A DNA stretch of 64,000 nucleotides from the NCBI GenBank assembly GCA_021822495.1, contig JAKAQO010000003.1, positions 62,001-126,000 on the forward strand, written 5' to 3'. Shown here one piece after another: positions 1 to 64,000 of this stretch. Made by a program: the position numbers and the translations under genes. This DNA is from a bacterium. GTDB taxonomy: Bacteria; Elusimicrobiota; Elusimicrobia; UBA1565; UBA9628. Position 1 is the first letter of the stretch. Every line of letters begins with the position of its first letter. Below the pieces are notes generated by a model that was given only the letters and a program-made list of their open reading frames with translations, made no database searches and was not told where the DNA came from.

Positions 1-425
1 AATTTTTTATACATCCCTCCTGAAAGTTTTCCGGCCGGACGCGATATAAATTCTTCCATCTCGGTGGCCTTGAGCAATTCCTGCCTGCGCGCTTGATAAT
101 GCACACGTGGAATGGCATAGAGAACTCGGAAAAAATCTAAGTGTTCAGAAACTGAAAGATCAGGGTAGAGGCTCTGGGCCTGCGGCATGTAGGCGATATG
201 CGGACGAACCTCCTTGAACGAAACCTGAACGCCCCTTCGTTTGAAAATGACCTCCCCTTGATTGGGTTTGAGCAGTCCCACCAAAGCCCTCATCAATGTA
301 GTTTTTCCCGCGCCGTCAGGACCAATGAGACCATGAAGGGTAGCGGAAGACAAGACGCAGCTTGCCCCATTTAAAGCCTGATTGGGGCCCAGGCGTTTAG
401 AAATTTCCCTGACTTCGATTGACAC
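1..425 (-). CDS. ABC transporter ATP-binding protein (3' part missing at window edge)
   Basis: About 141 residues are visible, from a GTG start at 423-425 and running off the left edge. Walker A reads GPDGAGKTT at residues 35-43, a Q-loop follows in MPQAQSLYP near residue 80, and the signature LSGGM is at about 134-138. The Walker B and H-loop lie outside the window. It begins 10 bases after the stop of the membrane-fusion gene, the same order as YbhG/YbhF-type exporters, where an adaptor gene is followed by the ATPase and then permeases. The likely job is powering export of drugs, lipids or another substrate across the inner membrane; the substrate cannot be told from sequence. Confidence 0.9.
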   Translation of the reverse strand, partial: MSIEVREISKRLGPNQALNGASCVLSSATLHGLIGPDGAGKTTLMRALVGLLKPNQGEVIFKRRGVQVSFKEVRPHIAYMPQAQSLYPDLSVSEHLDFFRVLYAIPRVHYQARRQELLKATEMEEFISRPAGKLSGGMYKK

Positions 426-435
426 GCCTTGCGAA

Positions 436-1521
436 TTAGGGTCCAAGGCGCACCTCGATGGGCATACCGGGTTTCAGTATTTTGTCTAGATTATCGAAGG
501 CGATCTTGACGCCGTAAACCAAGCGCGTTCTCTCCTTTTGAGTCTGAACATTTTTAGGAGTAAATTCCGCCTCGGGACGGATAAACTCAATGTGCCCTGA
601 AAAAGCTTTCATGTTCATTTCCGGTAAATATCCGTTCGCCTCTTCGCCTATAGACAAGCGAGCCAACATCGGCTGAGGAACATAAACATAAGCATAAACC
701 GAGCGCAAATCGGCCAAGGAAAGAATGACTGTTTGAGGGCCGGCCATATCTCCAGGCTCAACGGGGCGATAAAGGACGGTGCCGTTAATCGGAGAAGAAA
801 TTTTGCACCAATTAAGGTGAATTTCGGTTTCTTGATAGCGAGCCTTAAGAGCGTCCAAATCCTCCTGACTCGCCGACCCCTGATCAAATAGCAGTTGTCC
901 CCGATTGTAATTTTTTTGAGCGAGATCAAACTCGGTCTGGATATCCCCGCAAGAAAGAGTCGCAACCAATTGTCCCTTTTCAACCACGTCCCCCTCGCGG
1001 GGAAATATTTCAGCGACTCTGGCCATAATGCGCGGAGCCACACGTACCTCCACCGCCTCAATCGTACCGGAATAAAGAAACTTTTTCTTTTGCTCGATCC
1101 CCAGGTAGTTTTTGATCTGATCCAGAATGGAGGGCGGCGATTCTTCATCTTCTGAAACATTCCCAATAGCATCCCTGGCATTTAAAGGCAAAGGCCGCAT
1201 TTCTTCCAGAGACTGGTTCTTGGGTTTTTGTCCAGTTTCAAGCGTGCGCGCTTTCCTAAAAGCTTCTTGAGCGCGACTCAAATCTCCTTGGGACAACAGG
1301 ATATTTCCCAATAAGACATAGCCTTCCGTAAAGCGCGGATTTTGTCGCATGAAAGGAATCAAATCGGACAAAGCCGACGAGTAATTTTCAAGCTTGTAAA
1401 AGTTTCGCGCTTCCTGATAGAGAGTATCCCGAGAAAGGAGTCGGTTGTTTTCTTGAGCTTGGACCCCAATAAAAGCCATTCCTAAAACAAGACACAGAAG
1501 CGCCCCAGCCATTTTTCGCAT
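436..1521 (-). CDS. Exported TPR/HlyD-type membrane-fusion protein
   Basis: A 361-residue protein starting with a signal peptide (MRKMAGALLCLV, cleavage after VQAQ). Residues about 33-95 form one to two TPR units (YQEARNFYKLENYSSAL, then a second helix pair with GNILLSQGDLSRAQEAF). From about residue 150 comes an HlyD/YbhG adaptor: a first lipoyl half around VAPRIMARVAEIFPREGDVV, a coiled-coil hairpin, a second half at SPINGTVLYRPVEPGD, then a beta-barrel. A TPR placed before the adaptor is unusual. The ATG at 1521 was chosen over longer in-frame starts because it begins the signal peptide and lies 6 nt after a TATCTT -10 box. It is co-transcribed with the ATPase and probably bridges inner-membrane exporter and periplasm. 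Confidence 0.85.
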   Translation of the reverse strand: MRKMAGALLCLVLGMAFIGVQAQENNRLLSRDTLYQEARNFYKLENYSSALSDLIPFMRQNPRFTEGYVLLGNILLSQGDLSRAQEAFRKARTLETGQKPKNQSLEEMRPLPLNARDAIGNVSEDEESPPSILDQIKNYLGIEQKKKFLYSGTIEAVEVRVAPRIMARVAEIFPREGDVVEKGQLVATLSCGDIQTEFDLAQKNYNRGQLLFDQGSASQEDLDALKARYQETEIHLNWCKISSPINGTVLYRPVEPGDMAGPQTVILSLADLRSVYAYVYVPQPMLARLSIGEEANGYLPEMNMKAFSGHIEFIRPEAEFTPKNVQTQKERTRLVYGVKIAFDNLDKILKPGMPIEVRLGP

Positions 1522-1601
1522 ACAACTAAGATAGCTGAAAGCTGTTAAATTTTCATGACACGCAAAAAAATCGGCCTTTTTGAAATTGCTAGAATGAGCG
1601 G
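1522..1601. promoter_or_regulatory. Divergent leaderless promoters between the adaptor gene and kdsD
   Basis: Rightward: TAGAAT at 1590-1595, then 6 nt, then the kdsD ATG at 1602. Leftward: TATCTT (complement of 1528-1533), then 6 nt, then the ATG at 1521. Transcription normally starts about 7 nt after the -10, so both mRNAs should start at or next to their start codons. Neither start has a Shine-Dalgarno sequence. Confidence 0.65.
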
Positions 1602-2582
1602 ATGAAGAAAATCTCAGAACGCGAGGCAAAAAAAGAAATCGAGCGCACGCTCAAAATCGAGGCCGATGCAATCCTGAAAGCCCGGGAATCCGTGGGCCCT
1701 GAATATTTCAAAGCCTTATCGCTTTTGATCGGTTGCAAGGGAAAAGTGATTTTCATGGGGGTCGGGAAATCCGGCCTTATCGCTCAAAAAATAGCGGCAA
1801 CCTTCTCTTCCACCGGCACCCCCGCCATGTTTCTTGATCCAACCGAGGCCAAACACGGCGGCATCGGCTTTATCCAAAAACATGATATCGTCGTATGCTT
1901 GGGAAAATCGGGAGAATCAGAAGAACTAAACGAGCTTTTCCCAGCACTCAAATCCCTTAAAGTTTCCATGATCGCCATTACCGCAAATCCCGCGTCCACT
2001 CTCGCGAAAAACTCAAAAGCCGCCATTATCACTCCTATTCAGGAAGAAGCCTGTCCGCTCAATCTAGCCCCCACCGCCTCCACCACTGCGGCCTTGGCCG
2101 TTGGAGACGCCCTGGCCATCGCCTTGATGAAGGCGCGGAATTTTGGACCCAAAAACTTCGCCCAAAATCATCCCGCAGGACGCATCGGAAAAAGGCTTCA
2201 GAGACTGGCCAAAGACGTCATGCGCTCGGGAGAGATGAACCCCGTGGTCGACGCGGAGTGGCCCCTTCGCCGCGCGCTCGTTGAAATCACGCGCCTTCAA
2301 GCCGGCGCGGCCTCAGTCAAAGACCAGCGCGGACGTTTTGTCGGCCTTATCACTGATTACGACATCCGCATCGCGCTTGAAAAGAAAAAAGATATCCTCG
2401 ATTTGCCGGTCCATAAAATCATGAACCCGCGCCCGGCCTTTATTACCCCTGAGAGCTCCATCTTTAAGGCCATCGCCGTCATGGAAAACAGACGCAACCC
2501 GTTCAATGTCCTTCCCGTCGTTGAGAAAGGGCGCCCCGTTGGCCTCATTCAAATCCATGACTTAAGAGCCCGCGGCCTTTAG
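1602..2582 (+). CDS. kdsD: Arabinose-5-phosphate isomerase, KpsF/GutQ family
   Basis: A 326-residue protein of normal family length. It converts ribulose-5-phosphate to arabinose-5-phosphate, the first step of the Kdo pathway for lipopolysaccharide. Residues about 35-185 are the SIS sugar-isomerase domain with MGVGKSG (52-58), DPTEAKHGGIG and the GKSGESEE loop (101-108), followed by the family motif HPAGRIGKRL. Two CBS domains fill about 205-326. It stands alone between divergent and convergent neighbours; other Kdo genes are not in this window. The start follows a TAGAAT -10 by 6 nt. GutQ-type paralogues acting in other sugar pathways cannot be excluded. Confidence 0.93.
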   Translation: MKKISEREAKKEIERTLKIEADAILKARESVGPEYFKALSLLIGCKGKVIFMGVGKSGLIAQKIAATFSSTGTPAMFLDPTEAKHGGIGFIQKHDIVVCLGKSGESEELNELFPALKSLKVSMIAITANPASTLAKNSKAAIITPIQEEACPLNLAPTASTTAALAVGDALAIALMKARNFGPKNFAQNHPAGRIGKRLQRLAKDVMRSGEMNPVVDAEWPLRRALVEITRLQAGAASVKDQRGRFVGLITDYDIRIALEKKKDILDLPVHKIMNPRPAFITPESSIFKAIAVMENRRNPFNVLPVVEKGRPVGLIQIHDLRARGL

Positions 2583-2583
2583 C

Positions 2584-3414
2584 TTAAGGCTTGGGAATCA
2601 AATCTTTAGGAAAGCGAAATCCTTTAAAGAAAGAAAGCATTTCAGAATGAATGCGGCCGTTACTAGCCAAGGTTTGGGGGCCGAACACTTTGGGATTCGA
2701 CCAGCGCTTTCCGCTAAAATCAGTCACTTTTCCTCCGGCTTCCTCAACCAAAAGCCAGCCGGCCGCCACATCCCAAGGGTTTAAGCGAAATTCCCAAAAG
2801 CCGTCCGCCCTTCCGCAGGCAATCCACGCCAAATCAAGAGCGGCGCTGCCGGAGCGGCGAATATCATGGGAGGCGAGAAGAAACTTTCTTAAGCGCTCAA
2901 CGTAAAAATGAGAATGCCGGTGGCGGTCATAGGCAAAGCCAGTAATGAGAAGAGACTCTTTAAGCGATTTTATCTTTGAAACGGAAATTTTCTTTCCGTT
3001 GAGAAAAGCGCCCCGTCCTTTTTCCGCGATAAAGCGTTCTTCCCGAAAAGGATCGTAAACTCCCCCAAAAATCGGTTGATCCTTAAACAAAAGGGCAATC
3101 GAAACGCAGGAAGCGGGGTAACCATGAGCATAATTAGTCGTTCCATCAAGAGGATCAATCACCCAGCGAAAAAGAGAACCGGTATTTCGAACGGCGTTTT
3201 CCTCCGCTTGATAGTCATGCAAAGGCGCGAAGCGACGAATCACCGCCAAAATGGCTTTTTGACTGAGAACATCGGCCTCTGTCACCAGGTTTGCGCGCCC
3301 TTTATAGCGAAAAGAAACCTTCCGGAATTTTTTCTTTAAAACCTCCGCTCCTGCTGATAAAGCCTCAAGCAAAATCTTGCGAAATCGCGTATTTTCGCTC
3401 TTTGAAACTTCCAT
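2584..3414 (-). CDS. suhB: Inositol monophosphatase family protein
   Basis: A 276-residue Mg-dependent phosphatase. Metal ligands are visible as EE (71-72), the IDPLDGTTN block (86-94, with D87 and D90) and the late WDVAAGWLLVEEAGG block near residue 214. Family members hydrolyse inositol-1-phosphate or related sugar and nucleotide phosphates in the cytoplasm; SuhB also works in rRNA antitermination, which sequence alone cannot show. A GGGAGAAAG ribosome site lies just before the ATG at 3414. It follows hemD by 11 bases on the same strand, so it is probably the last gene of a glpK-hemD-suhB transcript, ending 1 base from the convergent kdsD stop. Confidence 0.88.
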   Translation of the reverse strand: MEVSKSENTRFRKILLEALSAGAEVLKKKFRKVSFRYKGRANLVTEADVLSQKAILAVIRRFAPLHDYQAEENAVRNTGSLFRWVIDPLDGTTNYAHGYPASCVSIALLFKDQPIFGGVYDPFREERFIAEKGRGAFLNGKKISVSKIKSLKESLLITGFAYDRHRHSHFYVERLRKFLLASHDIRRSGSAALDLAWIACGRADGFWEFRLNPWDVAAGWLLVEEAGGKVTDFSGKRWSNPKVFGPQTLASNGRIHSEMLSFFKGFRFPKDLIPKP

Positions 3415-3425
3415 TTCTTTCTCCC

Positions 3426-4205
3426 TTATTTGTTTTTATCGCGCAAGGCTTTTTGAACGGTCTTAATCAACCCTTCATCGTCCGGCGTCCGGGACTTGAG
3501 TCCCTTAATCCCATAGGCCTCTAAGGTTTCAAGCGTCACTCCCCCAATACAAATGGCCGGAATCTCTAAAAACAATTTTCTGGATTTGAGAAGACCAAAA
3601 GCCTTGACAAATTCCTTAACGGAACGCCCAGAAGAAAAAATAACGGCGTCAAAATCTTTCCGCGACATCCTCTTAATCTTCAATAGGGATTTCTGATGCG
3701 GCAAAACCTGATAGACTGCGGGAACCTCCACTTGAGCCCCCCGCGCTTTAAGCGTTTGAGGGAGAATTTCTCTCGCCTCTTTCGCCCGGGGAATCAAAAT
3801 TTTAAGCCCGCGAACATTTTTAAGTTTCTTTAAAAGTCCTTCCGCGCGAAATTCTCCGGCCATATTAACTCGCTTAAATCCCGAGGCCTTGAGGGCTTTT
3901 TTGGTTTGCGGCCCGATGGCATAGAGAGCTCTAGGCTCTGAAAGCGAAATATTAAGAGCTTCCGCCCGCTTTAAGAAAAATTTAACCGCAAGGGAACTGG
4001 TGAAAATAACCAGGTCAAACTCAGCCCACTTTTTAAGGGCCTTATCTATCGAATCAAAAGAGCTCGGAGGAGCAATTTGAGTTAAAGGAAAAAGAAGGGG
4101 TCTTATCCCCAGGGCTCTCAATTTTTCGGCTAAGCCGGACGCCTTTTCCTCCGGGCGGGTAATGAGGACCCGTGGAAAAAGGGACTGTCCCCTTTTTTTA
4201 TTCAT
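3426..4205 (-). CDS. hemD: Uroporphyrinogen-III synthase
   Basis: A 259-residue protein closing and inverting the D ring of hydroxymethylbilane for haem and related tetrapyrroles. The fold shows two Rossmann-like halves: VLITRPEEKASGLAEKL and FTSSLAVKFFL in the first, and VPAVYQV, FSSGRSVKEFV and CIGGVTLETL in the second. The ATG at 4205 overlaps the glpK stop (ATGA). The first dozen codons are read through a copy of the GGGGACTGTCCCC palindrome, giving KKRGQSLF ahead of the native PRVLITRP. A longer form starting at 4217 is possible. Its partner hemC lies about 15 kb away and is not in the same operon. Confidence 0.85.
   Translation of the reverse strand: MNKKRGQSLFPRVLITRPEEKASGLAEKLRALGIRPLLFPLTQIAPPSSFDSIDKALKKWAEFDLVIFTSSLAVKFFLKRAEALNISLSEPRALYAIGPQTKKALKASGFKRVNMAGEFRAEGLLKKLKNVRGLKILIPRAKEAREILPQTLKARGAQVEVPAVYQVLPHQKSLLKIKRMSRKDFDAVIFSSGRSVKEFVKAFGLLKSRKLFLEIPAICIGGVTLETLEAYGIKGLKSRTPDDEGLIKTVQKALRDKNK
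4176..4199. repeat. GGGGACTGTCCCC-family palindrome inside the hemD 5' end
   Basis: The stretch is AAAAA-GGGAC-T-GTCCC-CTTTTTTT. It lies within the first codons of hemD just after the glpK stop, so it is translated. One of about nine copies in the window. Confidence 0.85.
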
Positions 4206-5701
4206 TGCGCCCGCCAAATTGTCCGGCGCCAGGCCTCAATCCGCGCTTTTCTTTCTCGCGCGCTTAGAGTGGGAATAAATTCTTTTTCCTTCTTCCAGAT
4301 TTTTTTAATTTCCTTGAGATTCTTCCAAAATCCTATTCCAAGTCCCGCCATGAAAGCCGCGCCCAAAGCGGTCGTCTCAATAATCCTGGGCCGGTAAAGC
4401 CGCAAGCCGGAATAATCCGCTTGAATCTGCATTAAAAGATCGTTACTGGAAGCGCCGCCGTCCACTCTTAACTCTTTCATCGGACGCTTTAAATCCTTTA
4501 TCATCGTCTCCAAAATATCAACGTTTTGAAGCGCCATTCCTTCTAAGGTTGCCCGCGCGATATGGCCGCGCTCGGTTCCCCGGGTTAAACCGCAGAGAAG
4601 ACCGCGAACTTCAGGCTGCCAATAAGGAGCTCCCAAGCCGGAGAGAGCCGGAACAAATTGGACTCCCCCGTTGTCTGAAACGGAAGAGGCAAGTGTTTCA
4701 ATTTCTGAGGAAGAATGGATGATTTTAAGCCCATCCCGCAGCCATTGAACGGCCGCACCGCAGATAAAAGCCCCGCCTTCAAGCGCATAACTGGCCTGAT
4801 TCTTCCAGTAAAAAGCCAGGGTCGTCACATTGCCCGAGCGGCTAAAAACCGGAGTTTCCCCCGTTTGGAGCAGGATAAAACTGCCGGTTCCGAAAGTGCA
4901 TTTAACGTCCCCTAAAGAAGTCCCGCCTTGACCGAAAAGCGCCGCTTGTTGGTCTCCCGCCATTCCAGAAATCGGAATTCCATCGGAAAGATTGGGAATG
5001 TTTTGAGTGCGGCCGAAAATTCCCACATTCGGGACGATCTCAGGCAAAATTTTCATCGGAACGCCTAGAATGGAACACAACTGTTCATCCCAATTAAGCG
5101 TCTTGAGTTTCATCAAAAGCGTGCGGGAAGCGTTCGTCGCATCGGTTTTGTGAACCCGCCCGCCGGTTAATTTCCATAAGAGAAAAGAATCAATGGTGCC
5201 AAAGGCCAGTTCTCCTTTTTTGGCGCGCGCTAAAGCGCCGGAAACGTGGTCTAAGACCCAGCGTATTTTGGTTCCCGAGAAATAAGGGTCTAAAAAAAGC
5301 CCGGTCTTTTGGTGAAATAATTTTTCATGACCCGCTTTTTTAAGAGAAGCGCACAAGGGCGCGGTCCTGCGGTCCTGCCACACAATTGCCGGATACGCCG
5401 CCCGCCCGCTTTTGCGCTCCCACAAAAGCGTGGTCTCGCGCTGATTGGTCACTCCAATGGCGGCAATTTGAGAGGCGGAAATTTTTGCGTCTTGAATAGC
5501 CTTGGCGATTCCCTCCAAGACGGAATTCCAAATATCGTCCGGATTGTGTTCCACCCAGCCCGGTTTTGGGAAACTCTGCTTAAATTCGCGGGTGACCTTG
5601 GAAAGAACACGCGCGCGGGAGTCAACGATGATGACGGTCGTCCCGGTGGTTCCCTGATCAATAGCTAGAATGAATTTTTGAGAATAAGGGACTGTCCCCA
5701 T
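4202..5701 (-). CDS. glpK: Glycerol kinase
   Basis: A 499-residue FGGY kinase that phosphorylates glycerol to glycerol-3-phosphate with ATP. The N-terminal phosphate loop DQGTTGTT lies at 15-22, and GWVEHNPDDIW, VTNQRETT, GDQQAALFGQ, KCTFGTGSF and the C-terminal VDGGASSNDLLMQ block all match the family. Length is normal. The start codon is odd: the only plausible ATG lies within a GGGGACTGTCCC palindrome, so the protein opens with the repeat-derived MGTVPYS. No facilitator, dehydrogenase or glp regulator is adjacent. The stop overlaps the hemD start (ATGA), so the two are probably translationally coupled. Confidence 0.96.
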   Translation of the reverse strand: MGTVPYSQKFILAIDQGTTGTTVIIVDSRARVLSKVTREFKQSFPKPGWVEHNPDDIWNSVLEGIAKAIQDAKISASQIAAIGVTNQRETTLLWERKSGRAAYPAIVWQDRRTAPLCASLKKAGHEKLFHQKTGLFLDPYFSGTKIRWVLDHVSGALARAKKGELAFGTIDSFLLWKLTGGRVHKTDATNASRTLLMKLKTLNWDEQLCSILGVPMKILPEIVPNVGIFGRTQNIPNLSDGIPISGMAGDQQAALFGQGGTSLGDVKCTFGTGSFILLQTGETPVFSRSGNVTTLAFYWKNQASYALEGGAFICGAAVQWLRDGLKIIHSSSEIETLASSVSDNGGVQFVPALSGLGAPYWQPEVRGLLCGLTRGTERGHIARATLEGMALQNVDILETMIKDLKRPMKELRVDGGASSNDLLMQIQADYSGLRLYRPRIIETTALGAAFMAGLGIGFWKNLKEIKKIWKKEKEFIPTLSARERKARIEAWRRTIWRAQ

Positions 5702-5703
5702 TT
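5683..5703. repeat. Palindrome copy supplying the glpK start codon
   Basis: AATAAGGGACTGTCCCCATTT, a slightly degenerate copy. Its CCCCAT on the plus strand is the glpK ATG on the minus strand. Confidence 0.75.
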
Positions 5704-5707
5704 CCCG

Positions 5708-6619
5708 TCAGGCTCCGGGAGAACTGGGGGTTCCGTCGGAATTGTAAAGTTTATTGACGAGAGCCCTAATTTTCTGATCATCCCCGCCCGTGCGATAAAC
5801 TTGAATGATATTTTTCAAGAAGTCCATGGATTCATGAAGAATGGCGGGAGCGCGGGGAGATTCAAGCGCGTTATTGATCTGCTGATAGGTCGTCAACAAT
5901 TCTTCTCCGCTTGGGTAAATCGCCTTGATGCAGTCATATTCCCGGTGGAAAGCGTAGCTTTCGACATCCTCGGTTGACTCATGGCAGATATTTTGGTCGG
6001 AGGCGTGCCCCGCTTCATGAAAGAGAACGCAGGCGGCCAAGGGACGACCAACGGCGACTGAAATAGCGGCCAAATGGTAATGGAGATTAATCATCCCCGC
6101 TTTTTTTCCAGTTTGACGTCCCCCGCAAATTTTATTGAAAACTCCCAATTCATTGGACGGAAGCTTAGCGTAGGAAATCCGTTCATGAGAGTCCATCTCG
6201 TCAATTTTGGCCAAGGTGGCCTCAACGGTAGAATTTGGGTCCTGACTTCCATTGTTTTCAATTCTGTCTTTCGCCGCCGCGATCAAATCTTCAATAGTCG
6301 CCGGAGACTCTCCCAAGCTCGGTTCGATTTTGTAGGGATGGAGATGCGGCCGAATTAAAATCGCCGCGCCGGGCATCCCAAATTCATAATCAGTCTCGGC
6401 TTTTTGATGAATGGCGAAAACAGACGAGTTTTTGTTGGCCACGAGGTTCATGATTTTCTGCGTCTCTTGCCCCAGGTCCAAAGCGTCGGGAGGAACGGCA
6501 TTGCCTTCTGATGAGAGATACATGGGGTTTGCGTAGAGAGAAGAAGCGGCAAAAGAAATAGAAAGCGCCAGAGAAAGAAAGCGCCCAGGCAAGCTCGCGG
6601 TCTTCTGTTTTTCTTCCAT
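5708..6619 (-). CDS. Exported protein with an HEAGH metallopeptidase-like motif
   Basis: A 303-residue protein whose family I do not recognise. An N-terminal basic stretch (MEEKQKTASLPGR) is followed by a hydrophobic segment ending in SSLYA, a likely signal peptide. Near residue 195 is LFHEAGHASDQN, matching the HExxH zinc-peptidase core. Downstream acidic residues (STEDVESYAFHREYD) could give a third ligand. Otherwise the sequence has no known domain that I can see. The ATG at 6619 is favoured because it lies 7 nt after TATATT; a TTG at 6622 is in frame. The gene is preceded by a GGCC-box promoter. Protease activity is inference from one motif. Confidence 0.65.
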   Translation of the reverse strand: MEEKQKTASLPGRFLSLALSISFAASSLYANPMYLSSEGNAVPPDALDLGQETQKIMNLVANKNSSVFAIHQKAETDYEFGMPGAAILIRPHLHPYKIEPSLGESPATIEDLIAAAKDRIENNGSQDPNSTVEATLAKIDEMDSHERISYAKLPSNELGVFNKICGGRQTGKKAGMINLHYHLAAISVAVGRPLAACVLFHEAGHASDQNICHESTEDVESYAFHREYDCIKAIYPSGEELLTTYQQINNALESPRAPAILHESMDFLKNIIQVYRTGGDDQKIRALVNKLYNSDGTPSSPGA

Positions 6620-6626
6620 CAATATT

Positions 6627-6670
6627 AATATAGCAAAGAGACCTCACTCCGTCCTGGGTCTAAAGGCCTA
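6627..6670 (-). promoter_or_regulatory. GGCC-box promoter of the HEAGH-protein gene
   Basis: On the minus strand: box TAGGCC-TTTA-GACCCA (6670 down to 6655), 30 nt from its centre to TATATT (6632-6627), then 7 nt to the ATG at 6619. No -35 hexamer is evident, as expected for an activator site centred near -42. Confidence 0.6.
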
Positions 6671-6676
6671 GAACTT

Positions 6677-8131
6677 CTAGGACCTCTGTCTTCGCTCAAA
6701 AATCCCAACGGTTTCGACGTGGGAGGTTTGCGGAAATAAATCCACGGGCTGAACGGAATGAAGAGAAAAGCCCTCTCGGCACAAAAGAGAAGCGTCTCGG
6801 CTAAAAGTCGCCACATCGCAGGAGATGTAGACGATCTTAGCAATCGGCAGGCGACCCAAGGCCTTGGGCAGATGAGGGGCAAGGCCCGTTCGCGGAGGAT
6901 CGCACAAAACGGCGGAACCCGCCTTGATTTCTCGTCCGATTCGAGAAAGGACCGCTTCGGATTTTCCGGCTAAAAACCGGACGCGGTTGATTTTGTTTAA
7001 GCGCGCGTTTTCCCAGGCATTAGCCACTGCTTGGGGATTTTCCTCAACCCCAATGACCTTTTCCGCCGCCTGAGACGCCCACAAGCTCGTTGTTCCCACC
7101 CCACAATAAAGATCCACGACCAAAGGAAGACGTCCCCCTTCGGCAAGGCCCTCAACCGCCGTGCGGTAGAGAATTTCCGCAGCCGGAGTATTGACCTGGA
7201 GGAAAGAACCCGCCGAGACCTTAAAAGCGAACGGGCCAATTTTTTCCGTTAATGTTTCCTGACCCCAAAGTTTTTTCCACTTCCGCCCTAAAATGACCGA
7301 GGTCTTAAGTGGCTGGACATTTTGATGGATACCGACGATCTCAGGAAACTCCTGGATGAGAGAATCAAGAACCAGCCCTTTGGGAAAATAATCGCTTCGC
7401 GTAATAAAAGCGACTAGGGCTTTTCCCTCATGATTTGAGCGAATGAGAAGATGTCTCAGCCAGCCGTTTCCCGAAGTTTCGTCATAAATCGGCCAATCTC
7501 CCTTCTGGGCCAAGGCCTTAACCCGCAAAGCGATGCGGACCGAAAGATCGGACTGCACCGGACAATCAGAGAAATCAACGATACGGTGGCTTTGCGTCTC
7601 ATAAAAGCCGCAAATAATTTTCCCTTCTTTTTTCCCAAAGGGAATCTGAACTTTATTGCGATATTTCCAAATCAGGGGAGAAGCGATAGTTTCCTTGACC
7701 ACCGGACTTTTAAACCCGCCGATTTTTTTGAGGGTATCCGCCACCAGTTTTCTCTTTTCAACAAGCTGTATGGAATATCCCAAATGTTGCCAATTACATC
7801 CTCCGCAAGCGCCGGTTTTTCGGCTTTCGGAAAAATAAAGAGAACAGGCAGGGCTTATGCGACCTGAACCCGAGGAGAGAATTTCAAGTAGTTTGCCGCG
7901 CGCGAAATTTTTCTTTAATTCGGTAATTTCGATTTGGACCCGGTCTCCCGCCACGGCAAAAGGAACAAAAATAATGGGGCCTGTTTTCCCCTCGGGAACG
8001 GCAAGACCTGCGCCTTCAACAGCTAAGCCTTTGACTGACGCCGTCAGTTTTTGGCCTAAAGTGAGCGAAGGAGCGAAATTCTTTTCAGCTTGAATCGTAG
8101 GACTACCGTCCGCGCTTAAGGAGAGAATCAA
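6677..8131 (-). CDS. rlmD: 23S rRNA (uracil-1939-C5)-methyltransferase, RumA type
   Basis: A 484-residue SAM-dependent methyltransferase. An N-terminal TRAM domain (about 25-90) is followed by an iron-sulphur cluster site: one Cys in PACSLYF and then CGGC before NWQHL. The SAM pocket is DLYCGVGTTSLWA, the catalytic region reads CDPPRTGL, and the nucleophile motif is VYISCDVATFSRD. These match RlmD-type enzymes better than RlmCD or TrmA, though close paralogues are hard to split. The apparent TTG start at 8131 overlaps the response-regulator gene by 29 bases, so the start is uncertain; no good ATG is seen before the TRAM domain. Confidence 0.9.
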   Translation of the reverse strand: MILSLSADGSPTIQAEKNFAPSLTLGQKLTASVKGLAVEGAGLAVPEGKTGPIIFVPFAVAGDRVQIEITELKKNFARGKLLEILSSGSGRISPACSLYFSESRKTGACGGCNWQHLGYSIQLVEKRKLVADTLKKIGGFKSPVVKETIASPLIWKYRNKVQIPFGKKEGKIICGFYETQSHRIVDFSDCPVQSDLSVRIALRVKALAQKGDWPIYDETSGNGWLRHLLIRSNHEGKALVAFITRSDYFPKGLVLDSLIQEFPEIVGIHQNVQPLKTSVILGRKWKKLWGQETLTEKIGPFAFKVSAGSFLQVNTPAAEILYRTAVEGLAEGGRLPLVVDLYCGVGTTSLWASQAAEKVIGVEENPQAVANAWENARLNKINRVRFLAGKSEAVLSRIGREIKAGSAVLCDPPRTGLAPHLPKALGRLPIAKIVYISCDVATFSRDASLLCREGFSLHSVQPVDLFPQTSHVETVGIFERRQRS

Positions 8132-8627
8132 TTTCCGTCCACAAGTTTTCCATCGTGATGGGCTTTGAGAGAAAAATGGAGGCTCCGGCTAAAAGACCCT
8201 CGATTTGATCGCGCGGATCGTTATAGCGAAAAGAAGCCGACAAAAGAACCAGGGGAATGTTTTGAAAACCGTCCATCCGCCGAATCAAGCGGCACAAATC
8301 AAAGCCGTGAATGTCGGGCAAGCGAACATCCACGATAATGACCGCGGGGCGGGAAAGCTGAAGCTCTTTTAAAGCCTCAACCCCGGAAGCCGCGCTTTTA
8401 GCCTCAATGCCGCGCAAGGACATCACATCCAAAAAGGTCTCGCGGAAATGAGCGTCGTCATCAATAAGATAGACAAATAACTTTTTTGAGGAGAGGGCGC
8501 GGATGGGCTTTAATTTGCCCAAGGACTTCGGAAGTTCTCTTGCTACTTCCCCTTGAAAAACGCGGTCCTGGCGCGAGAAAGTCTCCGGCCCTGCCGCCTC
8601 TTTTGATTCTAACTCCATCACGTTCAT
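8103..8627 (-). CDS. Single-domain response regulator (receiver)
   Basis: A 174-residue protein. The first 55-60 residues are polar with no domain; the rest is a CheY-like receiver. Acidic pocket IDDDAHF, phospho-acceptor Asp in IIVDVRLPDIHG, conserved Ser in LLSASF, and Lys in FLSKPI are all present. No DNA-binding or enzymatic output domain follows, so it must act through a partner, and no kinase gene is nearby. The ATG at 8627 lies 6 nt after TATAAT; an in-frame extension to 8744 would translate a conserved hairpin and the promoter and is rejected. It overlaps the start of rlmD. Confidence 0.88.
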   Translation of the reverse strand: MNVMELESKEAAGPETFSRQDRVFQGEVARELPKSLGKLKPIRALSSKKLFVYLIDDDAHFRETFLDVMSLRGIEAKSAASGVEALKELQLSRPAVIIVDVRLPDIHGFDLCRLIRRMDGFQNIPLVLLSASFRYNDPRDQIEGLLAGASIFLSKPITMENLWTEIDSLLKRGR

Positions 8628-8633
8628 GCTTCT

Positions 8634-8677
8634 ATTATATCCTGATTTAAAAAATTCCCTATAGGCCAAAAGTCCTA
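8634..8677 (-). promoter_or_regulatory. GGCC-box promoter of the response-regulator gene
   Basis: On the minus strand: box TAGGAC-TTTT-GGCCTA (8677 down to 8662), 30 nt from centre to a perfect TATAAT (8639-8634), 6 nt, then ATG at 8627. Further upstream, GGGACTAGGTCC (8694-8705) may be a second site. Confidence 0.7.
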
Positions 8678-8701
8678 GATTTGGCCGGAAAAAGGACCTA
8701 G

Positions 8702-8737
8702 TCCCTTTCCTCAATAATCTTAAGGTAGGGACAATGC
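8702..8737 (-). other. Conserved hairpin element, copy 1
   Basis: On the minus strand the 30-nt core runs from TCCCTACCTTAAG to GAGGAAAGGGA and is preceded by GCATTG. It folds as TCCCT/AGGGA around CCT/AGG. It matches 25 of 30 positions of the copy at 16459-16488. It sits between a minus-strand stop and the next minus-strand promoter. No U-tract follows, so it is not a typical terminator. Confidence 0.6.
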
Positions 8738-8766
8738 CGCCCAAGAATTATGAGGAAGAGGCATAG

Positions 8767-8792
8767 AAAAAAAAGGGGACTGTCCCCTTTTT
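8767..8792. repeat. GGGGACTGTCCCC palindrome at the protease gene end
   Basis: AAAAAAAA-GGGGACTGTCCCC-TTTTT. The protease stop codon TAA overlaps its edge. GC stem plus flanking A and T runs could end transcription in both directions. Confidence 0.85.
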
Positions 8793-9906
8793 ACTGGTCA
8801 AGATTTTGGGCGTGACGAAGAAATTCCTGGTGCATTTCCTGTTCGAGATTATCCATCGCGTGCATCTTTTTGAGAAGAAGTTGCCGACGATTGTAGGGCC
8901 GGCTTTCGGTAATCGTCACATGGCGGACAGGAGCTTCTTGGGAAGGCGAAGCTTTTGCGACAACTGGAGGCGAGACAACGGGAGGCTTGGGAGAAACAGG
9001 AATTTTTTTGGTCACCAGGGCCGACTCAGACATGGAATTTATTTGGGAAGACGAAGGCGGCTGATTTGCGCCAGTCTGAGTCGAAGCCGCGGGCTGAACA
9101 TTATTCTGGGCCACTTCCGCGGGTTGAACGGCGGAACCTAAAGGGACGCTCACAGGCGCGGCATAGGCGATATCCATTCCGGCATTGGCGTTGAGCCAAG
9201 CTTTAATGACGTCCGATCGTATCGCGAAGTTAACCGCGGTAATGGCGAGTCCATCCGGGGCTCTGCGCGCCATCATCGTATTCATCCCTACGATATCGGC
9301 GTTCGCATTCAGAAGCGGCCCACCGGAATTTCCGCGGTTAATCGAGGCGTCGGTCTGATAACCATAACGGCCCTTGACTCCACCGAGATTAGCGATGACG
9401 GCGCTGATAATTCCCGTCGTCAACGTCCACAGGCCTCCGTCTTCGGGGTCTCCAATCGCGGCCACGGGATCGCCGACAGAAACGCTGTTGGGATTGGCTA
9501 AAGATAAAACCGGGCGTCCGGATGCGGGACGGTCCAGTTTCAAAAGCGCCAAATCAAGCGAGCGATCATAAAAAACTACCTGCGCGCGAATGGCGTGGTT
9601 GAGGTCTTTGTCTGGGTTTCCCGTCATGTGTTTGGGCTTAAGATAAACGCGAACCAAGGGCCACGGGCGCCCTGTTGATTTATGAATCACAACATGGGCA
9701 TTGGTCAGAACCTTGTTTCCAGCGATGAGGCTCCCGCTTCCCAGTTCTCCGTTCCCGCCTTCCGGTCCGCTACAAATCACCGTTACAACCGCCGGCGAGG
9801 CCTTGTCATAAATTTTTCTGGGCGAAAATTTTCCCTCATGGGCCAAGGCCAAATTAGGCGCCCACAAAAAACCTATCATTCCAATCGCCAGTATTTTTTT
9901 CATCAT
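8791..9906 (-). CDS. Exported trypsin-like (S1C/DegP-type) serine protease without PDZ
   Basis: A 371-residue protein with a signal peptide (MMKKILAIGMIGFLW, cleavage after LALA). The catalytic triad is visible: His71 in LTNAHVV, Asp118 in RSLDLALLKL and Ser194 in INRGNSGGPLL. The protease domain ends near residue 235. Instead of PDZ domains there is a Pro/Ser/Gln-rich linker of about 90 residues and a short helical, charged tail. It would act in the periplasm or on the surface. A PDZ-less form lacks the usual substrate-recognition and oligomer-control module, so DegP-like quality control is not assured. Transcribed from a good TTGACA-17-TACATT promoter. Confidence 0.88.
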   Translation of the reverse strand: MMKKILAIGMIGFLWAPNLALAHEGKFSPRKIYDKASPAVVTVICSGPEGGNGELGSGSLIAGNKVLTNAHVVIHKSTGRPWPLVRVYLKPKHMTGNPDKDLNHAIRAQVVFYDRSLDLALLKLDRPASGRPVLSLANPNSVSVGDPVAAIGDPEDGGLWTLTTGIISAVIANLGGVKGRYGYQTDASINRGNSGGPLLNANADIVGMNTMMARRAPDGLAITAVNFAIRSDVIKAWLNANAGMDIAYAAPVSVPLGSAVQPAEVAQNNVQPAASTQTGANQPPSSSQINSMSESALVTKKIPVSPKPPVVSPPVVAKASPSQEAPVRHVTITESRPYNRRQLLLKKMHAMDNLEQEMHQEFLRHAQNLDQ

Positions 9907-9923
9907 AAAGCGCCTCTACCCAC

Positions 9924-9952
9924 AATGTATCAGGAGATTTTCATCCTGTCAA
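9924..9952 (-). promoter_or_regulatory. Consensus-type promoter of the protease gene
   Basis: On the minus strand: TTGACA (9952-9947), 17-nt spacer, TACATT (9929-9924), then an 18-nt stretch to the ATG at 9906. The -35 overlaps the end of the S1/P1 nuclease gene. Confidence 0.7.
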
Positions 9953-10935
9953 CGCCCCCAGGAAGACACCGCCGGAAAAACCAATTTTTGAATCGCGGGG
10001 AGTTTCCCCTTTAAAGAAATGGGCTCAAAAGAACTAGGCGCGGGAACCGGGGCCGGGGCAAAAGCCTTGTTTAAAAGAGCGGCCAGGCGCACACCAGCTT
10101 TTTCAAGGCGCAAATAGGCGACCGGACGCATTTCATCCTCATAAGCGGAAGTCACCACGTCGCCGCCCGGCGCGTGATAATCGGGATAGATTTGATTTTG
10201 GGCGATGGCGTATCCTTCCAAAGCCATATCGGCTAAACTGGCGTTCGCCCAAATAGCGGCGTCTTGATCGGAGATTTCTCCCTCCAGGGTTTGGGCCAAA
10301 CTCTCCGGGTCCATATTCTTGGCCTCGGAAGTCGGTTCAATGAGATCATCCCACAAGGCATGAAGGTTTGTCGCCGCGCCTCCGGAGGCAAAAGTCATTT
10401 TTTTGAGATTTCCGCCGCGATCGCTGGTTCCATCCGGCAGAATTTCAGTCGCATTATGAAGCGGCTGGTGAAGGTCTCCCACCAAATGCGTGACAAACAT
10501 CAAGGCCTGTTGTTTTTGATCCAAAGTGGCGGAAGCGTCCGATAGAATTTGAAGATGAGATTCAATTTGATCGATGGAACAATTGCCATCCGGGCCGCAA
10601 GCCGAAGTAATCGCGCCGGAAGGGTCTTGACTATTGATAGGAATATCAATAAAGTGCCAGCTCGCGGTTTCCGGCATGGGCGGAAGGCTAAAATTTCCGC
10701 AAGAGACGTCTTGTTTGGCGTATTTAATCCAGTCCGCGCAGTTGGCCACCTGTTCTAAATTTCCATCGGGACCTAAAATGGCGGCGACTTGATTTTTAGC
10801 CGCGGGACTGAGGCGCGAATCGGCGATCAAGGCGACGACATCATGCCCCACCGGTCCCCAGGCCCAAAGTTTTGATTGGAAAAGAAGCGAAACCGCAATT
10901 AAAAAGGAAGTCATCACCGCGCGCCGCGTGTTCAT
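9949..10935 (-). CDS. Exported S1/P1-family zinc nuclease
   Basis: A 328-residue protein. The signal peptide ends at KLWA so that the mature protein begins with Trp (WGPVGHDVV), as in P1 nuclease where the N-terminal Trp binds zinc. Other zinc-ligand blocks are NCADWIK, WHFIDIPIN, FVTHLVGDLHQPLHNA, DRGGNL and LHALWDDLI. The family cleaves single-stranded nucleic acids and removes 3'-phosphates; here it may serve phosphate or nucleotide scavenging outside the cytoplasm. The ATG at 10935 has a GGAGG site 7 nt before it and a TATACT -10 at 10958-10953. An upstream in-frame start at 10962 is less likely. Confidence 0.88.
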   Translation of the reverse strand: MNTRRAVMTSFLIAVSLLFQSKLWAWGPVGHDVVALIADSRLSPAAKNQVAAILGPDGNLEQVANCADWIKYAKQDVSCGNFSLPPMPETASWHFIDIPINSQDPSGAITSACGPDGNCSIDQIESHLQILSDASATLDQKQQALMFVTHLVGDLHQPLHNATEILPDGTSDRGGNLKKMTFASGGAATNLHALWDDLIEPTSEAKNMDPESLAQTLEGEISDQDAAIWANASLADMALEGYAIAQNQIYPDYHAPGGDVVTSAYEDEMRPVAYLRLEKAGVRLAALLNKAFAPAPVPAPSSFEPISLKGKLPAIQKLVFPAVSSWGR

Positions 10936-11001
10936 GGTCTGCCTCCGAGGCCAGTATATCAAGAGCTTCTAAGCCCTATTTTATCACAGCAACGCGTTTT
11001 T

Positions 11002-12732
11002 TTAACGCCATTGAATGGGAGGCCACAATCCGCCGGAGGATTCGAAAGAAGACTCAGAGGCTTTAGAAACCTCGCTTTTGACCCGGGCTTCGAGTTTATC
11101 GTGATAGGCTTTAAGGCGGGCTTCCAGAATTTCGCGTTCTTTATTCCACATTTCTTTTTCGTGGTTTAATTGTCCCGCTTCAATTTCGCGAGCTTTTTCT
11201 TCTTTTCTTAATTTCTGTTCAAGCTCCGCGACACTTCTTTCCAAGGCTAAATTTTCAATTGTCGCCGCTTCGATTTCTTTTCTCAGTTTCCCCGTTTCAT
11301 CCAACGCGGCCTGGCGCTCATTTTTAAGAAACTCAATTTCCTTTTGGGCTCCAGTCAGTTTAAGGCTGGCCTCAACCGCCTCCTGACGCGTTTGGGCGAG
11401 ACTTTTTTCAAGCTCGATAAGGCGCGACATTTGATTAGCGCTCAAATCCCGCGCTTCCTTAAACTCCACGCTTAAAGCCTCGTGCCTTTGGATAAAATCA
11501 GCCAGCTCTTTTTTTATCCGCGCTTCATTTGATTTTCCCCGCTCTTCAAGGGTTTCCGCGCGCGCGTGCGCCTCGGTCAGGGAGTTTTCGAGCGCTAGGG
11601 TTTTCTTCCAAAGCTCCTCGTTTCTCTTGCGGCTCGAGACAAACTCTTCCAACAAAATTTGGATTCGCCCTCTCAAACCCTCAATTTCTTTTTCTGAAAC
11701 CTCAGAACGCATTTCCGCCGCGCTTAAATTCGCCTTGAGATTCTGGGACTCCTCAAGGAGTTCCAGCGCCTGTTTGCGCCACATTTCCGAGTCTTTGTTG
11801 AGCCCCTCTTTATCAGCCTCATAAGCGGCTCTTTCGGCTTCTCGGGCAATGGCCATGCGGTCTAAACTTGCCTGAATTTGAAGATTTTTTTCCTCGGACA
11901 ACGCCAAAAATTTTTCCAGGTCGATATTTTTTGGCCCCAATTCCTTGACCCGGGAACGCCAGTTCTCAATTTCACGAATTAAAAGCGCGCGCTCTTCCGA
12001 ATGGACTTTTTCAAGGGATTCCCGTCTCTCTTCCAAAATGCGCTCGGCCATTTGAGAGCGCAACGCCACTTCGTCCTTAATTTCTTCCCGGAAACCTTTG
12101 AGCGCCGCCTGAAGATGCGCTCGTTCTTCTTTATAGTAGGTCTCAAAATGAGCTTTTCTCTCCTCTAAATGTTTGGCCTCGGCTTCAATCTGAGCCTTTT
12201 TGTCGGCCAATTCCGCATTTTTGGAAAGAAGTTCCTGCTCAAGGGCCGCACGGCGCGCTTCTAAAGAGGCTTCGGAGCGGCGCGTTTTTTCTCGCGTCTC
12301 CGCTTCCACTTCCGTCTTAAGCCGGTTAAAATCCCGCTCAAGGGCTTCTTTCCGAGCAGAAAAATCTTTTTCCAAATGCCCCTGCTTTTGAGAAAGCATC
12401 TCCTGAAGCTGAGACACCTCCAATTCTTTTTTCGCGAGCAAGGCCACATCGAGTTTTCCGTCTAGTTTTAAAGAGAGATACTCTTCGAGTTTGGCGTAGT
12501 AAAGTTCGCGTTGGGTCGCTTCCGCGTTTTTAAGCCCGATCGTCTTTTGAAGGGACAGGAGGTTTTCTTGAGCGTTTTCGCGCGCGCGCTGTTCAGCATT
12601 GAACTCTTCAGCAAATCTCGCCTTGTCTTTCTCAATGGACTGAATTTTTTCAAGGGCCCATCTCAAGGCCAGGCGCGCGGTGTCGAGGCTTTGAATGGAC
12701 TCTATATCTTGAAGAGATTTGGGCTCATCCAC
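11002..12732 (-). CDS. Long coiled-coil protein
   Basis: A 576-residue protein, almost all Glu/Lys/Ala/Leu-rich heptads with no signal peptide, membrane segment or enzymatic motif. Runs such as AREAERAAYEAD and EREILEARLKAYHDKLEAR show continuous coiled coil; the last 20 residues are non-helical (SSGGLWPPIQW). Cytoskeletal, scaffold or segregation roles are typical for such proteins, but nothing here selects one. It is monocistronic, bounded by a palindrome upstream and the nuclease gene downstream. Confidence 0.7.
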   Translation of the reverse strand: MDEPKSLQDIESIQSLDTARLALRWALEKIQSIEKDKARFAEEFNAEQRARENAQENLLSLQKTIGLKNAEATQRELYYAKLEEYLSLKLDGKLDVALLAKKELEVSQLQEMLSQKQGHLEKDFSARKEALERDFNRLKTEVEAETREKTRRSEASLEARRAALEQELLSKNAELADKKAQIEAEAKHLEERKAHFETYYKEERAHLQAALKGFREEIKDEVALRSQMAERILEERRESLEKVHSEERALLIREIENWRSRVKELGPKNIDLEKFLALSEEKNLQIQASLDRMAIAREAERAAYEADKEGLNKDSEMWRKQALELLEESQNLKANLSAAEMRSEVSEKEIEGLRGRIQILLEEFVSSRKRNEELWKKTLALENSLTEAHARAETLEERGKSNEARIKKELADFIQRHEALSVEFKEARDLSANQMSRLIELEKSLAQTRQEAVEASLKLTGAQKEIEFLKNERQAALDETGKLRKEIEAATIENLALERSVAELEQKLRKEEKAREIEAGQLNHEKEMWNKEREILEARLKAYHDKLEARVKSEVSKASESSFESSGGLWPPIQWR

Positions 12733-12774
12733 GCTTAAAATTTAACAGAAGCGTGTTACAAATTTAATTCAAGG

Positions 12775-12800
12775 AAAAAGGGGACAGTCCCCTTTTTTTT
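12775..12800. repeat. GGGGACAGTCCCC palindrome between barrel and coiled-coil genes
   Basis: AAAAAGGGGACAGTCCCCTTTTTTTT in a gap between two minus-strand genes, just after the barrel-protein stop in transcript order; terminator-like placement. Confidence 0.85.
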
Positions 12801-12813
12801 CGCATGCAGTCTT

Positions 12814-13782
12814 TTAATCTTTTGAAGAAGCGCTATCCCCCATCGAAGCGATTCCCTTGGCGATCACGGGAAAACCATTAAACGGAATTTTGATGCCGAG
12901 CTTGTAGATATTATAGTTGGTAAAACTCGCTGGTTCTTCAACGGCGCCTGTGGCATTAGAATAAATCGCGCTTGGAAAATAGCTGAAATAGGTGTATTGA
13001 TACCCAAGGAAGACCCACAGAGCGGTCATCGCGTGCCAATCGGCTTCAAGACCCAAATTGATGAACGGTTCTTGTCCCAAGGGCGCATTGCTCGGCATGG
13101 GCGGGTTGGCAATTGGAACCGTAATATTAGGCCCAATCGTTTCTCCGATCCCCGCGTTCCCTTCCAGAACGATGTCATTTTTGTGCAGGAGATGAATGGG
13201 CGGAACATACTGAATCATGGCCCCGCCGTCCAAATAATCATTTTGATAGTCTTCCCCAAACTGATTAGACCCACCTCCCAAGTCCAGATCTCTCTGCCAA
13301 AAGTGATTTCCAAATTCGATATAGGGCGTTAATAACACTCTCTGATCCTCGCTTAAGGCAAAGCCCTTCCCGAATTTTAAATCCCAATCTCCAATGCGGG
13401 CCCCGGAGGTGTCTTGTAACGGCGTCCCTCCTTGGGTCGCCCCATTATAATTAAGATGCCCGGATGCGAACTGATAAGAAAGATGTCCATAGAGCTTCAT
13501 TTTCGGGCTCATGTAATCAAGCGAAAAGCCATCACCAAAAAGCCCGCCGGATTCTTCATCAGAATAATTCGCGCAGGATTTACCGTTAGCGCAATTATTC
13601 ACGCTGCCATTGGGTTCCACATAATTGACATTTTGAACCGGAATTAAATAAACCCCGAGGCTGTTATTGACCGACAGAAGGGCTTCATCCGGAGTTTGGC
13701 TCTGCCAAGCCCAGGAGCGCGCTGAAAACCCAAGAAAAATGAGCGCGAAAAGAAATCTCCACTTAAAAGAAGAATTTTTCAT
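12814..13782 (-). CDS. Predicted outer-membrane beta-barrel protein
   Basis: A 322-residue protein with a signal peptide (KWRFLFALIFLGF, cleavage after RSWA) and alternating polar/aromatic strands such as LYGHLSYQF, LLTPYIEFGNHFW, WVFLGYQYTYF and the closing YKLGIKIPF. This resembles transporter- or MetA-pathway-type barrels, but no specific family is recognised. The ATG at 13782 follows AGGAGGGG and is preferred over a TTG two codons earlier. It follows coxA on the same strand with 61 bases between and may have its own promoter overlapping the coxA end (two TAGAAT hexamers). Confidence 0.65.
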   Translation of the reverse strand: MKNSSFKWRFLFALIFLGFSARSWAWQSQTPDEALLSVNNSLGVYLIPVQNVNYVEPNGSVNNCANGKSCANYSDEESGGLFGDGFSLDYMSPKMKLYGHLSYQFASGHLNYNGATQGGTPLQDTSGARIGDWDLKFGKGFALSEDQRVLLTPYIEFGNHFWQRDLDLGGGSNQFGEDYQNDYLDGGAMIQYVPPIHLLHKNDIVLEGNAGIGETIGPNITVPIANPPMPSNAPLGQEPFINLGLEADWHAMTALWVFLGYQYTYFSYFPSAIYSNATGAVEEPASFTNYNIYKLGIKIPFNGFPVIAKGIASMGDSASSKD

Positions 13783-13843
13783 AAACAATAATCCCCTCCT
13801 GTTAAGAATATCTCCGTCGGAATCTGAAAAATTCTAGCACATT

Positions 13844-15556
13844 CTAAGACGCTTCCGCGTTTTGGGAAACCCAGCTATCGCGATGAGAAGGCGGAGAATA
13901 TTCATAAGGCCCGCGATAGACGGAAACTGGAGACGAAAAATTTCCATGCGGAGGCGGAGAGGGGCAGGCCCAGTCTAGGGTCGTCGCCTCCCACGGATTA
14001 TCGGAAACGCGCTCGCCCTTAAAAAGGCTATGGAAGAAATTGTAGATAAATGGAATCTGGGCCAGGAGTAAAATTCCGGCAAAAACGGAACTAACCACAT
14101 GCCATTTCTGCCAAGGAACGTTGTGAGCTTGAGCCAAGGGATTCCAAAGCCTTCGAGATTGTCCAGCCAAACCCAAAATAAACATCGGGAAAAACGTGCC
14201 GTTAATTCCGATGACGGTCCCCCAAAAGTGCCATTTTCCCAAGGACTCGTTCATTTTGCGGCCAAACCATTTCGGGAACCAAAAATAAATTCCGCCAAAA
14301 AGAGCCATTAAAATTCCAGCCACGACCACGTAATGAAAATGCCCGATGACGTAGTAGGTATCATGAAGATAAATGTCGGTGACCGTGACCCCCAAGGGAA
14401 TTCCCGTAAGCCCTCCGATTCCAAAAAGCGGCAAGAATGAAAGCGCAAAGAGCATCGGAGTCGTAAAGCGAATAGAACCCCCCTGCAAACTGAAGACCAA
14501 GCAGGTCAGGAGAATGACTGACGGGACCGAGATGGCTAAAGTCGTGATCGCAAAGAAATCCGATAAAAACGGGCTCATCCCGCTGATATAGAGGTGATGC
14601 GCCCAAACAACGAAAGATAAAATAAGAATTGTCAAAAGAGAACCCACCATCGCCTTGTACCCATAAAGAGGCTTTCGAGAATTATTGGCGATGATTTCCG
14701 CCACGATTCCAATGGCCGGCAGCAAAAGGACATAGACCTCCGGGTGGCCCAGAAACCAAAACAAATGCTGCCACAAAATCGGTTGCCCCCCGCCAGCGGC
14801 CCCCGAGGCATGGCCCAAAATCGTCAGGCCCTGCGGCAAATAAAAACTAGTATGAGCCACGCAATCCATTAAAAGAAGAATCGCTCCCCCTTCGACCGGA
14901 GGGAAGGCCAGCAAAATAATCGCGGAAGTGACCAGCTGCGCCCAGACAAAAATCGGCAAACGCCCCAGGGTCAGCCCCGAAGCGCGCATATTGAGACCGG
15001 TGACGATGAAATTAATGGCTCCCAAAAGAGAAGAGGTGATGATAAACACCATCGCCAAAATCCAAAACGTCGTTCCCCTCGTGATTTCGGAAAGCGGGGG
15101 ATAGGCCGTCCAACCCGATTGCAAGGGGCCGCTAGGAAGAAAAAAGGATGCGGCTAAAATCAAACATCCCACGACAAAAGACCAATAAGAAATCATGTTG
15201 ATTTTCGGAAACGCCATATCCGGCGCCCCGACTTGAAGCGGAAGCACGTAATTTCCAAAGGCGGCAAAGCCCAAGGGAGCGATGCCCAAAAAAATCATCG
15301 CCGTTCCGTGCATGGCGCCGAGCATATTATAAAACTCCGGCGACATCACTCCATTGGGAGTGAGACGCGCGGAGAAAAGTCTTCCCAACAGCGGAATCGG
15401 ATGCCCAGGAAAAGCCAATTCCCAACGCATGATGAGGACAAAGAAAAAACCAATTAAAAGCGCGGATAAAGAAGTAAACATATACTGCAACGCGATCACC
15501 TTGTGATCAGTTGAGAAAACGTATTTCTTGAGAAAGCTGGTTTTATGTTCGCTCAT
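13844..15556 (-). CDS. coxA: Cytochrome c oxidase subunit I
   Basis: A 570-residue haem-copper oxidase core subunit with about 12 membrane helices. Ligands: His83 (low-spin haem), His271 and Tyr275 in HPEVY plus His320-His321 (CuB), His406 (high-spin haem) and His408 in TYYVIGHFHYV. The D-channel Asp is present in GAPDMAFP and the Glu in HPEVY. The helix-VIII lysine of the K-channel is absent: aligning back from GGSI, the usual PTGIK reads PSVIL. The C-terminal tail of about 40 residues is Pro/Ser-rich. Directly downstream of coxB; no subunit III or IV gene is in the window. Confidence 0.95.
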   Translation of the reverse strand: MSEHKTSFLKKYVFSTDHKVIALQYMFTSLSALLIGFFFVLIMRWELAFPGHPIPLLGRLFSARLTPNGVMSPEFYNMLGAMHGTAMIFLGIAPLGFAAFGNYVLPLQVGAPDMAFPKINMISYWSFVVGCLILAASFFLPSGPLQSGWTAYPPLSEITRGTTFWILAMVFIITSSLLGAINFIVTGLNMRASGLTLGRLPIFVWAQLVTSAIILLAFPPVEGGAILLLMDCVAHTSFYLPQGLTILGHASGAAGGGQPILWQHLFWFLGHPEVYVLLLPAIGIVAEIIANNSRKPLYGYKAMVGSLLTILILSFVVWAHHLYISGMSPFLSDFFAITTLAISVPSVILLTCLVFSLQGGSIRFTTPMLFALSFLPLFGIGGLTGIPLGVTVTDIYLHDTYYVIGHFHYVVVAGILMALFGGIYFWFPKWFGRKMNESLGKWHFWGTVIGINGTFFPMFILGLAGQSRRLWNPLAQAHNVPWQKWHVVSSVFAGILLLAQIPFIYNFFHSLFKGERVSDNPWEATTLDWACPSPPPHGNFSSPVSVYRGPYEYSPPSHRDSWVSQNAEAS

Positions 15557-15573
15557 GGAAAATTCCTCTTTAA

Positions 15574-16347
15574 TTAAAAGTTATTGGCGGAACTCGCCGC
15601 TTGAGGCGCCGGAGCTTCTTTTTTAAGCCAAGCCGCGAAATCTTCCGGAGTTTGAACGACGACATGCCCGACCATCAGGCTGTGCCCGAAACCGCAAAGT
15701 TGCGCGCAGGCCAAATCAAAAGTTCCAATTTTAGTGGGCTTAACCCAGAGCGGGATATCCATTCCCGGAACGATGTCTTGCTTGATGCGAAATTCCGGAA
15801 CGGCAAAATCATGAATGACATCCATGGACATGAGATGAATAAGCGCCGTTTTCCCTAGCGGCAAATGAAGCTCGTTGGCCAAGACAATATCGTCTTTGGC
15901 CGCCGGATCATTGTAATCGAGGCCGATGGGATTTGAAAAGCTCACCAGCTTTTGCTCGCGGCGGCCGAATTTTCCATCCGGGCCGGGATATTGAATATTC
16001 CAGGCGAACTGCTGGGCCAAAACATTGACCTCCACCACATCGCCCATTTTCGGCATTTCTTCTTTGATTTTGCCCCAAACCGGAATTTCCCAAAAAATAA
16101 TCAGGATCATTTCCAAGACTAAAACGACTAAACCTGGAATCATCGCCTTGGAAATTCCCTCCGACTTTTCGTATTCCGCCCGCTCGCCCGGTTTATTTCG
16201 ATAGCGAAAAACCAAATAGGCCAAATAAACGCTCCAAGAAAAAAAGACAAATACAATGGCGCCAAAAGTGAGGCGCAGGCCGAAATCAATGTCCGCGGCA
16301 TAGGTCGAGGCCGCCGGCGGAAGCCCAAAAAGATGAAGCAGATTCAT
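15574..16347 (-). CDS. coxB: Cytochrome c oxidase subunit II
   Basis: A 257-residue protein with two membrane helices (about 27-47 and 70-90) and a periplasmic cupredoxin domain. CuA ligands are visible: His179 (DVIHDF), Cys214, Cys218, His222 and Met225 in CAQLCGFGHSLM. The residue between the cysteines that is usually Glu is Gln216; it ligates through its backbone, so CuA should still form. No cytochrome c domain is fused, so electrons must come from a separate carrier. First gene of the cox transcript, with an 80-nt leader and no clear Shine-Dalgarno site. Confidence 0.95.
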   Translation of the reverse strand: MNLLHLFGLPPAASTYAADIDFGLRLTFGAIVFVFFSWSVYLAYLVFRYRNKPGERAEYEKSEGISKAMIPGLVVLVLEMILIIFWEIPVWGKIKEEMPKMGDVVEVNVLAQQFAWNIQYPGPDGKFGRREQKLVSFSNPIGLDYNDPAAKDDIVLANELHLPLGKTALIHLMSMDVIHDFAVPEFRIKQDIVPGMDIPLWVKPTKIGTFDLACAQLCGFGHSLMVGHVVVQTPEDFAAWLKKEAPAPQAASSANNF

Positions 16348-16414
16348 TTGTTATTGAATTCTTTTCTTACGAATTCCAGACATCTCAAGAAAACCACGTT
16401 CCCAGCTTAGAAGA

Positions 16415-16458
16415 AGTATAGAGAAAAGGAAAAGAGGCTTCTATGACCTAGATCATAG
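16415..16458 (-). promoter_or_regulatory. cox promoter with Crp/Fnr-like palindrome at -41.5
   Basis: On the minus strand: CTATGATCTAGGTCATAG (16458-16441), 29 nt from its centre to TATACT (16420-16415). The centre falls at about -41.5, the classic class II activator position. The TGA-YCTAGR-TCA core resembles Fnr/Dnr-type sites (TTGAT-N4-ATCAA), suggesting oxygen- or NO-linked control of the oxidase. The regulator is not identified. Confidence 0.55.
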
Positions 16459-16494
16459 TCCCGATCCTCAATAACCATAAGGTCGGGAGAATGC
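16459..16494 (-). other. Conserved hairpin element, copy 2
   Basis: Second copy of the 30-nt hairpin, immediately upstream of the cox palindrome and right after the MFS stop. The stem reads TCCCGA/TCGGGA. Compared with copy 1, stem positions 5 and 26 change together (T-A to G-C), which supports a folded RNA or single-stranded DNA. Confidence 0.6.
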
Positions 16495-16496
16495 GC

Positions 16497-18326
16497 CTAG
16501 CGCGGGGAGCGAAAGGCAAAAAGAGCCGCAAGGCCCAAAATCGTCACCAAGATATTGGCGCCGAGAATGATATGGGGCATGGTCAAAAATGCGGCCCAGG
16601 CGGGAAAAATCTGGCCAAGGCCAGCCGCGATAAAGATAGGCAAGGTTCCCAAAATACTGGCCGTCATCATCCATTTGGAAAGATTTTTAAGTTTTGATTG
16701 CGGAAGCTTTTCCTGGTAAAGACTCATCCATTTGTTCGAGTTAATCATCACCATCCCGCCCATGACTCCCGCAAGAACCATGGACAAGGCGGGAATGGGA
16801 ATGAGCGAACTCGCCCATAAAAACGCCAAGGCTGAACCAATTCCGGCCAAGGTCCAAGGCCTTTCGCCTTTTTTTGGCAAAAGAGCCGCAGTCGCCAAGA
16901 ACCCGAAAACCCAGCTCCCGAAATCATAAGCGCCAATGATATTTCCCGTCATCTTGTCATCATGCCAGATTCCCATGGAAATCGCGGCGGCAAAGACCGA
17001 ATAGAGAGAAAAATGAATAAACCTAAAGAAGACAAATGGGACATAACTGCGCCAAGACAAACCTTCTTGTGGCGTTTGTTCGATGGATACAGAAGTCGCG
17101 GAAGCAGTCGGTTTATGAAGATTTAAAGAAGCGTAAAACAAAGCCGCGATCAGAAAGAATGAGCTTGAAATTCCCATCACCACGCTTCCGCCAAAGGCAT
17201 GAAGAAGCGGGACCGAAATCATCGCCATTGAAATAGAGCTGAGCTCAATCCATTGATAGGCATAGTTAAGCCCAAATTCACGCTGAGATCTATCTGAAAT
17301 TAAAAGTGGCGGAATTAAATTTTCGGTCACCCCTCGTGTTGCGCCGTAAACCAGGCCCGAAAGAGCGGAACCCAGAAGAAAAGCTCCAAAAAGCGCGGCG
17401 TGAGGCAAATGAAAGAAAAGCGCCGCTGGAACAAGCCCCCCGCTTAAGGCGGAGACTATCAACGCGACATTATTAATCGTCTTGGGGCTAAAATGCCCGA
17501 CAAAAAAGGCCCCTGTCCAGGCGCCGGGAATACGTGCGATAAGATTGACTCCAGCCGCGATAATCGCCTGAGAAAGACCGAAGATTTGAGCGGTAAAAAC
17601 CGGCAAAGCCACTGCCTGCATCTCTCCCCCCATCGCGGCAATAGACCAGCCGGGAACATATCTCCATAAAAATGGGGCCGGAAGCTCTTTAATACGTTCA
17701 AGCCACTTAAGTTTCTTTCGCGGGGAAGAATTTTCAGTTCCAAGAGGAATACTTGCGACTGTTTCGCGATCATGCGCATCAGCAATGGACAAAAGGGGAC
17801 TGTCCCCTTTTTCGCCTCCAGGAGAAAGGAAAGGGGACTGTCCCCTTTTTTCTTTTTGCCGGTCAAAGAGGCGATTGAGAACTCCAATAGAGATTTTTCC
17901 TAAACGACGAGGCGCGCCAAGAACCTTGCCGCTAAGTTTCGATAAAAACCGGCGGCTTTGAGAGAGTGGTTTTTCCGGTTTTGAGGCCACCCCCAATTTG
18001 TTTTTGTCACCCCGACTTTCGGCCGCTTTCCAACGAATCAGGGAGCGGCGCTTCCTCGCCGACGCTCGGTCGCCGGAATGACGAAGGCCTGAATCAAAAA
18101 GGGGACTGTCCCCTTTTTCCTGTTGGCGGTCAGAAAGGTGATTAAGGACGTTATTGGGAATCTCCGGGTTTTCCGCTGGGAGAGACGCGGAAACATCAGG
18201 AATCTGAAGAGAAGAAATCTCCGGAGTTTTTTCCGAGAATTCCGCGGCCAAGGCCTGATAGGAAGAGAGGCCGGGGGAAAAAATAAAAAGAATCGCCGTC
18301 AGCGCCCAGGCGGTTATTTTTTTAAT
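16497..18326 (-). CDS. MFS-type membrane protein with signal peptide and repeat-filled N-terminus
   Basis: A 609-residue protein if translation starts at the ATT at 18326, which has a strong AAGGAG site 7 nt before it and opens a typical signal peptide (IKKITAWALTAILFIF, then PGLSSYQALAA). A TTG at 18251 is the first conventional start but would cut the signal. About 190 residues of polar sequence follow, holding three in-frame GGGGACTGTCCCC palindromes and a separate 80-bp repeat. The last 400 residues form about 10-12 membrane helices of a major-facilitator type permease (for example GGLVPAALFFHLPHAALFGA). Substrate unknown. The transcript starts from a GGCC-box promoter. Confidence 0.75.
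   Translation of the reverse strand: MKKITAWALTAILFIFSPGLSSYQALAAEFSEKTPEISSLQIPDVSASLPAENPEIPNNVLNHLSDRQQEKGDSPLFDSGLRHSGDRASARKRRSLIRWKAAESRGDKNKLGVASKPEKPLSQSRRFLSKLSGKVLGAPRRLGKISIGVLNRLFDRQKEKRGQSPFLSPGGEKGDSPLLSIADAHDRETVASIPLGTENSSPRKKLKWLERIKELPAPFLWRYVPGWSIAAMGGEMQAVALPVFTAQIFGLSQAIIAAGVNLIARIPGAWTGAFFVGHFSPKTINNVALIVSALSGGLVPAALFFHLPHAALFGAFLLGSALSGLVYGATRGVTENLIPPLLISDRSQREFGLNYAYQWIELSSISMAMISVPLLHAFGGSVVMGISSSFFLIAALFYASLNLHKPTASATSVSIEQTPQEGLSWRSYVPFVFFRFIHFSLYSVFAAAISMGIWHDDKMTGNIIGAYDFGSWVFGFLATAALLPKKGERPWTLAGIGSALAFLWASSLIPIPALSMVLAGVMGGMVMINSNKWMSLYQEKLPQSKLKNLSKWMMTASILGTLPIFIAAGLGQIFPAWAAFLTMPHIILGANILVTILGLAALFAFRSPR
17791..17812. repeat. Palindrome copy inside the MFS reading frame (1)
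   Basis: AAAAGGGGACTGTCCCCTTTTT, translated on the minus strand as EKGDSPLL. Confidence 0.85.
17831..17851. repeat. Palindrome copy inside the MFS reading frame (2)
   Basis: AAGGGGACTGTCCCCTTTTTT, translated as EKRGQSPF. It reads in a different frame from copies 1 and 3, so different peptides come from the same repeat. Confidence 0.85.
18003..18083. repeat. Second repeat type inside the MFS frame
   Basis: About 80 bp with terminal inverted sequences (GTCATTCCGG and CGGGGTGAC on the minus strand). Translated as HSGDRASARKRRS to AAESRGDK. It does not resemble the MFS family and looks inserted. Confidence 0.6.
18096..18118. repeat. Palindrome copy inside the MFS reading frame (3)
   Basis: AAAAAGGGGACTGTCCCCTTTTT, translated as EKGDSPLF. 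Its upstream flank (VLNHLSDRQQ) is also duplicated before copy 2 (VLNRLFDRQK), so flank and palindrome moved or duplicated together. Confidence 0.85.
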
Positions 18327-18380
18327 GGGAATTCTCCTTATTTAAGCGCTTTCCCTCGCGCCGTTTAATCCGGCTTCCTT

Positions 18381-18424
18381 ATTGTATCCAACAATTTCAG
18401 CGCGCCCAAGGGCCAAAAGGCCTA
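18381..18424 (-). promoter_or_regulatory. GGCC-box promoter of the MFS gene
   Basis: On the minus strand: box TAGGCC-TTTT-GGCCCT (18424-18409), 30 nt from centre to TACAAT (18386-18381), then a leader of about 50 nt ending in AAGGAG before the ATT start. Another GGGTC lies just upstream of the box. Confidence 0.65.
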
Positions 18425-18448
18425 GACCCATTCCGGCAAAAGACCCAG

Positions 18449-18471
18449 AAAAAGGGGACTGTCCCCTTTTT
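18449..18471. repeat. GGGGACTGTCCCC palindrome at the alr 3' end
   Basis: AAAAAGGGGACTGTCCCCTTTTT; the alr stop TGA touches it. Lies between alr and the MFS promoter, again terminator-like. Confidence 0.85.
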
Positions 18472-19544
18472 CAAGAAACGTAAACGCGTGGAATCTGGGG
18501 ATGAGCGGCAGTGCGGCGAACTGGAAGGGTGATGACATCTCCAACCTTGACGCGAGGAACTTGACTGACATCCACAAGCAGATGAGAAATTCCGCATCCC
18601 CCGATAAAAGGCGTTCTGACTTTTCCCATCATGCCCCAATACTCAAAACCGGAGCCCAGACGGATCAGGCGTTCGGCGGGCTCCATCGTAATCCCATCGG
18701 AATACCCCACAAGTAAGGTCGCCACTTTCATATTCCTCGGAGAAACGTAGGCGCTGGCATATCCGACAGATTCCCCGGCGGAAATTGAACGAATATGAAT
18801 AATCCGCGTTTTAAAATGCCAAGGATTTTTAAGCGGAAAAGAGCGCGATTTCGCGGCATTGATTCCGTAGATTAAATTTCCGATTCGCGCGAGATCCATC
18901 CGCCAATGAGGAAAATCCAGAAAAACGGAACTGTTGGCCGCATGGCAAAGAAGACCGGGATAGGTTTTTTTTAAGCGCTCAGCGATGCGGGAAAAATCGC
19001 GAAGTTTTTCCTCCGCCTCAACCGCGTTTTTCCCGGGGATATAATCAATATGAGCGGACAAACCCTCAAGTTTAATTTTTTTAAAGCGCTTCAGATGATG
19101 GATGAATAAATCCAAGTGTCTTGGAGAAATTCCCCAACGCCCCAACCCAAAATCCAAATCCACATGGATGGAAACCGGAGAACTCAGGGAAGCTTTTGCA
19201 TTGAGCGCACGAATTTGATCCAAATGATCGACAGTCGCGGAAGTTTTTAGTTTGACCACCTCTTCCGCCATCTCCGGTAAAATCGGGGCCATCAGACAAA
19301 GAGAACGATTGATTTTTGCGCGCCTTAAATTCCTCGCTTCTTCCAAGTTCAGAACCCCGATATAAGAAACGCCGGCTTTGACCGCTTCACGAGCTACGGG
19401 AATAAGACCGTGCCCGTAAGCGTCGGCTTTTAAAACGGCCATGACCTTGGTTGAACGCCTTGACGCGGCCAAGACCCGATTAAGATTTGAACTAATCGCC
19501 TTTAAATCTATCTCAATCCATTTAAGGAAAAATTTTTCACGCAT
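18471..19544 (-). CDS. alr: Alanine racemase
   Basis: A 357-residue PLP enzyme making D-alanine for peptidoglycan. The PLP lysine is Lys39 in AVLKADAYGHG. The second catalytic block (SVGYASAY) is followed by ATLLVGYSDGI, and a C-terminal beta domain holds GCGISHLLVDVSQV. Length is normal. The ATG at 19544 lies 6 nt after TATAAT, giving a leaderless mRNA, and the gene is divergent from hemC across 40 bases. The last residues RVYVS end at the edge of a palindrome, so the extreme C-terminus may have been trimmed by its insertion. Confidence 0.94.
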   Translation of the reverse strand: MREKFFLKWIEIDLKAISSNLNRVLAASRRSTKVMAVLKADAYGHGLIPVAREAVKAGVSYIGVLNLEEARNLRRAKINRSLCLMAPILPEMAEEVVKLKTSATVDHLDQIRALNAKASLSSPVSIHVDLDFGLGRWGISPRHLDLFIHHLKRFKKIKLEGLSAHIDYIPGKNAVEAEEKLRDFSRIAERLKKTYPGLLCHAANSSVFLDFPHWRMDLARIGNLIYGINAAKSRSFPLKNPWHFKTRIIHIRSISAGESVGYASAYVSPRNMKVATLLVGYSDGITMEPAERLIRLGSGFEYWGMMGKVRTPFIGGCGISHLLVDVSQVPRVKVGDVITLPVRRTAAHPQIPRVYVS

Positions 19545-19584
19545 GAGGCGATTATAGAAAATTAGAATTTTCTACAATGACTGG
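19545..19584. promoter_or_regulatory. Back-to-back leaderless promoters of alr and hemC
   Basis: Only 40 bases separate the start codons. Leftward TATAAT (19556-19551) plus 6 nt to the alr ATG; rightward TACAAT (19573-19578) plus 6 nt to the hemC ATG. The inverted TAGAAAATT/AATTTTCTA between them means any -35 contacts of one promoter overlap the other's -10, so they should compete. Confidence 0.7.
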
Positions 19585-20490
19585 ATGAAGCTCAGAATTG
19601 GGACTCGCGGATCGCCCTTGGCTCTCGCTCAGAGCCGCTGGGTTGAGAGCCGCCTTAAAGAAATCGAACCTTCGCTTGAAACGGAACTCATCGTCATCAA
19701 AACTTCCGGAGATTTGTTCCAGAACCAATCTCCCAAGGAGGCGCATGAGGCTTCTCTATCTCCGCAAGGGACCAAGGGTCTGTTTGTCAAGGAAATCGAA
19801 GAGAGTCTTTTAAAAGAAGACATTGATCTGGCGGTCCACAGCGCAAAGGATATGCCCGCTCAAATTCCAAACGGGCTTCATATTCTCGCCTATCCCAAGC
19901 GGGAGAACCCGCAAGACGTTTTTATCGGACGCGGCGGAATTCTCTGGAAAGAAATAAAGCCGGGACAAACCATCGGGACCTCTTCTCTTCGGCGGCAGAT
20001 TCAGCTTAAAATGGCTTTTCCGGAAGTTAACGCCGTCCCGCTTCGCGGCAACGTAGATACGCGCATAAAGAAACTGGAAGAAAAATCCCTGGACGGAATT
20101 ATTCTGGCCGCCGCCGGACTTAAAAGACTAGGGCGCGAAATTCCGTCCGCCCATCCTATTGATCTTGACGCAATGGTTCCCGCTCCCGGTCAGGGAGCCC
20201 TGGCCATTGAATCCCGCGTTCAAGACGATCTTCGGCTTTTTTCCCAAATTCTCGATCACGGGCCGACTCGAATCGCAGTGGAATGGGAGCGAGAATTTCT
20301 AAAGACGCTGGGCGGCGGATGCTCCACCCCCCTGGGCGCCTTTGCCGAAATAAAAACGGAAGGGCTTGAAATGCGCGTTTTTTGGTCAAAAGAAGACGGA
20401 AGTCGCGCCCGACATCTTAAAGCCCTCTGCAAGGACACCAGCCTCAGATCATCTTTCATCGAAGATTTGGCGCGCAAAGTCACAGCCTAG
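19585..20490 (+). CDS. hemC: Hydroxymethylbilane synthase (porphobilinogen deaminase)
   Basis: A 301-residue enzyme that joins four porphobilinogens for tetrapyrrole synthesis. Motifs: RIGTRGSPLALAQ (4-16), DLAVHSAKDMP (81-91), GTSSLRRQ (131-138), PLRGNVDTR (152-160) and the cofactor-binding Cys246 in GGGCSTPLG. All key residues are present. The next tetrapyrrole enzyme, hemD, is encoded elsewhere in the window on the other strand. Followed after 18 bases by mfd, probably in the same transcript. Confidence 0.96.
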   Translation: MKLRIGTRGSPLALAQSRWVESRLKEIEPSLETELIVIKTSGDLFQNQSPKEAHEASLSPQGTKGLFVKEIEESLLKEDIDLAVHSAKDMPAQIPNGLHILAYPKRENPQDVFIGRGGILWKEIKPGQTIGTSSLRRQIQLKMAFPEVNAVPLRGNVDTRIKKLEEKSLDGIILAAAGLKRLGREIPSAHPIDLDAMVPAPGQGALAIESRVQDDLRLFSQILDHGPTRIAVEWEREFLKTLGGGCSTPLGAFAEIKTEGLEMRVFWSKEDGSRARHLKALCKDTSLRSSFIEDLARKVTA

Positions 20491-20508
20491 GACTCCGTGA
20501 TAAAATAA

Positions 20509-23500
20509 ATGCCGCGTCTCTTCGGACTTCCAAGTCATTCGTCCTGGGCCTATCTTGCCCATCTTTTAATCGCAAAAAAAGAAACTCCTCTTTCCCTTCC
20601 CGCATACGACGGCCCGCTCATCTTTCTGGTTAAGGAAGAAGAAGACCTGGAAGAAATTAACGCCGCCTTGGACGCTTTTTGTCCGCTATTTTCAAAACAT
20701 TCAAAACTTGAACGCGCCGTTTTTGGGGAAGACGAACCAGAAAGACTTAAAAATCTTTCTCTTCTCAACTTGAGCGCGCCGCTCATTCTCCTCAGCCTTA
20801 AAGCTCTGGCATCCCCAGTTCCATCGCCGGAATTTTTTGAGCGGCAAAGCCTCACGTTTTCAATTGAGACTCAAATGAGTCGCGATGAAGCCGCTCAAAA
20901 GCTGATCCAACTGGGATATCTGCGCTCGGATTTCGTCGAATCTCCCGGAGACTTCGCCATTCGGGGCGGGATTCTTGATTTCTACAGCCCAAGCTCAAAT
21001 CTCCCCACGCGCGTTCTTTTTGAAGGAAATCAAGTCGCTTCCCTGCGCGCCTTTGAACCCTCCACCCAAATGAGTTCAGGCTCCATTTCCCGCGCCGAGG
21101 CCACCCCCGCGTCAACCAAAAGCCCGCAGATGGACGCCACTCCCTTATGGAAATGGCTCTCTCAAAATTCTTTCTCAAAGGCGCTTTGGATCGCGGAAGA
21201 AGGATTGCCTCTGCCCGATGGTTTTTCTACTCCCGACAATCGCTGGATAGAGGCGGGGCGGCTCCTTGAGACTTCAAGCCGGGACCTTGATTTTGGCGCC
21301 CGTCCCAACCCGCCGACCGGCGGCATCGCGGAACAGGCATTTAAAGAAATTCAAAAACTCAATCAAGAAGGGTTTAAAGTTCTCATTTACAGCCTCAATC
21401 AAGGCGAGAATTCCAGAATTCAAGAAATTTTGCCCGAATCAGCTAAGCAAACTTCTCAATTTCTCATCGGCGAAATTGGAAACGGCTTTCGTCATCCTAA
21501 TTTAAAAATCGCTTTTTACAGCTCTTCGGAAATCTTCAACCGGAAGTACCGCCGGACATTTTTTTCCCAGTCCGGCCCGGCGCCCAACCGCATTCGCTCC
21601 TCCGACCTTCAAAAAGGAGATTATGTCGTCCACAATAGTTACGGAATCGCCCGCTACGGCGGCCTTCAAATGGTTCGTTCCCCGGGCTTTGGCCAGGTCG
21701 AATGCGCAAAATTATCTTTTGCCGGAGATTCTGTTCTCTATCTTCCAATGAGCGAATTTTCAGTCATCCAAAAATATATTTCGGGTTCCGCCGGACGTCC
21801 CCGCCTCTCAAGCCTGGACCAAAGACGCTGGGAAGAAGTTAAAGAGCGCGTCCGGGAAGGCGTTCGAGAATTGGCCGAGAAACTTCTTAAAACCCAGGCC
21901 GAACGCGCGGCGTCTCCGGGCCATGCCTTCCCCAAGGACAGCCCGCTTGAGCGCGAATTTGCCGCGGAATTTCCTTATCAAGAAACTCCCGATCAAGCGC
22001 GCGCGATAGAAGAAGTTTTAGAAGACATGACTCGCCCGCATCCCATGGACCGCTTAGTTTTAGGAGACGTGGGATTTGGAAAAACGGAAGTGGCCATGCG
22101 CGCCGCTTTTAAATGCGCGATGGGAAACAAACAAACCTGCGTCCTTGTTCCAACCACCATCCTCGCCGAACAGCATTTTCGAAGTTTTTCTAAAAGGTTC
22201 GCCGATTATCCCGTGCATCTTGGGCTTTTGACCCGCTTTCAAACTAAATCCGAACAACAGGCGGTCATTGAAAAGCTGAAAAACGGGGCCATAGACATCA
22301 TCCTTGGAACCTCAAGGCTTCTCCAAAAGGATATTCAATTTAAGGATTTGGGACTGGCCATTATTGACGAAGAACACCGCTTTGGAGTCGAGGATAAGGA
22401 AAAAATAAAGGGTTTTCGCGCGACCGTGGATGTTCTTTCTTTGTCGGCCACTCCCATTCCCCGCACCTTCGGCCAAGCGCTCTCGGGATTGAGATCGCTG
22501 TCTTTTATCCAAAGCGCGCCCGCGGGGCGTCTCCCTATTACGACAAGGATTTTGCCTTGGAGCGAAAATACAGTGGTTCAAGCCGTTGAAGAGGAAATCT
22601 CGCGTGGCGGACAAGCTTATTATGTTCACAATCGCGTCAGGACCCTCAAAGAAACCGCCGCGCGCCTCAAAGACTTAATGCCCCAAGTTCGATTTGTGAT
22701 TGTTCACGGACAAATGAAGGGACCAGAAATCGAAAGCGCAATGTGGGACTTTTACAACAAAAAATTCGATGTTCTAGTGGCATCCACAATCATCGAGTCG
22801 GGTCTTGATATTCCTTCCGTCAATACTCTCCTTGTGGAAGATGCTCATGAATTTGGTCTGGCTCAACTCTATCAACTGCGCGGAAGAATCGGACGCGAAT
22901 CTAAAAAAGCCTTTTGTTATTTTCTCTACCCTGAAAACGCGGAATTTTCACTCATGCCGGAGGAAGCTCAAAAACGCATGGAAGCCCTTAAGGAGTTCGG
23001 CCATTTGGGCAGCGGCGCGCAGCTGGCGATGAGAGACATGGAAATCCGGGGAACCGGAGATCTCTTGGGGCGAAGGCAGCACGGGTTTGTTCGCGACGTC
23101 GGAATTTCTCTCTACAGCCAGCTTCTCACCGAAGAAATGTCGAACTTAAAAAACAAAAAACCAGACGCGCATTCGCATCGGGAAGAAATTTCGCTTGATA
23201 TCCCGGTCTCGGCCTTTATTCCCCAGGATTATTTTCCCGAGGAACGTCAGCGCCTTGATCTTTACCGCCGCTTAAGCGGCGCGAGAAAAGAAGACTTGGA
23301 AAGTCTACAAAAAGAGATGGAGGATTTAGCCGGCCCCCCGCCCAAGCCGGTCAAACAGCTCTTTGAACTCATCAAAATAAAAATATCGGCCCAGGAACAC
23401 GGGATTATAAAAATCTCCCAGCAAAAAAATGATTTGGAAATCATTTTCGGTTCTTCGGCCAAGATTTCTCCGAAACAAATTACAAGCTGGACTCAAAGAT

Positions 23501-23607
23501 ACGCGCCCAGCCTGCGTTTTACCCACTCAAAACAGGGGGACGGCCTTATTGTTTCTCTCAGTTCTCAAAGCGCCCTTGAATGGCTGAGCAAATTCCTGGA
23601 AAAATGA
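20509..23607 (+). CDS. mfd: Transcription-repair coupling factor
   Basis: A 1032-residue DNA translocase that removes stalled RNA polymerase and recruits UvrA. UvrB-like N-terminal region (about 1-270, including the family pattern RSDFVESPGDFAIRGG), RNA-polymerase interaction domain starting with KGDYVVHNSYGIARY (about 368), then a RecG-like motor: Walker A GDVGFGKTE (about 519-527), DEEHRFGV (about 619), SATPIPRT, and the TRG-type motif late in the second lobe. A C-terminal TRCF domain follows (about 880-1032). It is some 100 residues shorter than E. coli Mfd, mostly in the N-terminal part. Confidence 0.95.
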   Translation: MPRLFGLPSHSSWAYLAHLLIAKKETPLSLPAYDGPLIFLVKEEEDLEEINAALDAFCPLFSKHSKLERAVFGEDEPERLKNLSLLNLSAPLILLSLKALASPVPSPEFFERQSLTFSIETQMSRDEAAQKLIQLGYLRSDFVESPGDFAIRGGILDFYSPSSNLPTRVLFEGNQVASLRAFEPSTQMSSGSISRAEATPASTKSPQMDATPLWKWLSQNSFSKALWIAEEGLPLPDGFSTPDNRWIEAGRLLETSSRDLDFGARPNPPTGGIAEQAFKEIQKLNQEGFKVLIYSLNQGENSRIQEILPESAKQTSQFLIGEIGNGFRHPNLKIAFYSSSEIFNRKYRRTFFSQSGPAPNRIRSSDLQKGDYVVHNSYGIARYGGLQMVRSPGFGQVECAKLSFAGDSVLYLPMSEFSVIQKYISGSAGRPRLSSLDQRRWEEVKERVREGVRELAEKLLKTQAERAASPGHAFPKDSPLEREFAAEFPYQETPDQARAIEEVLEDMTRPHPMDRLVLGDVGFGKTEVAMRAAFKCAMGNKQTCVLVPTTILAEQHFRSFSKRFADYPVHLGLLTRFQTKSEQQAVIEKLKNGAIDIILGTSRLLQKDIQFKDLGLAIIDEEHRFGVEDKEKIKGFRATVDVLSLSATPIPRTFGQALSGLRSLSFIQSAPAGRLPITTRILPWSENTVVQAVEEEISRGGQAYYVHNRVRTLKETAARLKDLMPQVRFVIVHGQMKGPEIESAMWDFYNKKFDVLVASTIIESGLDIPSVNTLLVEDAHEFGLAQLYQLRGRIGRESKKAFCYFLYPENAEFSLMPEEAQKRMEALKEFGHLGSGAQLAMRDMEIRGTGDLLGRRQHGFVRDVGISLYSQLLTEEMSNLKNKKPDAHSHREEISLDIPVSAFIPQDYFPEERQRLDLYRRLSGARKEDLESLQKEMEDLAGPPPKPVKQLFELIKIKISAQEHGIIKISQQKNDLEIIFGSSAKISPKQITSWTQRYAPSLRFTHSKQGDGLIVSLSSQSALEWLSKFLEK

Positions 23608-23621
23608 TAGGATAGGCATTA

Positions 23622-24440
23622 ATGATGCGAAGAATTTTCTTCTTTAGTCTCGCCGTTTTTTCTCTTTCCGCTTGTGAAAAGAAAGAAGCCGTAATAGCCA
23701 AGGTAGGGCCGCTCCACATTACTCAAGCAGATTTTCAGAAGGCTCTCAGCGACGTTGCCCCCGGATATCAGAATTATGTGATGACCCCCAACGGACGAAG
23801 GCAATTTTTGGATATTATCATCCGCGACAAACTGGAACTTGCCGCCGCTCAAGCCTCTAAAGTCTCTCAATCTCCCTCTTACCTTCAAGAAGCCGCCCAG
23901 ATAAGACAAGAAGAAAAAATCCGGCTTCACGAAGCCTTAAAATATCTTTTAATTGAGGACTGGGAAAAAAGTTTGCAGAAAAGAAAAATGACTTCGGTCA
24001 GCGAGGACGAAGCGAGAGCCTACTGGAAACGCCACCCCTATGAGGTCTCATTCAGCCAAATTCTGGTTTCATCTCCCAAAGAAGCGGAAACCCTTCTTAA
24101 GCGAGTGCGCGGGGGCGCCAATTTCGCGCGGTTAGCCCGGAAATACTCCCTCGACAGCGAGTCAGCCATAAAAGGCGGGAAAATGCCTTCCGCCCTTTAT
24201 GGAGAAATTATCCCCGAACTTCAAGACCTTATCTTCCAGATGAGGGTTGGCGAACTCAGCGGCCCCATTAAAACTAAATTTGGATATCACGTCATTCGAA
24301 AAGATTCTCAGCGCAAGGTTTCTTTCGAAAAAGATAAGGGCCGTTTTATCCAAATCCTTGAAAAGCGCAAACTAGACAACTACCTGCAATCCCTTCAAAA
24401 AAAATTCCCCGTGGAGATTATCGATGAACAATTCAAATAA
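23622..24440 (+). CDS. PpiC/SurA-type peptidyl-prolyl isomerase, predicted lipoprotein
   Basis: A 272-residue protein. The N-terminus MMRRIFFFSLAVF ends in a lipobox LSAC, so it should be lipid-anchored on the periplasmic side. Residues about 30-130 resemble a SurA-like chaperone segment and 140-235 a parvulin domain (VSFSQILVSS, GANFARLARKYSLD, GGKMP, GELSGPIKTKFGYHVI). It likely helps fold outer-membrane or secreted proteins. Its 3' end overlaps the next isomerase gene by 17 bases, so the two are made together. Confidence 0.87.
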   Translation: MMRRIFFFSLAVFSLSACEKKEAVIAKVGPLHITQADFQKALSDVAPGYQNYVMTPNGRRQFLDIIIRDKLELAAAQASKVSQSPSYLQEAAQIRQEEKIRLHEALKYLLIEDWEKSLQKRKMTSVSEDEARAYWKRHPYEVSFSQILVSSPKEAETLLKRVRGGANFARLARKYSLDSESAIKGGKMPSALYGEIIPELQDLIFQMRVGELSGPIKTKFGYHVIRKDSQRKVSFEKDKGRFIQILEKRKLDNYLQSLQKKFPVEIIDEQFK

Positions 24441-25545
24441 ACGAATTTGGACCGCCGTTTTGGGATTTATGACCGCGTTAGTCTTAATAAAACCGGCATT
24501 AGCCGCACGGGTTGACGACGTCATCGCGACCGTTAACAACGCGCCCATCTTTCTATCCCGCTACCGAAAAGAACTCGCCGCGACCCTCAACGACATGGCG
24601 CAGACCAACCCCATGGCCATGAGAGACCCTGCCTTCATCCAGCAAATCAAAAATAAAGTTCTTGATGATTTAATTGACCAACAACTTCTATACCAAGCTG
24701 GAAAAGATTTGAAAATTAAAATCCACCAAGATGATATTGACAAAGCCATGGCGGAGATAAAATCTCGCTTCAACACCGATGCGAATGGAAATCCCCTGAC
24801 GCCTCTGCAAGCTCAAGCCGCCTTCGATAAACAGCTGAAAGCCATGGGGCTCACCTATCAACAATACCGCAACCGGCTGAAAAAACAAGTCATGGCCAAA
24901 AAAGTTTTAGATCGGGAGGTTAAAGCCAAAATCGAACAGCCCTCGACCCCCGAAATTCAAACCTACTTTGACAAAGTCGTTCTTTTTGTCAATTCCGGAA
25001 GCACCGAGCCGCCTGTCGGGATGTCACCTTATGCCGCGCAAGATTTCATGATGGCCGCCGATCGAGTCAAATCTTCGACCTCTGAAAGAGTGCAACTGGC
25101 CCGGATTTTAATTCGCGTTCATCCTAACGATCCCCAAGCAGAGAAAACACGCGCTCTCAGAGACGCCAATCAATATAAGGCCATGCTCATGACCGGGACA
25201 TCCACTTTCTCTGAAATCGCCAAGGTTTATTCCGAGGACCCCAACAGCGCCTCCCATGGAGGAGACATCGGCTTTATCCCTAAAGGCGCCTTGCCGCCGG
25301 CTTTAGACAAAGCCGTTTTTTCTCTTGAAGTCGGACAAATCAGCGATCCGCTTCTTAATGATGAAGGTTATAACATCGTCCGCGTCAAATCTCACCAAGC
25401 CGCCGAAAAGCCGGAGTTCGACAAATTAAAAAGCTACCTCAAAGAAATTTTAATGGACGTGGAAAGCCACAAGCTCATGGACCAATACATCAAATCCCTG
25501 AGGGAAAAGGCCGTCATCGTCAAGCACAAGTCGCTGTTAAAGTAG
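24424..25545 (+). CDS. surA: SurA-like periplasmic chaperone/isomerase
   Basis: A 373-residue protein with a signal peptide (WTAVLGFMTALVL, cleavage after ALAA). SurA N-terminal region at about 30-175 (DDVIATVNNAPIFLSRYR, with the VNN pattern and a Gln-rich helix region), then one parvulin domain (about 215-330: VQLARILIRVHP, FSEIAKVYSEDPNSASHGGDIGFIPKG, VGQISDPLLNDEGYNIVRV). E. coli SurA has two parvulin domains; this has one. Pairs with the lipoprotein isomerase just upstream. Role in barrel-protein assembly follows from the family. Confidence 0.85.
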   Translation: MNNSNKRIWTAVLGFMTALVLIKPALAARVDDVIATVNNAPIFLSRYRKELAATLNDMAQTNPMAMRDPAFIQQIKNKVLDDLIDQQLLYQAGKDLKIKIHQDDIDKAMAEIKSRFNTDANGNPLTPLQAQAAFDKQLKAMGLTYQQYRNRLKKQVMAKKVLDREVKAKIEQPSTPEIQTYFDKVVLFVNSGSTEPPVGMSPYAAQDFMMAADRVKSSTSERVQLARILIRVHPNDPQAEKTRALRDANQYKAMLMTGTSTFSEIAKVYSEDPNSASHGGDIGFIPKGALPPALDKAVFSLEVGQISDPLLNDEGYNIVRVKSHQAAEKPEFDKLKSYLKEILMDVESHKLMDQYIKSLREKAVIVKHKSLLK

Positions 25546-25568
25546 TTCCAACAGTTGGTCCACCCAGG

Positions 25569-25589
25569 AGTTAGGGACAGTCCCCAACT
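25569..25589. repeat. Palindrome between convergent surA and ybeY
   Basis: AGTTAGGGACAGTCCCCAACT is a 21-nt near-perfect palindrome, a variant with AGTT/AACT ends in place of A and T runs. Its place between two converging genes suits a shared terminator or boundary. Confidence 0.7.
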
Positions 25590-26006
25590 CTACGGCGAAC
25601 GGGCAAGTAGCCGGTCCTGCTCTTTAAACATTTTCTTTTTAAGGGCGGGCTTGTCGTCGCGATAACCTCGAAGGTGTAAAACTCCATGAATGATTAGGGT
25701 GAGAATCTCTTTAAGAAGTGAATGGCCGATTTCGGCGGCCTGTCGCTTAGCTTGAGAAACCGAGACAAAAACATCCCCGAAAGCTGGCTTCTCATCATAG
25801 GGAAAAGAAATAACATCCGTGTCATAGTCGTGATTTATAAATTTTTTATTGAGAGCGCGCATCTCTTTGGAATTCATGAAAATGACGTTGAGGCTTCCGT
25901 CTTTTTTTGCGTCTCGGCCCAAGGCCAACTTCGCGGCCCGGCGAAATTTCGTGATCTTTCGGGCGGAAACAGGAACCAAGGAAGTTTTAAATACGGAAAT
26001 TTTCAC
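25590..26006 (-). CDS. ybeY: Endoribonuclease YbeY (16S rRNA maturation)
   Basis: A 138-residue metallo-RNase for 16S rRNA 3'-end processing and ribosome quality control. The zinc motif reads HGVLHLRGYRD (107-117). The third ligand is Asp117 where E. coli has His; a similar GYKD form is common in some phyla, so this need not mean loss of function. Starts with GTG at 26006, directly after phoH, the classic phoH-ybeY pair. Confidence 0.9.
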   Translation of the reverse strand: MKISVFKTSLVPVSARKITKFRRAAKLALGRDAKKDGSLNVIFMNSKEMRALNKKFINHDYDTDVISFPYDEKPAFGDVFVSVSQAKRQAAEIGHSLLKEILTLIIHGVLHLRGYRDDKPALKKKMFKEQDRLLARSP

Positions 26007-26009
26007 GCC

Positions 26010-26966
26010 TTACCCGCGCCGCTTTTCCCACTTCTCATAAGCCCTAAGAATATTTTTTATGAGCGGATGGCGAATGACGTCTTCCTGGGTGAAATGATGA
26101 AAGACAATGCCCTCGACATTTCTGAGGATTTCGGAAATTTGGACCAACCCCGAGGCCTTAATCGAGGTCAAATCGGTCTGGGTCACGTCCCCAGTCACAA
26201 CCGCCTTGGACCCGCGCCCCATGCGCGTCAAAAACATTTTCATTTGTTCCGGGGTCGTATTTTGGGCTTCGTCCAAAATAATAAAGGCATTCTCAAAGGT
26301 GCGGCCGCGCATATAAGCCAAGGGAACAATCTCCAAGACTTCCGATTCCCGCCACATTCTAAAGCGCTCCGGGCCCAACAGCGAATAAAAAGAATCGTAA
26401 ATCGGCCGCAAATAAGGATCCACTTTTTCTAAGAGGTCCCCCGGCAAAAACCCCAGTTTTTCTCCGGCTTCAACCACAGGGCGAGTTACAATTACGCGCT
26501 GAGTTTGCCGTAAATCCAAGGCCTTCAAGGCGCAGGCGACAGCCAGAAAAGTTTTTCCAGTTCCCGCCGGACCGATTCCAAAAACTAAATCGTTTTTTTC
26601 AATCGCTTCGATATAGCGGCCCTGATTCGGCGTCCTTGGGGAGATCATTTTTCCAAAAGAGGTTCGGTAAGCCTCTTGTTCGCCCATTTCCTCGGGAATA
26701 TGTTCGCGGGAAAAGCCTCCGGTGAAACTGCCACCTTCCGTTTCTCCGCGCAAATCGCTCAGTTTTTGTCTAATTTTTTTCATGGCCCGTTCTACCCGCG
26801 TCGAATTTCCTTTAACCCAAAGAACCAACTCTTCGGAATCTGAATCCTGGCGCAAAAAAAGCTGAACCCCGTAATGACTCTGCATTTCGCGCAAAGCGGA
26901 GTCGGCTTCGCCTAAAAGCCCGACCGCTTCCTCCGTTGAGCGTATCTGAATTTTCTTTTTAATCAT
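26010..26966 (-). CDS. phoH: PhoH-family ATPase (YbeZ)
   Basis: A 318-residue protein with a small N-terminal KH-like region and a PhoH ATPase domain. Walker A is FGIGPAGTGKTFLA near residue 130, Walker B ILDEAQNTTPEQM near 230, followed by the typical TRMGRGSKAVVTGDVTQ. Works with YbeY in RNA metabolism in bacteria where this pair occurs. Sits between glgC and ybeY, 11 bases after glgC. Confidence 0.92.
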   Translation of the reverse strand: MIKKKIQIRSTEEAVGLLGEADSALREMQSHYGVQLFLRQDSDSEELVLWVKGNSTRVERAMKKIRQKLSDLRGETEGGSFTGGFSREHIPEEMGEQEAYRTSFGKMISPRTPNQGRYIEAIEKNDLVFGIGPAGTGKTFLAVACALKALDLRQTQRVIVTRPVVEAGEKLGFLPGDLLEKVDPYLRPIYDSFYSLLGPERFRMWRESEVLEIVPLAYMRGRTFENAFIILDEAQNTTPEQMKMFLTRMGRGSKAVVTGDVTQTDLTSIKASGLVQISEILRNVEGIVFHHFTQEDVIRHPLIKNILRAYEKWEKRRG

Positions 26967-26977
26967 TAAACGCGCGC

Positions 26978-28219
26978 CTAAATTCGTCCTGGCGTTTTGC
27001 CTCGGGAAATGACAACGATGCCCGACGAATCGACAAAATAACTTCGCACGTCCATTTCGCGGTCATGCCCAATCACGGTCTGCGGGGTAATGGTATTAAA
27101 CCGGTCTACGATCACCCGTTTAAGATGAGCGCCGCGCCCTATGCGGCAAAAATCCATAATAATAGAATCCTCGATAATCGCGCCTTCTTCGATTTCAACT
27201 CCGCGCCCTAAAATAGAATTGGTAATGCTTGATTTTTCAATCAAGGAACCGTCTCCAATAACGGAGTTAATCAATCGTCCATCTAAAATTCGCGCGGGTG
27301 GCCCGTCATGACGCTCTGAATGGATGGGCCAGCGATGATTATTTAAATCAAAATGCGGGCGTTCTCCCAAAATATCCATGTGCGACTGATAGAAACTTTC
27401 AATCGTTCCCACATCGCGCCAATACGCTTTTTCCTCGTGGGATTTGAGCCCGGGAAGAATATTGAGAGCAAAATCATACGCATAGGTCCGCATTTTTTTA
27501 TGAATGACGGGTAAAATGGACTTTCCGAAGTCAAATTCTGCCCCGGCGCCAAGAGTTTTATCGGAAAGAACCGAGATAAGAGCCTCCGTTGAAAATAAGT
27601 AGTTACCCATCGAGGCGTAAGCCCGTGAGGCGTCTGTCGGCATTGGCTTTGCGATTTTGGGCTTCTCGACAAAAGACAGAATTTTTCCTTCTCCATCGGC
27701 TTCAATAATGCCAAACCCCTGAGCCCGATCGAGCGGAACGGGAATTGCCGAAACGGTAATGTCGGCTTCTCTTTTTAGATGAAAATGAATCATCTGGCCG
27801 ATGTCCATCCGGTAAATATGGTCCGAGCCAAACACCGCGACGATATCCGGATCGAAATCGTAAATTAAATTAAGATTCTGGCGAACGGCGTCTGCTGTCC
27901 CTTGATACCAGTTCTGGCCCAAACGCATCTGCGGCGGGACCAAGGCGATGAATTGATCGCGCGTAAGCCCGACCGTGCGCCAACTTGAACGCAAGTATTC
28001 AATCAGGCTTTGAGACATATATTGAACCAAAACGTAAATAGACTGCACTCCAGAGTTAATGCAGTTAGACAATACAAAATCGACAATACGGTGCTTGCCT
28101 CCAAAGGGAACCGACGGCTTTGGGCGGCTGACGGTGAGAGGGTAAAGCCTTTCCCCGCGCCCGCCGGCTAAAATCAAGGCTAAAACGCGCTTAGTCGGTT
28201 CAATTGCCATAGTCTTCAT
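26978..28219 (-). CDS. glgC: Glucose-1-phosphate adenylyltransferase
   Basis: A 413-residue enzyme making ADP-glucose for glycogen. The nucleotide site LALILAGGRGERLYPLT (13-29) is followed by KPSVPFGGKHRIVDF and SNCINSGV, the catalytic GSDHIYRMD and the sugar loop SFVEKPK. A left-handed beta-helix C-terminus ends the protein. No glycogen synthase or branching enzyme is in the window. The start may be ATG 28219 or ATG 28210; both overlap the upstream gene's end. Confidence 0.93.
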   Translation of the reverse strand: MKTMAIEPTKRVLALILAGGRGERLYPLTVSRPKPSVPFGGKHRIVDFVLSNCINSGVQSIYVLVQYMSQSLIEYLRSSWRTVGLTRDQFIALVPPQMRLGQNWYQGTADAVRQNLNLIYDFDPDIVAVFGSDHIYRMDIGQMIHFHLKREADITVSAIPVPLDRAQGFGIIEADGEGKILSFVEKPKIAKPMPTDASRAYASMGNYLFSTEALISVLSDKTLGAGAEFDFGKSILPVIHKKMRTYAYDFALNILPGLKSHEEKAYWRDVGTIESFYQSHMDILGERPHFDLNNHRWPIHSERHDGPPARILDGRLINSVIGDGSLIEKSSITNSILGRGVEIEEGAIIEDSIIMDFCRIGRGAHLKRVIVDRFNTITPQTVIGHDREMDVRSYFVDSSGIVVISRGKTPGRI

Positions 28220-29228
28220 CCGACGAACCGGATTGTCTCTGTTGATTGCGGGAAGGCAAGGGTTTTACCGCTTTAAGTTTTTGCCAAAAAGAAGGACCAG
28301 CGGACTTTTTTGGAGTCGCGGTTCGGGTTTTAGGCTGAGGGAAAGAAGGAGTTTTGGAAGCCGCCGGAAGATTTGAAACTTTCGGCAATAAGGATAATGC
28401 GTGTTTGGGATCGTATCGAAAAGCCTTGTTGATTTGAGCGTCGCTTAAGACCAAAACAGGACTGTGCTCTGACAAGGCTTCTGAGGCTTTGATTTCGGTC
28501 AAGTCCTTTGTCGTAATCCCGGGAACGACCTCCATCGGCAAGAAAACCTTTCCCTGGTAGGTAATAAGAGAGGATGTCGGAACCGCGAGGATGTTGTTAG
28601 CCAAAGTTATCCGTCCTGCCCACTGAAGCTGTCGGGGATAGCGTCGAACGGGGATAAAGCTCATAAACATCCCAGCTGGCGGGGTTGTCGTTTCGTCTAA
28701 TGAATAATTCTGGACATCAGTTTTCTTTTTTTTCAGTATGGAGGAAACCGGCCCAAAAAACAAGTCCTGTCCATTGCGAACATAACGCGCATATGTAGCA
28801 GGAACTTTCCCAACCAAGGCAATTTTATAGGCGACCTTAAACAATAGATCCTGAGTCTTAATGCGCTCTCCTTCCGAAACAAAACGGCGCAAGATGAAAC
28901 AGTCTTGCGAACAGGCAACCTTTATTAGAGAAAATTGAGACTTCCATTGATCAAGCACGGCCTGTTTGGGAGTCATCCCCTTATACTTTAAAAGAGCCGC
29001 TGTTTGCGTATCCGCCAAATACGCCAAGGGCTGTCCGGCTTTAACCCAGGTTTGTTCTTGGGCGCTGACAGCCTCGACTTTTCCGTCAAATGGAGCCTTC
29101 ACTCGTTCTTGATTCTTAAAGACGATCAAGCCTCGAACAGGGATGGAAATGTCCGATATTCGAGCGACAGCGACGCTCTGGGCGAAAAGCGAGGAAGAAA
29201 AAAATGCCAAACCAATCAGCCAAGTCAT
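28200..29228 (-). CDS. Exported adaptor-like protein with lipoyl/barrel-sandwich region
   Basis: A 342-residue protein with a signal peptide (MTWLIGLAFFSSSLFA). Residues about 20-90 (VRGLIVFKNQERVKAPFDGKV, EQTWVKAGQPLAYL) and 115-150 (SEGERIKTQDLLFKVA) look like the two halves of a lipoyl-type domain found in RND or HlyD adaptors. The C-terminal 90 residues are Pro/Lys/Ser-rich. No transporter gene is adjacent. The ATG at 29228 overlaps the thyX stop (ATGA). Assignment rests on pattern only. Confidence 0.55.
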   Translation of the reverse strand: MTWLIGLAFFSSSLFAQSVAVARISDISIPVRGLIVFKNQERVKAPFDGKVEAVSAQEQTWVKAGQPLAYLADTQTAALLKYKGMTPKQAVLDQWKSQFSLIKVACSQDCFILRRFVSEGERIKTQDLLFKVAYKIALVGKVPATYARYVRNGQDLFFGPVSSILKKKKTDVQNYSLDETTTPPAGMFMSFIPVRRYPRQLQWAGRITLANNILAVPTSSLITYQGKVFLPMEVVPGITTKDLTEIKASEALSEHSPVLVLSDAQINKAFRYDPKHALSLLPKVSNLPAASKTPSFPQPKTRTATPKKSAGPSFWQKLKAVKPLPSRNQQRQSGSSDEDYGN

Positions 29229-29959
29229 GCTTTCAAAACCGGCTCCCCATTCAACTCTTTTTTTCGGGCGTCTAAAACGGGGTTGGCGCCTTTCCAAACA
29301 TGGCCCAAGAATGCCGCGAATGTCCAGGGCATCTTGCCTTCAAAAAAAGCGGCCACCGCCTCCGCGTATTTTTGAATTTCCCACTGCGCGTGGGCGTCCG
29401 CCCTGAGCGCGATAAAATTCATCAAGCTCCTAGCGTTGATTGTCCAATAAAACTGGGTGTAGCCGTTAAGAGGAAGAATCATCCTCGCCATTTCACGGGC
29501 CGCGCCCAATTTCAAAAGCTTCTGGTAAGCGTCGTAAGAAGCGCGAACCTGCTCGTCAATCAATCGGGTTAATTCTTCATGCGGAACGTTCGCGGCAACC
29601 GAGCCTTGTTTATTTTTCACGTCCTGCCCGCGCCAAACTTTCGGGATGTAAAATTCATCCTTGACTTCGGTGTAACGCCCGGAGATTTCGTTATAAGAAG
29701 CCATCCGGTGCCGAATCCATTGCCGCATGACAAAAATCGGACAGGAAACGTGAAACTTAAACACGGACTGTTCAAAGGGCGTCATGTGGTCATTTTTGAG
29801 AAGATAGTTGATAAGCTTGCGATCTGCTTGCTCTCCCTTTGAATCGGAAGCATAAGATACCCGCGCCGATTGAACCACGGCAATATCCCCACCCATAAAG
29901 TCAACCAAGCGCACAAAACCTCGATCTAAAACCGGCGTTCCTCCGTCAGGAATACTCAT
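29225..29959 (-). CDS. thyX: Flavin-dependent thymidylate synthase
   Basis: A 244-residue enzyme that methylates dUMP using methylene-folate and FADH2. The ThyX signature RHRxxSxNExSxR is visible at 83-95 as RHRMASYNEISGR. Other family blocks are MTPFEQSVFKFHVSCPIF and the late RSLMNFIALR. A GGGGGG ribosome site precedes the ATG. No thyA is in the window, but absence elsewhere cannot be judged. Confidence 0.95.
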   Translation of the reverse strand: MSIPDGGTPVLDRGFVRLVDFMGGDIAVVQSARVSYASDSKGEQADRKLINYLLKNDHMTPFEQSVFKFHVSCPIFVMRQWIRHRMASYNEISGRYTEVKDEFYIPKVWRGQDVKNKQGSVAANVPHEELTRLIDEQVRASYDAYQKLLKLGAAREMARMILPLNGYTQFYWTINARSLMNFIALRADAHAQWEIQKYAEAVAAFFEGKMPWTFAAFLGHVWKGANPVLDARKKELNGEPVLKA

Positions 29960-29968
29960 TGCGCCCCC

Positions 29969-30922
29969 CTATCGAATTTTTGGAAAGTTCATAAAACCGG
30001 AACTTCCCTTTTCCTTATATTTACGCATATCGCCCATCTTCGCCCCCTTCTCCGCGGATTTTAAGACCCACGGAACAATCAATGAATTGGGCAAAAGCGT
30101 CTTCCCATTATAGCCAACTAAAAGGTCCGAAAGAATCCGGTGAAGCCTCTGCGTCAAAAGATCATCGGCGAGCTCCGTCGAAAGGATAAAGACAGGGCCG
30201 TTGAGCCTGAGTTTGCGAATATCATCTTTAAACGCTTCTTCTGATTTTTCGGTTTCATCCTGGCTATTTCCTTCGTTAATTAAAAACGCTTGGGCCGATT
30301 TAAAACCCGCCCGTTTTTGGATTTGGCCAGCGAGGAGGCTGAGCCGTTCCTTCCAATCTTTCGCTTCTTGCGGCGGGTTCGGAGACTCCGAGACAAGAAC
30401 CAAATTCTCTTTTTTTCGGTCAATCCTCAAGGAAAGCGCTCGGTTCAAAAGAATCTTTTTTAAAACGGGAGAAAAATCCAAGGTCGGCATCAAGACGACG
30501 GGAGTATGGATATCAAGGCGTTTTTGAGGAGGCCCCGCTAAATCCTGGCCCGTCTTAAAAAGACTTTGGGAAGGATTTTTTCCAATTCCCAGCAAATATC
30601 GAACCTCCTTCATGACATTGGCTGAAGAAGAATAAAAAAGAGGAACCACGATAATTTTTTTAACCCGCCGGGCTTCAAGCGCCTTAATTCCGCGCTGCAT
30701 ATCATCAGTGTCCGCTAAACCATAAGCGAAAGCGACCGGGAAACGCGCCGTCAAAGCGGTTGAAATCTGGCGCGTAGTTTCAGCCCACTGCGGGGCATCT
30801 CCCTCTTCTAAAACTAACACCCCAAAGGCAGGCTCTCCAAAACTTGGGGGCGGAAGCGGCGGAATGGCGGCCTGAAGGTTGAGGCCGAAAGCGCCAAATA
30901 AAATTAAAAACTGAAAGCCCAT
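29969..30922 (-). CDS. Exported CbiX-like protein lacking chelatase His residues
   Basis: A 317-residue protein with a signal peptide (MGFQFLILFGAFG, cleavage after LQA). The first half resembles sirohydrochlorin cobaltochelatase CbiX: FGVLVLEEGDAPQW, FAYGLADTDDMQRGIKAL and the strand VKKIIVVPLFYSSSA. CbiX normally has HGS in the first strand and GGH after the VPLF strand; both His are missing here, so metal chelation is unlikely. The second half may be a diverged repeat of the same fold. The ATG at 30922 is preferred over 30952 because it begins the signal peptide. Overlaps the upstream gene by 19 bases. Confidence 0.5.
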   Translation of the reverse strand: MGFQFLILFGAFGLNLQAAIPPLPPPSFGEPAFGVLVLEEGDAPQWAETTRQISTALTARFPVAFAYGLADTDDMQRGIKALEARRVKKIIVVPLFYSSSANVMKEVRYLLGIGKNPSQSLFKTGQDLAGPPQKRLDIHTPVVLMPTLDFSPVLKKILLNRALSLRIDRKKENLVLVSESPNPPQEAKDWKERLSLLAGQIQKRAGFKSAQAFLINEGNSQDETEKSEEAFKDDIRKLRLNGPVFILSTELADDLLTQRLHRILSDLLVGYNGKTLLPNSLIVPWVLKSAEKGAKMGDMRKYKEKGSSGFMNFPKIR

Positions 30923-31920
30923 AAATGTGATTTTTTGGAAGCCCCCACCCATAAAGCAACAATTTGATGCGATGAAAAAGCGGGATAAGAAACGAAATCA
31001 ATATCGGATACGGAACCCGGCAAACGGGTTTCCCAATTCTTCTCAAACTCGCCATTTCTCCAGTCAAAAGAGATTATTCTGCCCCGGTCAAACATCCCAA
31101 ACGATTCGGCCAATATCCCCCACCGAGAACTGTTATGGACCGCGAACAAAACCCCTTTGCCAAAGATGAGTCGTGGCGAAAACTCAAGCGTATGAGAACT
31201 AGAAGCGGGCCATCTGAGGCGATTGGCCGATTCCCCATAAGAACCAGGAAGCGCCCATCTCCGTCCTTGAGAAGAAATCTCAAGCCGGTTCCCTGAGATA
31301 ATCGCAGCCCTAAAATTTTGGCCGCCCACGCGAGCCGCGGCTTGAGAGTAAAGCCAGCGCGACAGCAGCCGCCCATCGCTTTTGTCGGATGAGGAATACT
31401 CTCCTTTTTCGTAGACTATGGGATAAATTGAAGACATTGGAAACGGGTCATTGTCTAAAAGCTGTTGACAAAATAAGCCTTCTCCCGTTCCAGAGATTAC
31501 GCGAACCACATACGGTATCTTGGAAAGACGCTTCCAATTCTTCCGGGGCAAGGAAAATTCCAGTATGATGGTTCCCACTTGCCCCAAAGCGGCGTCGTAA
31601 TAAGTCACGAAAAGTTTTGATTTTGACCCTGCGCCCAACAACGAGGCGTCCAAAGATAAAATCCGCGCCTGACTCTCAGAAAGCATGTAGACTGAAACGG
31701 GAGTTGAAGAAACAACGGGATAGGCATAGAGAAAGACCCTCCGCGAAGACGCTGCCGCCAGTTGAAGAGATTGATCCCCGACAAAATCCGCGACCGCAAA
31801 ATCAACGGCCTTAAAATTGAGAGCCGGGCTTTTCCACGCAATCCCAGGCGCTTGGGCCGCAAATCCCAAAGATGAGAAAAATAGCGCGAATAAAAAGGTT
31901 AGAGAACTTAGAGAGACCAT
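30904..31920 (-). CDS. Exported protein of unknown function, possible beta-propeller
   Basis: A 338-residue protein with a signal peptide (SLSSLTFLFALFF, cleavage after GFAA). The body is rich in short strands with small turns (FAVADFVGDQSLQLAAAS, LFVTYYDAALGQVGTIIL, RIISFDWRNGEFE), a pattern seen in propeller proteins with FG-GAP-like repeats, but no family is recognised. First gene of the long minus-strand run. The ATG at 31920 is 7 nt after TATTCT. Confidence 0.55.
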   Translation of the reverse strand: MVSLSSLTFLFALFFSSLGFAAQAPGIAWKSPALNFKAVDFAVADFVGDQSLQLAAASSRRVFLYAYPVVSSTPVSVYMLSESQARILSLDASLLGAGSKSKLFVTYYDAALGQVGTIILEFSLPRKNWKRLSKIPYVVRVISGTGEGLFCQQLLDNDPFPMSSIYPIVYEKGEYSSSDKSDGRLLSRWLYSQAAARVGGQNFRAAIISGNRLEISSQGRRWALPGSYGESANRLRWPASSSHTLEFSPRLIFGKGVLFAVHNSSRWGILAESFGMFDRGRIISFDWRNGEFEKNWETRLPGSVSDIDFVSYPAFSSHQIVALWVGASKKSHLWAFSF

Positions 31921-32111
31921 TTTAGACAGAATATCATTTAAATTTTATTTTTTAAATTTTTATGACCTACCGAAAGGAAGGAGGAAGAACTCAATAGGGG
32001 GATGTCCCCTTGCGTTTTACAACGAAACAATACAGGACATTTCTAAAAGTCCTTGACAACCCCAACTCCAAAACTTGCCCGTATCCTAGAAAAAATGTTT
32101 AGATTGTAATT
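31921..32111. promoter_or_regulatory. Divergent leaderless promoters, unknown-gene operon and clpP
   Basis: Leftward TATTCT (31933-31928) plus 7 nt to the ATG at 31920, in a very A/T-rich stretch. Rightward TAGATT (32100-32105) plus 6 nt to the clpP ATG at 32112. In between, AGGGGGATGTCCCCTT at 31996-32011 is a weak palindrome and TTGACA occurs at about 32053. Confidence 0.5.
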
Positions 32112-32747
32112 ATGAATATTATTCCCCAAGTCATTGAGAGATCCAATCAAGGTTCCGTCATCGGTTACGACATTTATTCCCGGCTTTTGAGAGACCGGAT
32201 TATCTTCGTCGGAGGATATGAAGGCGAATTCACGACCGATTCGGCCAACATCCTCATCGCGCAGCTTTTATATCTTGAATCAGATGACAACACCAAAGAC
32301 ATCAATCTCTACATCAACTCCCCCGGAGGCATGGTGACGGCGGGTCTCGCCGTCTATGACACGATGCAGTACATCAAGGCTCCGATTACGACCATCTGCA
32401 TGGGAATGGCCATGTCTTTCGGCGCGGTCATTTTAGCCGCGGGCTCCAAGGGCAAGCGCTTTGCCCTTCCGCAATCCCGCATCATGATTCACCAGCCGCT
32501 GGTCGGCGGAATATCGGGTCAGGCGACCGACATCATCGTCGAGGCAAAGGAAATGGCCTATATCCGCAAGAACCTGGAACAAATTCTCTCCAAACATACG
32601 GGGCAACCGGTCGAGAAAATGGCCCGCGACATGGAGCGCAACTATTATATGTCCGCCGAGGAAGCCAAGGAATACGGCATCATAGATGAGGTCCTCACCG
32701 GTTCCAAGGTAGATGCCTTAAGAGCCGCTCTCACTAGCGCAAAATAG
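32112..32747 (+). CDS. clpP: ATP-dependent Clp protease proteolytic subunit
   Basis: A 211-residue serine peptidase of normal length. The nucleophile Ser102 is in GMAMSFGA and His127 in MIHQP. The third triad position is Asn177: ERNYYM replaces the usual ERDxFM. Listeria ClpP1 is a known case with Asn at this position. No clpX or trigger-factor gene is adjacent, unlike the common tig-clpP-clpX order. It probably forms the tetradecameric chamber served by an unfoldase encoded elsewhere. Confidence 0.94.
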
Positions 32748-32907
32748 GCGGGCGCCAAAGGCCGCAACCGCCATTCCCGTCAACGTCATTTTTGCCTTCG
32801 TCGTTTTCATTCTCCTCCGCTAAACACGGCAAAAGACCTACGAAAAAAACCTTTGTCTTTTCCCAAGCATTGACAAATTCGAGTTCCTCCATTACCCTAT
32901 AAACAGA

Positions 32908-34692
32908 ATGCCAAACGCTGAACCTTCTCTTTCATCATTAGGATTGCCCAGGCGCCTGACTGATCTATTGGTTTCCCAAGGGCTTCTCAGCCGGGATGAT
33001 CTATCGGAAGCCCTCAAGGAACAACATAAGACCGGCGGAAAATTGGGCGCGATTCTTATTTCAAAAGGCCTGTTGACGGAAGAGCAATTCCTCTCATTTT
33101 TAGGAGACCAATGCGGTATTCGCTACGTGTCCTTATCTGAATTCAAATTTGAAGACAATGTCTTGGAGTTAATCCCCGAATCCATCGCCCGGCAACAGAT
33201 TCTCATTCCCTGCCGGAAATCCGAAGACAATGTCCTGACGGTCGCGGTCGCGGATCCCCTTAACGTCATGGTTTTAGACGACCTGAAGATGATGACGGGC
33301 TCCGAAATATCGGCGGTCCTGGCCTCGGAGTCCGAGATATTGGCGGCCATTGACAAGGGATATCACTCGATGAGCGCGGAAGATGCGCTCGATGAAATCG
33401 TCCATCAAAGCGACGCCTCCGAAAACGCCACGGATATAGCCCTCGACCAAGACTCAGATACCCAGGAAGTAGTCGAAGACGTTCGGGGACTTGAAAAATC
33501 AGCGTCGGATGCGCCGGTCATTAAGATGGTCAATTTGATTTTGTCCAACGCCGTCAAGGATCACGCCTCAGACATCCATATCGAGGCTTTCCCAAAAGAA
33601 ATCCGAATTCGCTACCGCATCGACGGAGTTTTGCATGAGCGCCCCGCTCCGCCCAAGAAATTTCATCAAGCCCTCACAACCCGCGTTAAAATCATGGCGA
33701 ACCTCAACATCGCCGAGCGCCGCGTGCCTCAGGATGGACGCATCAAAATCAAGGCCAATGGCAAAGAAATTGACTTGCGCGTCTCGGTCTTGCCCTGCGC
33801 GCCCGGGGAAAAAATCGTCATGCGTATTTTGGATTCATCCGGACTCAAGGTCCAGATGAGCCAATTGGGGTTTGAACCGGAAGCCTTGGCCGTCTTCAAC
33901 AAATGTATGAATGCCCCTTATGGAATTAACCTCATCACCGGTCCAACGGGATCTGGAAAATCAACCACCCTTTATTCGGCTCTCGCCAATTTAAACACGC
34001 CCGACACCAACATAATCACGGTCGAGGATCCGGTCGAATATCAACTGCACGGCATCAACCAGGTCCAGGTCAACCCTCACGCGGGACTGACTTTTGCCTC
34101 GGCCCTTCGCTCCTTTTTGAGGCAAGACCCCGACATCATCATGGTCGGGGAAACCCGCGATCTTGAAACGGCTCAGATTGCCATCAACGCCGCCTTGACC
34201 GGACATTTGGTTTTCACGACTCTTCATACTAATGACGCGCCAAGTTCCATTACTCGGCTTTCCATGATGGGAGTCGAGCCCTTTTTGATCAGCGCCGCCG
34301 TTTTGATGGTCGAAGCCCAAAGGCTCGTGCGTAGTGTTTGCCCCAAATGCAAGGAAGCCTATGAAGTCGATGTCGGCTCTCTTATCAAGCATAGCATCCC
34401 CGAAGAAGCCCTCAAGCCCAAAAACGGGAAAGTGACGCTTTATAAAGGAAAAGGATGCGAGCATTGCGCAAACACCGGCTACCGGGGCCGCCTCGGCCTT
34501 TACGAGGTGTTAGAAGTCACCGATTCGATTCGGGAATTAATTTTAAACAAGGCTCCGACCTCGGAAATAAAAAAAGTTGGAATCAAGCAAGGAATGCTCA
34601 CTTTGCGCGCTTGCGCCTTGAGAAAGCTCTTAGAAGGAGCGACGACGGTTGAGGAAATGATCCGGGTGACGGCTTCCGATATAGAAACATGA
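32908..34692 (+). CDS. pilB: Type IV pilus assembly ATPase
   Basis: A 594-residue GspE/PilB motor. N-terminal GspE_N domain (about 1-165, LLSRDDLSEALKEQ). The ATPase core has Walker A GPTGSGKST (345-353), the Asp box VGETRDLETAQIA and the His box TGHLVFTTLHTND. A zinc-binding tetracysteine is present (CPKC near 478 and CEHC near 516). Heads a pilB-pilT-pilC run, so pilus extension is more likely than type II secretion; no pilin gene is in the window. Promoter may be TTGACA-17-TACCCT about 9 nt before the ATG. Confidence 0.93.
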   Translation: MPNAEPSLSSLGLPRRLTDLLVSQGLLSRDDLSEALKEQHKTGGKLGAILISKGLLTEEQFLSFLGDQCGIRYVSLSEFKFEDNVLELIPESIARQQILIPCRKSEDNVLTVAVADPLNVMVLDDLKMMTGSEISAVLASESEILAAIDKGYHSMSAEDALDEIVHQSDASENATDIALDQDSDTQEVVEDVRGLEKSASDAPVIKMVNLILSNAVKDHASDIHIEAFPKEIRIRYRIDGVLHERPAPPKKFHQALTTRVKIMANLNIAERRVPQDGRIKIKANGKEIDLRVSVLPCAPGEKIVMRILDSSGLKVQMSQLGFEPEALAVFNKCMNAPYGINLITGPTGSGKSTTLYSALANLNTPDTNIITVEDPVEYQLHGINQVQVNPHAGLTFASALRSFLRQDPDIIMVGETRDLETAQIAINAALTGHLVFTTLHTNDAPSSITRLSMMGVEPFLISAAVLMVEAQRLVRSVCPKCKEAYEVDVGSLIKHSIPEEALKPKNGKVTLYKGKGCEHCANTGYRGRLGLYEVLEVTDSIRELILNKAPTSEIKKVGIKQGMLTLRACALRKLLEGATTVEEMIRVTASDIET

Positions 34693-34722
34693 ACACGCCT
34701 GCCAATACCAAAAGGAGAAATT

Positions 34723-35802
34723 ATGGCCTCTCTAAGTGAACTCTTCATGCTCATGCACCAGCGCGGAGCCTCAGACCTTCATCTCACCGTCGGCGCGCCC
34801 CCCATCCTTCGTATTGACGGCGAACTCGTTCCCCTGCCCTTTGAAAAATTAACTCCGGAAACGACCCAACAATTGATTTTTTCGCTTCTTAACGATCAGC
34901 AAAAACAGCGTTTTGACGCGACCAATGAACTCGATTTGGCCTTGGGAATTAAGGGCATCGGACGCCTGCGCGTTAATATTTTTAGACAGCGGGGAGCGGT
35001 TGGGGCCGCCATTCGCTCAATTCCCAACCAGTTTAAGACTTTTGAGCAATTGGGCCTGCCCAAGACGGTCGAGGACTTGGTCAATATCCCGAAAGGACTG
35101 ATTCTAGTCACCGGCCCCACGGGGTCCGGAAAATCAACCACCTTGGCCAGCATCATTGACTACATCAACGAACACCAAACCGTTCATATCGTCACCGTCG
35201 AAGATCCCATCGAATACGTCCATTCCCACAAAAAATCCATCATCAACCAAAGAGAAGTGGGCCAAGACACGGAGAGTTTTCCCACGGCTCTTAAATATGT
35301 TCTCAGGCAAGACCCCAATGTCATTCTCATCGGAGAGTTGCGGGACTTAGACACGATTTCCTCCGCTTTGACCATCGCCGAAACCGGCCATTTGGTATTT
35401 GGAACGCTCCATACCAATGACTGCGCGCAATCCATCAACCGCTTGATCGACGTCTTTCCGCCGCACCAAATCAACCAAATCAGGGTCCAACTTTCTTTCG
35501 TTCTCCAAGCCGTCATGTCCCAGCAGCTTCTGTCCAACGCCTCGGGAACGGGAAGATCACTTGCCTGCGAGCTTCTCATGGTTACCTCCGCTGTCAGAAA
35601 CTTAATCCGCGAACAAAAAATAGAGCAGATTCAACTCTCCATTCAAACCGGCGGAAAATTTGGAATGCAGACCATGAACCAGTCCCTGGCCACCCTCTGT
35701 CGCGAGAAAAAAATCACGCTCCAGGAAGCTTTTCTGCACTCAACGGATCCAGAGGATCTCAAGAGACTTCTCAATCAAAGTCAGATGCCTTCGATAGTTT
35801 GA
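34723..35802 (+). CDS. pilT: Type IV pilus retraction ATPase
   Basis: A 359-residue PilT-type ATPase powering pilus disassembly and twitching. PAS-like N-terminal part ending in the RGASDLHLTVG motif region, Walker A GPTGSGKST (about 129-137), EDPIEYVH, LIGELRDLDTI and the HTND His box. Lacks the tetracysteine of PilB as expected. An AAAGGAGAA ribosome site precedes the ATG; 30 bases after pilB. Confidence 0.94.
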   Translation: MASLSELFMLMHQRGASDLHLTVGAPPILRIDGELVPLPFEKLTPETTQQLIFSLLNDQQKQRFDATNELDLALGIKGIGRLRVNIFRQRGAVGAAIRSIPNQFKTFEQLGLPKTVEDLVNIPKGLILVTGPTGSGKSTTLASIIDYINEHQTVHIVTVEDPIEYVHSHKKSIINQREVGQDTESFPTALKYVLRQDPNVILIGELRDLDTISSALTIAETGHLVFGTLHTNDCAQSINRLIDVFPPHQINQIRVQLSFVLQAVMSQQLLSNASGTGRSLACELLMVTSAVRNLIREQKIEQIQLSIQTGGKFGMQTMNQSLATLCREKKITLQEAFLHSTDPEDLKRLLNQSQMPSIV

Positions 35803-35811
35803 CAATAATCT

Positions 35812-37032
35812 ATGCCCACATTCGCCTATAAAGTCAAAGCGGGGGACGGAAAAATTACCGCCGGCTCCATTGATGCCGACGCCCCGCGCTCGGCCATCGA
35901 TCGTTTGAGGTCCCAAAAGCTGGTTGTTTTGGAAATCGCGGAAAAAAAACCCGGCGTTTCCGATGCGTTTAGAGGTTTGTTCAAGGGCAAGGTTTCCTCA
36001 AGAGAACTCACTCTCTTTTCCCGCCAACTTGCGACCCTGGTCGCGGCCGGAGTGCCCATCGTTCAAAGTCTCGGCATTTTGGAAGGGCAGGCGGAAAGCA
36101 AAACATTTCATGAGGTTCTAGGAGCGGTCAAGGCCGACATTGAAGGCGGCCTGTCCATTTCGGACGCTTTAAAAAAACATCCGCGAGCCTTTCCTGACCT
36201 CTATACATCGATGGTCAAAGCCGGAGAACTGGGCGGAATTCTCGATTCCATTCTCGAACGCTTGAGCGTCTATCTGGAGAGCTCCGAAGCCTTAAAGGGC
36301 AAGGTCAAATCAGCAATGACCTACCCAATCGTGGTGCTCAGCATTTGCGCCGCGGTCACTATTTTTCTTCTCATTTTCGTCATCCCGACTTTTAAGGCGA
36401 TTTTTGCGAGTTTCCATTCCGCCCTTCCGGCGCCCACCCAAGCGCTGTTGGATCTTTCGGACTTTCTCAGACACAATTTCTGGATCATCTTCGTAGTCCC
36501 CTTGGCCGCATGGAGAGCTTTTAAATTCGCTTACGCCAATCCTAAAGGTCGCCGTTGGATTGATGGACACATTCTCAAAATTCCCATGTTCGGCGTTTTA
36601 CTGAGGAAATTCGCCATCGCCCGCTTTTCAAGAACCCTGGGGACTCTCATTAAATCCGGCGTGCCCATTCTCCAAGCCCTTGAAACCGTCGCTCAAACCG
36701 CGGGCAACGTGGTTATTTCAGACGCTATTTTATCAGCCAGGCAAGCGATCAGGGAAGGCGGACACTTAAGCGAACCGCTTAAGAAATGCGGGATTTTCCC
36801 GACCATGGTCACCTCGATGATTTCCGTTGGGGAGGAAACTGGAAATTTAGATCAAATGCTCCAAAAGATCGCTGATTTTTACGACCAGGAGGTCGATGCC
36901 GCCGTCAAGGGTCTCACTTCCATGATTGAACCCATCGTCATCGTGGTGATGGGAATTGTCATCGGCACCATTGTTATCGCGATGTTCTTGCCGATGTTCG
37001 ACATGGATGAACTCGTCAGTAAAACACAATAA
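35812..37032 (+). CDS. pilC: Type IV pilus inner-membrane platform protein
   Basis: A 406-residue GspF/PilC protein. It has an N-terminal cytoplasmic extension (about 1-55) and two GspF domains (about 65-190 and 265-395), each with the ELTLFSRQLATLV or IARFSRTLGTLI opening and the GxSxSDAL type helix. Membrane segments are near 170, 215 and 375. Links the PilB/PilT motors to the growing pilus. Nine bases after pilT, no clear ribosome site. Confidence 0.93.
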   Translation: MPTFAYKVKAGDGKITAGSIDADAPRSAIDRLRSQKLVVLEIAEKKPGVSDAFRGLFKGKVSSRELTLFSRQLATLVAAGVPIVQSLGILEGQAESKTFHEVLGAVKADIEGGLSISDALKKHPRAFPDLYTSMVKAGELGGILDSILERLSVYLESSEALKGKVKSAMTYPIVVLSICAAVTIFLLIFVIPTFKAIFASFHSALPAPTQALLDLSDFLRHNFWIIFVVPLAAWRAFKFAYANPKGRRWIDGHILKIPMFGVLLRKFAIARFSRTLGTLIKSGVPILQALETVAQTAGNVVISDAILSARQAIREGGHLSEPLKKCGIFPTMVTSMISVGEETGNLDQMLQKIADFYDQEVDAAVKGLTSMIEPIVIVVMGIVIGTIVIAMFLPMFDMDELVSKTQ

Positions 37033-37049
37033 CTGGATTTCAAAACCAC

Positions 37050-38354
37050 CTAACGACTCAAAAGCTTTTTGTCCCGAAGCAGGCGATGGTAACGAATTCC
37101 AAATCGATGCGCCTCGTCTCTTAAATTTTCCAGAAGATTTCGCGCCGCGCTTCCCCGCTCTAAAATGACGGATTCAGATCGCCCGGGAACAAAAACCTCT
37201 TCCAATCGCTTGGCCAAGGAAATGACAGGAACATGGACCCCAATCTCTTTAAGCGCCACGACCGCGGCGGAAAGTTGCCCTTTCCCGCCGTCAATAAGGA
37301 TCAAATCTGGATAGGTCTTGCCTTCTTTTTTTAAGCGCAGATACCTCCTTCGCACGACTTCCGCCATGGATTTGAAATCGTCAATTCCCGTCGTTTCCTT
37401 GATTTTAAATTTCCGATAATGCGCTTTGTGCGGAACTCCTCCTTCAAAGCAAACCATGGACGCCACGGTTTCATGTCCCTGAAAATGGGAGATATCGAAA
37501 CACTCAATATGAAAAGGCGGAGTTTTGAGGCCCAAAACCTCTTGAAGCGCGCTCACCGAACGGGAAGAACCGAGAGTCTCGCCTAAATCGTCAGGTTTTA
37601 GAGCCCGCAAGCGCACGTTTTCCCCCATTTGGGATAAGCCCGCGAGACTGTCTCTTAATCGAGCCGCCCGCTCGTAATCGAGTTTGGAAGAAGCCGCCTT
37701 CATTTCCAGAGACAAAGACTTTTTTAGTTTTTCATACTCTCCTTTAAAAAACAATCTCGCCTTTTCAGCTTCCCCACGATACTCCTCGTAAGAAACAAGC
37801 CCGGCGCAAGGCGCCGGACAGTCGCCGGTATGATAATAAAGGCAGGAATTAATTTTCTGAGGAGCCAAGGGACGCTCAAAGCCAAAATCCCAGCGGCAGG
37901 GCCTGAGCCTGAAATACCCGCGCCGCCACAAAAAGCGCAAAAGCCCGCGCACCGGAGAAACCTTGGGAAAAGGACCAAAATAAACGCCTCCATCCGCCAT
38001 TTTTTTGCGAACGAGAAAAATCCGCGGAAAATCTTCATTAAGGCTGATTTTGACATAGGGATAAGCCTTGTCGTCTTTGAGGGCAATATTAAAAAAAGGC
38101 TTTTTCTCTTTAATTAAGGTTCGTTCAAGAAGAAGCGCTTCCCGTTCGGAAGCGCAGGGAATATAGTCGATTCTCCGAATGAGCGGGGATAGAACCGAGG
38201 TTTTTAAATTCGCGCGCGCCGGATTAAAGTATTGAGAGACGCGCTTGGACAAATCCTTCGCTTTCCCGATATAGAGGATATCGGAAGCGGCGTCCCGCAT
38301 CAAATAAACCCCGCAAGTATGCGGGACATGCGCGTAGAGGTCTTTTCGCTCCAT
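37050..38354 (-). CDS. uvrC: Excinuclease ABC subunit C, short form
   Basis: A 434-residue protein starting at the ATG at 38354. GIY-YIG nuclease (HTCGVYLMRDAASDILYIGKAKDL, about 10-35), a UVR segment (KLDYERAARLRDSL, about 210), and the RNase H-like 5' nuclease with CFDISHFQG, ETTGIDDFKSM and LILIDGGKGQL. The protein ends shortly after RFGIRYHR, where full UvrC continues into tandem helix-hairpin-helix motifs, so the DNA-binding C-terminus (about 100-150 residues) is missing. No frameshift is obvious at the end. It lies convergent to pilC and divergent to the ankyrin gene. Confidence 0.88.
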   Translation of the reverse strand: MERKDLYAHVPHTCGVYLMRDAASDILYIGKAKDLSKRVSQYFNPARANLKTSVLSPLIRRIDYIPCASEREALLLERTLIKEKKPFFNIALKDDKAYPYVKISLNEDFPRIFLVRKKMADGGVYFGPFPKVSPVRGLLRFLWRRGYFRLRPCRWDFGFERPLAPQKINSCLYYHTGDCPAPCAGLVSYEEYRGEAEKARLFFKGEYEKLKKSLSLEMKAASSKLDYERAARLRDSLAGLSQMGENVRLRALKPDDLGETLGSSRSVSALQEVLGLKTPPFHIECFDISHFQGHETVASMVCFEGGVPHKAHYRKFKIKETTGIDDFKSMAEVVRRRYLRLKKEGKTYPDLILIDGGKGQLSAAVVALKEIGVHVPVISLAKRLEEVFVPGRSESVILERGSAARNLLENLRDEAHRFGIRYHRLLRDKKLLSR

Positions 38355-38379
38355 GGCCACTTTAGTATACGTAACTCTA

Positions 38380-38408
38380 TTGACAAACGAAAATCGAGGG
38401 GTTACACT
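38380..38408 (+). promoter_or_regulatory. Consensus-type promoter of the ankyrin gene
   Basis: TTGACA (38380-38385), 17-nt spacer, TACACT (38403-38408), 8 nt before the ATG at 38417. One of the best -35/-10 pairs in the window. Confidence 0.75.
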
Positions 38409-38416
38409 GGGAAGAG

Positions 38417-39151
38417 ATGAGAAAATTGGCAAGGTCTATTTTATGGACGGCGCTATTGGTTCTGCCGCCATTTCCAGCCTCGGCTGCGAATTCAAACTCA
38501 AGCCTCATTACTGCCGTCAAAGAAGGACAGGAAAACACGGCTTTAAGTCTTTTGTCGCAAGGAGCCAACCCCAATGCGTTTGATCAATATGGATATACGG
38601 CAACCATGTGGGCCGTCAGCCGCGGGGATTCAGCCCTCCTTTCCGCGCTCATTAAAGCGGGCGGAGATTTACAGCATGTTCCATCATCCTTTAACCCCGT
38701 CATTGAGGCCGCCAAGGCGGGAAACGCGGGCAACCTGACCCTCTTAGCCTCTCTTGGATATAATGTCAACGGAGTTGACGCCCTGGGAAATTCCGCTCTG
38801 ATGTATGCCGCAGTAGACGGTTCAACGGTCGCGGTTCAAGCGCTTCTCACCGCCAAAGCTAATGTCAACGCCGCGGATATTCATGGGCAAACCGCTCTCA
38901 TCAAGACGGCCCAGAATGGAAACGCGGCCATGGTTTCATTTCTTGCGTCCAACGGGGCCAATCTCAACGCCCAAGATCATTTTGGATACAGCGCTCTCAT
39001 GTGGGCGGCGCACAACGGACAGCTCGCCGTGGTTCAAGCTCTTTTGGCCAAAAATGCTTCCACATCCCTTCAAGGCCTCGATGGAATGACGGCTCTCTCC
39101 ATCGCTCAAAAGCGGGGATATGCCCAAATCGCCAACATTCTCAAAGGCTAG
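38417..39151 (+). CDS. Exported ankyrin-repeat protein
   Basis: A 244-residue protein with a signal peptide (WTALLVLPPFPASA) and about six ankyrin repeats. Typical units are DQYGYTATMWAVSRGDSALLSALIKAG, HGQTALIKTAQNGNAAMVSFLASNG and HFGYSALMWAAHNGQLAVVQALL. Export makes a periplasmic protein-binding role likely; the partner is unknown. Own TTGACA-17-TACACT promoter. Confidence 0.85.
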   Translation: MRKLARSILWTALLVLPPFPASAANSNSSLITAVKEGQENTALSLLSQGANPNAFDQYGYTATMWAVSRGDSALLSALIKAGGDLQHVPSSFNPVIEAAKAGNAGNLTLLASLGYNVNGVDALGNSALMYAAVDGSTVAVQALLTAKANVNAADIHGQTALIKTAQNGNAAMVSFLASNGANLNAQDHFGYSALMWAAHNGQLAVVQALLAKNASTSLQGLDGMTALSIAQKRGYAQIANILKG

Positions 39152-39182
39152 GCTCCGTGAGAAAATAAGCTAAACTTAAGGC

Positions 39183-40124
39183 ATGGACGCGGAAGCCCCT
39201 GACCCTGGCTTAGATGCCCTCGCTTTTTCATCTTTCTCAAGCAAGTTGAAATTTTTCCTTAAAGGATTTAAGAGAAGGCCTTCCGCTCTCATTGGGCTTT
39301 CGCTGATTTTGTTTTTTATTCTTATCGCGGCCCTCAGCTCCTGGCTGGCCCCCGTTCCGCCCGACAGCCGAAACCCTTACCTGATTCCGGAATTCGGATA
39401 CAGCCCGGAACCCAAACTACCCAGCCGCGTCCATCCTTTTGGAACAACCGAGGATCAGTACGACCTTTATTATGGAATGGTCTGGGGCACGCGAACGGCC
39501 CTCAAGGTCGCTTTGACGGTAGTCGGCTTCTCTGTCTTCCTGGGAATTGTCCTGGGCGGACTCTCAGGATATTTCGGCGGATGGGTGGATGAGCTCATCA
39601 TGCGCTTTACCGACGTCATTTTAGCCCTCCCAAGCCTTCTCTTAGCTGTCGTCATCGTCGCGATTACCGGCCCCAGCCTCAGCCATGTGATGATTTCGGT
39701 CACCGCCGTTTCCTGGCCGTCTTACGCGCGGCTTCTGAGAGGAGATGTTCTAGCGATTAGAAACCGGGAATTTATTCAGGCCTCCCGCGCGATGGGCGCC
39801 TCTCACCTGCGCATCTTCTTAAAGCATATTCTTCCCAACTGCATTTACCCGATATTAGTTCTCGCCTCTCTCGATATGGGCTCTATCGTCATTACGGCCG
39901 CGGCGCTCAGCTTCTTGGGTCTTGGAGCGCCTTTAGGTTATGCCGACTGGGGACAACTGATTTCTCTCTCTCGAGACTGGATTATGGGCTCGTCCGGAAA
40001 TCCTTTTGCTTACTGGAACACTTTTACCATCCCCGGTCTTGCCATTTTTCTCTTTGTTTTAGGCTGGAATCTTCTCGGCGACGGCCTCAGAGATATCCTT
40101 GATCCAAGATCGGCCAGTCATTGA
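39183..40124 (+). CDS. ABC transporter permease, DppC/OppC type
   Basis: A 313-residue inner-membrane protein with about six helices. An N-terminal OppC-type segment (RRPSALIGLSLILFFILI) precedes the extracellular loop and the permease core; the EAA loop is ASRAMGASHLRIFLKHILPN near residue 205. Normally paired with a DppB-type permease, a binding protein and one or two ATPases, none of which are adjacent. The ATG at 39183 is 6 nt after TAAACT. Confidence 0.85.
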   Translation: MDAEAPDPGLDALAFSSFSSKLKFFLKGFKRRPSALIGLSLILFFILIAALSSWLAPVPPDSRNPYLIPEFGYSPEPKLPSRVHPFGTTEDQYDLYYGMVWGTRTALKVALTVVGFSVFLGIVLGGLSGYFGGWVDELIMRFTDVILALPSLLLAVVIVAITGPSLSHVMISVTAVSWPSYARLLRGDVLAIRNREFIQASRAMGASHLRIFLKHILPNCIYPILVLASLDMGSIVITAAALSFLGLGAPLGYADWGQLISLSRDWIMGSSGNPFAYWNTFTIPGLAIFLFVLGWNLLGDGLRDILDPRSASH

Positions 40125-40149
40125 CCTTTAACCCTCGTTTTGACAAAAT
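40121..40149 (+). promoter_or_regulatory. Leaderless promoter of the acyl-CoA ligase gene
   Basis: TTGACC (40121-40126), exactly 17 nt, CAAAAT (40144-40149), then 6 nt to the ATG at 40156. The -35 touches the stop codon of the permease gene. Confidence 0.55.
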
Positions 40150-40155
40150 AGACCC

Positions 40156-41724
40156 ATGAGAACCTTAAACGAGCTCTTGGATCATTCCGCCCAAAATAGC
40201 CGCCCTGGTATAGGACTTTTGACTGAAACGGAAAATCTCCCTTATGCCGAGCTTAAAAACCGCGTTTTAACCATCGCTTCAAACTTTAAGAGAAACGGAA
40301 TTAAAAAAGGAGACCGAGTCGCCATTATCCACCGCAACAGCCCGGTTTTTATCGAGACCTACTTCGCGCTTTCCCGCTTGGGCGCAATCGCGGTCCCCAT
40401 CAATTATATGATCCATCATCCCGAGGAGTTGGCTTATATGCTCAACGACTGCGGAGCGGTTGGAATCGTGACTCAGAAAGAATTTATTAAAGGCCTGCGC
40501 GAAGCCGCAAAACTCACTGGTCAAATCAAATTTATTTGGATGAGCGACGAAGATAAATCCGCCGGTCTTGAAAAGGAATATCCCTTTTCCGATCTGCTTA
40601 AAGACAGCGCTTTAGAAACCTTCGATCCGGTCTTAGAGGAAGACGTGGCCGTTATTCTTTACACCTCGGGAACCACCGGAAAACCCAAAGGGGTCATGCT
40701 GACCCACAGAAATTTAATCACTAATACGGAAGGCGGCATCGCCCGGCTGAATCTTTTTTCTCATGACTCAAGCCTGGCCATTTTGCCGATGTTTCACACC
40801 TTGGCTTGGACCGCCAATGTTTTAGTCTCCCTGCGCCTCTGCGCCCGTTTGGCCATCGCCCCGTCTATTACTCCCCCCAAGCCCTGGCTCAATCTCATGG
40901 CCAAAAGCAAAACTACTTTATTTTTAGCGGTGCCTCAAATTTATTCCTTGTTGGCTAAGTCCTCCAAAGGGCTTAAAGGATTTATTTTGCGCCATTGGTA
41001 TTTTCGGAAGGTTCGCATGGCTGTTTCAGGCGCGGCTCCTTTAAACTCGGCGACTTGCCAGGAGTTCGAACGAGCGTTTAAAGTGAAGATTCTTGAGGGT
41101 TATGGGCTCACCGAAACCTCTCCAGTCATCACGATTAATTCGCCCGAGCGGCCCAAGCCCGACAGCGTGGGAAAGCCCATTGAGGGCGTCGAGGTTAAAA
41201 TCGTCGATGATGAGGAGCGCGTTCTTAAAGCCGGAGAGGAAGGAGAAATTTGCGCCAGAGGACATTGCGTGATGAAAGGCTATTATAACCTTCCCGAAGA
41301 GACGAAAAAAACCTTCACTAAAGACGGTTGGCTTAAAACCGGAGACATCGGAATCTTAGACGAGGAAGGATACCTTTTCATCCGCGACCGCAAGAAAGAC
41401 ATGATCATCATCAAGGGTCTCAAGGTTTTTTCGGCCCAAGTCGAAGCAACACTGGCGGAAAACCCCGAAATTCTTGAATCGGCCGTCATCGGGGTTCCCG
41501 ATGAGCACGGGGATGAAATCATTAAAGCCTTTATCGTCCTTAAGCCGGGCTCCAAGGAAGACAAATCCTCCTTGATGAAATACTGCCGGGAAAAATTTGA
41601 TTCCTACAAGCGTCCCCGCGATATCGAGATCGTGGAATCCTTGCCGAAAAATTCCCTTCAAAAAATACTCAAACGGACGTTGCGCGAGATGGAAACAAAA
41701 AAACGCGCGGCCTCCGTCGGTTAA
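40156..41724 (+). CDS. fadD: Long-chain acyl-CoA synthetase (AMP-forming)
   Basis: A 522-residue ANL-family ligase that activates a fatty acid with ATP and CoA. P-loop YTSGTTGKPKGVM (about 169-181), LEGYGLTETSPVI (about 313), and the late TGDIGILDEEGYLFIRDRKKDMI hinge are all present. The C-terminal Lys is in NSLQKILKR. The window also encodes a fatty-acid desaturase, so lipid remodelling is one plausible use. Four bases separate its stop from the next gene. Confidence 0.88.
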   Translation: MRTLNELLDHSAQNSRPGIGLLTETENLPYAELKNRVLTIASNFKRNGIKKGDRVAIIHRNSPVFIETYFALSRLGAIAVPINYMIHHPEELAYMLNDCGAVGIVTQKEFIKGLREAAKLTGQIKFIWMSDEDKSAGLEKEYPFSDLLKDSALETFDPVLEEDVAVILYTSGTTGKPKGVMLTHRNLITNTEGGIARLNLFSHDSSLAILPMFHTLAWTANVLVSLRLCARLAIAPSITPPKPWLNLMAKSKTTLFLAVPQIYSLLAKSSKGLKGFILRHWYFRKVRMAVSGAAPLNSATCQEFERAFKVKILEGYGLTETSPVITINSPERPKPDSVGKPIEGVEVKIVDDEERVLKAGEEGEICARGHCVMKGYYNLPEETKKTFTKDGWLKTGDIGILDEEGYLFIRDRKKDMIIIKGLKVFSAQVEATLAENPEILESAVIGVPDEHGDEIIKAFIVLKPGSKEDKSSLMKYCREKFDSYKRPRDIEIVESLPKNSLQKILKRTLREMETKKRAASVG

Positions 41725-41728
41725 AAAA

Positions 41729-43249
41729 GTGCCTGTCTCGCCTCCCCCATGGCCCCAAGAGGCTAAGCGCCTTTTATCCATCGCGTCTTCAATCGACCCG
41801 AATTTCTTTGCCGTTGGGGGATCAGTTCGAGACCTCTTTCTGAAGCGACCCATTCATGATTTAGATCTCGCGTCTTTTGCGGCATCAACTCTCGCAAAAA
41901 AACTCTCAGCTGTTTTCCGCGTCAAACAAATTGTTTTGGATGAAGAAAATGCGGTTTACCGCCTTATCCTTCCCCCTCAATACAAGACGACCCAACAAAT
42001 CGATATCGCGCAAATACAAGGCAAAACCATTGAAGATGATCTCCACCGGCGAGACTTCACGGTTAACGCGATGGCCTTATCCGCCTCAACAAAAACCCTG
42101 CTTGACCCCAGAAATGGGATGAAAGATATAGGCAAAAAAATTCTGCGCTGTGAATCGGAAGACATTCTGAAATCCGATCCTTTAAGAATTTTGCGCGCTT
42201 TTCGCCTCTCGGCGCAACTGGGTTTTAAGATTGAAAAAAACACGCTCAAACTCATCAAGAATGTCAAGGATTTAACTCTGAATCCGGCCGGAGAAAGAAT
42301 CCATAGCGAAATACTCTCTCTCTTGGAAGTTCCAAATTCTTCTCGCCAGCTTGTCATGATGGACCGGTGTGGAGTCCTCACTTCTTTATTTCCCGCTCTT
42401 GAAGCCCAAAGAGATACCGCCGTTGAATATTATGGGAAAGGCGGAGTCTTAACCCATTCCTTAACCGCCGCAGAGAGGGCTGATTTTTTGATGAGCCATC
42501 TAAAACTCGTGTTTCCCAAACACTACAAGGCCATCAGCCAGTCTCGAAGAAATATCGTCATTCTTTCCGCGCTTCTCCATGATATCGCCAAACCCGCCAC
42601 CGCCCGAATGGTCAAAGGCCGCCTCCATTTTTTCGGACATGATCAATTGGGAGCGGAAAAAGTCTCAGAACTCCTTGAACTCCTTCGTTTTTCAAGGGAA
42701 GAAATATCTCTGATTCAATCCGCCACGCGCCACCATTTAAGGCCTGGATATTTGGCTGAGGCGCCTCAAATCACGGAGAGAAGCCTCTACCGCTTCTTTC
42801 GAGATACGGGAAAAGACGTCCTTTACACGCTCCTGACGGCTTGGGCCGACCACACAAGTTACGTCCCGGAAAAATCAATCCGGGGCTTTCTGCCTCTAAC
42901 CCAAAAACCCGTGGGCAAAGGCTTGGAAAAAGTTCCGCAAGATTTGAGAAAAACCCTAAAACATCTTCAAACCGTCAATCTCTTGGTCTCCCGACTTTTA
43001 AACCCTAGGAAAGAAGTCATCCCGTCTCCAGTTGTGAACGGCAACGACATCATGAAGGCGCTTAAAATCCCACAGGGTCCTGAAATCGGGAAAATCCTGG
43101 AAAGAATCCGGGAAGAACAGTCTGCGGGGAAAATTAAAAATCGGGAAGAAGCCTTCGCGTTTCTACTCAAAAAAAATTTCAACGCCAAGAACTCGAAAGG
43201 CGCAAAGGCATCTGGCAGCGATCCGAAAAATAAGGGATCAAAGCCTTGA
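41729..43249 (+). CDS. CCA-adding/poly(A) polymerase family nucleotidyltransferase with HD domain
   Basis: A 506-residue protein starting at GTG 41729, directly after the fadD stop; a longer in-frame opening at 41597 would lie inside fadD. Nucleotidyltransferase head FAVGGSVRDLFL with the catalytic DLDLA pair, then RRDFTVNAMAL and the DPLRILRAFR RNA-binding motif. An HD domain follows (LSALLHDIAKPATA, near residue 310). This matches bacterial class II tRNA nucleotidyltransferases; CCA-adding and poly(A) forms cannot be told apart safely. Its 3' end overlaps the convergent patatin-fusion gene by 71 bases. Confidence 0.85.
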   Translation: MPVSPPPWPQEAKRLLSIASSIDPNFFAVGGSVRDLFLKRPIHDLDLASFAASTLAKKLSAVFRVKQIVLDEENAVYRLILPPQYKTTQQIDIAQIQGKTIEDDLHRRDFTVNAMALSASTKTLLDPRNGMKDIGKKILRCESEDILKSDPLRILRAFRLSAQLGFKIEKNTLKLIKNVKDLTLNPAGERIHSEILSLLEVPNSSRQLVMMDRCGVLTSLFPALEAQRDTAVEYYGKGGVLTHSLTAAERADFLMSHLKLVFPKHYKAISQSRRNIVILSALLHDIAKPATARMVKGRLHFFGHDQLGAEKVSELLELLRFSREEISLIQSATRHHLRPGYLAEAPQITERSLYRFFRDTGKDVLYTLLTAWADHTSYVPEKSIRGFLPLTQKPVGKGLEKVPQDLRKTLKHLQTVNLLVSRLLNPRKEVIPSPVVNGNDIMKALKIPQGPEIGKILERIREEQSAGKIKNREEAFAFLLKKNFNAKNSKGAKASGSDPKNKGSKP

Positions 43250-45206
43250 TGGATGAGACGTGTTTTTCAGCCGCCTCTTCTCCCGCGCGAATAATTTCCC
43301 GCGCGCGATGCAAATCGCTCCAAGAAAACCCCTGAATGTCCGGCTGGATGACGATTTGAGAAAGCCCGGAACGGGATTTGGCTATTTCATATTCCGCCGT
43401 ATAGATCATGTGAAAGAAAACGCGCGAGAGACTGGGGGCCTTGAATATCGCGGGCAAACCCGGCAAGATTGGCTCTTCCGCTTTGGGCTTCTGTCTTCCG
43501 GTATAATGGGCCGCCGGCAAAGTCAGGTTAATCGAAATCAAGATATCCGCCCCTTTGTCGGCCACCACTCGAACGGGAACGGGATTAATCAACCCTCCAT
43601 CAATGAGGTAACGGCCATTCAAAAAGTAAGGCTCAAAAATCACCGGCAAGCTTGAGCTCGCCCGCACCGCTTCCGCCAAATTTCCTTCGTCAATCACGAC
43701 CTCTTCTCCGGTTTCGATATCGGTCGCAACGCAAGCAAAGGGAATCTCGCAATCGGAAAAATTTTTTTGACCAAATAAAGACCGGTAGAGATTCAACAAG
43801 GAATCTCCGGAAAAAAGACCCGAACGGGGCACGCTCAAATCAAGGAACAGTCGGCTATACATCCAGAATTTATCGATACGCAAAGCGACCCTTTCCATTT
43901 CCTCCGGCTCCATCCCCATCGCGGCCAAACCGCCAATCAAAGCGCCCATCGAGGTCCCGGAAATAATATCGATGGGAATCCCTTCTCTCTTAAAAACTTT
44001 AAGGACGCCGATGATGGAATACCCTAGAGCCGCGCCGGAACCGCAAGCGAGCCCAATCCGAACGCCGCCCAAACGCCGCGCCAAACGCTCGATAGTCGAC
44101 CTTGTTTTAGGAGAAGTTTCAAGCGCTTCGTAAATACCGACTCCGGAATTCAGCTTATCTTTAATGGCGGAAGTCCAAGGAATCACCAAATCCCGGCCAA
44201 GACCTTCGCGCAAAACATCCTCTGGTGGATTATCTCCGCACCAAGCCTTGAGAAGCCTTGTCTCCGGAACCAGGGAAGCGAACTCTTCCTGTAATTTTCG
44301 ATAGGGAGACAAACACGAAGTGGAACCAAGCAAAATGACTTTGTCGGCTTCCAGTAAAACTTTTTCCTCAACCGCTCCCACGGGTCCGCTGAGCGCCACC
44401 AAAACCATGTCATGAGATTCCCGTAAAAAATTAACAAATAAATAAATTCCCGCCAGAAGGCTCCCCGACAAATTTTCGGCGGGAATGCTTAAGACCTCAA
44501 GCCCCGAGGCGTGCTGCTGCGACAGGGTTCGGATGCGTCCGGGATCGCGCAGATTCATATTGAGCAAGAGTTGCCGGGTCACTGGAGAGGACTTTAAGCC
44601 CAAGGAGCGGGCGACAGCCCCGGCGTCAGGATTCATGTCGATGAGCAAAACCCTTCTTCTGGTTTGTTCCAACAATTGAAGCCCCAGGTGCGCGCTCAAT
44701 AAATGCCGTTCACCCTCCTCGCAGGCGCAATAAAAGGCAAAAAACTGAGTTGACTCTGTCGTCTTTTTAGGCGTTCCCCGAGTCGTCTGAATCAGGCGTT
44801 TGGTTAGGACATGGGTCAGGTGAAGCGAAATGGAGGGATTTTCTCTCAGTATCTCATGAAAATCCGCCCGCGGAAGCTTGAGAAACTCGCAAGTGCTAAC
44901 TAATTGAACGGTGGCTGTCCGCCTTTCTCCGGTCAAAACGCCGCCTTCTCCCAAGGTTTCGCCTCTTCCCAAGAAAGCGTCCACGATCTCCTCGCTTCCT
45001 CTTAGATGGACGACGCGCACAAGCCCTGAAGCGATGATAAACAAACTATCCGGCTCATCTCCCTGCCGAAAAAGGGTCGCGCCTTTGGGCAAGGACAACA
45101 ACTGCATTTTTTGGGCGATTTTATTTAATTCAGATTTAGGTAAGCCGGAAAAAATAGGGATACCCGCCAAAAACAGCTCCCACGCGCCAATCTCTTCAGG
45201 AGTCAT
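43179..45206 (-). CDS. Cyclic-nucleotide-binding / ParA-like / patatin phospholipase fusion
   Basis: A 675-residue protein with three parts. Residues about 15-140 are a cNMP-binding domain (IFSGLPKSELNKIA, LFRQGDEPDSLFIIASGLV, GETLGEGGVLTGERRTATV). About 150-330 looks like a MinD/ParA-type fold (RRVLLIDMNPDAGAVARSLGL and DKVILLGSTS) but with no recognisable P-loop. About 380-600 is a patatin domain: oxyanion region LACGSGAALGYS, nucleophile GTSMG and the catalytic Asp in LIDGGLINPVPV. It resembles NTE-type lysophospholipases, with lipase activity probably gated by a ligand. Four-base overlap with the Nudix gene upstream. Confidence 0.85.
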   Translation of the reverse strand: MTPEEIGAWELFLAGIPIFSGLPKSELNKIAQKMQLLSLPKGATLFRQGDEPDSLFIIASGLVRVVHLRGSEEIVDAFLGRGETLGEGGVLTGERRTATVQLVSTCEFLKLPRADFHEILRENPSISLHLTHVLTKRLIQTTRGTPKKTTESTQFFAFYCACEEGERHLLSAHLGLQLLEQTRRRVLLIDMNPDAGAVARSLGLKSSPVTRQLLLNMNLRDPGRIRTLSQQHASGLEVLSIPAENLSGSLLAGIYLFVNFLRESHDMVLVALSGPVGAVEEKVLLEADKVILLGSTSCLSPYRKLQEEFASLVPETRLLKAWCGDNPPEDVLREGLGRDLVIPWTSAIKDKLNSGVGIYEALETSPKTRSTIERLARRLGGVRIGLACGSGAALGYSIIGVLKVFKREGIPIDIISGTSMGALIGGLAAMGMEPEEMERVALRIDKFWMYSRLFLDLSVPRSGLFSGDSLLNLYRSLFGQKNFSDCEIPFACVATDIETGEEVVIDEGNLAEAVRASSSLPVIFEPYFLNGRYLIDGGLINPVPVRVVADKGADILISINLTLPAAHYTGRQKPKAEEPILPGLPAIFKAPSLSRVFFHMIYTAEYEIAKSRSGLSQIVIQPDIQGFSWSDLHRAREIIRAGEEAAEKHVSSIKALIPYFSDRCQMPLRLSSSWR

Positions 45207-45769
45207 AAGCGCCTAGCAGCTTTAGTATAATGCGAAAGTCCCATTGATTGGCAAGCCAAGAGGGCGATCACGGTTTTAGAGTCCTTGATTTTGCCGCGAT
45301 AGAGAAGTTTAAGAGCGTCGCGAAGGGAAATCACGGTTTTATCGATAAATTCGTCATCGTCGGGAGAAGAAGTTCCAGGTTTTATATTTCGAGCGATAAA
45401 CAAATGCAAAATTTCATTCGCGAAAGCCGGCGTGGGCCAATAACTCAACAAAGGTTCCATCTTGCCGCCGGAGTATCCAGTTTCTTCCCTCAGTTCGCGC
45501 CGGGCGCAGAGAACAGGGTTTTCCCCTTTAGCCAATTTGCCCGCTGGAATTTCCAAAGTGACCTCGCGCACGGGGTGGCGGTATTGCCGAACCATCACGA
45601 TTGTTTCCCGATCAATAAACGGAACGATGCCCACCGCCCCGGGATGGTCGATATACTCCCGGGTCGCGGTTTTCCCATTGGGAAGCCTCACCTGATCCAC
45701 GCAAAAATCAACCGCGTTTCCACGGTAGACTCTTTGGGTTTTCAGATGTCTCTCAGAAAGATGCTTCAC
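45203..45769 (-). CDS. nudF: Nudix hydrolase, ADP-ribose pyrophosphatase type
   Basis: A 188-residue protein. The Nudix box is complete: GKLAKGENPVLCARRELREETGY (about 75-97) with REXXEE intact. The beta-strand pattern before it (DHPGAVGIVPF and VRQYRHPV) matches ADP-ribose/GDP-mannose hydrolases. It probably cleans up ADP-ribose. The GTG at 45769 is chosen because it lies 6 nt after TATACT; the GTG one codon upstream is possible. Confidence 0.88.
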   Translation of the reverse strand: MKHLSERHLKTQRVYRGNAVDFCVDQVRLPNGKTATREYIDHPGAVGIVPFIDRETIVMVRQYRHPVREVTLEIPAGKLAKGENPVLCARRELREETGYSGGKMEPLLSYWPTPAFANEILHLFIARNIKPGTSSPDDDEFIDKTVISLRDALKLLYRGKIKDSKTVIALLACQSMGLSHYTKAARRL

Positions 45770-45798
45770 CACTCAAGTATAGCGGGATAAAGCGCGAT
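45770..45798. promoter_or_regulatory. Divergent leaderless promoters of the Nudix gene and dnaE
   Basis: Only 29 bases lie between start codons. Leftward TATACT (45781-45776) plus 6 nt to GTG 45769; rightward GATAAA (45786-45791) plus 7 nt to ATG 45799. The two -10 regions nearly touch. Confidence 0.55.
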
Positions 45799-48700
45799 AT
45801 GCAACCGGAATTTGTCCACCTTCATAATCACTCCGAATACTCTTTAATGGATGGGCTCATTCGTTTAAGCGATCCTTCAGGGAAACCATCAGCCGCCCTG
45901 GAATCGCTTGCCAAGCAAAAGGCCCGCGCCTTTGCCCTCACCGATCACGGCAATATGTACGGGGCTATAGAATTTTACCGCAACTGCTCCCAGGTCGGAG
46001 TCGTTCCCATCATCGGATGCGAAATGTATTTCGCGAAGGGCTCTCGCTTTGACCGCGGTCATTCTCAAAAAGAGAATTGCCACTTGACGGTCCTGGCGCG
46101 AAATTTCGAGGGCTATCAAAACCTCATGGCCTTAGTCAGCAAGGGCTATTCCGAGGGCTATTATTACGACCCAAGAATCGACAAGGAGCTTTTGTCCAAG
46201 CACTCCAAGGGCCTTATCGTTTTATCCGGATGCCTTAAATCCGAAATCAGCCAACTGATTGTCTCCGGAAATTTAGTCGAGGCGGAAAAACTCTGCGCCT
46301 GGTTTAGAGACGCCCTTGAACCCGACTGCTTTTATCTTGAGATTATGGATCATGGAATAGAAAAACAGCAGCAGGTGCTCAAAGCCCTTTTGGAGGTTCA
46401 CGCCAAAACCAATATTCCGCTTATTGCCACAAACGACTGCCACTACTCCCACGCTTCCGATCATGACGCACACGACGCAAGGGTCTGCATCGCCACCGGG
46501 CGGAAAATAGAGGACACCGAACGCCTGAAATTTGAAAGTCACCAGTTTTATCTCAAGACCGCCGAAGAGATGCACAAATTATTTTCCTTCGCTCCCCAGG
46601 CCTTGACGAATACCCTGAAAGTCGCCGAAATGTGTCATCTTAAAATTCCGATGGATCAATTGATGCTTCCGCAATTTGACGTCCCGGAAGGGTTTACCCA
46701 GGATTCTTTTCTTGAAAAGCTGTGCGTGGACGGACTTAAAGCGCGGATGGGAGAAAGCATCCCCACCCCATATCAGGAACGCCTCAGCTATGAGTTATCG
46801 GTCATTAAGAGAATGGGGTTCTCGGGATATTTTTTAATCGTCAGTGATTTCATCCACTACGCGCGAACTCAAAATATTCCGGTCGGCCCCGGAAGAGGCT
46901 CCGGCGCCGGGGCGCTAGTGGCCTATTCTCTTAAAATCACCAACATCGATCCTATTAAAAACCGTCTCTTGTTTGAAAGATTTCTCAACCCCGATCGCAA
47001 ATCCATGCCGGATCTGGATATTGATTTTGCCGATACCGGACGGGACCGCGTCATCGCCTACGTCCGCCAAAAATATGGAGAAGGAAACGTCGCCCAAATC
47101 ATCACCTTCGGCTCCTTGGGCGCCAAACTCGTCATCCGAGACGTCGCCCGCGTCATGGGCCTCCCTATTTCGGAAGCCGACCGCATCGCGAAAATGATTC
47201 CGGGCGGGCCCAACATTTCTCTCCATGAAGAACTAAAGAACAACTCCGATCTAAAGGAAGCGATCAAAAATCCTTCCATAAAAAAACTCATTGACCTCGC
47301 TTTAAAACTGGAAGGACTCAAGCGACATACGGGAGTCCACGCGGCGGGGACCGTGATCACCAAAGAACCGGTGGTTCGTTACGCGCCCTTGGCCAAAAGC
47401 GCCCATTCCGAGGTGACCACCACCCAATACGACGGAGACTCTCTCGCGAAGCTTGGACTCTTGAAAATAGACTTTTTAGGCCTAAGGACCCTCTCCATTA
47501 TCGACGGCGCCGTGCGCCTGATTCGGGAAAGAAAAGAGCCCTCATTTGACATCGAGAATATTCCAATGGAGGATGCAAAAACTTTCGAGCTTTTGCGCTC
47601 CGCCCACGCTCTTGGGATTTTTCAGCTAGACTCCGAAGGCATCCGCAATCTCTTGCGCAGTCTTAAACCCACCACTTTTGAAGACATCGTCAGCGTCATC
47701 GCTCTTTTTAGGCCCGGCCCCATGCAGTCCGGAATGTTGGACATGTTCGTGGAGCGCAAACATGGGCGAAAAAAAATTACCTACGCTCATCCCCTTCTTG
47801 AACCTATCCTAAAAGAAACCTACGGGTGCGTGGTCTTTCAGGAACAAGTCATGGAAATCGCGAAGAAACTCGCGAATTTCACTCCCGGTCAAGCCGACAG
47901 CTTGAGAAAAGCCATGGGAAAAAAGATTCCCGAGGAAATTGAGAAGCTGAGAAACGATTTCGTTCAGGGAGCGGCCACCCATTCCATCAACAAAACTCTC
48001 GCCGACAAGATTTATGATCAGCTCGTCGAGTTTGGCGGATACGGGTTCAATAAATCCCACTCCGCGGCCTATGGTCTTGTCGCTTATCAAACCGCCTATC
48101 TCAAAGCCAATTTTCCGCTGGAATTTATGACCGCTCTGCTCACTTCCGAAATCGGACATTCCTCGGTACAAGCCGAAGGAAAAGAAAATAAGCTCGTGGT
48201 CTACATCAATGAAGCGGAAAGAATGGGCCTCAATGTTTTGCCGCCGGATGTTCAATCATCCGGCATCTTCTTTTCGCCCGAGGGCGAGCGCTCCATTCGA
48301 TTTGGGCTTGTCGCCATAAAAAATGTCGGGCACGGCGCGGCGGAAGAAATCGTCCAAGCCCGAAAAGAAAAAAATTTTTCGTCCTGGGGGGATTTTATCG
48401 GACGCATAGGAGGGCAAGCCCTCAACAAGAGAACGCTTGAATCCCTGATCAAAGCGGGAGCCGCCGACAATCTGGATCCGGAAAAAGAGATTCCACTCAA
48501 GCGATCCAGGCTTTTGGCCGAGATAGAAAATTCAAGCCGCGCCCAATCGGCCCGCCAAAAAGACATTGAAAGCGGTCAAGGACTTCTCTTTTCATCGGAG
48601 GAAATCGCGCCCGCTTTAATTCAGGAAGCCAAGGATTTTCCCATTTTCGACCAATCCGACATACTTAAATTTGAAAAAGAAATACTGGGGTTTTATCTTT

Positions 48701-49290
48701 CCGGGCATCCCCTCACCGCTATCAAAGAGCGTTTGTTGAAAGTGTCGAGTTCGCCAATCTCGGAATTGAGCGCGGCCAACGCGGAGAATGTCCGCGTCGC
48801 GGGGATTATTACTCAAGTCAAAAAAATGACCTCCAAACGCAGCGGAGAACCCTGGGTGAAGGCCGCGCTTGAAGATCTCAGCGGAGAAGTTTCCCTTTTG
48901 GCTTTCCCGAGGGTTTACGCGAGCTTGGGACCTGAGAAAATCAAGACTGGGCTTGTCGTCGTCGTTTCTGGAAGACTTAATTCCAAGGAAGAGGACGCCG
49001 CGGCTGAAAAAGAGATCATCGTTGAATCTGTGGAAGACTTTGAGGCCGTTTGGCAAAAAAAACAAATTCTTCAAGTCACTTTAAACGGCGCGAATGAAAA
49101 TGAAGAAGCGCTCCTCACTCTCCGGGAAAATCTCGAGAAACACCCCGGGACGTCCAAGGTGTTTCTCGAAATCAAGGGCACGGGCGGAATTTTAGAGCTG
49201 GATTATCGCGTTCAGATCAACCAAAATTTGTTAGAATCCATCGAGGCCCTTTTTGGCAAATCTTCATGGCAGATCAAAAGCGAATCTTAA
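45799..49290 (+). CDS. dnaE: DNA polymerase III alpha subunit
   Basis: A 1163-residue replicative polymerase. PHP domain at the N-terminus (FVHLHNHSEYSLMDG, ALTDHGNMYGAIEFY, IIGCEMYF), polymerase palm with PVGPGRGSGAGALVAY (about 357) and catalytic PDLDIDFAD (about 402), then tandem HhH and an OB-fold (VRVAGIITQVKKM) with a C-terminal region. It matches the DnaE1 type in length. The PHP metal site looks largely intact (HLHNHSE, DHGN). Its 3' end overlaps the receiver gene by 25 bases. Confidence 0.97.
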   Translation: MQPEFVHLHNHSEYSLMDGLIRLSDPSGKPSAALESLAKQKARAFALTDHGNMYGAIEFYRNCSQVGVVPIIGCEMYFAKGSRFDRGHSQKENCHLTVLARNFEGYQNLMALVSKGYSEGYYYDPRIDKELLSKHSKGLIVLSGCLKSEISQLIVSGNLVEAEKLCAWFRDALEPDCFYLEIMDHGIEKQQQVLKALLEVHAKTNIPLIATNDCHYSHASDHDAHDARVCIATGRKIEDTERLKFESHQFYLKTAEEMHKLFSFAPQALTNTLKVAEMCHLKIPMDQLMLPQFDVPEGFTQDSFLEKLCVDGLKARMGESIPTPYQERLSYELSVIKRMGFSGYFLIVSDFIHYARTQNIPVGPGRGSGAGALVAYSLKITNIDPIKNRLLFERFLNPDRKSMPDLDIDFADTGRDRVIAYVRQKYGEGNVAQIITFGSLGAKLVIRDVARVMGLPISEADRIAKMIPGGPNISLHEELKNNSDLKEAIKNPSIKKLIDLALKLEGLKRHTGVHAAGTVITKEPVVRYAPLAKSAHSEVTTTQYDGDSLAKLGLLKIDFLGLRTLSIIDGAVRLIRERKEPSFDIENIPMEDAKTFELLRSAHALGIFQLDSEGIRNLLRSLKPTTFEDIVSVIALFRPGPMQSGMLDMFVERKHGRKKITYAHPLLEPILKETYGCVVFQEQVMEIAKKLANFTPGQADSLRKAMGKKIPEEIEKLRNDFVQGAATHSINKTLADKIYDQLVEFGGYGFNKSHSAAYGLVAYQTAYLKANFPLEFMTALLTSEIGHSSVQAEGKENKLVVYINEAERMGLNVLPPDVQSSGIFFSPEGERSIRFGLVAIKNVGHGAAEEIVQARKEKNFSSWGDFIGRIGGQALNKRTLESLIKAGAADNLDPEKEIPLKRSRLLAEIENSSRAQSARQKDIESGQGLLFSSEEIAPALIQEAKDFPIFDQSDILKFEKEILGFYLSGHPLTAIKERLLKVSSSPISELSAANAENVRVAGIITQVKKMTSKRSGEPWVKAALEDLSGEVSLLAFPRVYASLGPEKIKTGLVVVVSGRLNSKEEDAAAEKEIIVESVEDFEAVWQKKQILQVTLNGANENEEALLTLRENLEKHPGTSKVFLEIKGTGGILELDYRVQINQNLLESIEALFGKSSWQIKSES

Positions 49291-49652
49291 TTGCCGATGA
49301 TGACCCGGAACTTTTAGAATTATTAAAGACCGCCCTGGGTTATCAGAACTACGCGATTTCCGAGGCCAATGACGGGCGGCAAGCTCTTCAGACGGCTCTT
49401 TCAGAGACGTTTGACCTTGTCATTTTAGACGTGATGATGCCCTACATCGACGGCTATCATGTCGCCCATCAAATTTCCGATAAATTGGGCGAAAGATGTC
49501 CCCCGATTATCATCATGAGCAGCCGCGACGTCCAGAAGGAAAAAGGCATCGCTTTGATGAGCGGCGCTGAAGCCATCTTGCAAAAACCTTTTGAAATCGC
49601 GGCTTTTCAAGCCAAGGTCGCTGAAATATTAAAACGGCCTCAAGCGCAATGA
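49266..49652 (+). CDS. Single-domain response regulator
   Basis: A 128-residue CheY-like receiver with no output domain. Acidic pair IADDDPE, phospho-acceptor Asp in VILDVMMPYIDG, Ser in IIMSSRD and Lys in LQKPFE. It starts inside the end of dnaE and overlaps the next gene by four bases, so it is translated with its neighbours. No histidine kinase is seen in the window. Confidence 0.9.
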   Translation: MADQKRILIADDDPELLELLKTALGYQNYAISEANDGRQALQTALSETFDLVILDVMMPYIDGYHVAHQISDKLGERCPPIIIMSSRDVQKEKGIALMSGAEAILQKPFEIAAFQAKVAEILKRPQAQ

Positions 49653-50482
49653 GAGCAGGGGTTTTTTCAGCTCTGATTTTGCTTTTCCCCCTCGTTCAAG
49701 CCCAAGCCTCTTCAAACCCGTCTTCCGCCCCCTCCGCTCAAGTTTCCCCGCAAATGATTCCCATTAAACCGAAATCTCAACCCGAACAAGACGCGCTCGG
49801 GCTCATTCCCACGCCCACGGGGCTTATCGAACCGGACACCATGATCATCGACGCCAATACTGCGGCCACCTTGGATCCCGGTACTTTCGCAACCCAAACG
49901 CGGTTTTATTCCGGCGGCGGAATTCTGCAATACGTTTCTCTCGGAGTTTTTAACGGCCTTAATATCGGGGCCTCGATCTCGGGCAATGGACTCGTTGGGA
50001 ATGCTCCCTCGATTGCGGTTCCAACGCCTCAAGCCCAGGTTAAATATCGGTTTTTTGACGGCAATCGTTATGTGCCGGCTTTGGCCGTCGGTTATGACGG
50101 TCAAGGTTACGACTACAACCGCATCACTCACAAATACAATGACCCCGCCCGAGGATTTTATCTGGTGGGAACCCAAGAACTTTTTATTCCGGGTCTTGTC
50201 TTTTCTCCTTCCGTCAACGCCTCGGGAACCAATTCCGGCGCTGTTTATGGGGCGTTGCCCGTCACCTACACTATCGCCAACAAAGTTGAGCTGATGGCTG
50301 AATGGGACAATATCCATAACATCTCCAACAGCCGGGTCAACGCTGGCATCCGCTTTTATATCACGAATCATTTTGACCTCGATCTGGCGGTACGGCGAGC
50401 CAATCAAAGCGGATATTATTCAGATGGAACTTCCAGAGGCCCGGAAAGAATCATCCAACTGCGCTATGTTGGAAATTTCTAA
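49649..50482 (+). CDS. Exported protein, probably an outer-membrane barrel
   Basis: A 277-residue protein with a signal peptide (MRAGVFSALILLFPL, cleavage after AQA), a Ser/Pro/Gln-rich linker, and strands such as QVKYRFFDGNRYVPALAVGYD, VELMAEWDNI and FDLDLAVRRAN ending in LRYVGNF with a terminal Phe, the usual end of outer-membrane barrels. No family recognised. Confidence 0.6.
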   Translation: MRAGVFSALILLFPLVQAQASSNPSSAPSAQVSPQMIPIKPKSQPEQDALGLIPTPTGLIEPDTMIIDANTAATLDPGTFATQTRFYSGGGILQYVSLGVFNGLNIGASISGNGLVGNAPSIAVPTPQAQVKYRFFDGNRYVPALAVGYDGQGYDYNRITHKYNDPARGFYLVGTQELFIPGLVFSPSVNASGTNSGAVYGALPVTYTIANKVELMAEWDNIHNISNSRVNAGIRFYITNHFDLDLAVRRANQSGYYSDGTSRGPERIIQLRYVGNF

Positions 50483-50539
50483 AACAGCCTGAAAATATCC
50501 GCTAAAAAAACGTAGAATAACGGCAGGGAGGTAAGTCCA

Positions 50540-51625
50540 ATGACCATAATGACGATTCCAGATCAAAATAAAGGCGCTCGCGCGCACTTTCTCCAGCTCA
50601 CCCCAGGTAAATTAATGGGGCTGAGGCGCATCACCGATGAAAAAAACCGTTTTAAAGTCCTGGCCTTGGACCAATCCAACTCTTTTAGGAAAGCCTTAAA
50701 AGCCCTCCACACCAAAGAGGGCTCCGCTAAGGATCCGGATTACGCCGAAATCCGGGATATTAAGCTGAAAATGGTCGCAACCTTAAGTCCCTTGGCCACT
50801 GCCGTTCTCTTGGACGTCAATTATGCCGCAAGACAAGCGCTCAACTCGCTCGCCCTCCCCAAACATGTGGGCCTCATCGTGCGCCTTGAGGCTTCCAAGG
50901 ACCCCGGAATAAAATCGGAATATGAGCCCGGGTGGTCGGTTGAAAAGATAAAAAAGATGGGCGGCGACGCGGTGAAGCTTTTGGTTTATATTGACACCGA
51001 AGATAAGGACAATGTCAAAGCTCAAATAAATTTCGTCAAGGAAGTCTCAAAGGCCTGCGCGGAAAACGACATCCTTTTAATGACCGAGGAATTATCTTTC
51101 CCCAGAAAAGGAGAAGAAAAGTCTTCGCCGTCTTTTAAGGCGCGAAAAGTAAACAACATCCTGGAAGCGGCCAAACTCATCGGGCCCTACACCGATATTC
51201 TTAAATTAGAATTCCCCGGTTTTATCCAGGAAGATTCCGTTTCTCAAATGGAAGAAAACCTGCATCATCTCAACGAAGCGGCTATTCGCCCTTGGGTCCT
51301 TCTATCCGCTGGCGAGAAATTCGACCTCTTCGCCAAGCAAGCGGAAATGGCCATGAAGGCGGGCTCTTCCGGCTATATGGCCGGACGCGCCATCTTCAAC
51401 GAATCTTTTGAAAGCTCAAAAAACCAAGACGCCTTTCTTAAATCCACCGGCGTTGAAAGGATGAAAAAACTCAACGCGATCATTGAAAAGCAGGCCCAGA
51501 ACTGGATGGAAAGATATCAGATTACCGCTCAAGACATGGCCTCATCCGTTGATCCGCAATGGTATTTAGATTCAAAATCTAAAGCCTCGGATTCCCCGCG
51601 CCCATCAGGTTCCGGAGACTATTGA
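50540..51625 (+). CDS. lacD: Tagatose-1,6-bisphosphate aldolase-like (LacD family)
   Basis: A 361-residue class I aldolase-like protein. The opening GKLMGLRRITDEKNRFKVLALDQ, the strand AVLLDVNY, DAVKLLVYID (likely Schiff-base Lys region) and ILKLEFPG fit the LacD/fructose-bisphosphate aldolase group. Family members split a ketose bisphosphate to dihydroxyacetone phosphate and glyceraldehyde-3-phosphate. It stands one base before a phosphofructokinase gene, so it probably acts as the glycolytic aldolase. A GGGAGGT site precedes the ATG, with TAGAAT at 50513-50518. Confidence 0.85.
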   Translation: MTIMTIPDQNKGARAHFLQLTPGKLMGLRRITDEKNRFKVLALDQSNSFRKALKALHTKEGSAKDPDYAEIRDIKLKMVATLSPLATAVLLDVNYAARQALNSLALPKHVGLIVRLEASKDPGIKSEYEPGWSVEKIKKMGGDAVKLLVYIDTEDKDNVKAQINFVKEVSKACAENDILLMTEELSFPRKGEEKSSPSFKARKVNNILEAAKLIGPYTDILKLEFPGFIQEDSVSQMEENLHHLNEAAIRPWVLLSAGEKFDLFAKQAEMAMKAGSSGYMAGRAIFNESFESSKNQDAFLKSTGVERMKKLNAIIEKQAQNWMERYQITAQDMASSVDPQWYLDSKSKASDSPRPSGSGDY

Positions 51626-51626
51626 A

Positions 51627-52688
51627 ATGTCTAAAAAAATTGGACTTCTGACCGGAGGCGGGGATTGTCCGGGGCTTAACCCCGCAATCCGAGGAGCCGT
51701 CATCCAAGCGCTGGAATTGGACTATGAATGTTGGGGACTTGAAGAAGGTTGGAAAGGCCTTATTGAAGGAAACGCGAGAAAACTAACCCTTGAAGACGTC
51801 GAGGGCATCGTGGGCCAGGGAGGAACTATTCTTGGCACTTCACGGACAAACCCTTTCAAAAAAGAAAAAGGCGTCGAGAAGGCCCTGGCCACCCTCCAAT
51901 CTCTCAACCTTTATTCCTTAATCGCGATGGGTGGAGAGGATACTCTTGGAGTCGCCCAAAGGCTTTACGCCGAGCATCAAGTCAAAGTCGTCGGCGTTCC
52001 CAAAACCATGGACAACGATCTATCGGCCACCGACTACACTTTTGGCTTTGACACCGCGACCTCCATCGCCGTGGATGCGGCGGAAAGACTGATCGACACC
52101 GGGAAAAGCCATCGCCGCGTCATGGTCCTCGAAGTCATGGGGCGAGAAGCGGGATGGGTCGCCTTATTCACGGGAATCGCTTCTGGCGCCGATTATATTG
52201 CTATTCCTGAAAAATCCTTTGACGAAAAGGAAATGCTCGATCAAGTCAAAACCGCTTACGCGCGCAAAAAACACGCCCTCGTCGTCGTCTCCGAAGCTCT
52301 CAAATTTTCAAAATCCGCCTCCAACGGGATCGGCGTTCCGGAAAAAGATGACTTCGGCCATGCGCTTCTTAAAGAACAGGGCACCGGCGACACCGTGGCT
52401 AAAATGATTGAAAAAGGAACGGGGATTGAAACCCGCGCTTCGGTGATTGGGCACGTTCAACGAGGCGGAAAGCCTACTCTTTTTGACCGCATGTTGGCGA
52501 CCCGCGTTGGAGTCAAAGCCGCGCAAATGACCCATGCCGGGCAATTTGGCCGCATGGCCGCGATGAGAGGCTCTGAAATTATTGATGTCTCTCTTAAAGA
52601 GGCCGCCGGAACGCTTAAAAAAGTTTCCCAGGATTGGATTATGATCGCTCAAACCTTATCCGCTAAAAGAGAGACTGTTTCTCAGTGA
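51627..52688 (+). CDS. pfkA: 6-phosphofructokinase, PPi-type residues
   Basis: A 353-residue enzyme that phosphorylates fructose-6-phosphate. Opening LTGGGDCPGLN, active-site VPKTMDNDL (125-132), RVMVLEVMGREAGW and VIGHVQRGG are family blocks. The phosphate-donor site has GGEDT with Asp105 where ATP enzymes have Gly, and Lys126 in PKTMDND where ATP enzymes have Gly. In the family these residues (Asp104 and Lys124 in E. coli numbering) mark pyrophosphate use, so a reversible PPi enzyme is likely. Ends overlapping the HAMP gene. Confidence 0.92.
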   Translation: MSKKIGLLTGGGDCPGLNPAIRGAVIQALELDYECWGLEEGWKGLIEGNARKLTLEDVEGIVGQGGTILGTSRTNPFKKEKGVEKALATLQSLNLYSLIAMGGEDTLGVAQRLYAEHQVKVVGVPKTMDNDLSATDYTFGFDTATSIAVDAAERLIDTGKSHRRVMVLEVMGREAGWVALFTGIASGADYIAIPEKSFDEKEMLDQVKTAYARKKHALVVVSEALKFSKSASNGIGVPEKDDFGHALLKEQGTGDTVAKMIEKGTGIETRASVIGHVQRGGKPTLFDRMLATRVGVKAAQMTHAGQFGRMAAMRGSEIIDVSLKEAAGTLKKVSQDWIMIAQTLSAKRETVSQ

Positions 52689-53257
52689 CGAAAGAAACCA
52701 GTCCGCGATATCAACGGCGAACCATCGTCGTTAAGCGTTCGCTTCAATTTAAATATGTCGCCCTCATCTTTCTTACTTCTCTAGTCGCGGCTCTTTTGGC
52801 CGATTTTGACGTCTATTACACCGTGGCCAAATTGGCCCTCAGGGAAAATCCCGCGCTGGTGACCTCTATTTCGCATCTCTACATCATTTTCGGAATCAAA
52901 ATGTTTCTCTATCTGTTTCTTATTATCTTGACCGGAGTCTATATTTCTCACCGGTTCGCGGGCCCGGTGCACCGTTTTGAAAAAAGCGCCCAAATAGCGG
53001 CCTCTGGAGATTTAACCCACCGGGTGGCGCTCAGAACCGGAGATGAGCTTCATGAACTCCAGGAAGAATTCAACGCAATGATGTCGAGTCTTCAGAGCCT
53101 TATTCAAAAAGACCGCAATCTCGCGCAAAGATTATCTGAAAAGCTTGAGACCCTTGGGAAAAAAGTCGAGGGGCTAAACCCTCCGATTGAAATCAAAGAG
53201 GAACTCGACGCCCTCAGAATTGAATTAAATCATCTGACTCAATCTTTTAAAATTTAA
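52685..53257 (+). CDS. Membrane protein with HAMP domain, no output domain
   Basis: A 190-residue protein from a GTG overlapping the pfkA stop. Two membrane segments (FKYVALIFLTSLVAALLAD near 25-43 and IKMFLYLFLIILTGVYI near 75-95) flank a short periplasmic loop. A HAMP domain follows (RFAGPVHRFEKSAQIAASGDL, DELHELQEEFNAM) and a coiled coil ends the protein. It lacks kinase or methyl-accepting parts, so it must pass signals to another protein. Confidence 0.75.
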   Translation: MTKETSPRYQRRTIVVKRSLQFKYVALIFLTSLVAALLADFDVYYTVAKLALRENPALVTSISHLYIIFGIKMFLYLFLIILTGVYISHRFAGPVHRFEKSAQIAASGDLTHRVALRTGDELHELQEEFNAMMSSLQSLIQKDRNLAQRLSEKLETLGKKVEGLNPPIEIKEELDALRIELNHLTQSFKI

Positions 53258-54682
53258 ATGTGGGCACCTCTCAGTTTTAGGAACTTAGTCAAGACTCTTT
53301 TGTTTATTTTGGCTATTCTCTTAATTTCAAGATTTCTTTCAGCTGAAGATGAGTCGACCGCCACAGCAGTTCAACGACCCTCAGTTTTCTTAACTGAACC
53401 GGGCAATTTTTCAGACAAAGGAGAAAACGCGGCGAACTCATTAGGCTCCGAAGGCGGGGTTCTTGAGAGGACCTTGACGCTTAAGGACGCGGAAAGACTC
53501 GCCCTTCTCAACGATGCGACGGTCTTGTCCGCTGAACAAGATAAAATCGTCGCAAGAGAGAGGGTCCGGGAAGCGGGCTATTTGTTCTTGCCAGAAGTCG
53601 GGGTTCAGGCAAGCGCGACGAAATATAACGCTCTCTATCCCTTCGCCCTTCCCGCCGCAGGGAACGCGCTTTTATTCCCAAAAAATTCTCCGTACCTTGG
53701 AAACAATTTAAACACCATCATGTTCGGCGGGGCGTATATGAACATGAATCTTTATGAAGGCGGCAGAGGAGTCAATACTTACAAATTGGCTCAAGCCGCG
53801 CAAAAACAAGCCGACAGCCGTTATAAAGCGGCGCGGATGAACGCCATTCTCGCGGTCAAACGCTCTTTTTATCGCCTCTTATTGACGCAAAGAGAAAAAA
53901 AATTGGATCAAGAATATCTCTCTCAAGTCAAAAGCCTCCTTCAAAACGGAAATTTGGATTTATGGGGAAAACTTGAGGCCCAAACGCAATTAGCGCAAGC
54001 GGAAACGCAATACGCCAAAATCTCCCACAAACTGAGGCTTGAACGTCTCCAATTTCTTAAGAGTCTCAATCTCGAGCTGGACACCCCTTTTAAGATCGTC
54101 GGAAAAATTGAAACGCGCCCCGTCACCATCGATATTGAAAAAGCCGTTTTGTGGTCCTTGGAACTGCGTCCCGAGCTTCAATCCGAAACTTATAAGGCTC
54201 AAATGGACGCCATTTCCGTCAACCTGGCCCAATCGCGACGAACCCCGACGGTTTTCATCTCGGGAGACTACGATCTAATGACGCAAGATTTTCCCGTCAA
54301 TAAAAACAATTGGGACGCGACCTTGGGGCTCAAACTCCCCTTTGCCTATGACTATTGGAGTGAACTGACAAAAAAGCGCGCGCAACAAAGGCAAGGAGAC
54401 ATCAGCCGCGCAGAACTTCAAGATCAGGTGCGCCTTGAGGTTCGAGAAGCCTTTTCAGACCTTATGTTCTGGCAAAAGCAATATCCTATTCTCAACAGCG
54501 AATACGAAAAAATGGAGGGCCTGTATCACCAAGCTTCAAAAAACGCTGGAAAAACTCTTCTTAAAATCCGAGCTCTTTCCTCTTTGTTAGGAATTCAAAC
54601 CGCCTATTTAAAAGCCGTCACGCAGCATCTCTTGGCCAAAGCCAGACTCGAGCGGGCGGTTGGCCGAGAGATTACGCGGTGA
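53258..54682 (+). CDS. TolC-like outer-membrane efflux protein
   Basis: A 474-residue protein with a signal segment (LVKTLLFILAILLI, cleavage after FLSA) and two OEP repeats rich in long helices (DAERLALLNDATVLSAEQDKI, KLEAQTQLAQAETQYAK, EKAVLWSLELRPELQSE). It would form the outer-membrane channel of a tripartite exporter or a secretion system. Inner-membrane partners are not adjacent. Starts immediately after the HAMP gene stop and overlaps the patatin gene by four bases. Confidence 0.87.
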   Translation: MWAPLSFRNLVKTLLFILAILLISRFLSAEDESTATAVQRPSVFLTEPGNFSDKGENAANSLGSEGGVLERTLTLKDAERLALLNDATVLSAEQDKIVARERVREAGYLFLPEVGVQASATKYNALYPFALPAAGNALLFPKNSPYLGNNLNTIMFGGAYMNMNLYEGGRGVNTYKLAQAAQKQADSRYKAARMNAILAVKRSFYRLLLTQREKKLDQEYLSQVKSLLQNGNLDLWGKLEAQTQLAQAETQYAKISHKLRLERLQFLKSLNLELDTPFKIVGKIETRPVTIDIEKAVLWSLELRPELQSETYKAQMDAISVNLAQSRRTPTVFISGDYDLMTQDFPVNKNNWDATLGLKLPFAYDYWSELTKKRAQQRQGDISRAELQDQVRLEVREAFSDLMFWQKQYPILNSEYEKMEGLYHQASKNAGKTLLKIRALSSLLGIQTAYLKAVTQHLLAKARLERAVGREITR

Positions 54683-55665
54683 AACAATTCCCCCGCCCTC
54701 TTTCGAAAATCCTTTGGCTTTTAATCATCCTGTTTTGGCCGCCCCGCATTCATGCGGAAATGGATTTATCAGCCAACGCTGTTTTGCGCGATCATTTATG
54801 GAAAGATATCTCGGCCAAGCCCAAGGGCCAACGCCCCACGATTGGGCTGGTTCTTTCCGCCGGCGGAACCAGGGCTTCAGCCCATATCGGAGTCATCTCA
54901 ATCTTAAAGGAATCAGGATTTCCCATTGACGTCGTCGCTGGGACATCCATGGGGGCCATCATCGGCTCTCTCTATGCTGACGGCAAATCTCCAGATGAAC
55001 TCAGAAAATTGTCTCTTAAAATGGGCGCCGCGACCGGATCCAACATTAATCCTTGGACGTTGATAGAATACCTTTTCGCACAAAAATTATTTTCATCTAA
55101 AAAATTGGAACGATTTATCAAGAAAGAGCTCAAGGATAAACGCTTCGAACAGCTCCAAAAACCTTTCGCCTGCGTCGCCATGGACATCAATTCAGGAGAA
55201 GCCATTATTTTCCGCGAAGGCCGCGTTGCGCCGGCGGTCAGGGCCTCGATGAATCTTCCCGGCATTTTTAAACCCGTCGAATATCGGCACCGCTATCTTG
55301 TCGACGGGGCCATCGTCGATTATGTGCCGGTGGACGCCGCTAAACTTTTGGGAGCCCAGTGGATACTCGCCAGCGTCACGGAAGATGACTTTACGCGCGC
55401 AAGACCCGACAGCGTGCTTTCCAGCATGCAACAAGTGATTGATATTCGGGGCGCGGTCATTCTCGACACTCAAAAAAAAGCCGCGAACTTCTTAATTGAG
55501 CCCGCCGTGGGAAACGTTCCCTCCGCGGGCGGGACCACTCTCTACATGACTCCCACTCCCTGGATTATCGACCAAGGGAAGCTCGCGGCCAATCGGTTTT
55601 TGCATAAAGCGGAGCAATCCTACATTCTTTTTTCCATGCCTGCCATCGCCAAGGGATACTTATGA
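54679..55665 (+). CDS. Exported patatin-like phospholipase
   Basis: A 328-residue protein with an N-terminal signal (ILWLLIILFWPPRIHA). Patatin elements: oxyanion loop GLVLSAGGTRASAHIG, nucleophile GTSMG near residue 93, and catalytic Asp in LVDGAIVDYVPV. No translocating barrel is fused, unlike PlpD-type patatins, but the preceding gene is an outer-membrane channel. Acts on lipids outside the cytoplasm by inference. GTG start overlaps the TolC stop. Confidence 0.88.
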   Translation: MKQFPRPLSKILWLLIILFWPPRIHAEMDLSANAVLRDHLWKDISAKPKGQRPTIGLVLSAGGTRASAHIGVISILKESGFPIDVVAGTSMGAIIGSLYADGKSPDELRKLSLKMGAATGSNINPWTLIEYLFAQKLFSSKKLERFIKKELKDKRFEQLQKPFACVAMDINSGEAIIFREGRVAPAVRASMNLPGIFKPVEYRHRYLVDGAIVDYVPVDAAKLLGAQWILASVTEDDFTRARPDSVLSSMQQVIDIRGAVILDTQKKAANFLIEPAVGNVPSAGGTTLYMTPTPWIIDQGKLAANRFLHKAEQSYILFSMPAIAKGYL

Positions 55666-56612
55666 GAAAAATATTTTTAGCCCTCATTCTTCTAGGACCT
55701 TCGCTTCCCGCTCAAGCCTCTTGGAATATTTTCGCACCCCGCAAAGATCCCCTGGCCAAGGAAAAAGAATTATTCCAGGAAGGCCGCTACAAGGAAGTCA
55801 TCAAGGATTTGGGTCGCGACCAATTTCAGTATTACCGCGGAAAAAACCTTGCAAGGGCCTATTTCTATATCGGTCAAAGCTACGAATATACCGACCACCT
55901 TGGGCGAGCCCTTGGGTTTTACGAATTAGGAGTCAAACTTTTCCCCAACGACTTGCGTCTAGCCGCAGCCTTGGCTCTTCTCCTTCACCGGGCCGGGCTT
56001 GAGACTAACGCCGAACCGTTATTTAAAAAAATACTTCGCGCTCATCCCAACAACGCCGAGGCGCATTTGGGCCTCGCGGAAATCGACGCCAATCTTGGAT
56101 TTCTAAAGCGAAGCGTTCATCATTATCAAGCAACCCTCAAATCCGTCCCTGAAAACGCGGATATCTGGCGCCATTATGCGGAAGTTCTGATGCGATTAAG
56201 GCAATTCTTGGACGCAGAATTTGCCGCTAAAAAATCTCTTGCCCTAAACCCTGACCCAAAAACAGAAATGGATATCGCTTTCATTGAGCGCGATAAAGGA
56301 AATTTAGACCAAGCCCTTTCGCTCCTTGATTCACCCAATCTCAACAGCAAATACGGGGTCAAGGCGGAGCGCCTGAAAGGACTTTGGTTGTTGGAAGACA
56401 ATCAGGTCGCAAAAGCGATTTTAACGGCTAAAAACGTCCAAAGAGTTTCTCCTGATGACCCTATCGCTCATTGGATACTGGCGCAAGCCGCCTTAAACCG
56501 TGGACAAATATCAAAAGCGAAAAAAGAACTTGGGCTTATCCAAAATTCTCAAAAACATTCTTTTGTTTATAAAGCCGCTCAAGCCTTCCTCCAATCTATT
56601 CCCCAGTATTAA
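55662..56612 (+). CDS. Exported TPR protein
   Basis: A 316-residue protein with a signal peptide (IFLALILLGPSLP, cleavage after AQA). About seven TPR-like helix pairs follow (ARAYFYIGQSYEYTDHLGRALGFY, NNAEAHLGLAEIDANLGFL, PDDPIAHWILAQAALNRGQ). Four-base overlap with the patatin gene. It probably scaffolds the TolC/patatin set; no specific family. Confidence 0.8.
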   Translation: MRKIFLALILLGPSLPAQASWNIFAPRKDPLAKEKELFQEGRYKEVIKDLGRDQFQYYRGKNLARAYFYIGQSYEYTDHLGRALGFYELGVKLFPNDLRLAAALALLLHRAGLETNAEPLFKKILRAHPNNAEAHLGLAEIDANLGFLKRSVHHYQATLKSVPENADIWRHYAEVLMRLRQFLDAEFAAKKSLALNPDPKTEMDIAFIERDKGNLDQALSLLDSPNLNSKYGVKAERLKGLWLLEDNQVAKAILTAKNVQRVSPDDPIAHWILAQAALNRGQISKAKKELGLIQNSQKHSFVYKAAQAFLQSIPQY

Positions 56613-56618
56613 CGCTCT

Positions 56619-56662
56619 TAGGCCCTCCCAGAGAAAGAAGCATAGGTCGGTTTTGCTACAAT
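56619..56662 (+). promoter_or_regulatory. Half GGCC-box promoter of ahcY
   Basis: TAGGCC (56619-56624) lies in the distal half-site position, with the centre 30 nt before TACAAT (56657-56662). The proximal half is degenerate (CAGAGA). A leader with AAAGGAGAAA precedes the ATG at 56691. Confidence 0.45.
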
Positions 56663-56690
56663 AGGGTGATTAGAAACAAAGGAGAAATTT

Positions 56691-58004
56691 ATGCCAACCG
56701 CCGCCATGGACTACAAAGTTAAAGATATCACGCTTGCCGACTGGGGAAGAAAAGAAATCGCTTTAGCCGAGGCGGAAATGCCCGGACTTATGGCTTTACG
56801 GGCGGAATTTCGCGGAAAAAAGCCGCTCCAAGGCGCCCGAATCGCGGGATGCCTTCACATGACGATTGAAACCGCGGTCTTGATTGAAACCTTGATTCAA
56901 CTGGGGGCGGAAGTCCGCTGGAGTTCCTGCAACATTTTCTCAACCCAAGACCACGCCGCCGCTGCCATCGCCCAAGCCGGGATTCCCGTCTTTGCTTGGA
57001 AAGGAGAGACCCTTGAGGAATACGATTGGTGCATCGAGCAAACTCTGCAATTTGAAGGAAATCTCGGCCCCAATATTTTGCTTGATGACGGCGGGGATCT
57101 CACGAACATGATTCACGACAAGTATCCGGCTCTTTTAAAAGATATCGTTGGCTTGTCCGAGGAAACGACAACTGGAGTCCATCGCCTTTACCAACGGGAA
57201 GCCCAAGGAAAACTCAAGGTTCCGGCTATCAACGTTAATGATTCCTGCACTAAATCCAAATTCGACAATCTCTACGGCTGCCGCGAATCACTACTTGACG
57301 GAATTAAACGCGCAACTGACGTCATGATCGCCGGAAAAATCGCGGTCGTCTGCGGATACGGGGATGTCGGCAAGGGTTGCGCGCAATCTTTTAAAGGAAT
57401 GGGCGCCCGGGTTTTTGTCACTGAAATCGATCCTATTACCGCTCTTCAAGCCTCGATGGAAGGCGTTTCCGTCATTACGATGGATGAAGCCGCCTCCATC
57501 GGAGATATTTTCGTCACCGCCACGGGTTGCTGTGATGTCATTACTCGCAAACACATGGACATGATGAAATCTCACGCCATTGTCTGCAACATCGGCCACT
57601 TTGACCTTGAAATTGACGTCGCTTCCCTCATGAATGACAAAAAAATCCGCAGAACGACTATTAAACCCCAGGTCGATCAATTCACCTGGCCGGACGGCAA
57701 GGTTCTGATTGTTTTGGCGGAAGGACGTCTGGTCAACCTTGGTTGCGCCTCCGGACACCCGTCCTTTGTCATGAGCATTTCTTTTTCCAACCAAGTTCTC
57801 GCCCAATTGGAACTTTGGACCAACCGCGAAACCAAAAAATATGAAAACAAGGTTTACACCTTGCCCAAACTTTTGGATGAGCGAGTCGCTCGAATTCATT
57901 TAGACAAACTTGGCGCTCACTTGACGCAGCTCAACCAAAAGCAAGCGGAATATTTGGGGATTAATCCCAAAGGACCCTATAAAGCGGAAAATTACCGCTA
58001 CTAA
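56691..58004 (+). CDS. ahcY: Adenosylhomocysteinase
   Basis: A 437-residue NAD enzyme that splits S-adenosylhomocysteine to homocysteine and adenosine. Family blocks: [57 protein letters not shown] loop [12 protein letters not shown] (about 222), [10 protein letters not shown], and C-terminal [20 protein letters not shown] ending in YRY. Complete. Followed after 3 bases by the desaturase. Confidence 0.98.
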
Positions 58005-58007
58005 AAC

Positions 58008-59204
58008 GTGGATATACCCGCAGACAAGCCAAAAAGAAAAATTAACTATCTCAATCTCTTTTGGCTGACTTCGACTCCCATTGCGGCTGCCATCGGCGTA
58101 ACTTGGTATTGGGTTCACAATGGTTTCCCGTGGGCCAATTTACTGGTCTTTACCCTCATGTATTTGGCGACCGGGCTTTCGATTACCGCCGGATATCACC
58201 GTTACTATTCTCACCGAAGTTACGAGTGCGGAAAAGTTCTCCAACTTTTTTATCTCATCTTTGGCGCTGCCGCCGCGCAAAATTCCGTCCTCAACTGGGC
58301 TTGCGACCACCGCGATCATCACCGATATGTGGACGGCGAAAAAGACCCGTATAATATCGGAAAAGGATTTTTTTACGCCCACATGGGCTGGATTCTCTAT
58401 TCCGACCCTTACGCGAATGAAAGAAAGAAGAACGCGCCGGACCTATTAAAAGACCCCTTCGTTCTCTGGCAAGACCGCTGGTACCCTTTTTTAGTCGTCG
58501 CCGTTTCTTTTGGACTGCCGACTTTTTTGGGGCTGCTTTTGGGGCATCCCCTCGGCGGTTTTTTATGGGGCGGGCTTTTTAGGATGGTCGTCGTCCATCA
58601 CATGACTTTCCTCATTAATTCCGCGGCCCATGTTTGGGGCGGCAAACCCTATTCCATGAATAATTCCGCCCGGGACAACTGGATATTAGCCCCATTAACC
58701 TTCGGAGAAGGCTATCACAATTTTCACCACAAATTTCCGGCGGATTGGAGAAATGGAATCCGTTGGCATCAGTTTGACCTCACCAAGTGGTGGTTGTGGA
58801 TTACTCAAGCGCTGGGGCTAACCTCAAAACTTAAGAGCGTCCCGGAGCCCTTGATTCTCAAAGCCCGCCTGGACGTCGAGATGGAAAAAGCGAAACAAAA
58901 GCTCGCCTCAAACTCAACCATTCGAGAAAAAGCCCAGGAAGCCCTCGATCGCGGCCGCCAACGTTTTTTATCGGCGATGGAACGTTATCAAAAAGCCAAG
59001 ACCGATTATTCCAGGGCTAAACGCTATTGGTCGGCGGCCATGCGCCGAGAAATTCGCAATGATATTCGCCAATATTCAAAGGAACTCGCCGCCGCGCGAC
59101 AAGCCTGGGGGCAAGCCATGCGGCTCGTCAACGGATTTTCCTATTCCGGCGCAAAAAATATGGTGTTTCTAACCGCCTTGGCCGATATTTTTAGATCTCG
59201 TTGA
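58008..59204 (+). CDS. Acyl-CoA/lipid delta-9 desaturase with coiled-coil tail
   Basis: A 398-residue membrane di-iron enzyme that puts a double bond into a fatty-acyl chain. His boxes: HRYYSH (64-69), HRDHH (101-105) and HNFHH (about 238-242), with helices around 20-60 and 170-215. The last 110 residues (MEKAKQKLASNS onward) are a charged coiled coil not normally present. GTG start, three bases after ahcY. Redox partner is not in the window. Confidence 0.9.
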   Translation: MDIPADKPKRKINYLNLFWLTSTPIAAAIGVTWYWVHNGFPWANLLVFTLMYLATGLSITAGYHRYYSHRSYECGKVLQLFYLIFGAAAAQNSVLNWACDHRDHHRYVDGEKDPYNIGKGFFYAHMGWILYSDPYANERKKNAPDLLKDPFVLWQDRWYPFLVVAVSFGLPTFLGLLLGHPLGGFLWGGLFRMVVVHHMTFLINSAAHVWGGKPYSMNNSARDNWILAPLTFGEGYHNFHHKFPADWRNGIRWHQFDLTKWWLWITQALGLTSKLKSVPEPLILKARLDVEMEKAKQKLASNSTIREKAQEALDRGRQRFLSAMERYQKAKTDYSRAKRYWSAAMRREIRNDIRQYSKELAAARQAWGQAMRLVNGFSYSGAKNMVFLTALADIFRSR

Positions 59205-59225
59205 AAAATTCAAGGCAAATTTTGC

Positions 59226-59231
59226 TACCAT
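59226..59231 (+). promoter_or_regulatory. -10 of the barrel-protein gene
   Basis: TACCAT at 59226-59231, 6 nt before the ATG at 59238; no ribosome site. Confidence 0.45.
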
Positions 59232-59237
59232 TTCGCC

Positions 59238-59972
59238 ATGAGAATAAAACTAAGGCTTTCCGTCTTGTCGCTGGTCCTCTTAATACCGTTATCGTCTTGG
59301 GCGGGACCCTTTAACCAATTTTCTTCCCTAATCCAATCCCAAGCCTTAAAACCCTTCGCTCTCGATATTGGAGGCGTCTTGGGCGGCGCCGAGTTTGATC
59401 CCACTCCCCCGACCGGATTTCCCGGCGCTTCCGTCCAAATGGTCGGCGTCATGCAAACGACCCCTAATTCCAACGATATCGTGCTTAAAGATAACGGCGT
59501 CAAGGAATTTGGTCTTCCCATGCTTCAGGCGACTGTCGGGCTTCCCTTTCACTTGGACGTCGTCGCGCATGGCTTTAGTTACGATGGAGCGACGGTATTA
59601 GGCGGCGGACTCCGCTACGGACTTTTTACGCCTTCGCGCCTTCTTCTTTTTCTGCCAACCGTTGAACTCTCGGCCATGGGAGACGTCATTAATGACAGCG
59701 CATTTTCAATGACCCATTTATCCGCGGATGCCAGCGCCATTTGGAGGCTCCCCATCATTCAACCTTTTCTCGGAGTAGGCTTTGATGACACAAAAGCCAC
59801 CATTGATTCAGCCCAACTTGTCGGGCTCAACGGCCTTTCCGCCACGGCCACGGGCTCCCGCTTAGCCGCCGGAATCGATTTTACCGCGATTCCTTTTGTG
59901 ACTCTCCGCGCGGCCTACATGGTTTTCCACGGAATATCAGGCGGAGAACTCACCGCCGGCGTCGGATTTTAA
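59238..59972 (+). CDS. Exported protein, probable small outer-membrane barrel
   Basis: A 244-residue protein with a signal peptide (LSVLSLVLLIPLSSWA). Glycine-rich amphipathic strands (FHLDVVAHGFSYDGATVLGGGLRYGLF, RLAAGIDFTAIPFVTLRAAYMVF) end with VGF, a terminal Phe typical of barrels. No family recognised. Its stop overlaps the stop of the convergent 739-residue protein gene by four bases. Confidence 0.6.
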   Translation: MRIKLRLSVLSLVLLIPLSSWAGPFNQFSSLIQSQALKPFALDIGGVLGGAEFDPTPPTGFPGASVQMVGVMQTTPNSNDIVLKDNGVKEFGLPMLQATVGLPFHLDVVAHGFSYDGATVLGGGLRYGLFTPSRLLLFLPTVELSAMGDVINDSAFSMTHLSADASAIWRLPIIQPFLGVGFDDTKATIDSAQLVGLNGLSATATGSRLAAGIDFTAIPFVTLRAAYMVFHGISGGELTAGVGF

Positions 59973-62188
59973 TCATTCAGCGGAGTCGGCGGCATAAACG
60001 CGCGCTCAACTGCGCTCACCGCACGCAAGGACGCGGCGCTTAGAAGTCCCTGATTAAAAAGATAACGTTTGGTCGGGTTTGATGAATCCGTTTTTTTCTT
60101 ATCTACATGGAAAAAAAGGTCCGCCGCCACCCCGTTTTGAGGCGCAAGCCTTAAAAGAATACGCATCACCCCTCCGTAACCCGAATACGACTCAAACCAA
60201 TGAGAACTCCCGTCCAAGACATTGAGAAATTCCTTGGATTGCTGCTGCGGAGAAAGGCTTCTGATTTCTTTTAAATCAGAAATTAAAAGATGAACCTGAT
60301 GAGCAAGTCCCCTAGCCCAGGACAAGACCATCTCCAATCTTTTCCGAGTCGGATCGAATAAATTGAGTTCATCAAGGTGCCGGGCAAACGCGCGTTTAAA
60401 ATGGAGCGCCCCGTCTTCTGAAATCCGCGAATATTTAAGAGCATAGTCAAAAACCGCCCGGTCGCTCCCGGACAGAGACAATTGAAACGCGCGAAAAACC
60501 GCGGATGCCGAGGCGGACACAATTTGATGAATCGCCTGCGAAGTCAATATAACGCTTAACTCCACATATCCCTTATGTTCGGAACCCTGGGTTAATTTTT
60601 CAAGTTCTTCAGGAATTTTTGTTTCCGTCCCGACTTTCTCCCCAAGAGAGCCGATTGAGCCCATCAAGGAATTAATGCGGGACAGTTCCTGGTGGATGTC
60701 TCCAAGCCTCAAAATACCGGTTTCCCGGTTATAGACAACCAGCTGTTCGGCTTTTGTTTTCGTGCGAGCGTTGGGTTTAAGAAGAATCATGGACTGCACG
60801 CTTTGACTTCGATTATGCCGAAGAGACGAACCCATAATTGGCGGCTTAAAAAATCCCCAGTTTGATTGTCTCTGGGACTTATAAGAATAAAACTCAAATC
60901 CTTTCGGCGCGACAATCACGTAATGATCCGCGTTGTGAGCGACGGAACCGCTGTAATTGAAAAGAAACGGAATGGAAAAATTGAGAGTTTTAAGACTGTC
61001 TTTATAACTGTCCAACCCCGACAAGGATTCCGGCACGCGCAGATTCTGAGTATGTTTTTGCCTTAAAGCCTGAAGCGTCTTCTGAACGTCTTTGTCTTCC
61101 GCACCATTTTTCCATGTCGTCATTAAATCCTTCATTGCGGCCAAAACGCCCAAATCTCCCTTTAACAATTTCGCCAAATTTCGCATTTCTTCTTGATTGT
61201 CGGGGTCCAAGCGGTATTCCAGGAAGATTTGTCGGCCGCGCTGGCCTGACATTAAAACCGCAATCTGAGCCGCAAGATAATCATCCACCTCCCGGGTCAA
61301 CAGTTTTAAGACGGGGTTAGAAATAATATTGGGAAGCATTCCTGAAAGCAGAGACTCAATTCCTGGAGTTCCTATATCAGTCGCCGGAATGGGGCCGATG
61401 ACGGCTCCGCCAGAAGCGTTGACCGCGCTAAACTGGTCGAAGTGAATTTTAAGACGCAAATCATGCTGGCCTTTTCTAAAAAGAGTCACGGTTGGATCGG
61501 CAGTTTTAGAAAGTCCAATCGCGAAATACGTCGAAAAAGGGGCGACAGCCAGGGGAGTCGTCACGACCTGGGCCGCATCCAAGGGTTCAAAAGAGATTTG
61601 ATAGACGAGGGGAATTTCCCATAATTCCCCTACTTCCATTTTTGAAATTCTCCGGGCGTTCAAGGGAAGAACTGTTTTAAAATCCAAGACATTGAGCAGC
61701 CGCTTCATTTGACTGCAGGAGTTGGCCGTATGAAGAGGCCTTGTGACAATCGTTTGCCCGTCAACCGAAACTCCTCCATAAACCCCCAGGGCCCTTTGAG
61801 TCGCGCCCGCAATTTTTTTAAGAACGGTTTGGGCATATCCAGTCTGGAATTTAACTTCAAGAGTGTCGTTTAAGGCCAGGCTTCCATCTGGATAGCGAAG
61901 GAACTGTCTTGTCCCTGAGAAAGTTCCGCCCACAAGCGCGCTTCCCCGGCCCATCTGGGCGAAAAAATCCTGACTCAACGGAACAATTAGTGGAAGGCGG
62001 TCGCACCATTGATCCATTCCCTGATTCTGGAATTGATTGCCGAAAGTAATCCGGTCGACCGTCGCCGGATTATACTTTGAATAGCCTCCTGCGGGATCGG
62101 CAGGAACCCAGCCGGAAGCGGAAGAGTCCGCATAAACAGAAGGAGAAATGAGCATTCCCCCCCAAAAAAGCCAGATTAATAATTTCAT
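59969..62188 (-). CDS. Large exported protein of unknown function
   Basis: A 739-residue protein with a signal peptide (LLIWLFWGGMLISPSVYA). No domain is recognised. It has mixed alpha/beta content, a strand-rich first half (about 25-300) and a helical second half with segments such as QVHLLISDLKEIRSL. One Cys pair (Cys42 and one near 160) could form a disulphide in the periplasm. Its ATG overlaps the stop of the kinase-like gene (ATGA), so the two are translated together and probably work together; it could be that kinase's substrate or anchor. Confidence 0.7.
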   Translation of the reverse strand: MKLLIWLFWGGMLISPSVYADSSASGWVPADPAGGYSKYNPATVDRITFGNQFQNQGMDQWCDRLPLIVPLSQDFFAQMGRGSALVGGTFSGTRQFLRYPDGSLALNDTLEVKFQTGYAQTVLKKIAGATQRALGVYGGVSVDGQTIVTRPLHTANSCSQMKRLLNVLDFKTVLPLNARRISKMEVGELWEIPLVYQISFEPLDAAQVVTTPLAVAPFSTYFAIGLSKTADPTVTLFRKGQHDLRLKIHFDQFSAVNASGGAVIGPIPATDIGTPGIESLLSGMLPNIISNPVLKLLTREVDDYLAAQIAVLMSGQRGRQIFLEYRLDPDNQEEMRNLAKLLKGDLGVLAAMKDLMTTWKNGAEDKDVQKTLQALRQKHTQNLRVPESLSGLDSYKDSLKTLNFSIPFLFNYSGSVAHNADHYVIVAPKGFEFYSYKSQRQSNWGFFKPPIMGSSLRHNRSQSVQSMILLKPNARTKTKAEQLVVYNRETGILRLGDIHQELSRINSLMGSIGSLGEKVGTETKIPEELEKLTQGSEHKGYVELSVILTSQAIHQIVSASASAVFRAFQLSLSGSDRAVFDYALKYSRISEDGALHFKRAFARHLDELNLFDPTRKRLEMVLSWARGLAHQVHLLISDLKEIRSLSPQQQSKEFLNVLDGSSHWFESYSGYGGVMRILLRLAPQNGVAADLFFHVDKKKTDSSNPTKRYLFNQGLLSAASLRAVSAVERAFMPPTPLND

Positions 62189-63252
62189 TTGGATAAGAAT
62201 AAGGAAATTTTATTATCTTCCTCACGGCGCGCCAAGGCTAATTGATATTTTGCGCCTGCGGCATTGAGAAGCTTGTTGCAATCTTGAATTAAGTCCTCAA
62301 TATCAACAAATGGACTGGCAAAAAGACTTCTTGCCGCTAAAAGCCCGGCGTCAATGATATAGGCCTGCGGTTCGGGGTTTGAGGCCGTATATCCCACCAT
62401 GACATTGCTGGGAGTCAAATCCATAATTGAAAAATGACTGTTCAAAAATTGATTCAACATTTCACGCAAGAGCTTTAAGTCTTGAATCCCAAATTCTTTC
62501 TGCCTGATTTTCGCTTCCAGAGTCTCTCCATGGACTCGCTCGGAGACGATGTAGGGAATTCCCTGAATCAGTCTGGTATCCACGGGATGAGGCGCAAGCC
62601 CCAATTTGGACAATTTTTCAAGGTTTTGAAACTCTGGGTGTTCGTAAAACGCGACATTCCCATAAATTCTGCTGCCGTGGATGATTTTAACCACCCAATC
62701 CGAGTTATTCGGGTGTTCAAAAACCCGTCCAAACGAACCTTCTCCCATCAGACGCGCTTTTTTTCCGGAAAGCCACAGGGCTCCCTCGGAATCATATTTC
62801 CAAGTCTGCGCCTGTCCGTCAAATAAAGCGTTTCCATTAACTTTTGGACTATCCGCGATTTGGGATTTAGAAGAGGGAGTATCCTGAAGATTCAGCAAAG
62901 AATGGTCCGCGGAAACAACATACGGAAGAGAAACTCCTGAGATACGGGCGGATTGAGTCTGGCGTTTTGGGGAACTAACTTTTGCGGCTTTCTGGGTAAA
63001 GGCCTCGCTTGGAAAATGAATTTCCGGCCTCAAAACCTGGTTTTGAAAATCAGGATTTTTTTCTAAGTCCTGATCCAAAAACTGAGAGGTCGTCGGCGCA
63101 ACTTCGGGGGAAGGAAGATTAAAATTAAAAGAAGGGGATTCCGATGGAATGCGCTCGGATGACTCAATAGCCCACAGCGAACGGCCCATTCCCAAAGCGG
63201 CCGCCAGCGCCCAGAAGCCTAAATTACGGATTAATTTCCGCAAAAATATCAC
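62185..63252 (-). CDS. Exported protein-kinase-fold protein
   Basis: A 355-residue protein. The first 29 residues are a signal peptide or signal anchor (KLIRNLGFWALAAALGMG, then SLWA). A low-complexity stretch (30-165) leads to a compact kinase fold: glycine loop GEGSFGRVF (170-178), Lys189 in WVVKII, catalytic loop MDLTPSN (277-283, in place of HRDLKPxN) and DAG (301-303, in place of DFG). All key ATP/Mg residues are therefore present. A kinase domain on the far side of the membrane is unusual, since ATP is scarce there. GTG start 6 nt after TATAAT; GGCC-box promoter. Confidence 0.75.
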   Translation of the reverse strand: MIFLRKLIRNLGFWALAAALGMGRSLWAIESSERIPSESPSFNFNLPSPEVAPTTSQFLDQDLEKNPDFQNQVLRPEIHFPSEAFTQKAAKVSSPKRQTQSARISGVSLPYVVSADHSLLNLQDTPSSKSQIADSPKVNGNALFDGQAQTWKYDSEGALWLSGKKARLMGEGSFGRVFEHPNNSDWVVKIIHGSRIYGNVAFYEHPEFQNLEKLSKLGLAPHPVDTRLIQGIPYIVSERVHGETLEAKIRQKEFGIQDLKLLREMLNQFLNSHFSIMDLTPSNVMVGYTASNPEPQAYIIDAGLLAARSLFASPFVDIEDLIQDCNKLLNAAGAKYQLALARREEDNKISLFLSK

Positions 63253-63258
63253 AATTAA

Positions 63259-63301
63259 ATTATAAAGGAAATTACTTTTTTAGGCTTGGGCCTAAAGGCC
63301 C
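63259..63301 (-). promoter_or_regulatory. GGCC-box promoter of the exported-kinase operon
   Basis: On the minus strand: perfect GGGCC-TTTA-GGCCC (63301-63288), 30 nt from centre to TATAAT (63264-63259), 6 nt, then GTG at 63252. The upstream GGTAGGCCC may be an extra half-site. Confidence 0.7.
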
Positions 63302-63392
63302 ATGAAGGCCTCGGCAAAGGGCCTACCTCTTCTATTTGAAATCGGCGCCCCCTTAGACAGGCCTTTCATAAATGAGTAGAATAGTCTATAAC

Positions 63393-63477
63393 GCCGGCGT
63401 GGCGGAACTGGCAGACGCAAGCGACTCAAAATCGCTCGGCGCTTCGCGCCGTGTGGGTTCGACTCCCTCCGCCGGCA
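63393..63477 (+). tRNA. tRNA-Leu (anticodon CAA)
   Basis: 85 nt. Acceptor GCCGGCG pairs with CGCCGGC, discriminator A. Anticodon stem AGCGA/TCGCT holds loop CTCAAAA, giving anticodon CAA. A long variable arm (CGGCGC-TTC-GCGCCG) marks class II leucine tRNA. The T-arm GTGGG/CCCTC has one T-T mismatch. CCA is not encoded, consistent with the CCA-adding enzyme family gene in this window. Confidence 0.95.
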
Positions 63478-63602
63478 ATTTTTTAAACGAAGAGTCGAAG
63501 CCGACATCCGGAAGCCAAGGGTTTGGCTTCCGGATGCGGCGGGCCTCGAAGGAGAACAAAGCGTAGCGAAGTTCGGGCAAGAGGGACTCCCTCCGCCGGC
63601 AA
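63461..63602 (+). repeat. Direct repeat of the tRNA-Leu 3' end with internal hairpin
   Basis: GACTCCCTCCGCCGGCAA, the tRNA 3' end, at 63461-63478 recurs at 63585-63602. Between them lies a 14-bp hairpin (63505-63518 with 63523-63536, loop GGGT). This looks like an att-site duplication or a tRNA fragment left by recombination. Confidence 0.7.
63505..63536. other. Strong hairpin after tRNA-Leu
   Basis: CATCCGGAAGCCAA / TTGGCTTCCGGATG, 14 paired bases, extended by GCCG/CGGC past a bulged A. No T-tract follows, so a rho-independent terminator is not certain. Confidence 0.7.
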
Positions 63603-63618
63603 ATTTCTAATCATATCA

Positions 63619-64000
63619 ATGAATCAAAGTTCTATTCTCCGCCAAGAATTTCTGTCTTTTTTTAAAAATCTTAATCACCGCATCACACCCTCTTCCCCCC
63701 TCATTCCTCCAGGCGACAAGAGTTTGATGTTTACTTCCGCCGGAATGGTGCCGTTTAAACCTTATTTTTTAGGGCTTGCATCAGGTCTATCAAGAGCGGC
63801 CAGCTGTCAAAAGTGTTTTCGCACAACCGACATCGGAAATGTCGGGCTAACCGTCAGGCACTTGACGTTTTTTGAAATGCTGGGAAATTTTTCCTTCGGA
63901 GATTATTTCAAAGAAGACGCCATTCATTGGGCCTGGGAATTTCTGACCCAAAAGGCGAGTTTTGATCCTCAACGTCTATACCCCACTATTTTTAAAGATG
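63619..64000 (+). CDS. alaS: Alanyl-tRNA synthetase (5' part; continues past window)
   Basis: 127 residues of the N-terminal catalytic domain are visible. Class II motif 1 region: [26 protein letters not shown]. Then [15 protein letters not shown] and [20 protein letters not shown], all diagnostic of AlaRS. The rest lies beyond position 64000. The ATG at 63619 follows the duplicated tRNA end by 16 bases. Confidence 0.96.

What the first reader, a model, noticed from the sequence alone, without database searches (positions are those of the whole stretch)
6627..63301. A promoter class with a GGCC box at one fixed distance from the -10
Four minus-strand promoters (6627-6670, 8634-8677, 18381-18424, 63259-63301) carry TAGGCC-N4-GGCCTA-like palindromes. 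In each, exactly 30 nt separate the box centre from the first base of a TATAAT-like hexamer, so the centre is near -42. A fifth site upstream of ahcY (56619-56662) keeps the distal half TAGGCC at the same distance. Matching spacing in unrelated genes (HEAGH protein, receiver, MFS, exported kinase, ahcY) is hard to get by chance and suits a class II activator of Crp/Fnr-like geometry. I do not know this motif as a described regulon.
Basis: partly seen in the sequence, partly recalled or inferred. Interest (0 to 1): 0.78.

Follow-up and report, generated by a model that had tools for sequence, protein, structure and literature searches.

The report
Phylum-wide DosR-like promoter class, Elusimicrobiota
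The promoters spotted in this stretch belong to a large set of genes, spread across the little-studied bacterial phylum Elusimicrobiota, that carry the same DNA switch at exactly the same place and mostly make exported proteins such as proteases; the switch looks like the one read by the tuberculosis dormancy regulator DosR, and a matching regulator gene occurs in nearly all the same genomes.

Summary
Four of the five sites are real. In the window's own genome (2.2 Mb Elusimicrobiota MAG) 24 of 49 boxes, chosen without looking at the -10, have TANNNT exactly 23 nt downstream (background 1.3%, p about 2e-32). The full element is distal box (near -66), proximal box TAGGCCTTTNGGCCC (centre -42.5), TTG at -35, 17 bp, TANNNT; often the ATG follows after 6 nt (leaderless). 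It recurs across the phylum, reaching about 20-37 sites per genome in several lineages (reversed-pattern control 0-3). Targets are overwhelmingly exported proteins, many of them peptidases and other hydrolases. The ahcY site is a half-box and is not supported. A Crp/Fnr regulator is excluded as the common factor: motif-rich rumen Elusimicrobiaceae have none; OmpR is also absent or nearly so there, and AraC is rare. One NarL/FixJ response regulator fits: it co-occurs with the motif over 97 genomes (p 2e-11), has the three DNA-contact residues of DosR, and the box matches the published weak DosR consensus at 13/13 positions. Binding, transcription starts and signal are untested. New member of a known kind.

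The parts
6655..6670 (-). Proximal box TAGGCCTTTAGACCCA, centre 30 nt before the -10
   Evidence: conserved in four relatives as TAGGCCTTTAGGCCC + TATATT (L124, L148, L156, L157)
6678..6685 (-). Distal half-box AGGTCCTA (inverted form)
   Evidence: sequence; same position in relatives L124, L148
6627..6632 (-). -10 hexamer TATATT; ATG 7 nt further (6619)
5708..6619 (-). Target: exported HEAGH-motif protein, about 303 aa, no Pfam family
8662..8677 (-). Proximal box TAGGACTTTTGGCCTA
   Evidence: near-identical promoter in G004 C22:116221
8687..8700 (-). Distal box TAGGTCCTTTTTCC, 23 nt upstream of the proximal box
   Evidence: sequence
8634..8639 (-). -10 hexamer TATAAT; ATG exactly 6 nt further (8627), leaderless
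8103..8627 (-). Target: receiver-only protein, 174 aa (Response_reg at residues 52-166); one of the few targets without a signal peptide
18409..18424 (-). Proximal box TAGGCCTTTTGGCCCT
   Evidence: conserved in L108 and L159
18434..18447 (-). Distal box TGGGTCTTTTGCCG, 23 nt upstream
   Evidence: sequence
18381..18386 (-). -10 hexamer TACAAT; here followed by a leader with Shine-Dalgarno AAGGAG
16497..18326 (-). Target: signal-peptide-bearing MFS-like protein, apparent ATT start codon
63287..63302 (-). Proximal box TGGGCCTTTAGGCCCA (perfect palindrome)
63312..63325 (-). Distal box TAGGCCCTTTGCCG, 23 nt upstream
   Evidence: sequence
63259..63264 (-). -10 hexamer TATAAT; GTG 6 nt further (63252), leaderless
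62185..63252 (-). Target: protein with signal-peptide-like N-terminus (missed by the numeric cut-off, judged by eye) and a kinase-like domain (YrbL-PhoP_reg)
56619..56662 (+). Claimed fifth site upstream of ahcY (gene 56691-58004 +): half-box only, not accepted
   Evidence: TAGGCC present, GGCC half absent; Shine-Dalgarno AAAGGAG before ATG

Best explanation
These are sigma-70-type promoters with weak -35 elements, activated by a NarL/FixJ-family response regulator related to DosR/DevR. Shown from sequence: a near-palindromic box TRGGNCYTTNGNCCY centred at -42.5, abutting a TTG-like -35; a second box about 23-24 bp upstream; a -10 at fixed distance; in many genes a start codon 6-7 nt after the -10; targets that are mostly exported proteins; and, in nearly the same genomes, a receiver+GerE regulator whose recognition helix carries the Lys, Lys and Asn by which DosR reads its box. 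Inferred: a phosphorylated dimer binds each box, two dimers bind side by side cooperatively, the proximal one contacts RNA polymerase at -35 (class II activation), and the promoter starts a transcript at or near the start codon. The regulon is a secretome switch: exported peptidases, murein hydrolases, other hydrolases and many exported proteins of unknown function. The signal is unknown; in Elusimicrobiaceae the regulator gene stands next to a receiver-histidine-kinase hybrid.
For: Spacing 24/49, p about 2e-32. Phylum scan: of 83 listed stretches I set aside 8 with non-Elusimicrobiota titles; the rest are labelled Elusimicrobiota or 'bacterium' (some of which match genomes of the window's genus). 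Motif against regulator over 97 genomes: both 64, regulator only 9, motif only 3, neither 21; Fisher 2e-11; families f6, f7, f8, f9, f13, f14 lack both. GerE in 22 of 22 genomes tested. OmpR/PhoB absent in 7 of 8 tested f12 genomes and in termite genome G099 yet common in motif-free genomes; AraC found in only 5 of 29. Regulator matches VraR (2e-39) and DevR (6e-33) over receiver and GerE domains; helix K-T-V/I-K-N invariant = DosR Lys179/Lys182/Asn183, which contact bases (PMC5861037, PMC4082495). Box matches weak DosR consensus RRGNCYWNNGNMM 13/13 and the stringent one 12-15/15 (PMC6448022). DevR promoters also have closely packed boxes with the proximal one overlapping -35 (PMC3029386). Signal-peptide N-termini: 26/31 against 13/46 of other window genes, p 2e-6; 59/70 in the phylum set.
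Against: No binding, expression or transcription-start data exist. Co-occurrence is confounded by shared ancestry (families, not genomes, are the real units). LysR, TetR, XRE, MarR, LytTR, MerR and other families were not tested. Nine genomes have the regulator but few motif copies (f5 above all); G016 and G048 have the motif but no strong regulator hit (both fragmented, 86 and 79% complete). K-T-V-K-N is common in GerE domains, so it supports the family more than a unique specificity. No box was found beside the regulator genes themselves, so no autoregulation is seen.
Confidence: 0.72

Rival explanations
1. A Crp/Fnr-family activator binds the box at -42.
For: Centre near -42 and the N4 dyad fit Fnr-like geometry; the window's genome has three Crp/Fnr genes.
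Against: Motif-bearing Elusimicrobiaceae (G090, G092, G100, G101) have no Crp/Fnr HTH over cut-off; the box resembles neither TGTGA-N6-TCACA nor TTGAT-N4-ATCAA (consensus from general knowledge).
Confidence: 0.04
2. Another, untested transcription-factor family (for example LysR, TetR, XRE, MarR, LytTR) is the regulator, and the response regulator merely shares its phylogenetic range.
For: Only Crp/Fnr, OmpR, AraC and GerE families were tested; shared ancestry can produce the co-occurrence.
Against: Box layout, two-box architecture and recognition helix all point to the DosR type.
Confidence: 0.18
3. The box is a repressor operator overlapping -35, not an activator site.
For: The proximal box abuts the -35.
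Against: -35 elements are poor (only TTG-like), spacing is rigid to the base and a second box lies upstream, as in activated promoters; an operator would tolerate positional drift.
Confidence: 0.08
4. The box is read by RNA polymerase itself (a special sigma factor with an extended -35).
For: Rigid spacing to the -10 and a single motif in many promoters.
Against: The -10 and TTG/17-bp/TANNNT layout are ordinary sigma-70; the 16-bp dyad with a second dyad upstream is not a sigma element pattern.
Confidence: 0.04

Closest known systems
DosR/DevR regulon of Mycobacterium tuberculosis (NarL/FixJ response regulator)
   Same: Box layout (weak consensus RRGNCYWNNGNMM met at every position), paired closely packed boxes, proximal box overlapping -35, regulator with receiver plus GerE domain and the same three base-contacting residues.
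   Different: Different phylum; four of the eight box variants compared have C where the stringent DosR consensus has A or keep other letters there (A or T in the rest); targets are exported hydrolases and unknown exported proteins rather than dormancy genes; no heme sensor kinase identified; many transcripts appear leaderless.
VraR/LiaR response regulators of Gram-positive bacteria
   Same: Closest solved full-length sequences; cell-envelope theme.
   Different: Helix reads K-T-V-K-T-H, not K-T-V-K-N-H; no DNA-motif match was tested.
NreC (TAGGG-N4-CCCTA) and ComA (TTGCGG-N4-CCGCAA) sites (from memory, a lead only)
   Same: Dyad with N4 centre read by NarL/FixJ proteins.
   Different: Half-site sequence differs; not compared by computation here.

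Membership tests
DosR/DevR-type (NarL/FixJ) class II promoter | Box matching the published DosR consensus | tested here: met
   All eight box variants checked match the weak consensus 13/13 and the stringent one 12-15/15 (consensus from PMC6448022)
DosR/DevR-type (NarL/FixJ) class II promoter | Two or more closely packed boxes, proximal one overlapping -35 | tested here: met
   Second box in 30/32 own promoters; box ends at -36/-35 next to TTG; DevR layout in PMC3029386
DosR/DevR-type (NarL/FixJ) class II promoter | Response regulator with receiver and GerE domains and DNA-contact residues Lys, Lys, Asn | tested here: met
   Pfam, alignment A1, residues from PMC5861037 and PMC4082495
DosR/DevR-type (NarL/FixJ) class II promoter | Regulator present wherever the motif is | tested here: met
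   64 of 67 motif-positive genomes; two exceptions (G016, G048) are fragmented or incomplete, the third (G052) has only a partial hit
DosR/DevR-type (NarL/FixJ) class II promoter | Direct, phosphorylation-dependent binding and activation | not testable with these tools
   needs protein and expression work
DosR regulon proper (hypoxia/NO/CO dormancy) | Heme sensor kinase DosS/DosT and dormancy gene content | not tested
   No sensor was assigned; target content is different
Crp/Fnr class II promoters | Crp/Fnr regulator encoded in every genome with the motif | tested here: not met
   Motif-bearing genomes without any Crp/Fnr over cut-off
OmpR/PhoB-regulated promoters | OmpR-type regulator encoded in every genome with the motif | tested here: not met
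   Zero in G064, G072, G085, G088, G090, G092, G096, G099
AraC-regulated promoters | AraC-type regulator encoded in every genome with the motif | tested here: not met
   None in the three own-genus genomes tested and in most f12
Leaderless mRNAs | Start codon 5-7 nt after the -10, no Shine-Dalgarno | tested here: inconclusive
   ATG/GTG at 6 nt in 17 of 31 own sites with TANNNT, and at 6-7 nt in 31 of 70 phylum sites; transcription starts not mapped

The most novel reading that the evidence does not exclude
A single two-component system, inherited across most Elusimicrobiota families, commands the phylum's export programme: dozens of leaderless genes for exported proteases, murein hydrolases and even exported AAA+ and kinase-like proteins, switched together, as would suit a predatory or host-attached way of life.
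Probability: 0.3. Interest if true: 0.8.

Novelty: new member of a known kind. Interest (0 to 1): 0.64.

Why it matters
I found no paper in the library searched that describes a regulon of Elusimicrobiota. This gives a motif, a promoter architecture, a target list and a named candidate regulator that can be tested in a cultured member, and it offers a handle on what these bacteria export and when. It also suggests DosR-type promoter logic working far outside Actinobacteria on a different gene set.

Tried and rejected
Crp/Fnr: rejected, absent in motif-bearing genomes. OmpR and AraC: rejected on the same ground; AraC had looked attractive because TAGGCCTTTTGGCCC resembles an asymmetric AraC half-site (recalled from memory). 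Leaderlessness as the mark of this class: rejected, since about a quarter of other window genes also show TANNNT about 6 nt before the start. Autoregulation of the regulator genes: no box found near them. The ahcY half-site: rejected. Paper searches for a described motif or regulon gave nothing relevant. Palindrome-only statistics in the window were uninformative.

Full report
WHAT IS THERE. The four minus-strand promoters are real and at the stated coordinates. Each has a 16-bp near-palindrome TRGGCC-N4-GGCCYA whose centre is 30 nt before a TANNNT hexamer. The symmetric pattern alone is no more frequent in the window than chance. The oriented core TAGGCCTTTNGGCCC and the fixed distance are what carry the signal.

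GENOME-WIDE TEST. The window lies in a 2.2-Mb draft genome (G000:C6:62001-126000). With up to 3 mismatches, box+N23+TANNNT occurs 56 times against 18 for the reversed pattern; with up to 2, 37 against 2. From 49 distinct core boxes chosen without looking at the -10, 24 have TANNNT exactly 23 nt after GGCCC; the rate at other offsets is 1.3%, so p is about 2e-32.

FULL ANATOMY. A logo from 58 non-redundant phylum sites shows flanking positions that were not used to select the sites: T/A, T/G, G at -35 to -33 directly after GGCCC, 17 bp before the -10, A-rich sequence after the -10, and ATG at +1 in about half. A second box sits upstream: in the own genome 30 of 32 promoters have one (4.6 after shuffling), as a direct copy starting 23 or 24 nt upstream (21 sites) or as an inverted copy (9 sites). 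So the order is distal box, proximal box, -35, -10, start codon. The start codon is 6 nt after the hexamer in 17 of 31 own sites with TANNNT and 6-7 nt after it in 31 of 70 phylum sites. Leaderless-looking genes are common in this genome generally, so this is a background habit, not a mark of the class.

DISTRIBUTION. An exact-match scan of 84,980 named genomes found 83 stretches; I set aside eight as belonging to other phyla by their titles, and the remainder are titled Elusimicrobiota or simply 'bacterium', from groundwater, rumen and termite guts among others. All five genomes of the own genus have 7-9 exact hits and the reversed control none. With 3 mismatches, 17 further genomes have 8-59 hits, in most of them well above the 1-15 of the control. 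Within the class, families f6, f7, f8, f9, f13 and f14 have none above control.

TARGETS. In the own genome 26 of 31 targets begin with a signal-peptide-like N-terminus by a simple hydropathy rule, against 13 of 46 other window genes (Fisher p 2e-6); two more are signal-like by eye. In the phylum set 59 of 70 do. Pfam hits: peptidases M1, M3, C1-like, C92, S8 and C39-like, a Rce1-like protein, FtsH-like AAA with M41, a ClpB-like AAA protein, two SLT transglycosylases, glycoside hydrolase 15, a PLD domain, a SLOG/LOG domain, an MFS-like protein and a kinase-like domain; many have no family. Two non-exported targets are regulatory: the receiver-only protein of this window and a PAS-GGDEF protein. 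In other families of the phylum, targets include trypsin-like proteases, a murein amidase, a metallo-beta-lactamase-fold protein and a ChaN-like protein.

REGULATOR. Genomes G090, G092, G100 and G101, which carry the motif, have no HTH_Crp_2 match over cut-off. OmpR-type regulators are absent from seven of eight tested f12 genomes and from termite-gut genome G099, though abundant in motif-free genomes. AraC-type is absent from the own-genus genomes tested. GerE (NarL/FixJ) domains occur in all 22 genomes tested. One subgroup (receiver + GerE, helix [SA][VI]KT[VI]KNHLN) is present in the own genome twice (C4:82821-83564, 247 aa; C11:61321-62037, 238 aa) and once in rumen and termite genomes, there in a row with a receiver-histidine-kinase hybrid. 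A profile of this subgroup searched over 97 genomes compared with motif counts gives: both 64, regulator only 9, motif only 3, neither 21; Fisher p 2e-11; mean sites 8.5 (control 0.5) with the regulator and 0.8 (control 0.75) without. Shared ancestry inflates the p-value; at family level nine families have regulator and motif (weakly in f5) and six have neither.

LINK TO DosR. The regulator aligns to VraR and DevR structures over its length. DosR peptide 175-188 is FLAEKTVKNYVSRL, and Lys179, Lys182 and Asn183 make base contacts (PMC5861037; PMC4082495). The same Lys, Lys and Asn are invariant here. The published DosR consensus is GGGACTTNNGNCCCT (stringent) or RRGNCYWNNGNMM (weak) (PMC6448022); all eight box variants tested match the weak form at 13 of 13 and the stringent form at 12-15 of 15 positions, in the same orientation relative to the central TT. 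A random 16-mer would do the former about once in 500. DevR target promoters have closely packed boxes with the proximal one overlapping -35 (PMC3029386), as here. Caveat: K-T-V-K-N is common in GerE domains.

MECHANISM. Shown by sequence: element, spacing, second box, -35 remnant, target class, regulator co-occurrence. Inferred: phosphorylated dimers bind both boxes cooperatively and recruit RNA polymerase through contacts at -35 (class II). The signal is unknown. No autoregulatory box was seen.

VERDICT. A real, phylum-scale promoter class, best explained as the regulon of a DosR-like NarL/FixJ response regulator that governs exported proteins. It works like the DosR system; that it is bound by this regulator is inferred (0.72).

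Noticed in passing
window 18326 (minus strand) and orthologues in L108, L159: The MFS-like target gene has no ATG/GTG/TTG start near its signal peptide; AAGGAG-N7-ATT (ATC in L159) followed by AAA/AAG-AAA-ATA is kept in three species, suggesting an ATT/ATC start codon as in infC.
   Followed up: partly
window 4176-4196, 8771-8791, 12776-12796, 17791-17849, 18097-18117, 18450-18470: Many copies of the palindrome AAAAGGGGACAGTCCCCTTTT, 15 matches where none is expected; a dispersed repeat, some copies just upstream of the promoters described here.
   Followed up: no
window 19544-19585: Divergent leaderless-looking genes (alanine racemase and a 301-aa protein) share a palindromic TAGAAAATTnnAATTTTCTA region carrying both -10s.
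   Followed up: no
L211:1371-3989 (-) and L215:11900-14917 (+): ClpB-like and FtsH-like AAA+ proteins with apparent signal peptides and long N-terminal extensions; ATP-dependent machines outside the cytoplasm would be odd.
   Followed up: partly
L213 (G000 C10:3567, 5513, 7300): Three box clusters about 1.9 kb apart with back-to-back inverted boxes; one direction has an 18-bp instead of 17-bp spacer.
   Followed up: no
L206 and L214: Repeated, near-identical promoter copies with box, a few kb or less apart; in L214 each precedes a near-identical exported protein, so these look like tandem duplications.
   Followed up: no
L239, L241-L247: A second NarL/FixJ regulator (helix SLNT[IV]HVHRNN) in Elusimicrobiaceae; upstream sequence looks like the end of a histidine kinase; not seen in the own genus.
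   Followed up: partly
L273-L276: Genes just after the DosR-like regulator in Elusimicrobiaceae and termite genomes encode proteins with RRGQATTEVVLLFP near the N-terminus, which look TadE-like; no Pfam hit for the one tested.
   Followed up: partly
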